A model generated the notes under the pieces. It was not told the origin of the DNA. It did not search any database and saw only the letters and a list, made by a program, of their open reading frames with translations. Shown in pieces: positions 1 to 52,166 of a DNA stretch of 52,166 nucleotides. This DNA comes from an uncultured Bacilli bacterium (GTDB taxonomy: Bacteria > Bacillota_I > Bacilli_A > Izemoplasmatales > UBA1188). The stretch covers positions 1 to 52,166 of the forward strand of contig CAJOMC010000008.1 of NCBI GenBank assembly GCA_905235635.1. Reading direction: 5' to 3'. Position numbers and translations under genes: made by a program. Numbering within the stretch: the first letter of the stretch is position 1; every line of letters begins with the position of its first letter.

Positions 1-92
1 ACAGTCTCTCTATCATAATCTACCCTAACATCTAGACTAAAATCTCCATCCACAAATTTTATCAAATTGTATTCCTTTTCGCTATTGTCCAT
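1..92 (-). CDS. RhuM-like protein, N-terminal fragment (runs off the left edge)
   Basis: Only the first 30 codons are present; the gene continues beyond base 1. The ATG (complement of 90-92) has a GGAGG ribosome site eight or so bases upstream (complement of 101-105). The peptide begins MDNSEKEYNLIKFVDGDF and goes on with a short hydrophilic beta-strand-like stretch ending DRETV. This resembles the opening of RhuM-family (virulence/Fic-associated) proteins, which start with a similar strand followed by an ETVWLT motif. The identification rests on a very short piece and could be wrong; that a real gene starts here is better supported than its family. Confidence 0.5.
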   Translation of the reverse strand, partial: MDNSEKEYNLIKFVDGDFSLDVRVDYDRET

Positions 93-114
93 TATATTTG
101 CCTCCTAGTTTTAT

Positions 115-153
115 CAAAAAGAAAAGCTCTATCGTATTTCTACAATAGAGCTT
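115..153 (-). terminator. Rho-independent terminator after lgt
   Basis: Arms AAGCTCTAT (from 124) and ATAGAGCTT (to 153) form a 9-bp hairpin. Read on the minus strand it is followed by TTTTCTTTTT. It lies downstream of the CPBP-lgt pair and immediately before the RhuM-like start. The 154-290 stretch between lgt and the hairpin holds nothing I can support. Confidence 0.7.
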
Positions 154-290
154 ATAAACATTATTGAGTTTTATTTTGAGTTTAGTACTAATTATCATTA
201 CCGTAACTTCTTTTCTTTATTATTACATAATATTAAATAAATTTAACCACAACTTAATAATTTACTATTCCAATATTATTTATAAAATCT

Positions 291-1043
291 TTATTCAACT
301 TGAGGGTCAAGAGTCCATTTATCTCTTTTTATGTAGTATAGGATTGTTATTACTATAGCCGTTATAAAAAAGGCGATAGAGATGATTTGTCCAGGATAAA
401 GACCAATGAGTTTTCCTCCTCTTTCATCGCCTCTTATAAATTCAATTAGAAATCTCCAAATACTATATGAGAATGCATATATAGGCATCGTATAGATGAA
501 TCTCTTTTTTATCGCAAGAATATAAAGAATAGAAGAAGATATAAATAAGAAGGCTGATTCAAATAGTTGTGTTGGATATACTTTATGATCTAGATGAGGG
601 AATTTAACGCCTAAGAAACTTTCTGTTTCGATTCCGTGGCAGCAGCCAGCCATAAAACAACCAATACGTCCAAATGCATGCGCAATTGTGATACATGCAG
701 GGGCAATTATCATAATTACCATCAGTGAATAATTTGGATATCTTTTATGAATCACAAGTTCATAGATTATTATAAAGAATAATGCACCGCCAATTAATCC
801 ACCGTAAAAGGTCATTGAACCAAATTCATTTACACCTTCAATTAAATTAATTATATATTGGGCTATAGTTGCGCTAAATATTCCAAATACGATAGTGATA
901 AGGCCAAGAATATATATGTCATACCTATAAGCGATATTTACATTTATCTTTTTAAAATATCCTCTAAGCATAAAAAATGCCGCTATTATCCCAACAACTA
1001 AACAAATGCCATAGGTATCAAATATCCATATTTTTGGAAACAT
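291..1043 (-). CDS. lgt: Prolipoprotein diacylglyceryl transferase (Lgt family)
   Basis: Transfers diacylglycerol from phosphatidylglycerol to the lipobox cysteine of prolipoproteins in the membrane. The 250-residue protein is multi-pass and carries the Lgt core: an MTFYGGLIGG stretch near residues 77-86, H122, and GRIGCF at 125-130 followed by MAGCCHG. The GC(F)xxGCCxG form is typical of Bacillota Lgt and of close Lgt-like paralogs, rather than the E. coli GRxGNF form. Length is normal or slightly short (usual 260-290). The start overlaps the end of the upstream CPBP gene by 26 bases, so the two are probably translated from one message. The many lipobox proteins in this window (binding proteins, esterase, both giant repeat proteins) would be substrates. 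A divergent paralog rather than the housekeeping Lgt cannot be excluded. Confidence 0.88.
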   Translation of the reverse strand: MFPKIWIFDTYGICLVVGIIAAFFMLRGYFKKINVNIAYRYDIYILGLITIVFGIFSATIAQYIINLIEGVNEFGSMTFYGGLIGGALFFIIIYELVIHKRYPNYSLMVIMIIAPACITIAHAFGRIGCFMAGCCHGIETESFLGVKFPHLDHKVYPTQLFESAFLFISSSILYILAIKKRFIYTMPIYAFSYSIWRFLIEFIRGDERGGKLIGLYPGQIISIAFFITAIVITILYYIKRDKWTLDPQVE

Positions 1044-1782
1044 TTTTATCCCCCCTTTCCAGTTTTTTATACACTAATAATCCATATAATACAAATAATA
1101 GTGATATAGAGATATTAAGAATAAAGAACCACATATTATATTCAAATTTAAATAGTTCGACAGATAAATATCCATTAATAAAATCAAATAAGAAGTGAAT
1201 AATAACTATATAGATAAAATTATTACTATATGTATAAACGAGAGATAATATTAGTCCTAATCCAAATGAATATAGTACTTGAAGTAATACATAAGGGATA
1301 CTTGATAAAGAACTTATATTAACTAAATGAATTAATCCAAATATTAATGAAGAATAGATAATAGTCTTAATTTTAGAATTATATTTAATAAGTTCACTAC
1401 TAATTGTAACTCTAAATATTAATTCTTCATTAAATGCGACAAGCGCATAGAATATCATATTTTTAATAATAGAGATATTATTTAATTCATTTATTTCAAA
1501 CTGAGATATTAATGCCACAAATATATTAGATATGGTCACAAGAATAAACGGAATAAATAATAAATCTCTTTTATTAAACGAAGGTTTCTTTATTGATTCA
1601 AGTTTTTCTCTTCTTATATAGATGAAATATATTGGTATAAATATTACTCTTAAAGATATATCTAAAAAGTATATAGTATTTTCATTTTGAATAAATAAAG
1701 AAAAAGGTATACTCGTTAGAATTAAGTATATAAGCACAAGTAATATAATAGAATATATTTTAATTTCCTTTTTCTTTTCCAT
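1018..1782 (-). CDS. CPBP-family intramembrane glutamic protease
   Basis: The 254-residue membrane protein has about eight hydrophobic segments. It shows the three CPBP (Abi/CAAX-protease-like) motifs: EELIFR at 119-124, then a FGLIH motif, then an HFLFDF motif near the C terminus. Members cleave membrane-associated substrates; in Gram-positives many act in bacteriocin immunity or peptide processing, but no substrate is evident here. It ends in TGA inside the start of lgt, which it precedes. No Shine-Dalgarno is visible; a TATAAT lies only 8 bases before the ATG, so the mRNA may be leaderless. Confidence 0.85.
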   Translation of the reverse strand: MEKKKEIKIYSIILLVLIYLILTSIPFSLFIQNENTIYFLDISLRVIFIPIYFIYIRREKLESIKKPSFNKRDLLFIPFILVTISNIFVALISQFEINELNNISIIKNMIFYALVAFNEELIFRVTISSELIKYNSKIKTIIYSSLIFGLIHLVNISSLSSIPYVLLQVLYSFGLGLILSLVYTYSNNFIYIVIIHFLFDFINGYLSVELFKFEYNMWFFILNISISLLFVLYGLLVYKKLERGDKNVSKNMDI

Positions 1783-1789
1783 ATCTAAA

Positions 1790-1820
1790 TTATAATACTT
1801 AATAATAATTAATTATTAAG
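1790..1820 (-). promoter_or_regulatory. Candidate promoter and palindrome upstream of the CPBP-lgt operon
   Basis: On the minus strand a TATAAT (complement of 1791-1796) ends eight bases before the ATG. Directly upstream is a perfect inverted repeat with arms CTTAATAAT (1798-1806) and ATTATTAAG (1812-1820) around a 5-base centre, a plausible operator. No convincing -35 is seen. In such AT-rich DNA chance repeats are possible. Confidence 0.4.
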
Positions 1821-1940
1821 ATATTACAATTTATATCTATATTTGCTTAAATACTTTATTCTTTATATCTTTATTTATTCTATTAATTTGAATTAGCTTT
1901 TATCCAAAAATGATTTATGAGAATTAGTAAATATTTGTTA

Positions 1941-1999
1941 TATAATATATTTATAAAATAAATATCAATAAGCTTTATATAACTATATTTATAAGGGAG
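1941..1999 (+). promoter_or_regulatory. Candidate -10 and ribosome site of the rha operon
   Basis: TATAAT at 1941-1946 has no clear -35 partner. AAGGGAG at 1993-1999 is placed ten bases before the rhaD ATG and decides that start. I see no cre box or RhaS-type site that I would defend. Confidence 0.4.
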
Positions 2000-2008
2000 T
2001 TATACTAA

Positions 2009-2827
2009 ATGAAAGATTTTAAGAAATCAAGATTTGTATCTGAAGTATCTGATATCACTATGAATATGTATCATCAAGGATGGGACGAAAGAAACGGTGG
2101 TAATATTTCTTATTTAATTGATGAAGAAGATATTAGAAAATACTTTAGAAAAGATAAATATATAAAAGATATAGAATTAGGTTTTACCGCAGATCCTATA
2201 TGTAGAAATAAATACTATTTAGTCACAGGAACTGGTAAATATTTTAAGAATATAAAGAAAGATCCTCTAACTAATTTAGGACTAATTAAAATAGATTCTA
2301 ATGGACATACTGCCCATCTTTTATGGGGATATATAGGTGGTGGTAAGATGACTAGTGAATTTCCTGCCCATCTTATGAGTCATGCGGAAAGATTAAAAGT
2401 AAATCCTAAAAATAGAGTAATAATGCATACACACCCTACATACACAATATGTATGGGCGCATGTCTTCCGACAGACGAAATATTATTCACAAGAACACTA
2501 TGGAAAACAAACACTGAAGCTGTCGTAGTCTTCCCAGAAGGAGTCGGAGTTCTTCCTTGTATGATTTGTGGGACTGAAGAAATAGGACGTGCTACAGCTG
2601 AAAAAATGAAATCTCATAGATTAGTCACATGGACTAACCATGGTATATATGGCGCAGGTGAATCAATTGATGAAGCATTTGGTTTAATTGAGACAGTAGA
2701 AAAGACTGCGATAATTTATATGCTTACATTAGACCACGCTGTAAATGTTATCCCAGATGAAGTAATAATTGGACTCGCAAAACTATGGAATCTAAAGATG
2801 ATGCCTGGAATTATTGAGGAAAAATAA
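2009..2827 (+). CDS. rhaD: L-rhamnulose-1-phosphate aldolase
   Basis: Class II, zinc-dependent aldolase that splits L-rhamnulose-1-phosphate into dihydroxyacetone phosphate and L-lactaldehyde, the last step of the pathway encoded here. The 272 residues match the usual length (E. coli 274). The metal ligands are in place: H140 and H142 in MHTHPTYT, H211 in TNHGIYG, and catalytic E117 in TSEF. Strong AAGGGAG ribosome site at 1993-1999. It is the first gene of a tight operon, followed after one base by rhaB. No aldehyde reductase for lactaldehyde lies nearby. Confidence 0.95.
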   Translation: MKDFKKSRFVSEVSDITMNMYHQGWDERNGGNISYLIDEEDIRKYFRKDKYIKDIELGFTADPICRNKYYLVTGTGKYFKNIKKDPLTNLGLIKIDSNGHTAHLLWGYIGGGKMTSEFPAHLMSHAERLKVNPKNRVIMHTHPTYTICMGACLPTDEILFTRTLWKTNTEAVVVFPEGVGVLPCMICGTEEIGRATAEKMKSHRLVTWTNHGIYGAGESIDEAFGLIETVEKTAIIYMLTLDHAVNVIPDEVIIGLAKLWNLKMMPGIIEEK

Positions 2828-2828
2828 T

Positions 2829-4148
2829 ATGAAATACTTTCTCGCAATTGATCTTGGCGCATCATCTGGCCGTCATGTTATTGGATATCTTAATGATAAT
2901 AATGAAATTATATTAGATGAAGTACATCGTTTTAGGACTGAGATGGATGATTCACCAAGTGGACTTATATGGGATATCCCAAGAATCTTTAATGAAATCA
3001 AAATAGGAATTAAGAAAGCGTTCCTTAAATATAAGGAAATAGAATCTTTATCAATTGACACTTGGGGTGTTGACTATGTTTTATTAAATAATGATAAAGA
3101 AATTACTCCATATTATGCATATAGAAATGATAGAACTATCCTTTCTAAAGATAAAGTTCATGAGATAATCCCCTTTAAAGATTTATATATGAGAACCGGT
3201 ATTCAATACGCTCAGTTTAATACCATCTATCAGTTATATGATGATAAGATAAAAGGAAGATTAGATAATGCCACAGATTATTTGATGCTTCCATCATATT
3301 TTACCTATAAACTCACTGGTATTAAGACCCATGAATATACTAATGAATCAACTACATCACTTCTTAATCCATTCACAAAAGAATATGACTATGAGTTAAT
3401 TGAGAAACTAGGCCTTCCAAAGAACCTCTTTAAGGAAATAGCCAAACCTGGCGATTTCATAGGTTGTTTATCTAAAGAAATAGAAGAAGAAGTTGGCGGT
3501 AATACTAAAGTAATATTATGCGCATCACATGATACAGCTTCTGCGTTTAATAGTATAGAAACTGATTCTGATTCTATTATATTATCTAGCGGTACTTGGT
3601 CACTTCTTGGGATAAAAAGCAAAGAGGCTATAGTAAGTGATAATTCACTTGATGCAAACTATACTAACGAAGGCGGAATAGACTATATTAGATTCCTTAA
3701 AAATATTATGGGAATGTATATAGTAAATAGGCTTAGAAGTGAACTTCATATAGAATCAAGAGATCTAGATGATTCACTTAATATTTCTTCATATAATGAA
3801 GTATTTGACGTTAATGATAAATCATTACTCGCACCAGTTTCAATGTATAATGCTATTAATGATTTATTAAAACATAATCCACCTAAATCTAATGATGATT
3901 TATTTAAATCAGTATTTAATTCACTAGCTTTATCTTATAAAAACTCTATTTTAGAACTTGAAAGTATTACTCAAAGAACTTATTCTAAGTTATATATTTT
4001 AGGTGGTGGAGCTAATAGAAAAGAATTAAATAAATTAATAGAAAAATATACGGGTAAAAAAGTTATCGCCTTACCTATTGAGGCAACATCGCTTGGAAAT
4101 ATTAATATACAAATTAAGGAGTATTTAAAGAATGAGAAAAGAAGTTAA
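2829..4148 (+). CDS. rhaB: Rhamnulokinase
   Basis: FGGY-family kinase that phosphorylates L-rhamnulose with ATP. The N terminus has the phosphate-binding DLGASSGRH stretch (about residues 7-15), then DTWGVDYVLL, and later LSSGTWSLLG and a C-terminal LGGGANR nucleotide-binding loop. I choose the ATG at 2829 (439 residues), which follows the rhaD stop by one base and has GAGG at 2816-2819; a TTG further upstream would put five extra residues inside rhaD. At 439 residues it is shorter than E. coli RhaB (489) but complete at both ends. Its 3' end overlaps rhaA by 17 bases. A broken second copy lies at 6867-7225. Confidence 0.94.
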   Translation: MKYFLAIDLGASSGRHVIGYLNDNNEIILDEVHRFRTEMDDSPSGLIWDIPRIFNEIKIGIKKAFLKYKEIESLSIDTWGVDYVLLNNDKEITPYYAYRNDRTILSKDKVHEIIPFKDLYMRTGIQYAQFNTIYQLYDDKIKGRLDNATDYLMLPSYFTYKLTGIKTHEYTNESTTSLLNPFTKEYDYELIEKLGLPKNLFKEIAKPGDFIGCLSKEIEEEVGGNTKVILCASHDTASAFNSIETDSDSIILSSGTWSLLGIKSKEAIVSDNSLDANYTNEGGIDYIRFLKNIMGMYIVNRLRSELHIESRDLDDSLNISSYNEVFDVNDKSLLAPVSMYNAINDLLKHNPPKSNDDLFKSVFNSLALSYKNSILELESITQRTYSKLYILGGGANRKELNKLIEKYTGKKVIALPIEATSLGNINIQIKEYLKNEKRS

Positions 4149-5364
4149 AGATTTATATCTATCATATGGAATAGATGTTGAAGAGGCTCTAAAGAAATTA
4201 AAAGAAACTAAGATATCTCTACATTGCTGGCAGCTTGATGATGTAATGGGATTTGAGAATAGTGGTGATTTATCTGGTGGTATTCAAACTACAGGTAATT
4301 ATCCAGGAAGAGCTAGAAACTTTAGTGAATTAACTAAAGATCTAGATAAAGCACTTGAATATATTCCTGGTAGTAAAAAGATTAATCTACACGCAATATA
4401 CCAAACCGGTAAAATTGTAGAAAGAAAAGATATAGGCCCAGAACAATTTATGGAATGGGTAAAATACGCTAAAGAAAGAGGACTAGGCCTTGATTATAAC
4501 CCAACAATCTTTACTCATCCTATGATGGTTGATGGATTAAGTCTTTCATCACCTGATAAAAATGTAAGAGATTATTGGATTAAACATTGTATAAATGGAT
4601 TAAAGATCACTGAGATGTTTGCGAAAGAATTAGGCCAAAAATCTTTAATGAATATCTGGATTCCAGACGGCCTAAAAGATTCACCCGCAGATAGAATGGG
4701 TCCAAGACTTAGACTTAAAGATTCTCTAGATAAGATACTATCAGGATATGATTATGATAAATCTATAATGGATGTATCTGTCGAATCAAAAGTATTTGGC
4801 ATAGGTATTGAATCATATACAGTTGGAAGTAATGAATTTTACCTGAATTACGCTGCATCTCGCGGTATCCTCAATCTCATAGATTCAGGACACTATCATC
4901 CTACAGAAGTAGTCGCAGATAAAATATCTTCAATGTATTCATTCTATGATAAACTCGCATTCCACGTATCACGTCCTGTAAGATGGGATAGTGACCATGT
5001 ATTAAAATTAAATGATGATCTTCAAGATATCGCTGATGAAATCGTTAAATGTGATGGCCTTGAAAGAAGCTATATAGGTCTTGATTTCTTTGATGCATCT
5101 ATTAATAGAGTACTTGCGCTTATAATAGGCGCAAGAAATATGGAGAAAGCACTCCTTAAAGCACTACTTAATCCATGGAATCTATTAAAAGATGCACAAG
5201 ATTCATATGACCACTCTAAAGTTCTTGCCTTACAAGAAGAGATTAAAACTCTTCCTTGGGGAGAAGTATGGGAAGAATATCTTTCAAGAGAAGGAATGGT
5301 TAATGATAATCTAATGTTTAAAGAAATAAGATTATACGAAGAAGAAGTATTAAGCAAAAGATAA
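4132..5364 (+). CDS. rhaA: L-rhamnose isomerase
   Basis: Interconverts L-rhamnose and L-rhamnulose, the entry step of the pathway; a Mn/Zn-dependent TIM-barrel enzyme. The 410-residue length fits the family (about 415-425). Seen in sequence: the N-terminal SLHCWQLDDVMGFE region, a NLHAIY strand, IWIPDG, the metal-site SGHYHPTEVVADK region and HVSRPVRWDSDHV. ATG at 4132 has AAGGAG at 4116-4121 and overlaps the rhaB end, indicating coupled translation. Gene order rhaD-rhaB-rhaA with minimal gaps makes the operon assignment firm. Confidence 0.95.
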   Translation: MRKEVKDLYLSYGIDVEEALKKLKETKISLHCWQLDDVMGFENSGDLSGGIQTTGNYPGRARNFSELTKDLDKALEYIPGSKKINLHAIYQTGKIVERKDIGPEQFMEWVKYAKERGLGLDYNPTIFTHPMMVDGLSLSSPDKNVRDYWIKHCINGLKITEMFAKELGQKSLMNIWIPDGLKDSPADRMGPRLRLKDSLDKILSGYDYDKSIMDVSVESKVFGIGIESYTVGSNEFYLNYAASRGILNLIDSGHYHPTEVVADKISSMYSFYDKLAFHVSRPVRWDSDHVLKLNDDLQDIADEIVKCDGLERSYIGLDFFDASINRVLALIIGARNMEKALLKALLNPWNLLKDAQDSYDHSKVLALQEEIKTLPWGEVWEEYLSREGMVNDNLMFKEIRLYEEEVLSKR

Positions 5365-5380
5365 TAACAGGAGAATAACT

Positions 5381-6070
5381 ATGCCGCAAATATTTGGGAT
5401 TGAACATATTATTTATTTAATCATAAATATCATTGGTTATATTGTCGGTATCATCTTGATTAATAAAGTAAAAGATGAAAAAATGAAGATGATTATTAAA
5501 ATTGTCGCCGCAATACTACTTATTATGGTTGTATTAAATCGAATTAGTGTCGCATTTATTAAATATCATGATGCCTATGAATTAGTTCCATCAACGTTTT
5601 GTGGTTTTTCTAGTTTCACATTAGCTATAGCGACATTATTCGGAAAAAAAGATAATCTATATTTTCATTTTATTTGTCCACTAGGTTTTTTAGGTGCTAT
5701 TTTAACTCTAGCCTATCCTGATTTCATCGGCCAAGCGGCATCCGTCTTTTATTTACCAACAATCACTGGGCTATTACATCATTCAATCATGTTATTTTTA
5801 ATTATTATATTGACAATAAAGCAGTACTATATTCCGACAATTAAAAAATGGTATGCATTACCAATCGGTTTAGGATTAACCATGTTACTTGGGGTCTTTG
5901 AAGTATATGTAATTGGCTTAAAAGATGCTTTCTATTTAAATAGTCCCATCTTGCCGGGAACGATTCTATATTGGTATGTGCTAGGACCGATTGCGTTAGC
6001 TATTTTATATTCCTGCATTGGTCTATTTGATTTAGTTAGGATTAAAAAAATAAAACCTAAACATCATTAA
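5381..6070 (+). CDS. TMEM164/YwaF-like (TIGR02206-type) integral membrane protein
   Basis: The 229-residue protein has about seven membrane helices and hydrophilic ends. A central STFCGFSS segment (Cys74) followed by a glycine-rich FLGAILTLAYPDF helix and a LLHHS segment fits the YwaF/TMEM164 family, in which a Cys and His are conserved; human TMEM164 is a phospholipid acyltransferase. It starts 16 bases after rhaA with a CAGGAG ribosome site and is followed by a terminator, so it is the fourth gene of the rha operon. Function in rhamnose use is unknown; no rhamnose permease is present, so transport is one possibility. Isoleucine is mostly ATT/ATC here while rhaDBA uses ATA more freely, so it may have come with the 6119-7225 scraps. 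The same family appears fused to ABC ATPases at 30799 and 41145. Confidence 0.6.
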   Translation: MPQIFGIEHIIYLIINIIGYIVGIILINKVKDEKMKMIIKIVAAILLIMVVLNRISVAFIKYHDAYELVPSTFCGFSSFTLAIATLFGKKDNLYFHFICPLGFLGAILTLAYPDFIGQAASVFYLPTITGLLHHSIMLFLIIILTIKQYYIPTIKKWYALPIGLGLTMLLGVFEVYVIGLKDAFYLNSPILPGTILYWYVLGPIALAILYSCIGLFDLVRIKKIKPKHH

Positions 6071-6083
6071 GTTAATGATATAT

Positions 6084-6112
6084 AAAAAGTCATCTTTGGA
6101 GATGACTTTTTT
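6084..6112. terminator. Bidirectional terminator between rha operon and AraC remnant
   Basis: A perfect 12-bp stem: AAAAAGTCATCT (6084-6095) pairs with AGATGACTTTTT (6100 on), loop TTGG. T-rich on the plus side and, read the other way, also after the minus-strand AraC stop. Confidence 0.85.
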
Positions 6113-6118
6113 GATAAA

Positions 6119-6634
6119 TTAATTGAATATCATATTAGTTTTATCTTGGTTTATCTTCTTCCGATAACTGGTCGGAGTCATATTGTATTGTTTTTTAAAG
6201 GTTCTAATTAAATTTTCAGCATTCTCATATCCGACATGATTAGCGATATCGTTGATCGTTAAATTGGTTGTTTCAATTAGGCCGAGCGCGTATTTCATCT
6301 TGACTTCAAGTAAGATATCGGAAAAGGACTTACCGGTATTTTCTTTAATATATTTTGAAATATATTCTTTTGAATAATGGAATTCCTTAGCAATGGAGTT
6401 AAGATTTACTGTATCATAGTTCTCTTGAATATACATGATCATCTTATTTACTAAATCAGTTTTATTAGTGTTAATGCCCAAGGTTTGCGAGTTATCCGCG
6501 TAGTACCGCAATAGCAAGGCAAATAGAATTGAAAAACTACCATTTAAGATGGCATCGGCTTCCGGGAATTTGTTGATGCTTTCTAAGGCCATCTTATTGA
6601 TTAATTGCTTAATCTCATCATCATTATATCATTA
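6119..6634 (-). pseudogene. AraC-family regulator, N-terminally truncated
   Basis: The frame keeps a complete AraC DNA-binding domain: two helix-turn-helix units, the second in the typical LTINDIANHVGYENAENLIRTF form, ending in TPTSYRKK. The first ATG is at 6592 (157 residues), but the frame is coding-like up to a stop near 6634. The usual N-terminal sugar-binding cupin (about 150 residues) is missing; just beyond the break plus-strand glycosidase sequence begins. It was probably a rhamnose-responsive RhaR/RhaS-type regulator. No ribosome site precedes the 6592 ATG, so a functional DNA-binding-only protein is possible but unlikely. Confidence 0.7.
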
Positions 6635-6851
6635 TTATTTAGAAGCATTATTTAAAGTAGGACTAAACAAGAAAGCACACGAAGTCATTCGGTATTATTG
6701 GGGAAAGATGATTGAAGATAATGCGGATACCTTCTATGAAATCTTTAATCCCCTTGATGCTTCCGAATCGCCTTATGGTGGTAAGATTGTTCACAGTTTT
6801 TGTCATGCTTGGAGTTGTACTCCCGCTTATTTCTTAAAAAAATATTTTTAA
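6627..6851 (+). pseudogene. C-terminal fragment of an alpha-L-rhamnosidase-like glycoside hydrolase (GH78 type)
   Basis: About 74 codons from YHYYLEALFK to a stop at 6851. The segment MIEDNADTFYEIFNP followed by SPYGG and HSFCHAWSCTPAYFLKKYF is the typical end of GH78-like alpha/alpha-barrel rhamnosidases, which release rhamnose from glycans. All upstream catalytic sequence is gone; the junction at about 6627-6635 meets the truncated AraC gene on the other strand. The next frame, 15 bases on, is a rhamnulokinase, so this was once a rhamnosidase-rhaB arrangement. Confidence 0.7.
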
Positions 6852-6866
6852 GCCAAAGTCAGCAAT

Positions 6867-7225
6867 ATGGATAAGTACACCCTAGCAATCGATATTGGAA
6901 CATCATCCGGCCGTCATATGGTCGGTCATTATGAAGGCAATCAATTGGTTTTAGAAGAATTGTATCGTTTTCCCAATGGTGTCACTAAGGTTAAAGATTA
7001 TTTAGTCTGGGATTTAATTATTTATTTGCTGAAGTTAAGAAAGGAATCAAAATCGTTTTCGATAAATATGAACAGATAGTTTCGCTATCTATCGACACGG
7101 GGGAGTTGATTACGTTTTGTTAGATGATAATAATTCCGTCATCAACCCGTGTTATATTTATCGGGATTGTCGAACTTTGGAGATAATTGATGAAGTTGTA
7201 AAAGTCAACTTCAAATTGTATTTTT
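6867..7225 (+). pseudogene. Second rhamnulokinase, frameshifted and truncated
   Basis: Starts cleanly with MDKYTLAIDIGTSSGRHMVG, parallel to the intact rhaB at 2829, and reads through VWDL. The frame then slips near 7015-7022 (sequence for a YLFAEVKKGIK stretch is in another frame) and again near 7099, where one T is missing from the expected ACG-TGG-GGA so SIDTWGVDY is broken. Rhamnulokinase-like YIYRDCRTLEIIDEV can be read to about 7195. The remaining three quarters of the gene are absent; an IS3-type remnant begins at 7226. Clearly dead. Confidence 0.85.
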
Positions 7226-7949
7226 GGGTGTGCGGACATTTATTTAGACTTTTTATATGAATCATTATATTCTTTTGGTGTTTTAAAGTTTAAACTATTT
7301 TTGATTCTTTTATTCATAAATCAATCTAAATATTTATCCAATTGTCAACTCTATAATGAAAACCCCTATCACTATGAATTGTTGGTTTATTATCTCCAAT
7401 TATTTTAATTGTATTTTCTAATATTTTAATAGTAAGTGCTGTGTTAGGAGAATAACCAATTTCATAGTTTATTTAAAACCCTGAATAACAGCTAAGCATT
7501 GGTGATAAATAAACCTTACCATCTTTATGACTAAATTCTGTAATATCTGTTAGTAACTTTGCATAGGGCTTTTCGGTCTTATTTTTTTAATATATCTCTT
7601 GTCTTCATAAAAAAGTGTTTCATTGTTGATACCTTTGGATATCTGAGTATTTTACAAATTAGACTTGCACATTCTCTATGATTAAAATAATAATTTTATG
7701 CAATTTTTTGATCTTTTGTATACTTAGTGTTTCTAATATGAACATAAGGCACAGCAAGTAGAGGAACGCCTATCCTTTCTTTATTTCTCCACTCGGTTAA
7801 AGTACGTGGTTTTATTCCTAGTTCATTAGCTGTCTTAGTTATCTTATTCCCATATTTTTTAGTAATTTCAATGCACTTTTAATCTCTTTTATCGAACACA
7901 TGTGGTTTACCTCAACCAAATTATAGTACAAATAAATGTCAGCAGGTCC
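7226..7949 (-). mobile_element. Decayed IS3-family element with visible terminal inverted repeats
   Basis: The left end (7226-7245) and the reverse complement of the right end (7930-7949) agree at 16 of 20 bases, both ending in GACATTTATTT. Minus-strand fragments fit an IS3-type transposase: near the right end an OrfA-like helix-turn-helix (TANELGIKPRTLTEWR, then KYTKDQKI), and near the left end OrfB pieces (YSDRGFHYR, then LNFKTPKEYNDSYKKSK and a stop inside the inverted repeat). Stops and frame changes riddle the rest. At 724 bp it is about half a normal IS3 element, so the catalytic core is deleted. No clear target duplication. Confidence 0.75.
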
Positions 7950-8011
7950 TTCCTACGTTTTCAGTTTACCCTTTTCACATTAAACATAATGAATAAAATT
8001 ATATATAAAAA

Positions 8012-8049
8012 ACTGGAGTATTTTGACATAAATAGTCAAAAACTCCAGT
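8012..8049 (-). terminator. Terminator of the esterase gene
   Basis: Long imperfect hairpin: ACTGGAGT (8012-8019) pairs with ACTCCAGT (8042-8049), extended by TTTTGAC/GTCAAAA around loop ATAAATA. On the minus strand it follows the stop at 8072 and is trailed by TTTTTATATA. The 7950-8011 stretch holds nothing else. Confidence 0.75.
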
Positions 8050-8071
8050 ATTTAAATTGTAAATAGTTATA

Positions 8072-11000
8072 TTATTTCTTTAGACAAATATTATCTAAGA
8101 TTATAGTGTCTCCAGCTTGTGGATCTTTGAAGTTAAACATGACCCACATTAGAGTTTGATTGGTGAAATGAGTATCACCTTTAGTGAAGTCATTTAGGTT
8201 AATTGTAAAGATGCCTTCGTTTTTTTCTGTTAGATTTATAATGTATTGATAGGTATTATAACCTGTATCCGCAAGTTGCATATATACAAATCCTGAATAA
8301 CCGCTAAAATCAGCGTAAAACTCGAGCTTTGTCATCCCACTTCCTGAACCTGCTTCTAGTTCGAAAATGAATTGTTGCCATGAATTGCTTGATACCTTAA
8401 TTTCACCCTTACCATTCTTTAGTGTACAAGTGATATCTGAGTGTACCCTCATTGAAGATGACATATATGCATCTAGGGCATCTTGATTCTTAAAATCAAA
8501 GTTACAAATAGTTACTTTTGAGTCATCTTTTAGGTAGAATACATATCCACTATTTGATGCATCAGTTTCACCTAACTCGTTAGTTGCTTTGACATTTATA
8601 TAGTATGCATTTTCAAGTTGAAGAGTTGATTTAGAGAAAATGAATGTGGATTCAGTTTGAGTTTTGGCATATATAGTATTATTTGATGCATCTAAAACTG
8701 TGAGTGTGTATTCATCTGCGAATAGTGCTTTTGATACACTTACATTTATATTATCATCTATTTCACTTACTGATGTGATTTGGAATGACATAGGTTCAGT
8801 TCTTTCTATATGAACGAACCTTGCTTCCACAAGTTCAATAGTTACTTCACCTATCTTTTCAATCATAAGTTCAATATATCCTATCTTTTGTGAATCAAGT
8901 ACTCCATTCTTTTTATTATATACTGCGGTAAAGTCACCTATTCCAATATCGAAGGTTTTAAGCCCTTCAAAGTCATCTACTACCCTATAAGACATGATTT
9001 CATTCGAATCACCTTCAATGAATCTCATTGAAATTGATGCGCCACTATTTGAACCTTTTATAGTTAACCTAAATCCCTCAGGAAGATATGCGACGGCTCC
9101 CCATTTATTAAGTCTTATTGAACCATAAGTTTTACCATCACCAGTCTTTTTGATTAATAGATTATTATCATCTGTGATAGATATTTCCATCTTTGATCCA
9201 TCTGGATGGAAAGTATAGTCACTTGTTTTATCATAATCAAATAAGTCAATATTAGTGTTTAACTCATCTGTCCTAAATGGTACAAGTGAGAAATCATCTC
9301 TATTAAATACATTTACAAATGGGCTCTTTCCAAATCCATATTTAATATATACAGGATTTGATACTTTATCACATGATGCAACTATTGTTTCACCTTTAAT
9401 AGATGCAGTTGCTTCAAAGTATTTACCATCACTACTCGCAAGATAAAGTCCAGTAATTTTTCCCTTTGATTTAAGACCCTTAGCATTATCAAACTCTATT
9501 GTTACTTTATTGCCATCAACTGTATGTGATTTATAAGTAGGACCTTCTTTGTAATATGGTTTATAGTAGAAAGTGGCTAAGATTGATTTTGCAACTCTTT
9601 CACAAATGTAATGCTTAGCTTGAGGATGGATATAGCTTCTATCTCCATCATCACATGTTGAGATGAAGTAAGCATTATCATCTAAAGCGCAGGCAGCTGC
9701 TTGTGATTCTCTTACATATGAGAAATCAAAGTTATTTCCACTATCACCATCGTAGCACGCAAGACCTATTACATAGAATGATAGTTCTGGATTATTAAAT
9801 AAATCTCGATAGTTTTCAAAATATTTTAAAAGATAATCTTTATATTCACATCCTGCCGCAGAGTTATTACATCCTTGATACCACACAACCGCTTTAAGGT
9901 TTGTGTGTCTTAAAGGATATATCATTGCGTTATAGTGTAAATATTTAGTAGATACTGAACCTGTATAATATTCACTACCCATCCAGTTAGCGATATTTGT
10001 ATCACCTTGATATGCAGTGATAATACCTACTGGTACTTCACTAGATAGTTCATCCCCAAGAAGTGCACCAGTAATGGTTGCGATAGCACTAAAGTTTTTA
10101 ACATTATATGCAGTAGGGGTAAACCATTTACCATTTTTAGTCTTTTCTAGTTTTGTGGTAGATGTGTTAACATCTTGAGAGAAGAACCTCACAGTTGAAT
10201 CAAGTAATTTCATTACGTCATCATCTGTATAATCAGATCCTTGTGTAGTCCACTGCATATTTGATTGACCAGTAAATAGATATAAATCACCAAATAATAT
10301 ATCAGTCAGATCTTTTGATACATTAACTCCGTTTGAAACGTTTATAGTTACTGGATCAAAAGAACCACTATGTGCATCTATTTCAACTTCAAAATATCCA
10401 TTTGAATCAGATGCGCCATAATATGATTTATTTTCTAGAGTAACACTAATAATTTGATTGACTGGTCCAGTACCAGCGATTACGTTCTTTACATCTCTTT
10501 GGATCACCATACCATTTGCATATGGATCAGCAAATGTAATGGTATTTATTGTATTAGAATAAGATTCAATTGTCTTAAACTCTAATTCATTTTCTATACC
10601 ACTTTCCATTCCTTTTACAACAAGTTTATAAGTAGTATTTTTATCTAACATCTTAGCAACATGATATTTAGGTAAGGATGTATTACCACTATCAATTAGT
10701 TCATTATCTTTATAAAGTTTAACTTCAAATGAACCATCATTTCTAATATTAGACCATTTAAACGCAGGGTTTAGATATGATTTATCATTTAGTTTACCAA
10801 TAGATTCTATTTTAAAATCTGTCATTATATTCTCCATCTCTGCATATAGATTAATTGTACCTATACTGAAATACTGATTTGCCTTAGATTCTTTATAAGG
10901 CATAGTCAACCCCTTATCAAGGTACCATCCAACTAATCTATATCCCTCTTTTTCATATGTATAAAGAGTAATTTCATTAGTATATTCAATACTTTCAAGT

Positions 11001-11149
11001 AGTAAATCACCATCGTAATAATTAATGGTTATTTTTTTGTCTTCTTTAGTAGTTACTGTGGTTTGAGAATCTGTAGTTGTGTTATTCTCACAAGCCATAG
11101 TAAAAAGCACTAAAAAAGCTAACGAAACAAAATATATAATTCTTTTCAT
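8072..11149 (-). CDS. Secreted sialate-O-acetylesterase-like lipoprotein
   Basis: A 1025-residue exported lipoprotein: lipobox TMAC with Cys20, a Thr-rich linker, one InlB/Listeria-Bacteroides repeat (about 40-105, ending LYAEM), an Ig/Fn3-like stretch, then an SGNH/SIAE-type esterase domain. The nucleophile motif GQSNM has its Ser at 296; WYQGCNNS is the Gly/Asn block and YIHPQAKHY supplies the distal D/H region. After residue about 580 come beta-sandwich, carbohydrate-binding-like domains. Such enzymes remove acetyl groups from sialic acids or plant polysaccharides; with a rhamnose operon next door, acetylated pectin is an equally good guess. ATG has AGAGAGG seven bases upstream. It is a single-gene unit with its own terminator. 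Confidence 0.82.
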   Translation of the reverse strand: MKRIIYFVSLAFLVLFTMACENNTTTDSQTTVTTKEDKKITINYYDGDLLLESIEYTNEITLYTYEKEGYRLVGWYLDKGLTMPYKESKANQYFSIGTINLYAEMENIMTDFKIESIGKLNDKSYLNPAFKWSNIRNDGSFEVKLYKDNELIDSGNTSLPKYHVAKMLDKNTTYKLVVKGMESGIENELEFKTIESYSNTINTITFADPYANGMVIQRDVKNVIAGTGPVNQIISVTLENKSYYGASDSNGYFEVEIDAHSGSFDPVTINVSNGVNVSKDLTDILFGDLYLFTGQSNMQWTTQGSDYTDDDVMKLLDSTVRFFSQDVNTSTTKLEKTKNGKWFTPTAYNVKNFSAIATITGALLGDELSSEVPVGIITAYQGDTNIANWMGSEYYTGSVSTKYLHYNAMIYPLRHTNLKAVVWYQGCNNSAAGCEYKDYLLKYFENYRDLFNNPELSFYVIGLACYDGDSGNNFDFSYVRESQAAACALDDNAYFISTCDDGDRSYIHPQAKHYICERVAKSILATFYYKPYYKEGPTYKSHTVDGNKVTIEFDNAKGLKSKGKITGLYLASSDGKYFEATASIKGETIVASCDKVSNPVYIKYGFGKSPFVNVFNRDDFSLVPFRTDELNTNIDLFDYDKTSDYTFHPDGSKMEISITDDNNLLIKKTGDGKTYGSIRLNKWGAVAYLPEGFRLTIKGSNSGASISMRFIEGDSNEIMSYRVVDDFEGLKTFDIGIGDFTAVYNKKNGVLDSQKIGYIELMIEKIGEVTIELVEARFVHIERTEPMSFQITSVSEIDDNINVSVSKALFADEYTLTVLDASNNTIYAKTQTESTFIFSKSTLQLENAYYINVKATNELGETDASNSGYVFYLKDDSKVTICNFDFKNQDALDAYMSSSMRVHSDITCTLKNGKGEIKVSSNSWQQFIFELEAGSGSGMTKLEFYADFSGYSGFVYMQLADTGYNTYQYIINLTEKNEGIFTINLNDFTKGDTHFTNQTLMWVMFNFKDPQAGDTIILDNICLKK

Positions 11150-11482
11150 CGCATGACCTCTCTATCTTAATTTTAATATGAAATATGTTACAAAAAGAAA
11201 GAGTTATGTTTCATTTTATATATATTTTGTTACATTACTCTTTTTTTCTTTATGTATTAAAAATATTAATTTAAATATTGAGATATGAATAGTGAACTAA
11301 ATGGTGAAAGGAAAATAACTATGATATTCAATAATAAGACAAATCTAATGATTTTTCTGAATATGACAATACAATATTTGAATCAATGATAAAAAATCAA
11401 AAATATACTATATTGTTTAACACAATATATATGATAAAATATGTAATGATATTTATTTTAATAAAACATAGAGGAGTATTGT
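11150..11482. other. Intergenic region between divergent esterase and hydrogenase genes
   Basis: 333 bases. The minus side has a weak TTGTAA and TAAGAT pair for the esterase. The plus side carries the hydrogenase promoter described separately. A 22-codon frame at 11321-11389 has AAAGGA upstream but no recognisable sequence; I do not call it a gene. Confidence 0.5.
11409..11440 (+). promoter_or_regulatory. Hydrogenase operon promoter with overlapping palindromic operator
   Basis: TTGTTT (11413-11418), 16-base spacer, TAAAAT (11435-11440) with an extended-minus-10 TG at 11432-11433. The -35 lies inside a perfect inverted repeat, TATATTGT (11409-11416) and ACAATATA (11422-11429), centre TTAAC. 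TTGT...ACAA outer bases recall Rex (NADH-sensing) or Crp/Fnr-type half sites, though the spacing is not the standard one for either. The hydrogenase uses NADH/NAD, so redox control is reasonable. Confidence 0.55.
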
Positions 11483-11971
11483 ATGGGAAAGTTAAACAAA
11501 ACTGCAGAATCTCATATTCTTGAGATTATTGAAAGGTACAAGAATGAAAAAACACCATTAATGCTAATTCTAAGTGATATCCAAAAAGAGTATGGATATA
11601 TTCCACTAGAAGTACAAGAATTGGTTTCAGCAAAGACTGGTATTCCAGTGGCTGAAATTTATGGTGTTGTTACATTCTATTCATATTTTTCTTTAAAACC
11701 AAAAGGAAAATATGTCATTGGTGTATGCCTTGGAACAGCTTGCTATGTCAAGGGTTCACAACAAATCATTGATAAGTTTGAGGAATTACTTAACATTAAA
11801 CCAGGTGAAACTACTGAGGATGGCTTATTTACAATTGATGCACTTAGGTGTATCGGTGCTTGTGGTATTGCTCCAGCTGTTTCTATTAATGGTAAGGTAT
11901 ATTCTAAGATGACAGTAAGCCAAGTTTCAAAAGTTATTGAATCTTACAGAAAGGAGGTTGCAAATGTTTAA
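11483..11971 (+). CDS. hydC: NuoE-like [2Fe-2S] subunit of NAD-dependent [FeFe]-hydrogenase (HydC/HndA type)
   Basis: A 162-residue thioredoxin-fold protein of the 24-kDa complex I family. The four cluster cysteines are in CLGTACYVKG and CIGACG. The N-terminal helical domain (ILSDIQKEYGYIP, then VAEIYGVVTFYSYF) is typical. In trimeric bifurcating hydrogenases it passes electrons next to the FMN subunit. GAGGAG sits before the ATG, and its end overlaps the next gene by eight bases, so the two are coupled. Full length. Confidence 0.92.
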   Translation: MGKLNKTAESHILEIIERYKNEKTPLMLILSDIQKEYGYIPLEVQELVSAKTGIPVAEIYGVVTFYSYFSLKPKGKYVIGVCLGTACYVKGSQQIIDKFEELLNIKPGETTEDGLFTIDALRCIGACGIAPAVSINGKVYSKMTVSQVSKVIESYRKEVANV

Positions 11972-13847
11972 GAATTTTGAAGAATTCGATAAGAAATCTA
12001 ATCAATGTATTGATGAGATATCTAAGAAATTCAGTGGTGAAGATGGAAAACGCCATATCTTAGTATGTGGTGGTACTGGATGTCTTTCATCATCTTCAGA
12101 TGAAATCCTTAATAGATTTCAAGAATTAATTAAAGAACATAATCTAGAAGATAAAGTAACTGCGAATAAAGTAGGTTGTTTTGGATTCTGCTCACAAGGA
12201 CCATTTGTTAAAATCTTCCCTGAAGATACACTCTATAGAATGGTTAAAGTTAATGATGCAAAAGATATCATTGAAAAAGATATTATGAATGGTCAAATTG
12301 TTGAAAGATTACTTTATGTTGATCCACAAACAAAAGAAAAAGTAACTAAACAAGATGATATTAACTTCTACAAGAAACAAATGAGAATTGCCCTTCATGG
12401 CTGTGGTGTAATTAACCCTGAAAAGATTGAAGAAACTCTTGGTGTTGGCTCATTTAAAGGTCTTGAAAGAGCTCTTAAAATGGATAGAGCCGATGTTATT
12501 AAAGAAATTCTTGATTCAGGTTTAAGAGGTCGTGGAGGAGGTGGATTCCCTACTGGTCGCAAATGGCAATTTGCTTATGCTCAAGAAGCTGATGAAAAAT
12601 ATGTTGTATGTAATGGTGATGAAGGCGATCCAGGAGCATTCATGGATAGATCTATCCTTGAAGGCAACCCAATCGCTGTAATTGAAGGTATGATGATTGC
12701 TGGATACGCAATTGGCGCTAAAAATGGTTATTTCTATGTGCGTGCTGAATACCCTATCGCCGTTAATAGATTAAGAATTGCAATTAAACAAGCAGAAGAA
12801 CTTGGTTTAATCGGTGATAATATTATGGGTACTGACTTCTCATTTAGAGTACACTTAAGACTTGGCGCTGGTGCATTTGTATGTGGAGAAGAAACTGCTC
12901 TCTTAAATTCTATTGAAGGTCAACGTGGCATGCCACGTCCTCGTCCACCATTCCCAGCTGTTAAGGGCCTATGGGGAAAACCTACAATCATTAATAACGT
13001 TGAAACACTCGCAACTGTTCCATATATTCTAAGAGAAGGCGCAGCTAAATTTAATGCTCTCGGTACTGCAAAATCTAAAGGTACTAAAGTATTCGCACTA
13101 GGTGGAAAAGTTAATAATGTTGGACTAGTTGAAGTACCAATGGGCACAACACTTAGAGAACTCATCTATGATATAGGTGGTGGCATCCCTAATGGTAAAG
13201 AATTTAAAGCTATCCAAACTGGTGGACCATCAGGTGGATGCTTAACTAAAGATGATCTTGATGTAGAAATCGATTATGATAACTTAATCGCAAGAGGTTC
13301 TATGATGGGTTCAGGTGGCGCTATCGTAATGGATGAAGATAACTGTATGGTAGACGTTGCGAAGTTCTATATGGAATTTATCTGCGATGAATCATGTGGT
13401 AAGTGTTCTCCTTGTAGAATAGGTACTAAGAGAATGCTTGAAATCTTAACTAAGATTACTCAAGGTAAAGGTACAATGCAAGATCTTGAAGACCTTGAAG
13501 AACTCGCAGAAGCTGTAAAAGCTAATTCACTTTGTGGTCTTGGCCAAACTGCAGCTAACCCTATAATTTCTACTATGGGTAAATTTAAAGATGAATATCT
13601 AGCTCATATTCAAGATAAGAAATGTCCAGCACACGTTTGTAAGAACCTTATGGAATATCATATTGATAAGGAAAAATGTACTGGATGTTCTATGTGTGAA
13701 AGAAACTGTCCTGTATCAACTATTCATGCGACAGATTATGTCTCACCTGGTCATAAACAACCAGCAAGAGAAATTGATCCAACTAAATGTATCAAGTGCG
13801 GTATGTGCCAATCTGTATGTAGATTTGGTGCAGTAGAAAAGAGATAA
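11964..13847 (+). CDS. hydB: NADH-binding FMN/Fe-S subunit of [FeFe]-hydrogenase (HydB, NuoF-like)
   Basis: 627 residues from the ATG at 11964, chosen for AAGGAGG at 11951-11957 and its overlap with the previous stop. Domains in order: N-terminal thioredoxin-like [2Fe-2S] domain (CGGTGCLSS, then KVGCFGFC), the NuoF core with the FMN/NADH motif GRGGGGFPTGRKW, an SLBB domain, the 4Fe-4S motif CGKCSPCRIGTKRM, and two C-terminal ferredoxin clusters (CTGCSMCERNCP and CIKCGMCQSVC). This layout is that of Thermotoga HydB, which couples NADH and ferredoxin oxidation to hydrogen formation. Downstream stop is followed at once by the HydA ribosome site. Confidence 0.94.
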   Translation: MFKNFEEFDKKSNQCIDEISKKFSGEDGKRHILVCGGTGCLSSSSDEILNRFQELIKEHNLEDKVTANKVGCFGFCSQGPFVKIFPEDTLYRMVKVNDAKDIIEKDIMNGQIVERLLYVDPQTKEKVTKQDDINFYKKQMRIALHGCGVINPEKIEETLGVGSFKGLERALKMDRADVIKEILDSGLRGRGGGGFPTGRKWQFAYAQEADEKYVVCNGDEGDPGAFMDRSILEGNPIAVIEGMMIAGYAIGAKNGYFYVRAEYPIAVNRLRIAIKQAEELGLIGDNIMGTDFSFRVHLRLGAGAFVCGEETALLNSIEGQRGMPRPRPPFPAVKGLWGKPTIINNVETLATVPYILREGAAKFNALGTAKSKGTKVFALGGKVNNVGLVEVPMGTTLRELIYDIGGGIPNGKEFKAIQTGGPSGGCLTKDDLDVEIDYDNLIARGSMMGSGGAIVMDEDNCMVDVAKFYMEFICDESCGKCSPCRIGTKRMLEILTKITQGKGTMQDLEDLEELAEAVKANSLCGLGQTAANPIISTMGKFKDEYLAHIQDKKCPAHVCKNLMEYHIDKEKCTGCSMCERNCPVSTIHATDYVSPGHKQPAREIDPTKCIKCGMCQSVCRFGAVEKR

Positions 13848-13861
13848 TGGAGGAGATCGAA

Positions 13862-15637
13862 ATGGCTAAAGTCAATATTAAGATTGAAGGTCAATCATAT
13901 CAAGTAGAACAAGGATTAACTATTCTTGAAGCTGCAAGAGCTTGTGGATATGAAATCCCTACATTATGTAATTTTAATCATGGTGAATGTTCTCTTGCAT
14001 CATGCCGTGTATGTCTAGTTGAGGCAACTGGCGCAAGAGGTCTCGTCGCATCTTGTGTATATCCTATAGAAGAAGGTATGGAAATTAAGATTTCATCACC
14101 TAAAGCCACAAAAGCAAGAAGAGTATCAGTAGAATTAATTCTTTCAAACCACTCATTCCATTGTCAACAATGTGATAAGAATGGTCACTGCGAATTACTA
14201 CATGTTGCCCAACTCGTTGGCGCAAGAGAAGGTAAATTCTTTGGAGAAAAGAGCGAAACATTCTATGATGATTTAAATCCATCACTAGTACGTGATACAT
14301 CTAAATGTATACTTTGTGGAAGATGCGTTAATAGATGCGTAAATATTCATGGTACTGGAATCCTTGGCTTTGAAAGAAGAGGATTTAAGACATTTATCGC
14401 ACCAGCTGGCAATAGAGGATTTAATGAATCTCCATGCTTACTTTGTGGACAATGTGTAAATGTTTGTCCCACAGGCGCATTAATGGAAAAGAGTGAAATC
14501 GATAAGCTTGATGCTGCAATGGCAGCTGGTAAGTATGTAATAGTTCAAACTGCTCCCGCAGTAAGAGCTGCATTAGGTGAAGAATTTGGTTTACCTGTTG
14601 GAACTCCTGTAACTGGAAAGATGGCCGCAGCTTTAAGAAGACTCGGATTTTATAGAGTATATGACACTAACTTTGGTGCTGACTTAACTATCATGGAAGA
14701 AGCAAACGAACTTCTATCAAGAATTAAAAATGGTGGAACTCTTCCAATGATTACATCATGTTCTCCTGGATGGATTAACTATGCTGAATATTTCTATCCA
14801 GAAGTACTAGATAACCTATCTTCATGTAAATCACCTCATCAAATGCAAGGTGCTATCATTAAGTCTTATTTCGCTAAAGAAAAAGGTATTGATCCAAAAG
14901 ATATAGTAACTGTATCAATTATGCCTTGTACAGCTAAGAAATTTGAAAAAGAACGTCCAGTAATGGAAGCGAACGGCTTAAGAGATGTAGATATCGTATT
15001 AACCACAAGAGAACTCGCAAGAATAATCAAGAGAGCTGGTATTAACTTTAATAAACTCCCAGATGAAGACTTTGATCAAGATATTATGGGTGATTACACT
15101 GGTGCCGGCGTAATCTTCGGTGTTACTGGTGGTGTTATGGAAGCTGCCCTCCGTACAGCTTATAAAGCATTAACTGGTACTGAAAGAAAACCTATTGAAT
15201 TCCATGAAGTAAGAGGCCTTGAAGGAATTAAAGAGGCAGAAATCGACCTTGGCGCTGCGAAGATTAAAGTCGCAGTTGCATCAGGTATGAGAAATGCATC
15301 TAAACTCTTAGATCAAATAAAAGAAGGAAAGAGCCCGTATACATTTATTGAAATTATGTGTTGTCCTGGTGGATGTATTAATGGTGGTGGTCAACCATTC
15401 GTTAAACCAATGCTTATGCCAAATGAAGATGACGATATCTTTGAAACATACAGAGAAAAACGTGCAAACGCACTCTATAGTGAAGACGAAAGACAAGTTC
15501 TCCGTCAATCTCATAATAACCCTCAAATCATTGAATTATATGAGAAATATCTTGGTGAACCTAACTCTCATTTAGCACACGAACTTCTACATACAACATA
15601 TAATAAAGATAGGGAACAATATCCTACTAAAAAGTAA
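13862..15637 (+). CDS. hydA: [FeFe]-hydrogenase catalytic subunit
   Basis: 591 residues from ATG 13862; the ribosome site GGAGGAG (13849-13855) overlaps the previous stop, and a nearer upstream ATG at 13847 lacks one. Domains: plant-type [2Fe-2S] (CNFNHGECSLASCRVC), the His-ligated 4Fe-4S (HSFHCQQCDKNGHC), two 4Fe-4S (CILCGRCVNRC, CLLCGQCVNVC), then the H-cluster domain with all three signatures: TSCSPGW, IMPCTAKKFE and EIMCCPGGC. It makes or uses hydrogen. A C-terminal extension of about 70 residues follows the last motif. The maturases HydE, HydF and HydG are not in this window. Confidence 0.95.
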   Translation: MAKVNIKIEGQSYQVEQGLTILEAARACGYEIPTLCNFNHGECSLASCRVCLVEATGARGLVASCVYPIEEGMEIKISSPKATKARRVSVELILSNHSFHCQQCDKNGHCELLHVAQLVGAREGKFFGEKSETFYDDLNPSLVRDTSKCILCGRCVNRCVNIHGTGILGFERRGFKTFIAPAGNRGFNESPCLLCGQCVNVCPTGALMEKSEIDKLDAAMAAGKYVIVQTAPAVRAALGEEFGLPVGTPVTGKMAAALRRLGFYRVYDTNFGADLTIMEEANELLSRIKNGGTLPMITSCSPGWINYAEYFYPEVLDNLSSCKSPHQMQGAIIKSYFAKEKGIDPKDIVTVSIMPCTAKKFEKERPVMEANGLRDVDIVLTTRELARIIKRAGINFNKLPDEDFDQDIMGDYTGAGVIFGVTGGVMEAALRTAYKALTGTERKPIEFHEVRGLEGIKEAEIDLGAAKIKVAVASGMRNASKLLDQIKEGKSPYTFIEIMCCPGGCINGGGQPFVKPMLMPNEDDDIFETYREKRANALYSEDERQVLRQSHNNPQIIELYEKYLGEPNSHLAHELLHTTYNKDREQYPTKK

Positions 15638-15647
15638 ATAATATTAT

Positions 15648-15685
15648 AAAATGTGCACTACACTCATCCATTGAGTGCACATTTT
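15648..15685. terminator. Shared terminator between hydA and the crp-like gene
   Basis: Twelve-base perfect stem AAAATGTGCACT (15648-15659) with AGTGCACATTTT (15674-15685), T-run after it on plus and AT-rich on minus. The last codons and TGA of the minus-strand crp-like gene lie inside the hairpin. Confidence 0.85.
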
Positions 15686-16299
15686 TTTATCTTATCAGTA
15701 AGTGTAATTATATTCTTATCTTTAGTAATTAAGCCATCACGTTCAAGTTTCGAGATAATTCTTGAAACGTTTTCCCTAGGTAGATTTACTATTTTAGATA
15801 AATTAGTAATTGATTTAATATCTATTTCTTTATTAATATTATTGGTTTTTAAATAATAGATTACTCTATCGATATTTTTCTTATGTGATAATAGTTTAAC
15901 CTGTTGCTTAATTTTATAGGCTTCATTAGATACTTTAGATAAATAAGCACTTAAAAACTCTTTATCAGTCATAAATAGTTTGTATAGTAATTCTTTACTT
16001 ATCAACACAACTTCACTGTTTTTATTTGCGATTATATCACCTAAATACTTATTATTTTCTTCATTAAAGATTAGAAATTGGCCAAAGAAATCACCATCAG
16101 ATATTGTGCTTATAATCTCTTCTTTAGAACTTATTGATAAAGTAGATATATTAATCTTTCCTTTATAAACATATCCAAGTGATTCACAAGTATCACCTTC
16201 ATTAAAGATAAGCCCGCCAGATGACACCTTTAGTATTTGGACAATATTACTAGATATTAAATTTTCGATCTTATTTTTAATTATATCCTTAGCATTCAT
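15664..16299 (-). CDS. Crp/Fnr-family transcription regulator
   Basis: 211 residues: N-terminal cyclic-nucleotide-binding-like jelly roll (FNEGDTCESLGYVYKGKINIS, then GDFFGQFLIF), a dimer helix, and a C-terminal winged helix (ITNLSKIVNLPRENVSRIISKLERDGLI). No N-terminal cysteine cluster of the Fnr type is present, so oxygen sensing by Fe-S is not supported. Recognition helix residues PRENVSRI resemble Crp/Fnr. It is transcribed away from a binding-protein gene, with a perfect TGTGA-N6-TCACA box between the two starts, so autoregulation and control of the transporter are likely. Effector unknown. Confidence 0.88.
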   Translation of the reverse strand: MNAKDIIKNKIENLISSNIVQILKVSSGGLIFNEGDTCESLGYVYKGKINISTLSISSKEEIISTISDGDFFGQFLIFNEENNKYLGDIIANKNSEVVLISKELLYKLFMTDKEFLSAYLSKVSNEAYKIKQQVKLLSHKKNIDRVIYYLKTNNINKEIDIKSITNLSKIVNLPRENVSRIISKLERDGLITKDKNIITLTDKIKKCALNG

Positions 16300-16310
16300 A
16301 AACGCTCAAT

Positions 16311-16328
16311 CTGTGACATTTATCACAG
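16311..16328. promoter_or_regulatory. Crp-type operator
   Basis: CTGTGACATTTATCACAG is an exact palindrome around the Crp consensus TGTGA-N6-TCACA. It lies 12 bases before the regulator start and just upstream of the plus-strand transporter promoter, in position to act on both. Confidence 0.8.
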
Positions 16329-16334
16329 TAATTA

Positions 16335-16355
16335 AATTATAACTGAGTTATAATT
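16335..16355 (+). promoter_or_regulatory. Second perfect palindrome overlapping the transporter -10
   Basis: Arms AATTATAACT (16335-16344) and AGTTATAATT (16346-16355) are exact inverted repeats around one G. TATAAT at 16349-16354 is a good -10 for the binding-protein gene, so a protein bound here would block RNA polymerase. Different sequence from the Crp box, hence probably another regulator. Confidence 0.5.
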
Positions 16356-16380
16356 ATTACGCAAGAGAGGTGAAAAACTT

Positions 16381-17304
16381 ATGAAAAAGATTATTCTATA
16401 TATACTTACACTAATTCTAACTATTACATTATCTTCATGTGGAAATAAAACACAGGAAGTTAATATAATATGCCCAAGTGGGACACCACTTTTATCAATC
16501 ATTAATTACATGGATGAACACAAAGAGGCAAACGTTGAAGTCGCAAATGGTAGTGATCCGCTTGTTGCGGCATTCTCTAAAGAATATTATGATGTCATTA
16601 TTGCGCCAGTTAACTTAGGCGCAAAGTTCTATAATACTAACGGAAATTACATACTTGCGAAAACTATAGTTTGGGGAAATCTTTATATCGCAAGTAAAAA
16701 TGAAATGACCAGTATTGATGATTTAAACAATAAGAAACTTGTAGTATTTGGGAAAAACTCTACACCTGACATTATTATTAAAGCAATACTTGAGTCAAGA
16801 ACCGATTTAAATATAGAGATTGAATATGTGAGTGATGTTCAAGAAGCTAATGCACTCCTAGTCTCTGGAAAGGCAGAATACGCTATATCCGCAGAACCAT
16901 CACTATCAAAGATAAAAGATGCTAAAGGCTTTAATACACTAGATCTTCAAGAAGAATATAGTAAAATAAGTGGAACTAAATCATATCCACAGGCAGGTAT
17001 ATTTGTCCTTAAATCAAAGAAGAATGATTCATTAATTAAGGGTGTATTAAATTCATTAATAGAATCTGTGAAAGAAACAAATAAAGATCCTCAATCTACC
17101 GCATCTAAGGCAATAGAACTTAATGAAACATTTAAGACATTAGGCAAAGATGCACTAGTTAAGGCAATACCTAATTGTCACTTTAGTATTGAATCTAAGA
17201 AAGAAGAGAAGAAGGCTGTAGAAAAATACTTAGAATTAATGATTTCACTCGGATTTTCTAATCAAGTAGGAGATAAAGTACCAGATGAAGAATTCTTCTT
17301 ATAA
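16381..17304 (+). CDS. ABC transporter substrate-binding lipoprotein, NitT/TauT-like
   Basis: 307 residues with lipobox LSSC (Cys20). The fold resembles SsuA/NrtA/ThiY-type binding proteins: an early CPSGTPLLSI ligand loop, YDVIIAPVNLG, DDLNNKKLVVFG, then NALLVSGKAEYAISAEPSLSK. Substrates of this family include sulfonates, nitrate, riboflavin or thiamin precursors; the sequence does not decide. GAGAGG lies before the ATG. Its 3' end overlaps the permease gene by 20 bases. Controlled by the promoter carrying the Crp box and a second palindrome. No ATPase gene follows. Confidence 0.8.
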   Translation: MKKIILYILTLILTITLSSCGNKTQEVNIICPSGTPLLSIINYMDEHKEANVEVANGSDPLVAAFSKEYYDVIIAPVNLGAKFYNTNGNYILAKTIVWGNLYIASKNEMTSIDDLNNKKLVVFGKNSTPDIIIKAILESRTDLNIEIEYVSDVQEANALLVSGKAEYAISAEPSLSKIKDAKGFNTLDLQEEYSKISGTKSYPQAGIFVLKSKKNDSLIKGVLNSLIESVKETNKDPQSTASKAIELNETFKTLGKDALVKAIPNCHFSIESKKEEKKAVEKYLELMISLGFSNQVGDKVPDEEFFL

Positions 17305-18040
17305 GCATTTAATTATATCTATATCTACTATTGTAGGGATAATAATTGCTTATGAGATAATATCATTAATCCTAAAAGACAATATCTTTGCGCCTGATTT
17401 TTTGGATATAATCAAAAATATCGTTGGTATATTTAAGAATGGTAGAGAGGTACTTATATTCCTTAAAACTATTCTTAAAATAGTAATAGTCATATTTATA
17501 AGCTTTATACTTAGTTTACTAATACATTTTATTAGTCTTAAGTTTAAATACAATAGCGATATAGTGAATCCTATTATCTTTATAATAAAGGCATCGCCAT
17601 TTGCGATAGTCTCTATATACTTATATATTCTACTATTTAACAATAAAGAAATAATACCTTATATAGTATCGTTTTTAGTAATATTTCCTCTTGTATATGA
17701 TGGAGTAAAGGGAGCTTTAAATATAAGTCTTGATATCATAGATGAAGTAAAAATGCTTAATGGTAGCACATTTAAAAAATATACTGATATTTATATACCT
17801 TTATCACTTCCATATCTCCTTATCACATTCCTTCAATCATTTAGCTTAGGAGTAAAGGTTATGGTAATGAGCGAATATATTGCAAGTGTGAATAACTCAA
17901 TAGGATCTATTATAAATGATGCGAAATTAAATCTAGATTTCACTACTATTCTATCTTGGTTAATTCTACTCATACTAATTATTATCATATTTGATTTCTT
18001 AGTTCATACATTCATGAAAAGAATCGAAAAGATGAGATAA
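17285..18040 (+). CDS. ABC transporter permease, NitT/TauT-like
   Basis: 251 residues, six predicted helices, with the permease EAA-like loop VKMLNGSTFKKYTDIYIPLSLPYLL at about 155-180 that contacts the ATPase, and a following SFSLGVKVMVMSEYIA segment typical of the SsuC/TauC group. AGGAGA at 17268-17273 supports the ATG. Overlaps its binding-protein partner. A cognate ATPase is missing from both sides; it must be supplied from elsewhere, or the operon has lost it. Confidence 0.82.
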   Translation: MKNSSYKHLIISISTIVGIIIAYEIISLILKDNIFAPDFLDIIKNIVGIFKNGREVLIFLKTILKIVIVIFISFILSLLIHFISLKFKYNSDIVNPIIFIIKASPFAIVSIYLYILLFNNKEIIPYIVSFLVIFPLVYDGVKGALNISLDIIDEVKMLNGSTFKKYTDIYIPLSLPYLLITFLQSFSLGVKVMVMSEYIASVNNSIGSIINDAKLNLDFTTILSWLILLILIIIIFDFLVHTFMKRIEKMR

Positions 18041-18078
18041 TTATAAATAATGCATACGTTTCTTGGTTTAAGTACCAC

Positions 18079-18106
18079 AAAAGCCATCTAGTATAGGTGG
18101 CTTTTT
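18079..18106 (+). terminator. Terminator of the transporter operon
   Basis: AAAAGCCATCT (18079-18089) pairs with AGGTGGCTTTT (18095-18105) with one G-U pair, then a T-run. It ends transcription directly after the permease, which confirms that no ATPase is in the operon. Confidence 0.85.
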
Positions 18107-18115
18107 CAAATATTT

Positions 18116-18144
18116 TTGATATACTAAAAATCATTTAGTATAAT
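18116..18144 (+). promoter_or_regulatory. yhfC promoter with palindrome in the spacer
   Basis: TTGATA (18116-18121), 17-base spacer, TATAAT (18139-18144): near-consensus. The arms ATACTAAA (18121-18128) and TTTAGTAT (18134-18141) form a perfect inverted repeat filling the spacer, an ideal place for a repressor. Confidence 0.7.
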
Positions 18145-18170
18145 TTAGTTGTAAGAAAAGGAGAATTATT

Positions 18171-18968
18171 ATGAATGAACAAGTGGGTATTCTAACTATT
18201 ATTTCAGTTATTATAACTTGCCTTATGTCTATTCTCTTGCCAATCGCTTTTCTCTTATACTGGAAGAAAAAACATAATGCTAAAGTATTGCCTTTCTTCA
18301 TTGGAGCACTTGTTTTTATTGTTGCGGTTCTTTTACTTGAATCTATTTTAAATTCAATAATAATTAAAGCATTTGGGGAAAGCCTTCAAAGCAATTACAT
18401 TCTTTATGCGTTATATGGGGGAGTTGTTGCTGGTTTATTTGAGGAAGGTTCAAGATATATCGTAATGAAATATATTATGAAAAAAAGTTTGAATAAGGAA
18501 AACGCCATAATGTATGGAGTTGGCCACGGTGGTGCTGAAAGTATTCTTACTATCGGACTCACATATCTAAGTAATCTTTTATTTATCATTCTAATAAACA
18601 CGGGCAATTTTGAACTTATAATGAGTTCTGTTCCAGAAGAATATTATTCTCAAGTTTATGAACAACTATCACCACTATGGGCATCTAACTTTAGTATCTT
18701 CTTAATTGCTGGATTTGAACGTATTATCGCATTTTTCTTACAGCTATCGTTTTCATATCTAGTTTATAAAGGAATAGCCTATAAAAAGCCTATTTTTATC
18801 TTTATATCATTCATCTGTCACGTAATAATAGATGGTGTAATCGCATATACTAGCTTAAGTATAAATGTATATGTCGCTGAAATAGCTTTACTAGTACTCG
18901 CTATTCCTTTAATAGTATTTACATACATTATGTATAGGAAAGAAAACCAAACACTGTTAAAGTTATAA
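18171..18968 (+). CDS. YhfC-family intramembrane metalloprotease-like protein
   Basis: 265 residues with about seven to eight helices. The FEEGSRYIVMKY segment (EExxR-like) and the GVGHGGAESIL segment are the hallmark of the YhfC family (PF10086), which is related to CPBP/CAAX proteases. AAGGAG precedes the ATG. It stands alone between two terminators under its own strong promoter. Substrate unknown. Confidence 0.85.
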   Translation: MNEQVGILTIISVIITCLMSILLPIAFLLYWKKKHNAKVLPFFIGALVFIVAVLLLESILNSIIIKAFGESLQSNYILYALYGGVVAGLFEEGSRYIVMKYIMKKSLNKENAIMYGVGHGGAESILTIGLTYLSNLLFIILINTGNFELIMSSVPEEYYSQVYEQLSPLWASNFSIFLIAGFERIIAFFLQLSFSYLVYKGIAYKKPIFIFISFICHVIIDGVIAYTSLSINVYVAEIALLVLAIPLIVFTYIMYRKENQTLLKL

Positions 18969-19021
18969 AAGAGACTACAAATTAATAAATTTACAAATGT
19001 TATTATCCAATAATACCAAAT

Positions 19022-19057
19022 AAAATACCATTCACCATTAAGGGTGAATGGTATTTT
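19022..19057. terminator. Bidirectional terminator between yhfC and degV
   Basis: Fifteen-base perfect stem: AAAATACCATTCACC (19022-19036) with GGTGAATGGTATTTT (19043-19057). Serves both converging genes. Confidence 0.9.
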
Positions 19058-19067
19058 ATATTCTTAA

Positions 19068-19913
19068 CTATTCAGGATTATTAACGTATAGGATACCTAT
19101 ACATTTCTCACCACAATGAGATGCAATAGTTGATCCTGCTTTTGTCTCAAGAATTCTTTCAAATCCTGCTTCTGTTAGTGCTTCTTTGCATATTCTTACC
19201 ATTTCTTCATCTGCAGAAGAATATGTCACAAAGGCTAATCTTTTATCTGGATTATTAAACTTCTTTAGTGTAGATTCAGTGTATTTTTTTACACATCTAT
19301 TGTAGTTACCAAAGTATTTATCTCCAGGATACATCTTACCATCTTGAACAAGGATTTGAGGTCTAATATTTAGCGCATTAGCAGCTATCATTGAAAGAAG
19401 TGAACATCTTCCACCTTTGTATAGATATTTAATAGTATGAAGGACAAAAGATGCTTGAACATTATCTGCAAGTTTAACAGACTTTTCATAAACTTCATCT
19501 AATGAGAGGCCTTCATTTGCCATGAGTCTTGCATTAATACATTCAAGCGCAATACCAGTTGATAAACTCTTTGAGTCAACGACTCTTACATTTTCAACTT
19601 CTTTTCCAGCCTCAACCGCATTAGCGCAAGAAGAAGTAATTCCACTTGAGAGTGCAAAATGAATTAGTCCATCATATCCTTTATCTAGTACGCTCTTATA
19701 AAATGCTTTATATGTTTCTTTGTTTATTGCGCTAGTTTTAGGCAATTCATCGTTTGTTTCTACAAGTTCAAACATTTCTTCATTTGTTATATCACCATCA
19801 GTATATTCTTTTTCACCTAGTGTAAATGTATAAGGAATTACATGTATATCAAATTCCTTTAATAATTCTTTTGAAAGATCTAAAGTAGATTCTGCGCTAA
19901 TCGCTAATTTCAT
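19068..19913 (-). CDS. DegV-family fatty-acid-binding protein
   Basis: 281 residues. DegV-family marks are ITNEEMFELVE...LPKTSAI, the ligand loop region HFALSSGITSSCANA, VVDSKSLSTGIAL and the late GSTIASHCGEKCIG segment. In Gram-positives such proteins (FakB type) bind fatty acids and present them to the kinase FakA; no fakA is present here. AAAGGAG precedes the ATG. The upstream membrane-protein frame ends 17 bases inside this gene, so it is the last member of the minus-strand operon that starts at 21939. Confidence 0.9.
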   Translation of the reverse strand: MKLAISAESTLDLSKELLKEFDIHVIPYTFTLGEKEYTDGDITNEEMFELVETNDELPKTSAINKETYKAFYKSVLDKGYDGLIHFALSSGITSSCANAVEAGKEVENVRVVDSKSLSTGIALECINARLMANEGLSLDEVYEKSVKLADNVQASFVLHTIKYLYKGGRCSLLSMIAANALNIRPQILVQDGKMYPGDKYFGNYNRCVKKYTESTLKKFNNPDKRLAFVTYSSADEEMVRICKEALTEAGFERILETKAGSTIASHCGEKCIGILYVNNPE

Positions 19914-20464
19914 TATTTTTTGTCTCCTTTAAAGTAAGTTTGTTTATTATAGGGTATAAGGAACTTGTGAGTAGTTCTATCCCAAGCAATATAAAGTGTA
20001 TCATAATTCTTTCAAAAGTAGGATTAAGTATTAAAGTTATACTAAATACTATTACTACTATTGATTCAATAAAGCCTATTATTCTTATTACAATATTATA
20101 TCCAGAATTAAAGCCAAAACTAGATAATTCATGTTCCTCTCTTAAAATAGACCAACATGCCCAGATAGTGGTAATAGTAATTAGGTTATCTTTTGTGTTT
20201 AACAATATTAGTATAATAGATAAAGTTAAAGTAAGAAGATTGTAAAAAAAATTTGTATTGTTCCTCTTTGTGTGATTTTAAAGAGAATAGCTCAAGTAAT
20301 CCAAATATACTATACATAAGCATAATAAATGATACTACAGCATTAGTATATGGAACTAGTTTCTTAAAAAAGATGAAGAGAAGTATAGATGATATGATAA
20401 ATAAAATATATCTAACAAAACTAATTTTACTATATGGAGTATCTCCTATAAGCTTTTTAAACAT
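19897..20464 (-). pseudogene. Small integral membrane protein interrupted by a -1/+1 frameshift at an A8 tract
   Basis: The frame opened by ATG at 20464 codes for hydrophobic helices and then SLKSHKEEQYKFF, after which it runs into a stop at 20186. Removing one base from the homopolymer at 20244-20251 (eight T in the mRNA sense) joins it to the second frame, giving YNLLTLTLSIILILLNTKD and three more helices to a stop at 19897. The repaired product is about 187 residues with five to six helices, somewhat like the HdeD/DUF308 type, but I do not recognise it firmly. Both neighbours overlap or abut it in operon style. A sequencing error, phase variation or a recent mutation would look the same. 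Confidence 0.7.
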
Positions 20465-20468
20465 AAAA

Positions 20469-21119
20469 TCACCAAATAAAATTACTTTTTAGTATTTCGC
20501 CATTATCTATTAAGATATCTTCACCAGTCATAGATTTATTAACTGTAGTAATAAAATATGCCCATTCAGCAATCTCTTCTGGTTTAATCCATTTATCTAA
20601 AATAGATTCTGCCTTCACCTTATTATATAATATTTTGTCTTCAATTATATGCTTATTAAATAATGTTTCAACGGCACCAGGTGAAATTGAGTTAACTAGT
20701 ACGCCTTTTTTACCTAGTTCTAAAGCTAAATGTTTCATATATGATACTATAGCGCCCTTGCTTGCGACATAGTATTTAAATTCACTACCATTAATCCATG
20801 ATGCTGATGCGATAAATAGAATTGATTTAACACTATCACCATAACTATATTTCTCAGATATATTCATAGTACCACTTAAATTAACGTCAATTGCGTCTTC
20901 TTCATTAGATACACCTGCGTTATAAATGATTATATTAAGACTATCTATATTTGGTAAATCTTTATCCCTTATATCCTTTTTAATATGTGTATAGTTTTTA
21001 TTATCAATGCTTGAATCAAGTATATCTATTCCATATACATTATGTCCCTCATTTAAGAATTTAAGCGCAATAGCTCTACCTATTCCTCTACCTGATCCCG
21101 TTACTAATACATTCATCAT
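20469..21119 (-). CDS. Short-chain dehydrogenase/reductase
   Basis: 216 residues, classical SDR fold: cofactor motif TGSGRGIGRAIA at the N terminus, NAG motif (IIYNAGVS), and catalytic YYVASKGA with the preceding Ser in IASASW. Short for the family (about 250) because several loops are reduced. The ATG at 21119 overlaps the upstream TGA in an ATGA, a textbook coupled pair. The stop is a TGA five bases before the next ATG. It lies downstream of the preQ1-like leader, yet no SDR step is known in queuosine synthesis; substrate unknown. Confidence 0.88.
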   Translation of the reverse strand: MMNVLVTGSGRGIGRAIALKFLNEGHNVYGIDILDSSIDNKNYTHIKKDIRDKDLPNIDSLNIIIYNAGVSNEEDAIDVNLSGTMNISEKYSYGDSVKSILFIASASWINGSEFKYYVASKGAIVSYMKHLALELGKKGVLVNSISPGAVETLFNKHIIEDKILYNKVKAESILDKWIKPEEIAEWAYFITTVNKSMTGEDILIDNGEILKSNFIW

Positions 21120-21853
21120 TTTTTATCTCCATATAAATTAAGATATTCTATTCCCACATTGTGTTCATCCATTTTTCTTAAAAGCCTATAACCAAGTGGT
21201 GAAAATATAATTTCCATCACTAGTTCAAATATCGCCCCAACAAGTGCGCATCCAATACATTCAGTGATGCTCCATCCAAAGAAGGTGTGTGACACAATAA
21301 ACGCAAATAATACATTATCAGTAAATTGACCTATAAAAGTTGATACATAACTTCTTAAGGCAAAAGCGATAAAATTATCTTTCTTTAGTGCTTTACCGAT
21401 TAAGTGGTTCAGTATAATGTTTATTATTGCGCTAATGATAAACGCAACACTACTTCCAAGTATAATGAACCAAGCACCTCTAAATGTTTTATCTAATGCA
21501 CTATTAATGATATCCTCAGATCCTTCAACATAGCTTTCACTCCATACCCCTGGGATATAACTAATTCCTATGAATATAAAACTAAATAATAAGTTAATAA
21601 GCAAAGCAATAATAGATACGATAGTCGCAGCTTTAGGGCCAAATCTTTTTGTGAGTATATCCATAAATAAAAAGGAAATCCAGGAAATAAAAAAACCGGC
21701 ATCGAGTGCGACGAAATCCAAGTTTATATTAATGCTTTTATTCGCAAATAAATTCATAAGAATTACTGATGCGACAAAGAATGTGAGTAAAATAGAAGGT
21801 ACGCTTCTTAAAAGAACACCAGTTTCTTTAAATAAAGCTTTAATTTTCTCCAT
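21116..21853 (-). CDS. Queuosine precursor transporter, VUT (YhhQ/COG1738) family
   Basis: 245 residues from the ATG at 21853, picked for CAAGGAG at complement 21861-21867; an upstream alternative would begin inside the leader RNA. About six helices, with the family pattern of a short acidic turn ISFLFMDILTKRFGPKAA and the late SHTFFGWSITECIGCALVGAIFELVMEI segment. Members import preQ0/preQ1 or queuine. The leader carries a probable preQ1 riboswitch, which fits salvage of the precursor. First gene of a four-gene operon. Confidence 0.88.
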   Translation of the reverse strand: MEKIKALFKETGVLLRSVPSILLTFFVASVILMNLFANKSININLDFVALDAGFFISWISFLFMDILTKRFGPKAATIVSIIALLINLLFSFIFIGISYIPGVWSESYVEGSEDIINSALDKTFRGAWFIILGSSVAFIISAIINIILNHLIGKALKKDNFIAFALRSYVSTFIGQFTDNVLFAFIVSHTFFGWSITECIGCALVGAIFELVMEIIFSPLGYRLLRKMDEHNVGIEYLNLYGDKK

Positions 21854-21859
21854 AAAAAA

Positions 21860-21904
21860 ACTCCTTGTTTTATTATTTAGAGTGGTTAGCAAGGACAACA
21901 CTCT
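21860..21904 (-). promoter_or_regulatory. Probable preQ1-I type riboswitch
   Basis: In the leader of the VUT gene: stem AGAGTG/CACTCT (complement of 21899-21904 and 21879-21884), a 14-base loop containing TCCTTG, then the A-rich tail AAATAATAAAA and CAAGGAG. The loop TCCTTG is exactly complementary to the tail CAAGGA, so an H-type pseudoknot would bury the Shine-Dalgarno and shut translation. Small stem, A-rich tail and pseudoknot at the ribosome site are the preQ1-I design; the gene controlled is the expected one. Loop bases are not a perfect match to the class consensus. Confidence 0.68.
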
Positions 21905-21910
21905 ATCATA

Positions 21911-21939
21911 ATAATATCTTAGTTTATCTTTTCTTTCAA
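21911..21939 (-). promoter_or_regulatory. Promoter of the VUT-SDR-membrane protein-degV operon
   Basis: Minus strand TTGAAA (complement 21934-21939), 17-base spacer, TATTAT (complement 21911-21916). The expected start, about 21904-21905, falls at the first base of the riboswitch stem. Confidence 0.75.
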
Positions 21940-22028
21940 GATATAATCTAAATACTAATGGATTTTAAATTTATATATAGTATAATGATTAATAGATAAC
22001 TTCTATTAAATAACATGGAGGATGAATA

Positions 22029-22562
22029 ATGGAACTTAAAGGATCTAAAACAGAACAAAATTTAATGACTGCATTCGCAGGAGAAAGCCAAGCAAGAAAT
22101 AAATATACTTATTTCGCTATGAAAGCAAGAGAAGAAGGCTATGAACAAATTGCTGCACTATTTGAAGAAACTGCTTTAAATGAAATGGCACACGCAAAAC
22201 TTTGGTTTGAAGCTTTATCTGGCATAGGTACTACAGCCGAAAACTTAAAAGCTGCCGCAGCTGGTGAAAACTATGAATATACTGATATGTATAAAGAATT
22301 CGCTGAAACTGCGAAAGAAGAAGGTTTTGGTAGACTTGCTCAACTCTTTAAGATGGTTGGTGAAATTGAACGCCATCATGAAGAAAGATATCTAAAACTT
22401 CTTGAAAATGTAGAATTTAATAAAGTATTTGAAAAGAGTGAAGAAAAGATGTGGAAATGCCGTGTTTGTGGACACCTCGTTATGGGCAAGAAAGCACCTG
22501 GTAAATGCCCTGTATGTGGTGCAAACCAATCATTCTTTGAAGTAAACGCAGAAAACTATTAA
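22029..22562 (+). CDS. rbr: Rubrerythrin
   Basis: 177 residues: a ferritin-like diiron domain with repeated Glu/His ligands ([31 protein letters not shown]) and a C-terminal rubredoxin domain, CRVCGHLV and CPVCGA. Reduces hydrogen peroxide in anaerobes, usually with NADH-derived electrons. Slightly shorter than typical (190) but all parts are there. GGAGG precedes the ATG, and a TATAAT is at 21981-21986. It is alone, divergent from the VUT operon. Confidence 0.95.
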
Positions 22563-22571
22563 AAATAATTA

Positions 22572-22644
22572 TTGAATAAATGTAATTTAATGTTAAAATA
22601 AAATAGCACCTTAACCTAAGGTATAAGACTCTCCGACTTATACC
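22572..22644 (+). promoter_or_regulatory. rpsO promoter and structured leader
   Basis: TTGAAT (22572-22577), 16-base spacer, TAAAAT (22594-22599). The leader then can form ACCTTA/TAAGGT (22608-22622) or GGTATAAG/CTTATACC (22620-22644); they share three bases and exclude each other. S15 leaders often carry such structures, which S15 binds to limit its own synthesis. Confidence 0.6.
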
Positions 22645-22677
22645 ATAGATTATAGGCAAGATTATATAGGAGGAAAT

Positions 22678-22947
22678 ATGGCACTTTCAAAGGAAAAGAC
22701 ACAAGAAATCGTTAAATCTTTCCAATTAAATGAAAAAGATAGCGGTTCTCCTGAAGTTCAAGTTGCGCTTTTAACTGAAGAGATTAAATCTCTAACCGAA
22801 CACATTAAAGCCAATAAACATGATTATTCTTCTAAAAGAGGATTACTCAAGAAAATTGGACACAGAAGAAACCTACTTAACTATTTAAAGAAAGAAGATA
22901 TCGTAAGATATGACGCTTTATGTGATAAGCTAGGACTTAGAAAATAG
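22678..22947 (+). CDS. rpsO: 30S ribosomal protein S15
   Basis: 89 residues, the normal length. Opening [22 protein letters not shown] and the 16S rRNA-binding [20 protein letters not shown] are standard. Binds the central domain of 16S rRNA early in small-subunit assembly. AGGAGG ribosome site. Own promoter, leader and terminator; pnp, its common partner, is 2.3 kb downstream with a ROK gene between. Confidence 0.98.
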
Positions 22948-22951
22948 TCAT

Positions 22952-22980
22952 AAAAATACAAGGTCAGGCCTTGTATTTTT
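22952..22980 (+). terminator. rpsO terminator
   Basis: AAAAATACAAGG (22952-22963) pairs with CCTTGTATTTTT (22969-22980), loop TCAGG, then T-rich. Confidence 0.88.
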
Positions 22981-23033
22981 TATTGATAAAACTATAGTTT
23001 CGGGCTAAAATTAGGGTAGTGGAGGACTTTTAT

Positions 23034-24782
23034 ATGTTATATAAATTAATTCCTAGCGTAAAAGAGGCTTCTCTTTCACCAACTAAACTACAAGAAAAGT
23101 TCAAAAAAGAACCTTTAGCTATATCATTAACTGAATTTAGCGCGAAAGATGATGGTTCTTATATTCCTCTTCTAGACTCAAAGTTATTGCTTAAGAACTA
23201 TATGGAATCTAGTGAATTAGGACTAAATGGTGATTCTAATCTTCCACTTTTCGAAGTAAGTATTAATGAATCAAAAGACGATACTATATTTATTACTACA
23301 TCAAACACCTTTATATATATCTTAGACGCAAAAGATGGTGATAAAGTGCTTATTGGATTTAAAGACACTATAGATAAAGAAGATGCATTAAATCTACTTG
23401 AATCTAATGAAATCCTTGAATATCTTAATCAATATGAAGTAAAGCGTTCTGATTATTTCACTCTTAATAAAGGTACACTTTTTAGTGTTTCAAAAGATGT
23501 AATATATTATATGGTTATAGAGGATAAAACTCCAAAGAAAATATCTGATTTTTCTAAAGGCGAAATAAAAGATTTAATAAAGACTGATAGATATATATCA
23601 CACTATAAGAAATTACATACTAAATCTAGTTATAAGCTAATATATTCAAATAAATCATTTGAAGTGTTAAGATTAGGCGTTAAAGAAAAATTTACTATTA
23701 AAACATATGATAAATCATTCTTTGTCTCAACATTAATTAAGGGACGTCCAAGTGTAATGGGTGAAAAGATAAATCCACTTGAATCATTCTATTTAGACAA
23801 AGAAACTGATGCATTAGTTGAAGGAGAAGGAGAGTTTATTATCGTGAGAGTACCTAAATATTATGCAGGTCTTGATGTAGGTGGCACATCAGTCAAAGGA
23901 CTTATAATTGATGATAATGGTTTAAAAGTTGCGGAAAATAAAACCATAATGGATAAGGAAAAAGATATCACTGATATCCTTACTACTGCATTTAAGACAT
24001 TATGTGATGAAGCAAATATTCCTGTATCAAGCTTTAATAAACTCGGTATCGGTTTCCCTGGAAACATTAATTCAAGGACAGGAGAAGTTGTATTTTCAAA
24101 TAATTTAGGACTACACCACTACTTATTAAAAGAAGAACTTGAAAAGGTCTTTGATTTAGAAGTAATTGTCGATAATGATGCGAATTGTGCTGCACTTGGT
24201 GAATATAAATATACCGATAAAAGAAGATACCATGACATGGTTTTAATTACTCTTGGCACTGGTTTTGGATCTGGTGTAATTATTGATTCTAAGCTCTTTA
24301 AAGGTGGACAAGGTTCAGTTACAGAACTTGGACACATGAAAGTTAAATCAGATAAAGTAATGTGTACTTGTGGTCAATATGGTTGCATAGAAGCACTCAC
24401 ATCACTTTCAAGAATAAAGATGGAAGTTGATAAACTTAAAGATGATGAATCTACAGGTCTAAAAGATCTAATTAAAGACGAAGAATCACCACTTAAAATT
24501 TTCCAACTTGAGAATGAAAATGAACACGCAAAAGAATTTGTAAGAAGATATTTGAATAATTTACTACTTGCCTTAACTAATATCGCAAACGTCTTACAAC
24601 CTCAAGTTATTGCGATAGGCGGTGGTGTATCATACTCAATTAAACATCATATACCACAACTGGAAAAACGCCTAAACAGGGCAAAATATAGCGGTTATGA
24701 TGCTCCATATATTAAACTTGTGCAAGCAGAACTTGGAAATGAAGCAGGCGGATATGGAGCTTGCGCATTAACAATATATTAA
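23034..24782 (+). CDS. ROK-family sugar kinase fused to a degenerate ManA-like domain
   Basis: 582 residues from ATG 23034 (GGAGGA just upstream; a GTG at 23019 would be in the ribosome site). Residues 276-582 are a full ROK kinase: ATP motif GLDVGGTSVKG, GIGFPGN, the DNDANCAALGE region, LGTGFGSGV and the zinc motif CTCGQYGCIE (C444, C446, C451). Residues 1-272 follow the layout of type I phosphomannose isomerase: a KLIPSVKEA opening, a central cupin with YILDAKDGDK and SDYFTLNKGTLFSV, and a second cupin (FSVxK-like to EGEGEFIIVRVP). But ManA zinc ligands (QxHP, E, H in GTxHA) are not present, so isomerase activity is unlikely. Substrate probably a hexose such as fructose, mannose or glucose. 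Confidence 0.85.
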   Translation: MLYKLIPSVKEASLSPTKLQEKFKKEPLAISLTEFSAKDDGSYIPLLDSKLLLKNYMESSELGLNGDSNLPLFEVSINESKDDTIFITTSNTFIYILDAKDGDKVLIGFKDTIDKEDALNLLESNEILEYLNQYEVKRSDYFTLNKGTLFSVSKDVIYYMVIEDKTPKKISDFSKGEIKDLIKTDRYISHYKKLHTKSSYKLIYSNKSFEVLRLGVKEKFTIKTYDKSFFVSTLIKGRPSVMGEKINPLESFYLDKETDALVEGEGEFIIVRVPKYYAGLDVGGTSVKGLIIDDNGLKVAENKTIMDKEKDITDILTTAFKTLCDEANIPVSSFNKLGIGFPGNINSRTGEVVFSNNLGLHHYLLKEELEKVFDLEVIVDNDANCAALGEYKYTDKRRYHDMVLITLGTGFGSGVIIDSKLFKGGQGSVTELGHMKVKSDKVMCTCGQYGCIEALTSLSRIKMEVDKLKDDESTGLKDLIKDEESPLKIFQLENENEHAKEFVRRYLNNLLLALTNIANVLQPQVIAIGGGVSYSIKHHIPQLEKRLNRAKYSGYDAPYIKLVQAELGNEAGGYGACALTIY

Positions 24783-24797
24783 TTTGTTTTCTCTAAT

Positions 24798-24836
24798 AAA
24801 ATAGCAATTTACCATTTTCGGTAAATTGCTATTTTT
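24798..24836 (+). terminator. Terminator of the ROK gene
   Basis: AAAATAGCAATTTACC (24798-24813) pairs with GGTAAATTGCTATTTT (24820-24835), loop ATTTTC, T-run. Confidence 0.9.
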
Positions 24837-24891
24837 ATTCATTATTTAAATTGATACACTCACAAGTTGAAGGCCAAGATTAAGCACTATC

Positions 24892-25083
24892 TTGATTAGT
24901 GTTTCAACGTTAGGTTTAACAGTACATGCCTCTATTCTTACGATTAATGATAGTGACAATCTAAAATATAATAAGATTCATTTAATCGCATCTAATGAAC
25001 CAATAGATAAAGTTGAAGAAAGATTGATTGATAATCTTAAGGAAGATGAATTAGAACATATTGTAATAATAAAGAAAGAATAA
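24892..25083 (+). CDS. Small hypothetical protein or gene remnant
   Basis: 63 codons with only a TTG possible start and no ribosome site; the frame is open back to about 24860. The C-terminal half (YNKIHLIASNEPIDKVEERLI then charged helix and HIVIIKKE) looks like real protein, with a beta-alpha-beta pattern of a small ferredoxin-like or ACT-type fold. It sits between two terminators. I do not recognise the family. It may be the tail of a lost gene. Confidence 0.35.
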   Translation: MISVSTLGLTVHASILTINDSDNLKYNKIHLIASNEPIDKVEERLIDNLKEDELEHIVIIKKE

Positions 25084-25084
25084 G

Positions 25085-25117
25085 AGTATATCGCAAAGAT
25101 TGGCGATATACTTTTTT
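25085..25117 (+). terminator. Terminator upstream of pnp
   Basis: AGTATATCGC (25085-25094) pairs with GCGATATACT (25103-25112), then TTTTTT. Its quality supports some transcribed gene at 24892-25083. Confidence 0.85.
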
Positions 25118-25219
25118 ATGTTTTTTATATTAAAAAGCTAAAAAATCTTTATTTAAATTCAAGTTCATTAGGTTGATATTTGTAATTATGTAAATATTTA
25201 CATAATAAACTTTTAATTG

Positions 25220-25257
25220 TGATATAATGACAAAGGAAATTAAAAATAATAAGGAGG
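25220..25257 (+). promoter_or_regulatory. pnp promoter (extended -10) and distant ribosome site
   Basis: TG-A-TATAAT at 25220-25228 is an extended -10; TTTACA upstream is 20 bases away, too far for a normal -35. AAGGAGG at 25251-25257 is 15 bases from the ATG at 25273, longer than usual; no nearer start is in frame because a TAA intervenes. Confidence 0.6.
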
Positions 25258-25272
25258 AAATAATCGTATATT

Positions 25273-27525
25273 ATGGAAAGAAAAACATACGAGCTCAACT
25301 TCAGGGGAAGAAGATTGAGAGTAGAACTTGGCGAAGTTGCCAAACAAGCAAACGGTGCTTGTGTAGTTAGATATGAAGATACTACTATCTTAAGCACAGT
25401 TGTTGTTGGAAAAAAACCTATTACACAGGATTTTTTCCCACTAACAGTTTTATATATGGAAAAGATGTATTCAGCAGGTATGATACCTGGTGGATGGCTT
25501 AGAAGAGAAGGAAGACCTTCAGAGCATGAAACTTTATCCGCAAGGCTAATTGATAGACCTTTAAGACCACTCTTTAAAGATGGCTTTAGAAATGAAGTTC
25601 AAGTAGTTAATATGGTATTATCATGCAACCCAGACCATTCACCTCAAATGGCTGCGCTCTTCGGTTCATCTCTTGCAATATCACTTGCGGGAGTACCAAT
25701 TGAAGACCAAATCGCAGGTGTTAATATTGGACGTATTAATGGTGAGTTTATTGTTAACCCGACACAAGAAGAAAAGAATTTATCAGACCTAGATTTAACT
25801 GTATCTGCGACACCAAATGCCATTAATATGGTTGAGGCAGGCGCAAATGAAGTTACTGAAGATGATATGTGTGATGCCCTTCTTTATGCTCATGAAGCAA
25901 TTAAAGAGTTAATCGCATTTGAGAAAGATATCATTAAAGAAAACGCTAAAGAAACTATGGAAATAGAATATAAAACTATTAATCCAGAAGTTATTGAATT
26001 TGTTACTCCATTGTCAAAAGAAAGAATTGAAAAAGCGGTATCTATAGTTGAAAAACTAGAAAGAGCCAACGCTATTGAAACTATTGAAGAAGAAGTAGCA
26101 CTCATGTGTGTTGAACATTTCAAAGAAAATGGTATGACTGATAAAGATGACCTAAAGCTTATTGAAGAAGATGCAAAAGCTACTATGGAAGGCTTTATGG
26201 TTAACGAGGTTAGACGTCTTATCACTGAAGATAAGATTAGACCAGATGGAAGAAGAGTTGATGAAATTAGACCTTTATCTTGTAAGATAGATTATCTTGA
26301 AAGAACTCACGGAAGTGCAATATTCACCCGTGGTCAAACTCAAGCTCTTGCTATCACAACACTCGGTTCACTTGATGAAGCTCAAGAACTTGAAGGCGCA
26401 ATGCCTCAAGATAATAAGAGATGGATGCTACACTATAATTTCCCTGCATTCTCAGTAGGAGAAATCGGAAGATATTCATCACCTGGAAGAAGAGAAATCG
26501 GTCATGGTGCTCTCGCTGAAAGAGCGCTTGCACCAATGCTTCCAAGCGAAGATGAATTCCCATACACAATTAGAACCGTATCAGAAATTCTTGAGTCTAA
26601 TGGCTCATCATCTCAAGCTACAATTTGTGCATCATCAATGTCACTAATGGCCGCAGGCGTTCCAATTAAGAAACAAGTTGCTGGTATCGCTATGGGTTTA
26701 ATTAGTGATGGACAAAACTACACTATTTTAACTGATATCCAGGGTCTTGAAGACCACTTTGGAGATATGGACTTTAAAGTTGCTGGTACCCGTGATGGTA
26801 TTACTGCTCTTCAAATGGATATTAAAGTAACTGGTATTGATAGAAAGATTCTAACTGAAGCACTTGCTCAGGCACATAAGGCAAGAATTGAAATTCTAGA
26901 TACTATGGATAGTTGTATCTCTACTCCAAGAGAAGAAGTATCTAAATATGCTCCTAAGATTCAAGTTATGTGGATTAACCCAGACTATATTAAGGATGTT
27001 ATCGGATCACAAGGTAAAACTATTAATACTATTATCGATGCCTGCGATAAATGTAAGATAGAGATTGAAGATAATGGTAGAGTAGTTGTTATGCATCAAG
27101 ATATCAATATGGCTAAGAAGGCTATTGAAATGATTGAAGCTATAGTAAGAAAACCAGAAGTAGGTGAAATCTATGAAGGTAAAGTTACAAGAGTAGAGGT
27201 TTATGGTGCTTTTGTAGAACTATTCCCTGGAACTGAAGGTCTATGTCACATCTCTAAACTTGCCCCATATCATGTTGAAAAAACAGAAGATATCTGTAAA
27301 GTCGGGGATACCTTAAAGGTTAAGGTTACTAAGATTGATGAAAAAGGAAAAGTAGATCTTCAATCCGCAGAAATTACTTCAAATGGTAAAAAAGATTCTT
27401 CAAAACCTAGAAGAGACAATAATCATTCAAAAGACAACAAGAAACATTTCACTAAAAAATCACTTGTGAGTGAAGATTCAAGTGATGATGAAGTAGTTGT
27501 TATTAAAACAGAAGTACAAGAATAA
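25273..27525 (+). CDS. pnp: Polyribonucleotide nucleotidyltransferase (PNPase)
   Basis: 750 residues: two RNase PH domains separated by a helical linker, then KH and S1 RNA-binding domains. The catalytic second core is seen in FTRGQTQALA and DIQGLEDHFGDMDFKVAGT; the KH GxxG is in VIGSQGKTI, and the S1 domain starts at GEIYEGKVTRVEVYGAFVEL. Degrades RNA 3' to 5' with phosphate. The tail after S1 (about 50 residues) is charged and low-complexity, ending in an acidic patch. rnpB follows directly. Confidence 0.97.
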   Translation: MERKTYELNFRGRRLRVELGEVAKQANGACVVRYEDTTILSTVVVGKKPITQDFFPLTVLYMEKMYSAGMIPGGWLRREGRPSEHETLSARLIDRPLRPLFKDGFRNEVQVVNMVLSCNPDHSPQMAALFGSSLAISLAGVPIEDQIAGVNIGRINGEFIVNPTQEEKNLSDLDLTVSATPNAINMVEAGANEVTEDDMCDALLYAHEAIKELIAFEKDIIKENAKETMEIEYKTINPEVIEFVTPLSKERIEKAVSIVEKLERANAIETIEEEVALMCVEHFKENGMTDKDDLKLIEEDAKATMEGFMVNEVRRLITEDKIRPDGRRVDEIRPLSCKIDYLERTHGSAIFTRGQTQALAITTLGSLDEAQELEGAMPQDNKRWMLHYNFPAFSVGEIGRYSSPGRREIGHGALAERALAPMLPSEDEFPYTIRTVSEILESNGSSSQATICASSMSLMAAGVPIKKQVAGIAMGLISDGQNYTILTDIQGLEDHFGDMDFKVAGTRDGITALQMDIKVTGIDRKILTEALAQAHKARIEILDTMDSCISTPREEVSKYAPKIQVMWINPDYIKDVIGSQGKTINTIIDACDKCKIEIEDNGRVVVMHQDINMAKKAIEMIEAIVRKPEVGEIYEGKVTRVEVYGAFVELFPGTEGLCHISKLAPYHVEKTEDICKVGDTLKVKVTKIDEKGKVDLQSAEITSNGKKDSSKPRRDNNHSKDNKKHFTKKSLVSEDSSDDEVVVIKTEVQE

Positions 27526-27532
27526 TACTAAT

Positions 27533-27878
27533 AATGCACTCGGACAGTCGAGCGTATATAATACGTTAGGAAAGTCCATACTAGCACAGGCTGAGACTGC
27601 CTGTAGTGATTGTGCCAGATGAAAAAATAAATCTGGGTACCATAACTTTATATGGTAACGGCGGGGAAAGGATGTAAAAGGCTTAATACCCATAAAGTGT
27701 CACAGAAACGAACTAATAGAGAATATCTATTAATGAAACGCGGTAAACCCCTCAAGCTAGAAACCCAAATATTGGTAGGGGAGCTAGGTATATAAGAAAT
27801 GAATTATAGACCTGGAAGTATCTTAAAATACTTAGATAGATGACTGTCTACTACAGAAAATGGCTTATAGAGTGCGTT
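27533..27878 (+). ncRNA. rnpB: RNase P RNA
   Basis: Outer helix AATGCACTC (27533-27541) with GAGTGCGTT (27870-27878). Conserved parts in order: AGGAAAGTCCATACTAGCAC (P4 5' side), GGCGGGGAAAGG-like core, GAAACGCGGTAAACCCCTC, GAAACCCAAAT then TAGGGG, GATAGATGACTGTC, and ACAGAAAATGGCTTATAG (P4 3' side and tRNA CCA-binding region). The wording is that of the B. subtilis type, though at about 346 nt it is shorter than the 401 nt there, as seen in Mollicutes relatives. Confidence 0.95.
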
Positions 27879-27885
27879 AAGTTAT

Positions 27886-27912
27886 AAAAAGAAGGCCCAA
27901 GCCTTCTTTTTT
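27886..27912 (+). terminator. rnpB terminator
   Basis: AAAGAAGGC (27888-27896), loop CCAA, GCCTTCTTT (27901-27909) and a T-run. Confidence 0.9.
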
Positions 27913-27968
27913 AATAAAATAAATATTTTTATAATATTTATATTATATGTTTGTGATAAAGTATTAAT

Positions 27969-28421
27969 ATGACAGATTATAAATTACTTACTAAGAAAAT
28001 GAAATCACTACTCAGTAAAGATGATAACATCATCTCCAACCTTTCTAATGCATCCGCACTAATAAATATGCATATGGAAAACATTAACTGGGTAGGATTT
28101 TATATACTAAACAATGATTGTTTAGAATTAGGACCATTTCAAGGGAAAATAGCTTGCACAAAACTCTCATTAGACAAAGGAGTATGTGCTAAAGCGGTAA
28201 GAAATGACGATACTATTATCGTGGATAATGTCCATAATTTTATAGGTCATATCGCATGTGATAGTGATTCAAATAGTGAGATTGTAGTTGTACTTCATAA
28301 AGATAATAGAATATATGGTGTACTTGATATTGATAGTCCACTTTTATCAAGGTTTTCTCTAGTAGATAAAATAGGCCTAGAAGAAGTGGTATGCGCAATA
28401 GAAAATACTTTGAATATCTAA
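27969..28421 (+). CDS. msrC: Free methionine-(R)-sulfoxide reductase (GAF domain)
   Basis: 150-residue GAF protein with the three active cysteines C63, C73 and C97; their spacing (10 and 24) equals that of E. coli fRMsr (C84, C94, C118). Motifs: NWVGFYI, ACTKLSLDKGVCA, and GHIACDSDSNSEIVV. Repairs free methionine sulfoxide, an oxidative-stress function alongside rubrerythrin. No Shine-Dalgarno; a TG-extended TAAAGT (27957-27962) ends six bases before the ATG, so the mRNA may be leaderless. Confidence 0.93.
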   Translation: MTDYKLLTKKMKSLLSKDDNIISNLSNASALINMHMENINWVGFYILNNDCLELGPFQGKIACTKLSLDKGVCAKAVRNDDTIIVDNVHNFIGHIACDSDSNSEIVVVLHKDNRIYGVLDIDSPLLSRFSLVDKIGLEEVVCAIENTLNI

Positions 28422-28534
28422 TCCATCTATAATCATATAACTTAAAAGTATGATAAAGTATGAATGAAAATAAAAAGTATGAATGAACTAGCTGCTTGAG
28501 TCAAATTTAATAAATTTAAAGAAGGTATATTTAT

Positions 28535-29422
28535 ATGAAAAGAAAAGTATTTATTGTCGGAAACTTATCTATGGATTTATCAATGGAACTTGATCATCTT
28601 CCTAAAAGAGGCGAAAACATTAGTGACGTAGATATTTCTCATACACCTGCTGGAAAAGGACTAATTGAAGCCATTTCATCGTCTTTTTATGGCGCAGAAA
28701 CTTATATTCTTGGATCAATTGGTGTAGGTGCATTTGGTAATCATATCTTAGACAAACTAAACGAGTATAATGTAAACACAAAGTACATAAAAAGAATAGA
28801 AAAACATACTGGTATTAATGTGGTAATGATGTCAAATGGAGAATCTGAAATTATCACATCTCCTGGCGCAAATAAAGAGATAAACGAAGAAGATATTAGC
28901 CGTTTCCTTGAAAATGCATGCGAAGAAGATGTCTTAGTAACCTCTTTAGAACTTCCAATGGTATCTATTAAATATGCAGTTAGTCTCGCAAAATCTAAGG
29001 GGCTTAAAATTATACTTAATCCAACACCTTTAGATTTAAAAATCACAGATGTTTTATATGATATTGACTACTTAATTCTAAATGAAATGGAATACAAAGA
29101 ACTAACTGGTCAATCAATTAATATATCCAACGCAAGTATTAAGGTAGATAGTCTCAATACAATTGTGACTTTAGGAGAAAGAGGTGTATATTGGATTGAT
29201 AATGATCTAAAATTTGATGCGATAGAACCAGAAAATGTAGTTGATGATAGATATGCTCTTGATTTCTTTATTGGTTCATTTGCGAGCCAAGTAGCCTTGG
29301 GCAAAGAAATTACATACTCAATCGCATTTGCAAGAACCGTCGCATCTCTTTCAACCCATTCTAAAGGTATTAAGAAAGCTTTACTTCCTAAAAATGCGAT
29401 AGAAAACAAGTTTCTTAATTAA
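28535..29422 (+). CDS. PfkB-family carbohydrate kinase with altered active-site motifs
   Basis: 295 residues with the ribokinase fold: opening FIVGNLSMDLSME, AGKGLIEAISS (the usual GGKGxN), LGSIGVGAFG, ILNEMEYKELTG and TLGERG for ATP. The catalytic aspartate is D243, but the anion-hole GAGD has become YALD, and the Asn of GKGAN is Ile. The protein may use an odd substrate or be weakly active; it is not simply ribokinase. GAAGG ribosome site. Stands alone. Confidence 0.8.
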   Translation: MKRKVFIVGNLSMDLSMELDHLPKRGENISDVDISHTPAGKGLIEAISSSFYGAETYILGSIGVGAFGNHILDKLNEYNVNTKYIKRIEKHTGINVVMMSNGESEIITSPGANKEINEEDISRFLENACEEDVLVTSLELPMVSIKYAVSLAKSKGLKIILNPTPLDLKITDVLYDIDYLILNEMEYKELTGQSINISNASIKVDSLNTIVTLGERGVYWIDNDLKFDAIEPENVVDDRYALDFFIGSFASQVALGKEITYSIAFARTVASLSTHSKGIKKALLPKNAIENKFLN

Positions 29423-29523
29423 GACTAATCATATTTTTTCATAATAAAAAACCTCTAAAATCCATAGAATATACATATCTTTCTTCAAAAAATAATGATT
29501 TAAAATGAGTCATTAAAATATTA

Positions 29524-29551
29524 TTGATAAAATTGCAAATGTTAGTATAAT
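29524..29551 (+). promoter_or_regulatory. Promoter of the 29562 lipoprotein
   Basis: TTGATA (29524-29529), 16-base spacer, TATAAT (29546-29551). The ATG is 10 bases beyond the -10 and there is no ribosome site, so transcription would start 3-4 bases before the ATG: a leaderless or nearly leaderless message. Confidence 0.7.
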
Positions 29552-29561
29552 TTAATTACTT

Positions 29562-30677
29562 ATGAAAAAGAAAATTGTACTAGTATTTGTTTTTTTATGC
29601 ACAATACTTTGTTTAATCTCATGTAAAGAAAATAATCATATAACTAAATTAAGATTTGGGACCTTTGACTTTGGAGATAAAATAGATCCATTTTTTTATG
29701 ATGACACAAAGAATAATACTATGTTAGATTTAACATTCTCTAGATTATTTGGTACCGATTATGAGGGAAATATTATATATGATATTGCTGAAAAAACAGG
29801 TAGAGATATAGATGGTTTTAGAGTATATAGTCCTTGCTCGATGTCTCTAAGCGTCGAAGATTCTATCTACACATATACCATCACAATTAAAGATGGAATA
29901 TATTCATCCAACGGCCATGAGTTTGATTCAAAAGATTTATTATTTGATTTATATGTACACCTTGATCCATCCAATACAAATAGCAAGCTTAATACACTTC
30001 CTATTATTGGACTAGATGAATATAAAGAGACTCACGAAAATAAGAAAGATGATGTAGATTATATTGAAGGAATTACCTATACTTCTCATTCTATTAGTGT
30101 TAGTACTAATAGAATCTTAACTGATGAAGAAAAATCATATTTAAATATTTATATGGTTCCATATTCCTTCCTTTCAACTGGAGTAAAACTCCTTCCTGAT
30201 AACCATAAATTTGGAGTAGAAAAGAATAATCTAACTAAAATTAAGAGTACTAATTATTACTCAAAAGGCACTGGAGAATATTATTTAAAAGAGATGTCTA
30301 TAGATAAATATGTATTTATGTCTAATAGCGCATTCTATAAAGGTAAGATTACTATTACAACTCTTGAATTCCACAGATTAAAACCATTTGTTTATGATGA
30401 AGATATGTTGATAGAATCTGGTGGAGATGAATATTATTCCATAGATAAAAACAAAATTGATTTCGCAATTGTATCTTATGATGAAAAGTCAATTGATGAG
30501 GTTAAGCGCTATAACTTAAATGGCAAAGAAGAAGGAAATATCCTATATCTTTTAAAGATAAACGGCACGGAAAACGCGCTAGTTTGTAGTACTAAGCGAA
30601 TGAATAAAGAGAGTGTTTTATCTCTTAATATAAACGAGAATCATTCATTCTTTGAATTACTATATTTATATAGATAA
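29562..30677 (+). CDS. Short family-5-like (peptide-type) substrate-binding lipoprotein
   Basis: 371 residues, lipobox LISC (Cys21). The N-terminal half resembles oligopeptide-binding proteins (SBP family 5): RFGTFDFGDKIDPFF, TFSRLFGTDYEGNI, YTYTITIKDGIYSSNGHEFDSKDLLFDL, and YLKEMSIDKYVFMSNSAFYKG. The family is usually 500-600 residues, so the C-terminal lobe is mostly missing, ending with a short IAIVSYDE-like half. No permease or ATPase genes are near. It could be a reduced receptor, or a scavenger acting with a transporter encoded elsewhere. Confidence 0.7.
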   Translation: MKKKIVLVFVFLCTILCLISCKENNHITKLRFGTFDFGDKIDPFFYDDTKNNTMLDLTFSRLFGTDYEGNIIYDIAEKTGRDIDGFRVYSPCSMSLSVEDSIYTYTITIKDGIYSSNGHEFDSKDLLFDLYVHLDPSNTNSKLNTLPIIGLDEYKETHENKKDDVDYIEGITYTSHSISVSTNRILTDEEKSYLNIYMVPYSFLSTGVKLLPDNHKFGVEKNNLTKIKSTNYYSKGTGEYYLKEMSIDKYVFMSNSAFYKGKITITTLEFHRLKPFVYDEDMLIESGGDEYYSIDKNKIDFAIVSYDEKSIDEVKRYNLNGKEEGNILYLLKINGTENALVCSTKRMNKESVLSLNINENHSFFELLYLYR

Positions 30678-30728
30678 TTCCAAGATATGAAAAAGATGTG
30701 AATAAAAAATTAATAAAATCTGAAAATT

Positions 30729-30757
30729 GATAAATCCGAGTAGATTTATCTTTTTTT
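30729..30757 (+). terminator. Terminator before module A
   Basis: GATAAATC (30729-30736) with GATTTATC (30743-30750), followed by seven T. Confidence 0.8.
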
Positions 30758-30798
30758 ATTTTAAATAAAACATTATTATACTTTGAAGGAGAAAATAA

Positions 30799-33108
30799 GT
30801 GTATTTTATCTATCAAATTATATTACCGATTGTTGCTGTAGCCATAGCACCTTTAATGGTATTTGTCCTAAAAGAAAAAAAACATATTGATTTAACTCTT
30901 AAGATAGTCGCAGGACTCTTTTTTCTTTTGGTAGCATTAAGAGAATTTACTCCAACAATTTATTCAAATGGTCGCGCTGCGATAACTCAAACAGTTTCGA
31001 TCCTTAGTGGTAGATTTGATTCTATATTTGGTAGATTTGAAGCTTTAGGACTCTTACTTATTAGATGGGTAGTAGGAATTAATTTTGGTGTATTCTTAGC
31101 CTCAATATTTTTTAATAGTAAAGGACTTAGAATACTAAAACTTGGAATAATGCCTATTACTATCCTTTTAAATATTGTCTTCTTTGAAAAGAATATAGTT
31201 GCGTTTTTAGGTGAAAGTGAAAGATATTATCTTCTAATGACATTAGAACAGTTCTTTGAAACAATAGTTCTAATAGTTGCATACGCTTTAACTTTAAATA
31301 AGGAAATAAGGTATGGATTTAAAGAAGATAAATTTACTAAGGTTAATTATTTAGAGGCTTTATTTACTTTTCTCCTTACTATTCCACTATTTATGCCTGC
31401 ATCCTTAATGTCTAATCTCTTTGGAAGCAACAATCATATCGCAAGAGATTTTGATAAGTATCATATCATGATATTAATAATTACATTTGGATCGATAATT
31501 GTTGGGTACTTCGTATTAAGAAAGAAGGATATGGTTGTAAGAGAGGCTGTACTTATGCTATTTGCTCTAGCCGCATTCTACCAATACTTTAATACATGGT
31601 ATACATTTGAAAATAGTTTAGCAAGTTATCCATTCCATATCTGTAATACTGCTGTAATATTTATGCCTGTTGCTCTTGCGTTCAAGCGAAAAGGATTATT
31701 CTTCTTTACATATTTCTGTAATGTACTTGGTGCTCTTTTTGCCTGTATGATGCCAAATGAAGATGAGATGTTTTCAATGGTTATGGCTGAATATTGGTAT
31801 AACCACTGCATTGATATCATATTCCCAATACTTGCGGTAATGCTTGGAGTATTTAGCCGTCCTAATCTTAAAGATATGCTTAAAGGTCTATCTGTATTCG
31901 CACTCTATATGATATTTGTTCAGATTGTAGGTGCTTACTGCAATAGAGATTTAGATCCAATGGTTAGATATTGGAATGCAGATTATTTCTTCCTATATGG
32001 AGAGAAATTTGAAAGTATTAAGATAGTTTCTTCGCTCGCAACAAGACTAAAATTTAATCATGTAACTAAAATTACAATCAATGGTCACTTGTATTATGGT
32101 TACGTTCTATATGCGTTTATAGTATTCTTAGTCTTTGTAATCTTGTCGTTCATAATGTGGTATCTCTACGATAGGATCTACCTAATTAGCGAAGATATTA
32201 AACTACTTATATACAAGACAAAAATTAAGAGAGATAAGATAGGAAAGACCTCAAGAAAAGAAATTGAGGAAATAAAAAATAAGATGGGAGGCAAGACAAT
32301 GATTAAGATATCGCATTTTTCTAAAAAATATGGATCAGCGACAAACTATTCAGTAAAAGATTTTAACTTAACAATTGATGATGGCGATGTATTTGGTTTT
32401 ATTGGTCATAATGGTGCCGGTAAATCTACTGTAATTAAATCACTTGTCGGAATCCAATCAATCACTGAAGGAAATATAGAAATATGTGGTTATGATATAG
32501 AAAAATATCCACTTCAAGCAAAACTTAATATTGGTTATGTATCTGATAACCATGCAGTATATGAAAAATTAACAGGTAGAGAGTATATAAATTATGTTGC
32601 AGATTTATATCAAGTACCAAAAGAATTAAGAGATGAAAGAATTAACCATTACGCAAGTATGTTTAGCCTAACTGATGCACTTGACAGAGAAGCTAAATCA
32701 TATTCACATGGTATGAAACAAAAGCTTGTAGTTATTTCATCACTTATACATGAACCTAAAGTATGGGTGTTAGATGAACCTTTAACAGGACTAGACCCTA
32801 CATCAAGTTACCAAATAAAAGAAGTTATGAAAGAACACGCAGCAAAAGGTAACATCGTATTCTTTTCAACTCACGTTATTGAAGTTATCGAAAAACTTTG
32901 TACAAAGATTGCGATTATCTCTCATGGTGAGATGATGGGAGTATACAAGATAGAAGATTTAAAGAAAGAAGGCATCTCTCTTGAATCACTCTACCTAAAA
33001 TACGTTGTATCAGATGACAATAGGGGCGAGTTTAGTGAAGAAGATATCGCAACAACCGATGCTGGATTAATTATCGAAAAGAAATTAAAAGGAAAACAAA
33101 CTAAATAA
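30799..33108 (+). CDS. Module A gene 1: TMEM164/YwaF-type membrane protein fused to ABC ATPase
   Basis: 769 residues, GTG start with AAGGAG (30786-30791). Residues 1 to about 470 have a dozen or so helices; the second half of this part is a YwaF/TMEM164-like domain: SYPFHICNTAVIFMP (Cys282), FCNVLGALFACMMPN, then EYWYNHCIDIIFPI. A charged linker (about 470-500) leads to a full ABC ATPase: Walker A GHNGAGKST (536-544), signature YSHGMKQK instead of LSGGQ, Walker B VWVLDEP, H-loop STHVIE. An AUG with its own GGGAGG begins precisely at residue 501. This ATPase must drive the permease encoded next. What the fused domain does is unknown; TMEM164 itself is a lipid acyltransferase with an essential Cys. 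Paralog: 41145-43406. Confidence 0.85.
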   Translation: MYFIYQIILPIVAVAIAPLMVFVLKEKKHIDLTLKIVAGLFFLLVALREFTPTIYSNGRAAITQTVSILSGRFDSIFGRFEALGLLLIRWVVGINFGVFLASIFFNSKGLRILKLGIMPITILLNIVFFEKNIVAFLGESERYYLLMTLEQFFETIVLIVAYALTLNKEIRYGFKEDKFTKVNYLEALFTFLLTIPLFMPASLMSNLFGSNNHIARDFDKYHIMILIITFGSIIVGYFVLRKKDMVVREAVLMLFALAAFYQYFNTWYTFENSLASYPFHICNTAVIFMPVALAFKRKGLFFFTYFCNVLGALFACMMPNEDEMFSMVMAEYWYNHCIDIIFPILAVMLGVFSRPNLKDMLKGLSVFALYMIFVQIVGAYCNRDLDPMVRYWNADYFFLYGEKFESIKIVSSLATRLKFNHVTKITINGHLYYGYVLYAFIVFLVFVILSFIMWYLYDRIYLISEDIKLLIYKTKIKRDKIGKTSRKEIEEIKNKMGGKTMIKISHFSKKYGSATNYSVKDFNLTIDDGDVFGFIGHNGAGKSTVIKSLVGIQSITEGNIEICGYDIEKYPLQAKLNIGYVSDNHAVYEKLTGREYINYVADLYQVPKELRDERINHYASMFSLTDALDREAKSYSHGMKQKLVVISSLIHEPKVWVLDEPLTGLDPTSSYQIKEVMKEHAAKGNIVFFSTHVIEVIEKLCTKIAIISHGEMMGVYKIEDLKKEGISLESLYLKYVVSDDNRGEFSEEDIATTDAGLIIEKKLKGKQTK
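32286..32301 (+). promoter_or_regulatory. Internal in-frame ribosome site and start for the ATPase of module A
   Basis: GGGAGG (32286-32291), seven bases, ATG (32299-32301), in frame with the large gene at codon 501. The product would be MIKISHFSKKYG..., a standard 269-residue ABC ATPase. Inference: both fused and free forms are made. Confidence 0.6.
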
Positions 33109-33120
33109 TTATAAATAAAA

Positions 33121-34860
33121 ATGGAAAACACTCAAAGGAAAGCTTGGGGTAGTGCAAAAGACTCAATTAAAAGAATCTATACACTAACCACTATGCAAAT
33201 TAAAGCACAAACTAAAAAAATAAATAAAACAAGAGGACGTAAAGCCCTCAGTTTTGTGCTTCAAGCTCTCCTTTTTATTGGATTAATATTCGCAGTTAGA
33301 TTATTCCTTAGTTTATTTATTACAATATTCCAAGTTTCTTTCTTTACTAACTATAGGACACTAACTGCATACCTTTTAATTATGCAAGTAATCTCTATAA
33401 TAACTTGCACCATAGGTATGATGAATACCATGTTCCTATCTAAAGATAATACTATTTTACTTTCTTTCCCATGTAGGCATGAAGAAGTGTTTATCTCAAA
33501 ACTTCTAGTATATTACTTCAAAGAATTTAAAAAGAACCTATTTGCAGTTACGACATTTATGGTTGCATTTGGAATAATGCAAACTAACTCCATTTTAAAT
33601 GATTATACTGTCAATAAACCTTTATGGTTTATCTTAACCGCTTTATATTCATTTATATTACCTTTAATTCCAGTATTAATCGGATCACTAATCTCATTAC
33701 CACTATCTCAAATTAAAAGACTTAGTCAAACAAATTCAGTATTTGAACTTATATCTCAAGTTTTGGTTTATGGATTTATATATCTTATTGTAATTCTTGT
33801 TGTATTAAAACTTCCAGAGGAGATTGCGGTAATAACCAAGTATACGACCTTTATTAATACGGTTAAGAATTTGATTTATAAATTGTCTGATTTTGGGCTA
33901 TATCTTAAATTCTTTATTAATACAATGATTCAAAGAAAAGTACTTCTTAACCTTATGTTTATTGGGTTAATAGTAATAGTAGGCATATTACTTACAACTT
34001 TAATTATTATGCCATTCTATTTCAAGATAGCATCATTCTCGATGGAATCAGCTAAGATGAGCAAACATAAAAATAATGCTAATTCCAATAAAACTATATT
34101 CTTTACTTTTTTTAGAAAAGAATTAAAGATCTCTATAAGAGATTTAACAAGTACACTATCAAGTTATTCACTTCTATTTATAATGCCTGCCTTTATGCTT
34201 TTAGTTTTAAGTATCTATTCAAGACTTAAATTAAATCCATCAATGGCAAATCAATATGTATCAGTATTCGCATTATTCTTTGTCTTTGCATTCTCATTCT
34301 TAAACAATGAAAGAAGTAGTACTGCACTTACAAGAGAAGGAAGTGAATATATCCTGATTAAAACATCGCCAAATAAAACTCAAAACATTGTTTGGGGAAA
34401 GGCGATAATGGAGATTATCTATACTACAGTATTTTTAACTTTCTCATTTGGTCTTTTAAGACTCTTAATGTGGATATTCAAAATATCTTATTTAGCATCT
34501 CCTATCACAATTGGAAACATTAAATTGGATATGTATTTTGTATCCTACCTCATTGCGCTTATAACTAATATAGGATTAGTATTCGACTCAGTTACTTTAG
34601 ATATTAAGAATCCTTATATTGCAGAGTATGCAACTACCAATTCAATTAAGGATAATAAAAATGTCTTTACATCTGAGGTTAATGGTTTATTCCTAGCTTT
34701 AATCTTTACTGTTGTAATCGCAATAGCAGGAATAGTTAAGTATAAGTTATTCCCTTATAGTTTTTTATTCCTACTTGGCTTTTCTATATTATATGCATTA
34801 TTTAAGTCATATATGTTAAAGAAGAATATATATGCATTCTTCGATGATATCGAATTATAG
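33121..34860 (+). CDS. Module A gene 2: large ABC-exporter permease
   Basis: 579 residues, N-terminal amphipathic charged helix then 10 or more helices. Features of the putative ABC exporter permease type (PF16949-like): SKDNTILLSFPCRHEEVF early, and ALTREGSEYILIKTSPNKTQNIVWGKA in the second half. No good ribosome site; it begins 12 bases after the ATPase stop, so it is probably translated by coupling. Paralog at 43426 shares the same marks (SKDNAILLTYPCKHEI, AISSEGNEFVLLKTAPSN). Confidence 0.8.
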   Translation: MENTQRKAWGSAKDSIKRIYTLTTMQIKAQTKKINKTRGRKALSFVLQALLFIGLIFAVRLFLSLFITIFQVSFFTNYRTLTAYLLIMQVISIITCTIGMMNTMFLSKDNTILLSFPCRHEEVFISKLLVYYFKEFKKNLFAVTTFMVAFGIMQTNSILNDYTVNKPLWFILTALYSFILPLIPVLIGSLISLPLSQIKRLSQTNSVFELISQVLVYGFIYLIVILVVLKLPEEIAVITKYTTFINTVKNLIYKLSDFGLYLKFFINTMIQRKVLLNLMFIGLIVIVGILLTTLIIMPFYFKIASFSMESAKMSKHKNNANSNKTIFFTFFRKELKISIRDLTSTLSSYSLLFIMPAFMLLVLSIYSRLKLNPSMANQYVSVFALFFVFAFSFLNNERSSTALTREGSEYILIKTSPNKTQNIVWGKAIMEIIYTTVFLTFSFGLLRLLMWIFKISYLASPITIGNIKLDMYFVSYLIALITNIGLVFDSVTLDIKNPYIAEYATTNSIKDNKNVFTSEVNGLFLALIFTVVIAIAGIVKYKLFPYSFLFLLGFSILYALFKSYMLKKNIYAFFDDIEL

Positions 34861-34869
34861 GTGAATTAT

Positions 34870-35334
34870 ATGAAAAAGAGTTTAATTATAGTGCTTATTA
34901 TCATATCGGTTGTATCAATATTTGCGTTAGGTATTTTAATCCCTAAAGTAGAGCAAACCATTGTGACTGTGAAAGTTACTGGAGTTAGTTTTTCTAATGA
35001 GGAAATTACGCTTAAAGAAGAACTTGATGATAATGGTAGCCAAATGAAAAGAATAGAACTTGTTGAAGGGACATCATCATTTCAACTAGAATGGAAAGTA
35101 TTTCCATATGATGAGGAGAATAAAAAGAGCGATGCAACTACTCCTGATGTTACATTCTTAGTCACCGGAAGTACTGGTGTAACTATTGATTCAAAAGGAC
35201 TACTTTCTTTTCCTAAAACACTAGATAAATCATTAAGTGTAACTGTAAAAGTTACTACTATTGATGGAAATAAAACAGATTATGTCGAAATCTTCATTAA
35301 ACATGATGTACATCATGGCGGAGATGATTTCTAA
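34870..35334 (+). CDS. Module A gene 3: small membrane-anchored protein with Ig-like domain
   Basis: 154 residues from ATG 34870 (AGGTGA at 34859-34864; a GTG at 34861 is possible but lies in that site). One N-terminal helix (3-25), then a beta-rich extracellular domain resembling bacterial Ig-like (BIG2) repeats: VTGVSFSNEEITLKE, FQLEWKVFPYDEENK, VTIDSKGLLSF and VTVKVTTIDGNKTDYV. Ends HDVHHGGDDF, a His-rich tail that could bind metal. Not seen in module B, whose third gene has other sequence. Confidence 0.65.
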   Translation: MKKSLIIVLIIISVVSIFALGILIPKVEQTIVTVKVTGVSFSNEEITLKEELDDNGSQMKRIELVEGTSSFQLEWKVFPYDEENKKSDATTPDVTFLVTGSTGVTIDSKGLLSFPKTLDKSLSVTVKVTTIDGNKTDYVEIFIKHDVHHGGDDF

Positions 35335-35380
35335 TAATATAAAAATAAAAAATAATAAATAATCCTAGGAGGAAATATAA

Positions 35381-38300
35381 ATGAAAACTATTAAAGGAAA
35401 GCTTTTAGCTTTACTATTAGTTATTGTTTCTATCTTCACCCTTGCGGCTTGTAAACCTAAAACTTATACTTTAAGTTTTGAGACAAACCGTGAAGGTGTA
35501 ACTCTCGAGCCTTTGACAGTTAAAAGAGAAAATGAAATTAACCTTGGAGATAGTGAGTATCAGCTTACTTCTGAAGGGTATGTATTTAAGGGTTGGTTCT
35601 TTGATGCTCAATTAACACGTATGGCATTAGTATTTAATCTAGAAGAAGATACTACTGTATACGCTAAATGGGCTAAAATTAACACAATAACATTCAACAC
35701 TAATGGTGGATCCGCTGTAGAAGCTTTAAAAGTTGAAGAAGGAAACACCTGTGAAAAACCAGATGATCCAACTAAAGACGGCTATGCTTTCGCTGGATGG
35801 TTTACTGATGAAGAATTAACCACTCAGTTTAATTGGATTATAGAAGTAAATGAAGATATGGAACTTTATGCAAAATGGAATGAAGTATTTACTGTTACTT
35901 TTGAAACTAATGGTGGAACAGAAATTGCTCCAGTGAATATTGAAATTGGTAAAAATTTCACTCTGCCACAAGGACCAACTAAAGAAGGTTACAAATTTAG
36001 TGGATGGTTTACTAATGAAGATTTAACTGAACCATATATATCTACTGGTACAATTAGTGCTAATTTAACTTTATACGCTAAATGGACTGGAAATACTTAT
36101 ACAGTTATCTTTAATTCAAATGGTGGAAAAGGCAATATGGCCCAACAATCATTTGTATATGGTATAGCTCAAAGATTAAGTGCTAATACATTTACAAAGA
36201 CTGGCTACGTATTTAATGGTTGGTCTTTAAGTGAAACAGGTGAAAAAGTATACGATAACGAGGAAGAAGTTTCAACACTTATATCTTCTGGTTCTCTAAC
36301 TCTATATGCAGTATGGGAAAAAGTAACTCTCTCTCTTTTATATGATACTAACTACCCAGAAGACGTAGAGGAACCTGAAAGTATAGCTAGTGTTCAAATC
36401 AAGATAGGTGATATAAAAGCATTATATAAATCTCTTGTAGAAATTGAACATTATACGTTTGCTAAATGGACACTTGATAAAGAGAACCCAACTAATGAAA
36501 ATTCATTTAATGCATTATCTGAATTTGAATTAACTGAAGCACTTATTACATCATATGCACATGATGGTGAAATTAAGTTATATGCTTTATGGACACCTAA
36601 ATTATATACAGTACTATTTATTGGTGGTGAAGCAACTACTGGCCAAATGGCTAGCCAATCATTTACATATAATGTATCTCAGGCACTATCTTTAAATGCA
36701 TTTGAAAAAGAAGGATATTTATTTGTTGGTTGGAAAGATCAAGATGATAATGTATATACAGATGGAGAATCTATTAAAGTATTTAAGAATTTAATATTAA
36801 TAGCTCAATGGCATAATCAGGTATATACAGTTACATTTAATCCAGGCACTGGAATTGGTGAAATGGCAGTTCAAAACATTATAGTTGATGAAGATACATT
36901 AAAAGCATCAGGTAAACTAACAGCTAATCAATTCACCAAAGTTGGACATTTATTTATCGGATGGGCAACAGAAGAAAATGGTGAAAAAGTTTATAACGAT
37001 AAAGCTGATGTTGAACTTGAAGGATCTATTACACTTTATGCTTTATGGGAAAAAGCAAGTTATACAGTTAAGTTTAATGCTAATGGTGGCGTAGGTGATG
37101 AAATGAGTGATTTAGTAGGAGAATTTGGCACAAGCGCAAGTCTTACTAAGAATATATATACTAGAAATCACTATGAATTTGGTGGCTGGGCATTAACATC
37201 CACAGGCGCAAAAGTACTTGATGATGAAGAAACTGTAACTCTTGATATAGAAAGTATTCAATTATTTAATAGTGATAGAGTTCTCGTATTATATGCAGTA
37301 TGGACTCCATCAACATATACATTAACTTATAATGCTAATGGTGGTGTAGGATCAATTGAACCACAAGTATTTATTTATGGTGAGGAACAAGCAATCACAC
37401 TAAATACTACAATTACTAGAACTGGATATGAATTTAAAGGTTGGTCACTTACAGCTAATGGTACTGTATATTTACTTGATGGTGCTAAATATGAATTATC
37501 AGCTGATACTGAAATCTTTGCAGTTTGGGAACAAATTGTTAATAGAGTGGTAGTTATTACTACTAATGGTTATCAAGCTGGTAATCAAGCAAATGTACTT
37601 GATGAATTCTCGGTTTATGATGCATTTAACATTTCATTAGATGGAGAAACTGTAGGCCAAAATATTAATACAGTAATGTTAAGTAAGACTTATACATATA
37701 ACGATTTAACATATATTGGCTTATTCAAGGACTATCAAGCAACTCAAGCAGTTATGGAAGATGATACTTATCACGCTCAAAGCGAAACAATTACACTATA
37801 TGCTTACTTTGCATTAACCCTAAAAGTTGATTTAGAAGCCTTTGGTGAAGAAAATGTAATCGTAAATGTATACAAAGAAAATGGTGTAAAAGTATCTTAT
37901 GATGATTTATACGAACACTTACCTGAACTTTCTCCACAATCTGGTAAAGTTGTATTCTATGATAACGCAGATTTAAGAAATATTACTAAATCTCTCATAG
38001 TGACTGCTTATGTATTAAATGAAGATGCTGAAAATGTCACTAGAAAAAATAATACATTTACTGTAGATTTAGGGGAAAACAAGGTTGTATATATTTCTAA
38101 ATTCTATCAAGGTTTTATTGATACAACATATAGATCTGTAAATGTTTTATATAACGAAGATAAAGATGAATTATTTGATGCTACAGACCCTACACATATT
38201 GATGTTATAGCTAAAAAAGTGGGTTATTCAGTAGTTGAAATAGAAGGTAGTTCAGGTGAAATTAGATTGTATCAAGTATATACAAGAAAACTTGTAAGTT

Positions 38301-40672
38301 CATTAAGTGTTCCTAGTTATGAAGAATATGCTACTAAGAACTTAAGTGCTAGTGGATCAAGATGGATTGATAAAGTAAAAGAAGGATACCGTGTTGGTAG
38401 TGGAAATATCTTTAAATTAAGACTTAATTCAGTTGACAACAACGGTGATTTAGTTACTGATTTATCACATATTGATCTAGAATATGCTGCTAGACTTGGT
38501 GGACCAGCTGGTGAACTACTAACCATAGAACTAGTAGATAACCTTGAAATTGACGGCAAAACATATACTAAAGCATTAAAATTCTTTAAAGAATCTATAG
38601 TTTATCTTTATGTTTTAACTGTTGATGATGAAGACAAAAGTTTTGTTGCAATCAAATTTACAAGTGATGCAAATGATAAGGAATTTAATTTAACAGTTAG
38701 TGTTCAAAATTCAACTGAATCAGTTACACTTGATTTTAGTGTTAATGGTGGTGTTAACGTTGAAAACAATGCTGAATTAAAACTATATTACGCTGATTTA
38801 GATGTTACAGAAATTAATATCCATAAGACTATTATTGCTGAGCTAGATAGTAATCAAATGAGAACAAAATATGGTAAAACATATCCTATTAACTATGAGC
38901 CTTATAATCAACTTTATAATGCTCAAAGAGGACTCCCGACTGGTGACGTTTATGTAAGAGCGGTAAAGAGTGCAGATACTATTGAAAATCATCTAAAAGT
39001 TAATGGTAACTATTTTACAATCGATGGAAGCAATTTACCAATAATCGATGATATAGACGATAATGGTAATGCGTATTGGAGTGATGAGCATAATGCAGTA
39101 AATAAAGACACTCAATGGGGTGTTAATGGCGGTGGACAAGGTAAAAAACTTTGGGTAAAGAATGTCCAAACATCTATCTTTGCTAACTTACTAGCATATA
39201 GAGATATAACAGAAGCAACTTATGGCTATGAATTAGTTTCAAATGGTGAAAACTTAACAACCATTACAGAAAATGATCCAACATACAATAGAGGACTCGG
39301 TTCATACCAACTTGTATATAGTCAATACACTAATTCTGTATCATATAATAACTTATATATTATTGGTAATACAATTACACCACAAGTTAACTATAGTCAA
39401 CCTGAAGAAAATATATTAACAGATGAACAACTTGCAGCATACAACTCTGGTGGATATAACGGTATTATGAATAGAGGATGTACTTCAAATATGGATAATG
39501 TAGTAATTGATTATACAAATATTGGTTTGAATGCATCTTGTGACAATGCAGTAATGAATATTAAAGATACATATGTATTCTATTCATGGGCTAACTCACT
39601 TTATGGCTGGTCAAGCTGTGTAGTTAACCTTGAAAATAGTGAATTTAGATATTCAGGTGGTGCATCAATTCATATTGACGAACATAGAATCGAACTTGGT
39701 GCTCATGAAGTTTATGATTATAGAGATGGTTATAGAAAAGGCCAAGAAAATGAAAGAATATTATTATTACATTTTGATCCAGTATTAAATATAGATAATA
39801 GAACTAAACTAGTCAACTGGGTATCAGGAAGTGAAGCATGGTTCAACATCTACGGTTTAAATGCAGTAACAACATTATTAACTGGTACAAACGATTTGGT
39901 TAACGCTTTAACAGCTGGTGCTCAAGGTGAAGGAATGTACTCAATAGTTAAGAGCTTTAATAATCTTGCTGATGATGATGTTGCTTATACTCAAAATAAA
40001 GAAGGTAATACTAACGAAATGTTTAACTTCGCAGTATTAATGAGAGAAGGTGATAACTTCGAAAATGCAACATATAAACCAAATACAACTGGCTTATTCA
40101 GTGCTATTCAAATGAATATTAATGGTGTAGATATTTATAGAAAGCCTGTCCAAGTTGCTCAATCAACATACTTGCCATTTGCTACTGCATCTGTTGCTGG
40201 TGGTTATGCAAGCTTCTATGCATCGCAAATAGAAGGTAAAGGAGATTTAGTTCCATATCCTGTATCACCTCTTTCTCAATTCCTTGATTCTCAAGAAGAA
40301 ATTCCAGGTATGGGTGGTGCTAAATATGGCCAAGTTCCTCCACTACTAGGTATCCATGCGGCATTTGAGGGTCTAGATATTCTTCAAGCTAATGGCGGCA
40401 ATACTTCAAGCGTTGAATATCAAACAAGAATTGCTCAAAGAAGTGCTATTATTCAAATGTTAAATAACAATACTTCAGTTCCTTTAGAATACCAAACTTG
40501 GGATAATTGGTCAGCATATAAATTAGGTCTTCAAATGAATCCTGTACTTAACCATGATGGCACATCTACTGGTTATGGTATGCTTGAATGTAATCTAGCA
40601 TTACCTGAAAGTTTTGGTAATATGAGATGTATATTACTCACATACTATTATCAAGGTAGAGAAATTGATTAA
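35381..40672 (+). CDS. Module A gene 4: giant InlB-repeat surface lipoprotein
   Basis: 1763 residues, lipobox LAAC (Cys24), strong AGGAGG. Residues about 30-810 hold nine clear InlB/Listeria-Bacteroides (PF09479-type) repeats, each with a TxxFxxNGG strand, GYxFxGW and LYAKW/LYAVW, plus a degenerate tenth. Then a linker and a large C-terminal part (about 1000-1763): GVNVENNAELKLYYADLDVTEINIH, VNGNYFTIDG, and many short N/D-rich strands (NVVIDYTNIGLN, NAVMNIKDTYVFY, VVNLENSEF), like a parallel beta-helix. It matches the end of the module B giant. Likely anchored outside the membrane, adhesin or glycan binding; no catalytic motif recognised. No LPXTG. Confidence 0.82.
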   Translation: MKTIKGKLLALLLVIVSIFTLAACKPKTYTLSFETNREGVTLEPLTVKRENEINLGDSEYQLTSEGYVFKGWFFDAQLTRMALVFNLEEDTTVYAKWAKINTITFNTNGGSAVEALKVEEGNTCEKPDDPTKDGYAFAGWFTDEELTTQFNWIIEVNEDMELYAKWNEVFTVTFETNGGTEIAPVNIEIGKNFTLPQGPTKEGYKFSGWFTNEDLTEPYISTGTISANLTLYAKWTGNTYTVIFNSNGGKGNMAQQSFVYGIAQRLSANTFTKTGYVFNGWSLSETGEKVYDNEEEVSTLISSGSLTLYAVWEKVTLSLLYDTNYPEDVEEPESIASVQIKIGDIKALYKSLVEIEHYTFAKWTLDKENPTNENSFNALSEFELTEALITSYAHDGEIKLYALWTPKLYTVLFIGGEATTGQMASQSFTYNVSQALSLNAFEKEGYLFVGWKDQDDNVYTDGESIKVFKNLILIAQWHNQVYTVTFNPGTGIGEMAVQNIIVDEDTLKASGKLTANQFTKVGHLFIGWATEENGEKVYNDKADVELEGSITLYALWEKASYTVKFNANGGVGDEMSDLVGEFGTSASLTKNIYTRNHYEFGGWALTSTGAKVLDDEETVTLDIESIQLFNSDRVLVLYAVWTPSTYTLTYNANGGVGSIEPQVFIYGEEQAITLNTTITRTGYEFKGWSLTANGTVYLLDGAKYELSADTEIFAVWEQIVNRVVVITTNGYQAGNQANVLDEFSVYDAFNISLDGETVGQNINTVMLSKTYTYNDLTYIGLFKDYQATQAVMEDDTYHAQSETITLYAYFALTLKVDLEAFGEENVIVNVYKENGVKVSYDDLYEHLPELSPQSGKVVFYDNADLRNITKSLIVTAYVLNEDAENVTRKNNTFTVDLGENKVVYISKFYQGFIDTTYRSVNVLYNEDKDELFDATDPTHIDVIAKKVGYSVVEIEGSSGEIRLYQVYTRKLVSSLSVPSYEEYATKNLSASGSRWIDKVKEGYRVGSGNIFKLRLNSVDNNGDLVTDLSHIDLEYAARLGGPAGELLTIELVDNLEIDGKTYTKALKFFKESIVYLYVLTVDDEDKSFVAIKFTSDANDKEFNLTVSVQNSTESVTLDFSVNGGVNVENNAELKLYYADLDVTEINIHKTIIAELDSNQMRTKYGKTYPINYEPYNQLYNAQRGLPTGDVYVRAVKSADTIENHLKVNGNYFTIDGSNLPIIDDIDDNGNAYWSDEHNAVNKDTQWGVNGGGQGKKLWVKNVQTSIFANLLAYRDITEATYGYELVSNGENLTTITENDPTYNRGLGSYQLVYSQYTNSVSYNNLYIIGNTITPQVNYSQPEENILTDEQLAAYNSGGYNGIMNRGCTSNMDNVVIDYTNIGLNASCDNAVMNIKDTYVFYSWANSLYGWSSCVVNLENSEFRYSGGASIHIDEHRIELGAHEVYDYRDGYRKGQENERILLLHFDPVLNIDNRTKLVNWVSGSEAWFNIYGLNAVTTLLTGTNDLVNALTAGAQGEGMYSIVKSFNNLADDDVAYTQNKEGNTNEMFNFAVLMREGDNFENATYKPNTTGLFSAIQMNINGVDIYRKPVQVAQSTYLPFATASVAGGYASFYASQIEGKGDLVPYPVSPLSQFLDSQEEIPGMGGAKYGQVPPLLGIHAAFEGLDILQANGGNTSSVEYQTRIAQRSAIIQMLNNNTSVPLEYQTWDNWSAYKLGLQMNPVLNHDGTSTGYGMLECNLALPESFGNMRCILLTYYYQGREID

Positions 40673-40714
40673 TTAATTCGAAATTAATTGAATCAATAAA
40701 ATCAAACAAACTAT

Positions 40715-40743
40715 AAGGAAGCGTAATAAACGCTTCCTTTTTA
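40715..40743 (+). terminator. Module A terminator
   Basis: AAGGAAGCG (40715-40723) with CGCTTCCTT (40731-40739), then T-rich. Confidence 0.88.
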
Positions 40744-41144
40744 TATTCTTTACTCGCATATACATAAAAATATTTGAAACAAAGTTAATGGTACAAATGG
40801 AAATATGGGTTTAAGAAATATTATTCACATTTTTTTCACATCTTTTTAACCATCACAAAATTATAACAATCTCCTATTTAATATATATAATCCTTAATTA
40901 TTGTCAATAATTTTATATCTAAAATCAAACAAAATGAGCGATTATATACTCTACTTTTATATAATCCTTACTTCAAAAGTAAAATGCATAGATTAATTAT
41001 ATCTTTTATTCATATGAAAAAGCGATATCTAGCGGAATAAATGGATTCCGCTTATTTGACAAAGAAGATTGGTCAAGAGATAGTATAAGAGAGATTTTAT
41101 CATAGTTCACATACTTATCACAAAGGATAAAAACTACATATAAG
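40744..41144 (+). promoter_or_regulatory. Intergenic region between modules A and B, with promoter
   Basis: 400 bases without a gene. A hairpin AGCGGAAT (41031-41038)/ATTCCGCT (41045-41052) precedes a consensus -35 TTGACA at 41056-41061; GATAGT 17 bases on is the best -10. An AAAGGA lies more than 15 bases from the module B ATG, so the ribosome site of that gene is poor. The rest is low-complexity AT-rich sequence, in which I see nothing else. Confidence 0.5.
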
Positions 41145-43406
41145 ATGTCTTATTCATTCAAACAGAAGATAGAGAATTTATTTAATAATAAGAACCTAAT
41201 ATTAACTCTTAAGATACTAGCTTTTTGCCTATTTTTAGTATATCTTTTCCAACTATTCGTTAAATACGATATAGATGGACATGGTATTGAATATTACTGG
41301 GAAGATAGTCCAAAAGAAGGACAAATGAAAGCTTGTACCCCGTGGCATGCCTTATTAATCCAGTATGAGCATATGGATCCACAACGAGCAATAACACTAT
41401 TCATATTTATGGTATTTCTAAGATGGTCAACAATAGTTTTTGTTGGGTTTAGTGTAATTGTTCCATTTTTTGGTGGTAAGACCTGTAAACCAATACTCGC
41501 ATTTATTGGTCCAATTATCGGTATCTTAAATCTTGTATTTCTTAAATATAACTTTAAAGCATGGGATTATTTCTATCTTACGGGTAACACAAATGGAGTA
41601 TATACAACCTGGAGAGCTATTTTATTTATTATAGAACAAGCCCTACTCCTTTTAATATCTTTGTCGTATCTCTTTTACTACATAGTAACTGGTAATTTTG
41701 AAGGTTTCTCGTGGAAGAGATTTCCATTAATTTTAATTGGAATGTTTATTACTTTTTTCTATCAGCCTATACTCACAATTCTCTTCAATGAAGCTGGTGA
41801 GATGACGAAAGATTTTAGTATATCTCACATAATAAGTCTAAGCGCGAATCTAGTATTTTTATTAAGTGTATATTTAATAATGCGCAATAAAACAATAGAA
41901 GATAAAAACCTTCTTTTTGCGGCATTAACCTGTTCTGGGATATTTAATTTCTTTTATTATCCCTATCAATCATTAAATAACGTGCCACTACACCTATGTA
42001 ATGCCGCCATTATACTAATGTTTGTTGCATTCATATTTAAAGTAGAAGGAGTATTCTATTTTACCTACTTTGTTAATGTAATAGGTGCACTATTCGCAAT
42101 GCTTATGCCTAACTGGCACCCAGACACTTATTCACTTATGAGTGTAAGGTTTTGGTATAACCACATATATGCATTTGTTGTGCCAATACTTGGTGTTGCT
42201 CTACATGTATATCCAAGGCCTAAACTTAAACAGATGTTTAAGGCAATACTATGGTTTACTCTCTATTATATTTTAGTAGCGATATGTAATCCCTGGTTTT
42301 CAAGTTATCCAGGACAGGGAAGAATATCTTATTTCTTCATCAATGAACCTTTCTATTTCGAAACACTTAAAATAGATCATATGGGCAATAGAATATATGA
42401 ACTTTTATGGATTGAAAATGTCTACACCTTTGATGTGCCTGATATATTCCATAAGGTAGAATATATCCATTTTGTTTTTAAACCCCTATTTTTAATTTCT
42501 GTATATGTAGTTTTTATCGGTCTAATGTTTGTTATGTGGTATATCTACGATATCTTATTCCATACCGCAGATAGCCACTATAACTTAAGAATAAAAAAGA
42601 AACTAGTTAAAGAGGGATATCTAGATTTAAAGAGAGAATTAAATGGAAGAAGCATTAAAGAACCACTTTATAAGGAGAAAGTTAATATGATTGAAATAAA
42701 GAATTTCACTAAGATTTATTCTGGTTCTAATAAAAAAGCTGTAGATAATTTAACATTAACCATTCCAAATGGTTGTGTATATGGTTTTTTAGGTCATAAT
42801 GGCGCAGGTAAATCAACCACAATAAAATCTATTGTGGGTATTCAAACCATTACTAGTGGAAAGATTATTGTTGAAGGATATGACGTAAGTAAACAATCAG
42901 TGGAAGCAAAACTAAATATAGGATATGTATCTGATAATCATGCTGTATATGAAAGACTAACTGGCAGAGAATATATCAATTATATCGCTGATTTATATAT
43001 GGTTAAAAAAGAAGATAGAGATGAAAGAATTGATAAATATGTAAAGATGTTTAAGTTAGAAGATGTAATTGATCAAGAGGCTAAATCATACTCTCATGGT
43101 ATGAAACAAAAACTAGTAATTATAGCTTCATTAATCCATGACCCAAAGGTTTGGATATTAGATGAACCTTTAACTGGACTTGACCCCACATCTTCATATG
43201 AAATAAAAGAATGTATGAGGGAGCACGCTAATCGTGGAAATATCGTATTCTTTTCATCACATGTAATAGAGGTTGTGGAAAAGATATGCGACAGAATTTG
43301 CATTATTAACCATGGAAAACTCATGTGTGAGTACACAATGGATGAAATACATAATAATGGTATTTCACTAGAAAACTTATATTTAAAGTACTTAAAAGAA
43401 GATTAA
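41145..43406 (+). CDS. Module B gene 1: TMEM164/YwaF-type membrane protein fused to ABC ATPase
   Basis: 753 residues, same layout as 30799-33108 but diverged. Membrane part with VPLHLCNAAIILMF (Cys285), NVIGALFAMLMPNWHPD and RFWYNHIYAFVVPI. ATPase from residue 515: Walker A GHNGAGKST, signature YSHGMKQK, Walker B VWILDEP, SSHVIEVVEK. The ATPase halves of A and B are strongly alike (GYVSDNHAVYE, LTGREYINY), the membrane halves much less. Internal AAGGAG and ATG at codon 515. The N terminus differs from copy A (hydrophilic MSYSFKQKIENLFNN). Copy B begins with a weak ribosome site. Confidence 0.85.
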   Translation: MSYSFKQKIENLFNNKNLILTLKILAFCLFLVYLFQLFVKYDIDGHGIEYYWEDSPKEGQMKACTPWHALLIQYEHMDPQRAITLFIFMVFLRWSTIVFVGFSVIVPFFGGKTCKPILAFIGPIIGILNLVFLKYNFKAWDYFYLTGNTNGVYTTWRAILFIIEQALLLLISLSYLFYYIVTGNFEGFSWKRFPLILIGMFITFFYQPILTILFNEAGEMTKDFSISHIISLSANLVFLLSVYLIMRNKTIEDKNLLFAALTCSGIFNFFYYPYQSLNNVPLHLCNAAIILMFVAFIFKVEGVFYFTYFVNVIGALFAMLMPNWHPDTYSLMSVRFWYNHIYAFVVPILGVALHVYPRPKLKQMFKAILWFTLYYILVAICNPWFSSYPGQGRISYFFINEPFYFETLKIDHMGNRIYELLWIENVYTFDVPDIFHKVEYIHFVFKPLFLISVYVVFIGLMFVMWYIYDILFHTADSHYNLRIKKKLVKEGYLDLKRELNGRSIKEPLYKEKVNMIEIKNFTKIYSGSNKKAVDNLTLTIPNGCVYGFLGHNGAGKSTTIKSIVGIQTITSGKIIVEGYDVSKQSVEAKLNIGYVSDNHAVYERLTGREYINYIADLYMVKKEDRDERIDKYVKMFKLEDVIDQEAKSYSHGMKQKLVIIASLIHDPKVWILDEPLTGLDPTSSYEIKECMREHANRGNIVFFSSHVIEVVEKICDRICIINHGKLMCEYTMDEIHNNGISLENLYLKYLKED
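42672..42689 (+). promoter_or_regulatory. Internal in-frame ribosome site and start for the ATPase of module B
   Basis: AAGGAG (42672-42677), nine bases, ATG (42687-42689), codon 515 of the fused frame. It lies at the same domain boundary as in module A. Confidence 0.62.
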
Positions 43407-43425
43407 ATAGAGGAATATATAGTAT

Positions 43426-45078
43426 ATGTTTCATAAAATAAAGATTTTAACTTTAATGCAACTAAGTGAGAAGTTTAAGTTAAGAACTAATCTCACCCGC
43501 CAACAGAAACTAGGTATAATAGGCAAGATATTCATTAAAATGTGCATATCTTACGCTCTTTTTACCCTAGTTTTTTATGTTGTATTTAAAGTACTCTTTA
43601 TTATGCCTACAGTGAATTTATTCACCTTTGTAATATTTATTATGCAGATATTTGGAATCATCGCCCAAACAACTAAATTATCTGATTCATTATATATGAG
43701 TAAAGATAATGCGATACTACTCACTTACCCTTGTAAACATGAGATTATATATTTTTCTAAAATATTAGTTGCATATATTATTGAATTATATAGAAGCATA
43801 TTATTTATATTTCCTATATTTATGGCCTTTATGACAATAACCTCTACTATAAAGATAGGAAATATAATGAATGTAATAAGTTATTCTTATATAATCCTTT
43901 CTATATTATTTTCCTTAATATTACCATTATTCCCTGTATTAATAGGTGCGCTTATATCTATACCAGTTACCTATATTAGAAAAGGGATTAAGAAGTACAC
44001 TATGCTTAAAATAGTTTGTCTATTTATTTTGATAGGGTTATTATCATATATTACTTATTTAATAGTAAATTATTTACCATCAGTATTATTAATTGTCCAA
44101 AAGTTCGCACAAATCACAGAAAAAGCAAATGAATTTTTTATAAGTTTTAATAAATACTCTATTCATTGCCTTTTTATAGGTAAGGCAATGAATAACGATA
44201 ATGTTTGGTTAAATCTATTATTTATATTCCTAATATTATTTGGATTAATGTGGCTATCTATCATTATATCTATGCCTTTATTCTTTACACTCGCATCTTC
44301 ATCGAGTGAACATGCGGTTATAAATAAGCATAAAGGTGTAAATAAGACATATAAAAATCCATTTTCTAGCTTTATGCATAAAGAATTGATTCTATCTATT
44401 AGAAATATAGGAGATTTCGCCTCTGATTACCTATTTTTGTTTCTTATGCCTTTTATATTATCTGTTATGGCTGCGATATTTATAAGAGTTGATAGAAATA
44501 ATTTAGGTCTTGCGATGACATATTCATTTATAGGTTTTATCACTTTAATCCTTTTATCTGCCTCATCTACCTCAGCTGCAACCGCTATATCAAGTGAAGG
44601 CAATGAATTTGTATTACTAAAGACGGCGCCATCTAATACATCAAGTATTATATGGTCTAAACTTTTGATGAACTTCATTATGGATTTCATAATGTTATCA
44701 CTATCCTATGGTATTCTATCATTAATATTTAAATCCGATAATAATCTAAAAACTTTATGGCTAGTATATATAGTTGTCCTACTTGTAAGTTTTGGAGTGA
44801 TGATGTGGAGTATACAGCTTGATATAGAAAAACCAAAACTTAAAGAGTATGCGAATAGTGAAAAAAGAAGTGATGTATCTAATTTTAACACATCTATTGG
44901 AATAGGCCTTGGAGTAGGGATAGAGTTTAGTATCATTATGAACATAGTATTTCTTATGGGTATTCCATTATTATTCCAAGCCCTCATTCTTATTGGCCTA
45001 GCTCTTATTTTTTGTCTTGTTAGACTATATTTCTTAATCGGTTTTTCAAAAGCTTATTTTAAAGATATTGAATTATAG
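43426..45078 (+). CDS. Module B gene 2: large ABC-exporter permease
   Basis: 550 residues, paralog of the 33121 gene. Hydrophobic throughout with an N-terminal basic helix; SKDNAILLTYPCKHEI, then FMHKELILSIRNIGD, and AISSEGNEFVLLKTAPSNTSSIIWSKLL near residue 390-415. Ends in AYFKDIEL, as copy A ends in AFFDDIEL. GAGGAAT ribosome site. Confidence 0.82.
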   Translation: MFHKIKILTLMQLSEKFKLRTNLTRQQKLGIIGKIFIKMCISYALFTLVFYVVFKVLFIMPTVNLFTFVIFIMQIFGIIAQTTKLSDSLYMSKDNAILLTYPCKHEIIYFSKILVAYIIELYRSILFIFPIFMAFMTITSTIKIGNIMNVISYSYIILSILFSLILPLFPVLIGALISIPVTYIRKGIKKYTMLKIVCLFILIGLLSYITYLIVNYLPSVLLIVQKFAQITEKANEFFISFNKYSIHCLFIGKAMNNDNVWLNLLFIFLILFGLMWLSIIISMPLFFTLASSSSEHAVINKHKGVNKTYKNPFSSFMHKELILSIRNIGDFASDYLFLFLMPFILSVMAAIFIRVDRNNLGLAMTYSFIGFITLILLSASSTSAATAISSEGNEFVLLKTAPSNTSSIIWSKLLMNFIMDFIMLSLSYGILSLIFKSDNNLKTLWLVYIVVLLVSFGVMMWSIQLDIEKPKLKEYANSEKRSDVSNFNTSIGIGLGVGIEFSIIMNIVFLMGIPLLFQALILIGLALIFCLVRLYFLIGFSKAYFKDIEL

Positions 45079-45087
45079 AGGTTACAT

Positions 45088-45675
45088 ATGAGTAAGAAAA
45101 ATATTGCATTAGTTTTAATTATTGTCTGCCTCTTAACTATCATGATGGTAGGTGTTTTTGGTAACTCAACAGTCACTGGAACTAAAACTAATGTAGAAGA
45201 AGTATTTTTCTTAAAAGAAGATGGTCAAGTTATAGAAAAGAATAGTGATGATATGTTTATTTTATCTTTGGAATATACAAGAAATGACCTAATAGACATA
45301 ATTAATAGTGACGATGGTAATACCTATAAAATATATAAAATATTATTCTATGGTGTTGTATCCCCTCTTAATTCATCATATCCAAAATTATTCATAGATA
45401 TAGATAATCTTTCAAGTGGAATAAAATTAATAAAAGAAGAAAATCCTATAAATTGGCCATTTTCCTTAAATGAAGATGATAAGCCTTTAGGCATCATATA
45501 TAAATACACTTTAGAAATTGATTCAAGTATTATTAGAAATGGATCGGTCTCTTTAACAACCAGAATTGATGAACATAATAATACAACTAAAGTGATAATC
45601 CCAACACTCAATATAAGTTGGGAATATATTAAATCAGAAGAGGAGATAATAGAAGATAGTGAAGACTTAGAATGA
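45088..45675 (+). CDS. Module B gene 3: small membrane-anchored extracellular protein
   Basis: 195 residues; a signal-anchor helix (about 5-25) then a hydrophilic, beta-rich domain with an acidic tail EEEIIEDSEDLE. AGAGGT before the ATG. It holds the same place as the module A third gene, but I see no clear sequence kinship beyond layout. Ends with TGA TAA in tandem, overlapping the next gene's ribosome site. Not recognised. Confidence 0.65.
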   Translation: MSKKNIALVLIIVCLLTIMMVGVFGNSTVTGTKTNVEEVFFLKEDGQVIEKNSDDMFILSLEYTRNDLIDIINSDDGNTYKIYKILFYGVVSPLNSSYPKLFIDIDNLSSGIKLIKEENPINWPFSLNEDDKPLGIIYKYTLEIDSSIIRNGSVSLTTRIDEHNNTTKVIIPTLNISWEYIKSEEEIIEDSEDLE

Positions 45676-45690
45676 TAAGGAGAAAGACTC

Positions 45691-48600
45691 GTGAATAAGA
45701 AAATTTACTCTATTTTACTAATCTTAGTAATGATCTTAACTCTATCATCATGTAGAATTCAGGGTGGCGACTCTTATAAGGTCAGCTTTGATACTAATGG
45801 TGGTAACAAAATCCAATCGATAGAGGTTAAATATGGTGAATCATTCCTATATCCTACACCTATTAAGGAAGGGCATACCTTTGATGGTTGGTTTACAGAT
45901 AAAAACCTGACAGTTAATGCAACTCCAGGTACTGTATTTTCTGATGATGTTACTTTATACGCTAAATGGAGTATAAATACTTACTCAGTAACATTCATGT
46001 TAGACGAGGAATTAATGTATGGGATTAAGTCAGATAAATTTGGATCTGAAATAAGAATTGATGATCCAAGTCTATTAAACCATACATTTAAAGGGTGGTA
46101 TACAGATACCTCATTTACTACAAAATTCAATAATAAGATACCATCACATGATGCATATATTTACGCAAAATGGGTGCCAAATGAGGTAAATATTTCATTT
46201 GTCTCTATTGGCTCACCATCACACCAAAAAATGGATGATGTAACACTTATTTGGGGATTAAATACAACTCTACCAGAGAACATCTTTACTAAAGAAGGAT
46301 TTGAATTTATTGGCTGGGCAAAATCACCTGATAGTGATCTCGTTTATCGTGATAATGAAACATTATCTTCAATTCCAAAAACTGAATCTTATACTTTATA
46401 TGCAGTATGGAAACCTTTATTATATAGTGTTATTTATATTGCGGATGGAGAAAGATTCGGAGATATAATAGAAAAAGAATATGGTTCAACAATAGATGTA
46501 CCAGTTGACGTACCATTAAAAGAAGGGTATCAATTTTCATACTGGTATATCTATAGGGAAACAAATGATACAACTTTCATAGAAAATAAAGATTATTATA
46601 CTCTACTAAATAATATATATAGTATAGCAAATGTTGAACCATGAGCCACTATAGATGGCATTTATTTTGAAAGTGTTAAACTATCAAATGAAACAACTAT
46701 ACATATTGGGGGGATTATTGTATATGCTTATTTCACTCCAATTAGATATGAAATTAAGTTTGATTCAAATGGTGGTTTAGGCAACATGCCTAATCAAAAT
46801 TATATCTATAACGAAAGAAAAGCTTTAAGTAAAAACACCTTTACTAAAACCGGTTATACGTTTATTGGTTGGAGCATTACACAAGGTGGAGATATAGCAT
46901 ATTTAGACCAAACTCAGGTATTAAATCTTTCTATAGAGAACAATAGTATAGTTACTCTATACGCAGTATGGAGTATTAATAAATATCATATTAGGTTTAA
47001 TTTAGGCGATAGTTTAGAAAGTGAGACATCATTTAGCGACACTGATTTGCTTAAGGCAGGCACTTATAAAGATGGAGATCATATTTATTGTATTATTTCA
47101 ATAGAAGGATGCGTTTATGATATATACGCTGACTATGGAACTAACCTAATTGATTTAATTCCAGGTGAATATCCAATAAGAACTGGTAGAACATTCCTTG
47201 GTTGGTCTAAAACTGTTGATAAAGTTGAGGACCAAGATATAGATATATATGCTTTATGGTCACAAATATATGATAGTCACTTACTAACAATAAATATTAT
47301 TGATGAGAACAACGAAATAATTGGTAACTATCTCACTATTCAAGTTGAATACAATGAATCAATTACACAATTTAAACCTAAAAGAGAAGGATATGATGCA
47401 GAAATATATCTATATGATGGTTTAGAATATCAATTATTTGATATAAATACTCATCCGCTTATGCCTGATTATGATTTAAGCATATATGTTAGGTTTAGTA
47501 TAATGAAATACACGATAACGTATTATAGTAATTCAAATAGTCCATATCACATTGATATAGAAAAAGAATATGGTACATCATATGAAATAATTGGTGAACC
47601 AAATGATGGATTAATAGGTTTTACATTCAGTGGTTGGTATAGCGAGAATGACTCTTTAATTATTTATTATAGTCCAGGACAAGTAATTAATATAAATAAA
47701 GATCTTGTGCTTTATGCATTATGGAATGAAACAGAATATAACGTTACATATTATAATGGAATTGGCGGGGATAAAATTTATGAAACCACAACCACAAATG
47801 TAGGTGTTTCATCATTTATAGATTATATATATCTAATGGATGAGGAAATCGCTGGATACAGCGCTATTGAAGATGCAATATCAAGCGCTATAAGTGGAAA
47901 TGTAGATCCAATAACAAGGTTAATCATATTAGTAAATCTCGCGAAGAATTTAGGTTTTGATAAGCCTCTATTTGACTTATTATATGATTCAATCACAGAA
48001 GAATTTGACACCTTATTAATTAATATCGCAACTTCATCAGGTGCTTCTCAAGAAGAGGCAGTAAACGAGTTACTTGGCGCAATTATCACAAATGATCAAA
48101 TATATGGTAGAGTGACTAGCGCAATTATAAGTGCATCACAAAGTGACTTGGAAGATTTAATCAGAATAGTAACCTATTTTACAACATATAATGCAGTATT
48201 AAATGCAGAAGAACTAGGTTTATCTACACTATTTGATTTAATAGAAGATAATACTATAACACAGCTGTTAATCTCTTTAGCTCAGGCTAGTACTGATACT
48301 GAAAAAGCTGAGATTATAGCGACTTTATATAATAATCCACTAGTTTATAATGAGAGCTACTCATATCCTAACTTCTCTAGTGGATATGATTATATTAAGT
48401 ATGCAATAGATGTATCTAATACTAATACTGATCCACTTAATTTGGTTGTTGGGTACGTAATGTTTAAATATTTAGATAATATATATGAATACTCCCACGA
48501 TTTATCGGATATAAAAAATTTAATAGATAATGGTGATACGGAATACTTAAACGCTATCTTATTGGTAGGTTCAACTACTGGATCTGAGCAAGCACAAAAC

Positions 48601-51600
48601 GTTGCATCTCTTATATCTTTAACGCTTTTAAGAAGCGAATATGGTTCTATAATATCCGCAATTATGGATTCTTCAACCGGAAATTTAATCCCATTGCTTA
48701 GATTCATTTATTATGATGTATACAAGGACTATCCAACACTTTATTTCTTATCATCAAAATTAGATTATGTAGAATTAATTATTAATTTTCCGAACGTTCA
48801 AGAACCACTTCTTAACGCAACAAACGATGCTTTATTATCTTTAAACGCTATATTTAACGCATACCGTGACAACGCATATTATCCATATAAAGAAGGCTAT
48901 ATATTTGAAAAATGGAGTTTACAAATAGAAGATAATAATTATAGGTATTATGCAAACTGGATAAAACCACTTGATGCGCCTTTAGATTTAAGACTTGATA
49001 CATTCAAGAATAAATATGTAATATTCACTTGGAATATAGTTGATGATGCATATTTATATGAAGTTATGTATAAAATAAATGATGATGTATACATCACAAG
49101 AAGGGTTGATATAAACAGTATAACTATTCCGGTAAATGAGGATGGTACGACTATTAGTATTAAGGTAAGAGCTATTTATAACCCTGAAACTCTTACTCTT
49201 CAAAATACATATAAAGGAGAAATAGTTACTGCGATTAATTCGGTAGATATGAATTCGCCATTCTCTTTAGAAATTCATTATACTCATAGTGTTTCAATAG
49301 GGGCAACACAAACGGTAGAGTCACAAGGCAACTACTACTATAGAGTTGAGGGCGAGAGTGAATCTGACCCTGAAATATATTATCTATTTACGGGACAAAG
49401 TTATAGCTTCTCAAACGCAACAAACGTAAGTATTAATGGTACTACTTCATCTGCAAGAATACAAATAATACATAACAAGTATTACCTAATAACCACATCA
49501 AAAGCTGGTGAATTTACATTCACAGTTACAAAAGATGAAATAGATACTACTTATAGAGCAATAGTCCAGTTAACACCACAGGCTATTATCGCATCAGGAC
49601 CTCTTAAGAGTTATGAAACAAACCATAGAAATGCCCTTGATGGTATTATAAACCCTACATTTATTCATCAATCAGATTCTTTCTATTGTGTAGGAGTTTC
49701 TTCATTAGATGCATACGATAATGGTTTATCCTATGTCTATAATAATAAAACCTATTATAACGGATTTATTCTTGATTTTGTCGCATCAACCACATCAGGC
49801 ATAAATACAAATATTGAATTTAGTATTGAAGTAGAAAAAGATAGTATGATGCAAGAAGAGGGAAAAGATTATATATTAGAGTATGATATAGATAATCAAA
49901 GACATATCATTTATTTCCTTAAAATAGGTACTTATAATATAACACTTAAAGAAAAAGAGGATGTATCAGATACTGAGCTAAATACTCAGATTCCAAAGAT
50001 AATGAAAGAGAATGAGACATTACGAAAAACATTTAATGTTTGTGTAAATGAAGGCGTAAATGTCTATACTGACTTTGGCCTTAAGGAAACATATGGCGAT
50101 TTAGATGTTTCTATAATTAACCTTCATAGTAATATAGAAGCTATTTTATCACCTAATATGGTTGCATATTATGAATACTTAATAGATAGTGGATTAACCC
50201 ATGATCAGACCAATGATTATGATACTAAATATTTAGGGGAAAGCTCTAATATTCGCGATTTAGCGGAATTAAACGTTAAATCAGGAACTGCGGTTATGAC
50301 AGATGATATTGCCTATGGTCCAATGATATGGATAGTAAATGCAACTAACCCTTTATTTAGAGATGTAGATGGAGTAGGTTATTCATACTCAAAGACCCAA
50401 GGTACACACGTGATTAAATCATGTGAATGGATTAAAGCTGAAAGAACAGAAGAAGATAAAGGGACGTTTAAAATAATAAACTCTCACATTAGATACTACG
50501 ATAGATTCTCTCCATATGACTTAAAAATAGCGTACCTCTATCAAAGAATAGTTACTGATGAAGGTAAGGGTGATAACGTAATTTTAAATGGTAACTACTT
50601 TACTGTAGATGGAAAAGATCTCCCATATATCGCATCAGGTGCATATGTTCAATCTATTGGTACATTTCAAGCGGCATATCAGATTCAAAATGTTCAAGTC
50701 GCAATGTTTGTATATGCATCAAAACCATATAAGGTTTCAAATACTCAAGTATCAGAATTATCAGAGATGACAATTAATGATTTAGGTATTATAGGAAACT
50801 CTATGGATGTATCCGCATGGCTTCAAACCAATTCAGGTTCTATATCATCAGTATCTGAATATATGGCAAGGACATCTGGTACATATTGTGGAATACAGGT
50901 TACTCAGTTAGAGTGGGGACCACTCCAGGAAATGACCGAGTTATCTATAAATAATGTATCTATTGAAAACACATTAATTGGACTATATGTTCAAAGTAAC
51001 CCATATACAATATCTAATTATCTTCATATAAAACAAACTTGGGCTAATAGTATTTATTCTAATGGCGGACATAACTATTTATATAACTCATATATAGAGA
51101 CATCAGGCGGTGGTGCAACACAAGCTGATGATATCTATTATATGGGTAACTTAAATGGAAATACTTTTCACGCGAAAGAGTATACATTTATAGTAGATGG
51201 TAGTACTCGAGAATTTATAGTTCCAATAAGTTGTGATAGTATTACAAATATAACTATTGGAGATGAAGAAATTGATTCATCTTTATATAGTTATAACCCT
51301 ATATCTAGAGTTGTTACATTAGATGATAGGATAACTACACCTCAAGAAAATACTGAGGTAAAGATTACTATTAGGTATAAAGGCATAAATGCCTCTATGA
51401 TAATTGACGATGCAACTATCATCAACAATCTAGTATCAGGTGACGAACAATGGTTTAAGGCTTATGGTATGGAAGTAATGGGATTAGGACTTAAGGCACA
51501 AGTTGAGGCTGGTATCCAAGATTACAATAATTATATTTATTCCCTATCTGGATCAAACCCTAATTACACTATAATTCAGCCTTATTACGATACTCTCTTA

Positions 51601-51870
51601 GGTCAACAGATAGATAAAATTAACTTAGTATTCGTGGCTAAAAATAATGATGTGTCTTCTTATATCACAGGTAGTTACAATGTATCAGATGTATTCTCTG
51701 AATATAGTATAGGTGATGTCGCAAATACTATTATCTTGGCTGAGTCAGAGAATCAAACAGTTAAGCTTATAACCACTATAAATGATGAAGTTTATGTCTC
51801 AGTTACTCAAAAATTAGGTCAAGATTCACTAATTGTAGTACTTAAGGTATATACTAAAAACCAAAGTTAA
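45691..51870 (+). pseudogene. Module B gene 4: giant InlB-repeat lipoprotein, split by one in-frame TGA at 46642
   Basis: GTG start with AAGGAG (45677-45682); lipobox LSSC (Cys21). The frame stops at TGA 46642-46644 after 317 residues, then stays open for another 1741 residues; full length would be 2059. The stop falls inside the fourth InlB repeat, whose second half (ending IIVYAYFTPI) follows in frame, so the reading was once continuous. Order: nine repeats up to residue about 1090, the ninth split by a 350-residue helical insert (about 711-1060); an Fn3-like domain (about 1093-1180); and a C-terminal part kin to module A (GVNVYTDFGLKETYGDLDVSIINLH, LNGNYFTVDGKD, beta-helix-like). The 46786 ATG has no good ribosome site, so without readthrough the second part is silent. 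Confidence 0.75.
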
Positions 51871-51893
51871 TCTATTTATTTAGGAAAAATACT

Positions 51894-51932
51894 AAAGTAG
51901 ATGGTGGGATTAATCCATTCATCTACTTTTTT
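51894..51932 (+). terminator. Module B terminator
   Basis: AAAGTAGATG (51894-51903) with CATCTACTTT (51920-51929) and T-run. Confidence 0.87.
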
Positions 51933-51983
51933 ATTGAATACTACCTTATTTAAAATGACAGCGTTTGATACTGAATTGTAAAA

Positions 51984-52166
51984 CTAAGCGCAACACTTAG
52001 TCAACTCAAAATTAAACAAATCTATAGGTTTTTGATAACCCAAAACTTTTTTAGGTCTAGAGTTTAATAACTCTAGATTTTTCTTTAGTGTCTTTGTAGA
52101 TATTCGTGATAAATTTCTTCCCTTAGGATAAAATTCTCTTAATAATCCATTCGAATTTTCGTTGCT
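51984..52166 (-). mobile_element. IS30-family transposase, C-terminal end (runs off the right edge)
   Basis: The last 60 codons of a minus-strand gene: NENSNGLLREFYPKGRNLS, LNSRPKKVLGYQKPIDLF and a TAG at 51984-51986. This is the usual end of IS30 DDE transposases (ENxNGLxRxxxPKG, LNxRPRKxLGxxTP). The outer inverted repeat probably lies just left, around 51960-51995 (GTAAAACTAAGCGCAACA). Enough to name the family; whether the element is intact cannot be seen. Confidence 0.88.

Follow-up and report, generated by a model that had tools for sequence, protein, structure and literature searches.

Lipoproteins at the surface of Bacillus are N-acetylated by LhaT (YpjA), which draws on a lipid donor for which no flippase is known. 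LhaT was assigned to a branch of the ATGY superfamily, to which TMEM164 also belongs (PMC12345273). Human TMEM164 is described as a cysteine-dependent acyltransferase (PMC13276253) and as a phospholipid transacylase (PMC12345273, PMC13276253). The known members of the TMEM164/YwaF family (PF14808) stand alone. In the window, by which we mean the whole analysed stretch of 52,166 nt from an uncultured Bacilli bacterium, two proteins shared with this family a Pfam match above gathering, the conserved Cys/His residues and a polytopic membrane domain. Unlike the known members, however, they were fused to an ABC ATPase, carried an extra membrane half of ~215 aa and shared their operon with genes for a permease and a lipoprotein. 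LhaT belongs to the same superfamily by assignment and, as a surface membrane acyltransferase working on lipoproteins from a lipid donor, has an activity that may be comparable, but it has no ABC ATPase fusion. The known routes of N-acylation by LhaT, PcrB and Lnt appeared to be missing: none of 90 genomes from the order contained the LhaT family (DUF1405, PF07187), PcrB was not found by a family search of this genome, with positive B. subtilis controls for both, and Lnt (LNT_N, PF20154) had no match in this genome. Three Lgt-family genes were present in the genome. The third of them (PF01790, E=1.5e-28) overlapped an Rce1/CAAX-protease-like membrane gene (PF02517) in the window (291-1043 and 1018-1782, both on the minus strand), possibly as an extra lipoprotein- or lipid-tailoring pair.

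Other described systems were similar to parts of the locus. Among ABC-2/DrrA-like exporters, the module ATPase was 42-43% identical to the ATPase of plasmid-borne Lactobacillales pairs with a ~530-aa protein, but no TMEM164 domain, small protein or giant lipoprotein was annotated alongside those pairs. The List_Bact/Flg_new repeats of Listeria internalins and InlB B-repeat proteins were shared by the giant lipoproteins; here, however, no full model was reached (giant A scored 97 bits against a cut-off of 1600 for InlA and 62 against 1050 for InlH, through the repeats only), the anchor is that of a lipoprotein, and the proteins have their own C-terminal domain (CTD), which also occurs on lipoproteins of 650-800 aa with few or no repeats. 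LanFEG with LanI likewise joins an ABC-2-type pump to a lipoprotein partner, but the locus stayed below the family cut-off and its partner is a giant with a different domain. The ABC ATPase, TMEM164 and the InlB repeats were already recognisable, whereas the TMEM164-ABC fusion, the four-gene system and the CTD had no counterpart among the systems named in Pfam, NCBIfam or the PDB. In the open-access literature, no layout with YwaF fused to an ABC transporter was found, and for these lineages nothing relevant by title or abstract was found that linked InlB proteins to ABC transporters.

Layout and composition of modules A and B

Modules A and B, with four genes each, occupied positions 30799-40672 and 41145-51870, and their features were listed in Table 1. 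The gene order, coordinates, sizes and spacing given for both modules in an earlier, sequence-only reading agreed with the gene list, and one terminator was located for each module, as that reading had claimed. It had also described the first genes as membrane-ABC fusions; the fusion was confirmed, but the identity of the membrane part with TMEM164/YwaF, an ATGY-superfamily acyltransferase, had been missed (PF14808, 57.1 and 73.2 bits in A and B against a gathering threshold of 25). The claimed paralogy of the ATPases and permeases held, with 42% identity between the fusions over the BLASTP alignment and 31% between the permeases. The two small proteins were united by the family profile and were 18% identical when aligned, but their direct comparison gave only a weak N-terminal match.

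Table 1. Positions of the features of modules A and B and of their upstream companion in the window
Feature	Position	Strand	Basis
Companion gene of module A, degenerate SBP_bac_5-like lipoprotein, 371 aa	29562-30677	+	PF00496 sub-threshold
Module A fusion, 769 aa	30799-33108	+	PF14808 E=2.4e-15, PF00005 E=4e-24, both above gathering
Parts of module A fusion: membrane half 1-215; TMEM164/ATGY ~221-449; ABC ATPase ~501-738	~31459-32145 (TMEM164/ATGY)
Candidate partner residue His222, fusion A (codon)	31462-31464	+
Cys282 in PxHxCN, candidate acyl-enzyme nucleophile (codon)	31642-31644	+	Conservation in aligned TMEM164 domains
Candidate partner residue His336, fusion A (codon)	31804-31806	+
Module A permease, 579 aa, ~12 TM, ABC-2-like	33121-34860	+	Alignment; sub-threshold PF01061/PF16949 in some relatives
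Module A small protein, N-terminal TM anchor and Big_2/Ig-like extracellular domain	34861-35334	+	Family profile, hhalign to cousins
Module A giant lipoprotein, 1763 aa, lipobox LAAC (Cys24), InlB-type repeats	35381-40672	+	PF09479 E=7e-94
CTD of giant A	38648-39910	+	Common to non-truncated module lipoproteins
Strong intrinsic-terminator-like hairpin 3' of module A	40715-40739	+
Module B fusion, 753 aa, TMEM164 (~224-404) and ABC	41145-43406	+	PF14808 E=2.8e-20, PF00005 E=1e-27
Module B permease, 550 aa	43426-45078	+	BLASTP, alignment
Module B small anchored protein, 195 aa	45088-45675	+	Family profile E=1e-45 (profile includes this sequence)
Module B giant, 5' part, lipobox LSSC (Cys21) and InlB repeats, stops at TGA 46642-46644	45691-46644	+
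Module B giant, 3' part, same frame, CTD 49999-51522	46786-51870	+	Frame open again directly past TGA
Terminator-like inverted repeat and T-run 3' of module B	51897-51935 (approx.)	+	Read by eye

The fused ATPase was DrrA-like. Its best NCBIfam match, TIGR01188, was below the cut-off (199.5 versus 312.45), and the motifs GHNGAGKST, YSHGMKQK and LDEPLTGLD were invariant in the fusion-family ATPase alignment. No family was matched above any curated cut-off by the permease, the small protein or the CTD. A sequence search of the PDB with the fusion, the permease and the C-terminal region returned nothing significant, and no PDB fold match with E<=0.001 was obtained for the membrane part of the fusion.

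The common InlB-type repeats (PF09479) and C-terminal domain that had been proposed for the two giants were confirmed by Pfam and by an iterated profile. Giant B had been taken for a single ORF, but it was divided by the in-frame TGA into ORFs of 317 and 1694 aa. In the window TGA terminated 5 of 32 genes and all 128 Trp codons were TGG, so TGA is a genuine stop here and its reading as Trp in giant B was ruled out. What remains for giant B is either gene breakage or a fault of the assembly. In the six genus-mates no homologous stretch was found for comparison.

The fifth gene, directly upstream of module A, is a genus-level companion. A homologue of its product (34% identity) was encoded directly upstream of the module at locus L013, and a lipoprotein gene of similar size also lay upstream of modules L011, L012 and L014. 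At the end of the window (51960-52166, minus strand), the C-terminus of an IS30-type transposase-like protein was read by eye, and an insertion element may border module B. Another surface protein is probably encoded at 8072-11149 on the minus strand; its 1025 aa include a SASA carbohydrate-esterase domain and one weak match to an InlB-type repeat.

Recurrence of the module across Bacilli

The question whether the four genes recur together was answered by ~40 loci in several Bacilli families, in which the same gene order was found. When both fusions were used as queries, seven more fusion loci were retrieved from related metagenome-assembled genomes, to which L017, with a contig end inside the TMEM164 part, is additional. 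In six of these seven the permease, the small protein and an InlB-type giant followed in the same order, and L014 ended within the permease. Of 90 genomes in the order, 23 had a relative of the permease by its profile, as did 67 of 395 in Bacilli, and a phylum sample added nothing outside the class. Among 57 permease loci (E<1e-30, some from the same genome), the fusion was directly upstream in 44 with a median gap of -1 bp, and the small protein was directly downstream, also in 44, at a median of 8 bp.

The CTD was covered by an iterated profile of ~340 positions started from giant A and was found in 31 proteins near permeases, namely the two giants of the window, those of other modules where not truncated, the 650-800-aa lipoproteins and one TM-anchored cousin (L125), while more distant members lay upstream of the fusion in L117-L119. 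Nearly every non-truncated module had a lipoprotein with the same unannotated ~340-residue CTD, and wherever the contig was intact the CTD sat inside a module. Modules without a CTD match were mostly cut by a contig end; L113 and L128 appeared complete yet had none, and in L128 the fusion was present with no lipoprotein immediately downstream. The lipoproteins of the modules spanned 650-3568 aa and had ordinary signal peptides, and a lipobox was present, by regular expression, in the CTD-bearing module members with an intact N-terminus. The AF2 model of the CTD region (5 sequences) was unusable with a pLDDT of 36, and a right-handed beta-helix, suggested by Asn/Gly patterns and a sub-threshold Pectate_lyase_5 match, is only a guess.

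The linkage of fusion, permease and giant foreseen by the sequence-only reading was put to the test and survived: these genes were not dispersed in relatives without co-occurrence, and the CTD never occurred without the permease in the 395 genomes (34 genomes with the CTD, 34 of them with the permease, Fisher p 9e-31). Within the order the CTD was accompanied by the permease in 16 of 17 genomes, the exception (G073) being a CTD ORF cut 5' by a contig edge. For the fusion, the permease, the small protein and the CTD, the matrices of pairwise distances were correlated at r=0.81-0.94 over 27 complete modules, to which shared organism phylogeny contributes, and the observed correlation was reached in 0 of 2000 permutations. 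The CTD co-varied most closely with the permease (r=0.94). The recurrence of the module is far beyond chance, and its components, namely permease, TMEM164-ABC ATPase, TM-anchored Ig-like protein and CTD lipoprotein, are inherited as a unit. Since the same four genes stay together across many related bacteria, they look like a dedicated and undescribed cell-surface machine, and each module is very probably a dedicated multi-component envelope system.

Fusion A was nearest to its genus-mates, with 82% identity to L011 and 56-57% to L012 and L013. Fusion B, in contrast, was 63% identical to the L015/L081 module of another family and about 40% identical to fusion A, which ruled out a recent tandem duplication. 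The earlier description of the modules as tandem paralogues was right in that they lie side by side and are paralogous, but they are paralogues of ancient origin. The two copies were brought together by ancient paralogy or transfer.

Looser arrangements of the same parts were also observed. In L112 and L113, TMEM164 and the ATPase were separate neighbouring genes in one operon. No TMEM164 fusion was found in the cousin systems L120-L127 and L131. In seven of these (L120-L124, L126 and L131), an ATPase of ~245 aa without TMEM164 and a permease of ~550 aa were combined with a TM-anchored third protein of 950-1130 aa, and the cousin operons often continued with a lipoprotein of up to ~3000 aa. 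The small protein matched the N-terminus of the cousin third proteins (hhalign E=5e-9), a further region of which resembled the first half of the CTD (prob 92, E=6e-7 in one alignment; prob 61, E=8e-5 in another), and Big_2 Ig-like domains were present in the L120 third protein. The TM-anchored third protein of L125 matched the CTD with E~1e-22 while already included in the profile, and a 5-row profile comparison was not significant. As the two regions are joined in one polypeptide in the cousins, the small protein and the CTD probably cooperate on the outer face, and as the cousins run without a TMEM164 fusion, the acyltransferase seems to be an add-on to a core ABC machine. A rule by which the CTD is always lipid-anchored with TMEM164 and TM-anchored without it was set aside; it was suggestive, confounded by phylogeny and weakened by L128.

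The fused TMEM164 domain and the possible role of the module

The suggestion of the sequence-only reading that the system might lipid-modify its partner was a good one, as the N-terminal membrane part matched the acyltransferase family TMEM164 (PF14808). In the aligned TMEM164 domains of the system and its neighbours (window A numbering), Cys282 was kept in 49 of 51, His336 in 51 of 53 and His222 in 45 of 49, and by this conservation within ~50 relatives the Cys/His set is a candidate for the catalytic residues. Counting helices back from the cytosolic ABC domain, His222, Cys282 and His336 were all predicted at the outer face. Given that cytosolic domain, the same location is predicted by the low K+R content of the adjoining loops, which averaged 0.9, 1.2 and 0.4 beside H222, C282 and H336 over 45 fusions, versus 2.3, 1.9 and 3.2 in the intervening loops. 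The AF2 model of fusion A residues 1-499 was of moderate quality (pTM 0.74, pLDDT 72). The fused domain is probably an active acyltransferase in most members. Two fusions of genome G193, L114 and L116, had lost both Cys282 and His336, and their modules were retained with five CTD-bearing lipoproteins (three and two in tandem), so catalysis is dispensable there; they form a natural "dead enzyme" contrast. A stand-alone TMEM164/YwaF gene (PF14808, 43 bits) was also observed in the window, at 5381-6070 on the plus strand, directly after rhamnose genes (aldolase II, FGGY kinase, RhaA).

The best explanation of the whole, to which we assign a probability of roughly one in three, is an ABC-2-type machine with an outward-facing acyltransferase that acts on or alongside its own lipoprotein, with a donor perhaps moved by the pump. 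In this mechanism the permease and ATPase would form an ABC-2-type exporter or flippase, and the small Ig-like protein would dock the lipoprotein CTD onto the permease. The fused domain would be a functional acyltransferase whose Cys/His site lies on the outer side of the membrane. Once the pump had brought a lipid carrying an acyl group into the outer leaflet, this domain would hand that group on to the partner lipoprotein, with the N-terminal cysteine as the likeliest target, or to the lipid holding it. In this way the fusion would link the supply of the donor with its use on a single surface protein. The mechanism would parallel that of LhaT in Bacillus, where lipoproteins are N-acetylated from a lipid donor. 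The narrower version, a lipoprotein-tailoring machine in which an ATGY acyltransferase fused to a donor-supplying ABC transporter modifies one giant, as an ABC-coupled counterpart of LhaT, is tentative and on the unlikely side, and the partner lipoprotein as acyl acceptor is a similarly doubtful candidate. Counter-evidence comes from the G193 paralogues, which keep the module without Cys282 and His336, and from the cousins, which have no TMEM164.

Two other explanations, both unlikely, account for parts of these observations. The fused domain may edit a membrane lipid by lysophospholipid reacylation or transacylation, with the pump flipping the same lipid and the giant serving as a co-regulated surface effector or sensor instead of the acceptor. 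The transacylase activity described for human TMEM164 is in line with this, and as TMEM164 relatives were very common (88 of 101 genomes) and most apparently lay outside such modules, their substrate could be an ordinary lipid. Stand-alone TMEM164 genes were abundant in the order, some of them beside modules (L088, L098). Lipid editing, however, leaves unexplained why the CTD never occurs without the permease. The other explanation is a dedicated machine for secretion, assembly or mechanotransmission, in which ABC cycling would act through the anchored Ig-like protein on the CTD to extrude, release or move the giant, with TMEM164 only as a membrane scaffold or regulator. The close co-variation of CTD and permease would fit this. 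The existence of the core (ABC, permease, and small protein with CTD-like region) without TMEM164, and the two fusions without Cys282 and His336, point the same way. Yet lipoproteins are normally exported by Sec and the signal peptides here are ordinary, and almost all fusions keep the Cys/His set with hardly any variation.

Self-protection or efflux in the manner of LanFEG and LanI, with an ABC-2 pump expelling a membrane-active compound that the surface lipoprotein captures, is improbable. TIGR03740, the lantibiotic protection ATPase, was among the better ATPase matches, and uncharacterised pairs of an ATPase and a ~530-aa protein exist on Lactobacillales plasmids. However, the fusions scored 137.3 and 161 against the TIGR03740 cut-off of 309.75, LanI proteins are small whereas the lipoproteins here are large throughout their range, and no bacteriocin gene was recognised nearby, without a dedicated search.

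The module forms a coherent unit, and the Bacilli lineages that carry it are known chiefly through metagenome-assembled genomes. Should the acyltransferase reading hold, the mostly uncharacterised bacterial YwaF/TMEM164 proteins would be tied to a specific protein partner, and the module would offer a concrete candidate for the delivery of an acyl donor to the outer leaflet, a step left open in the LhaT pathway of Bacillus.
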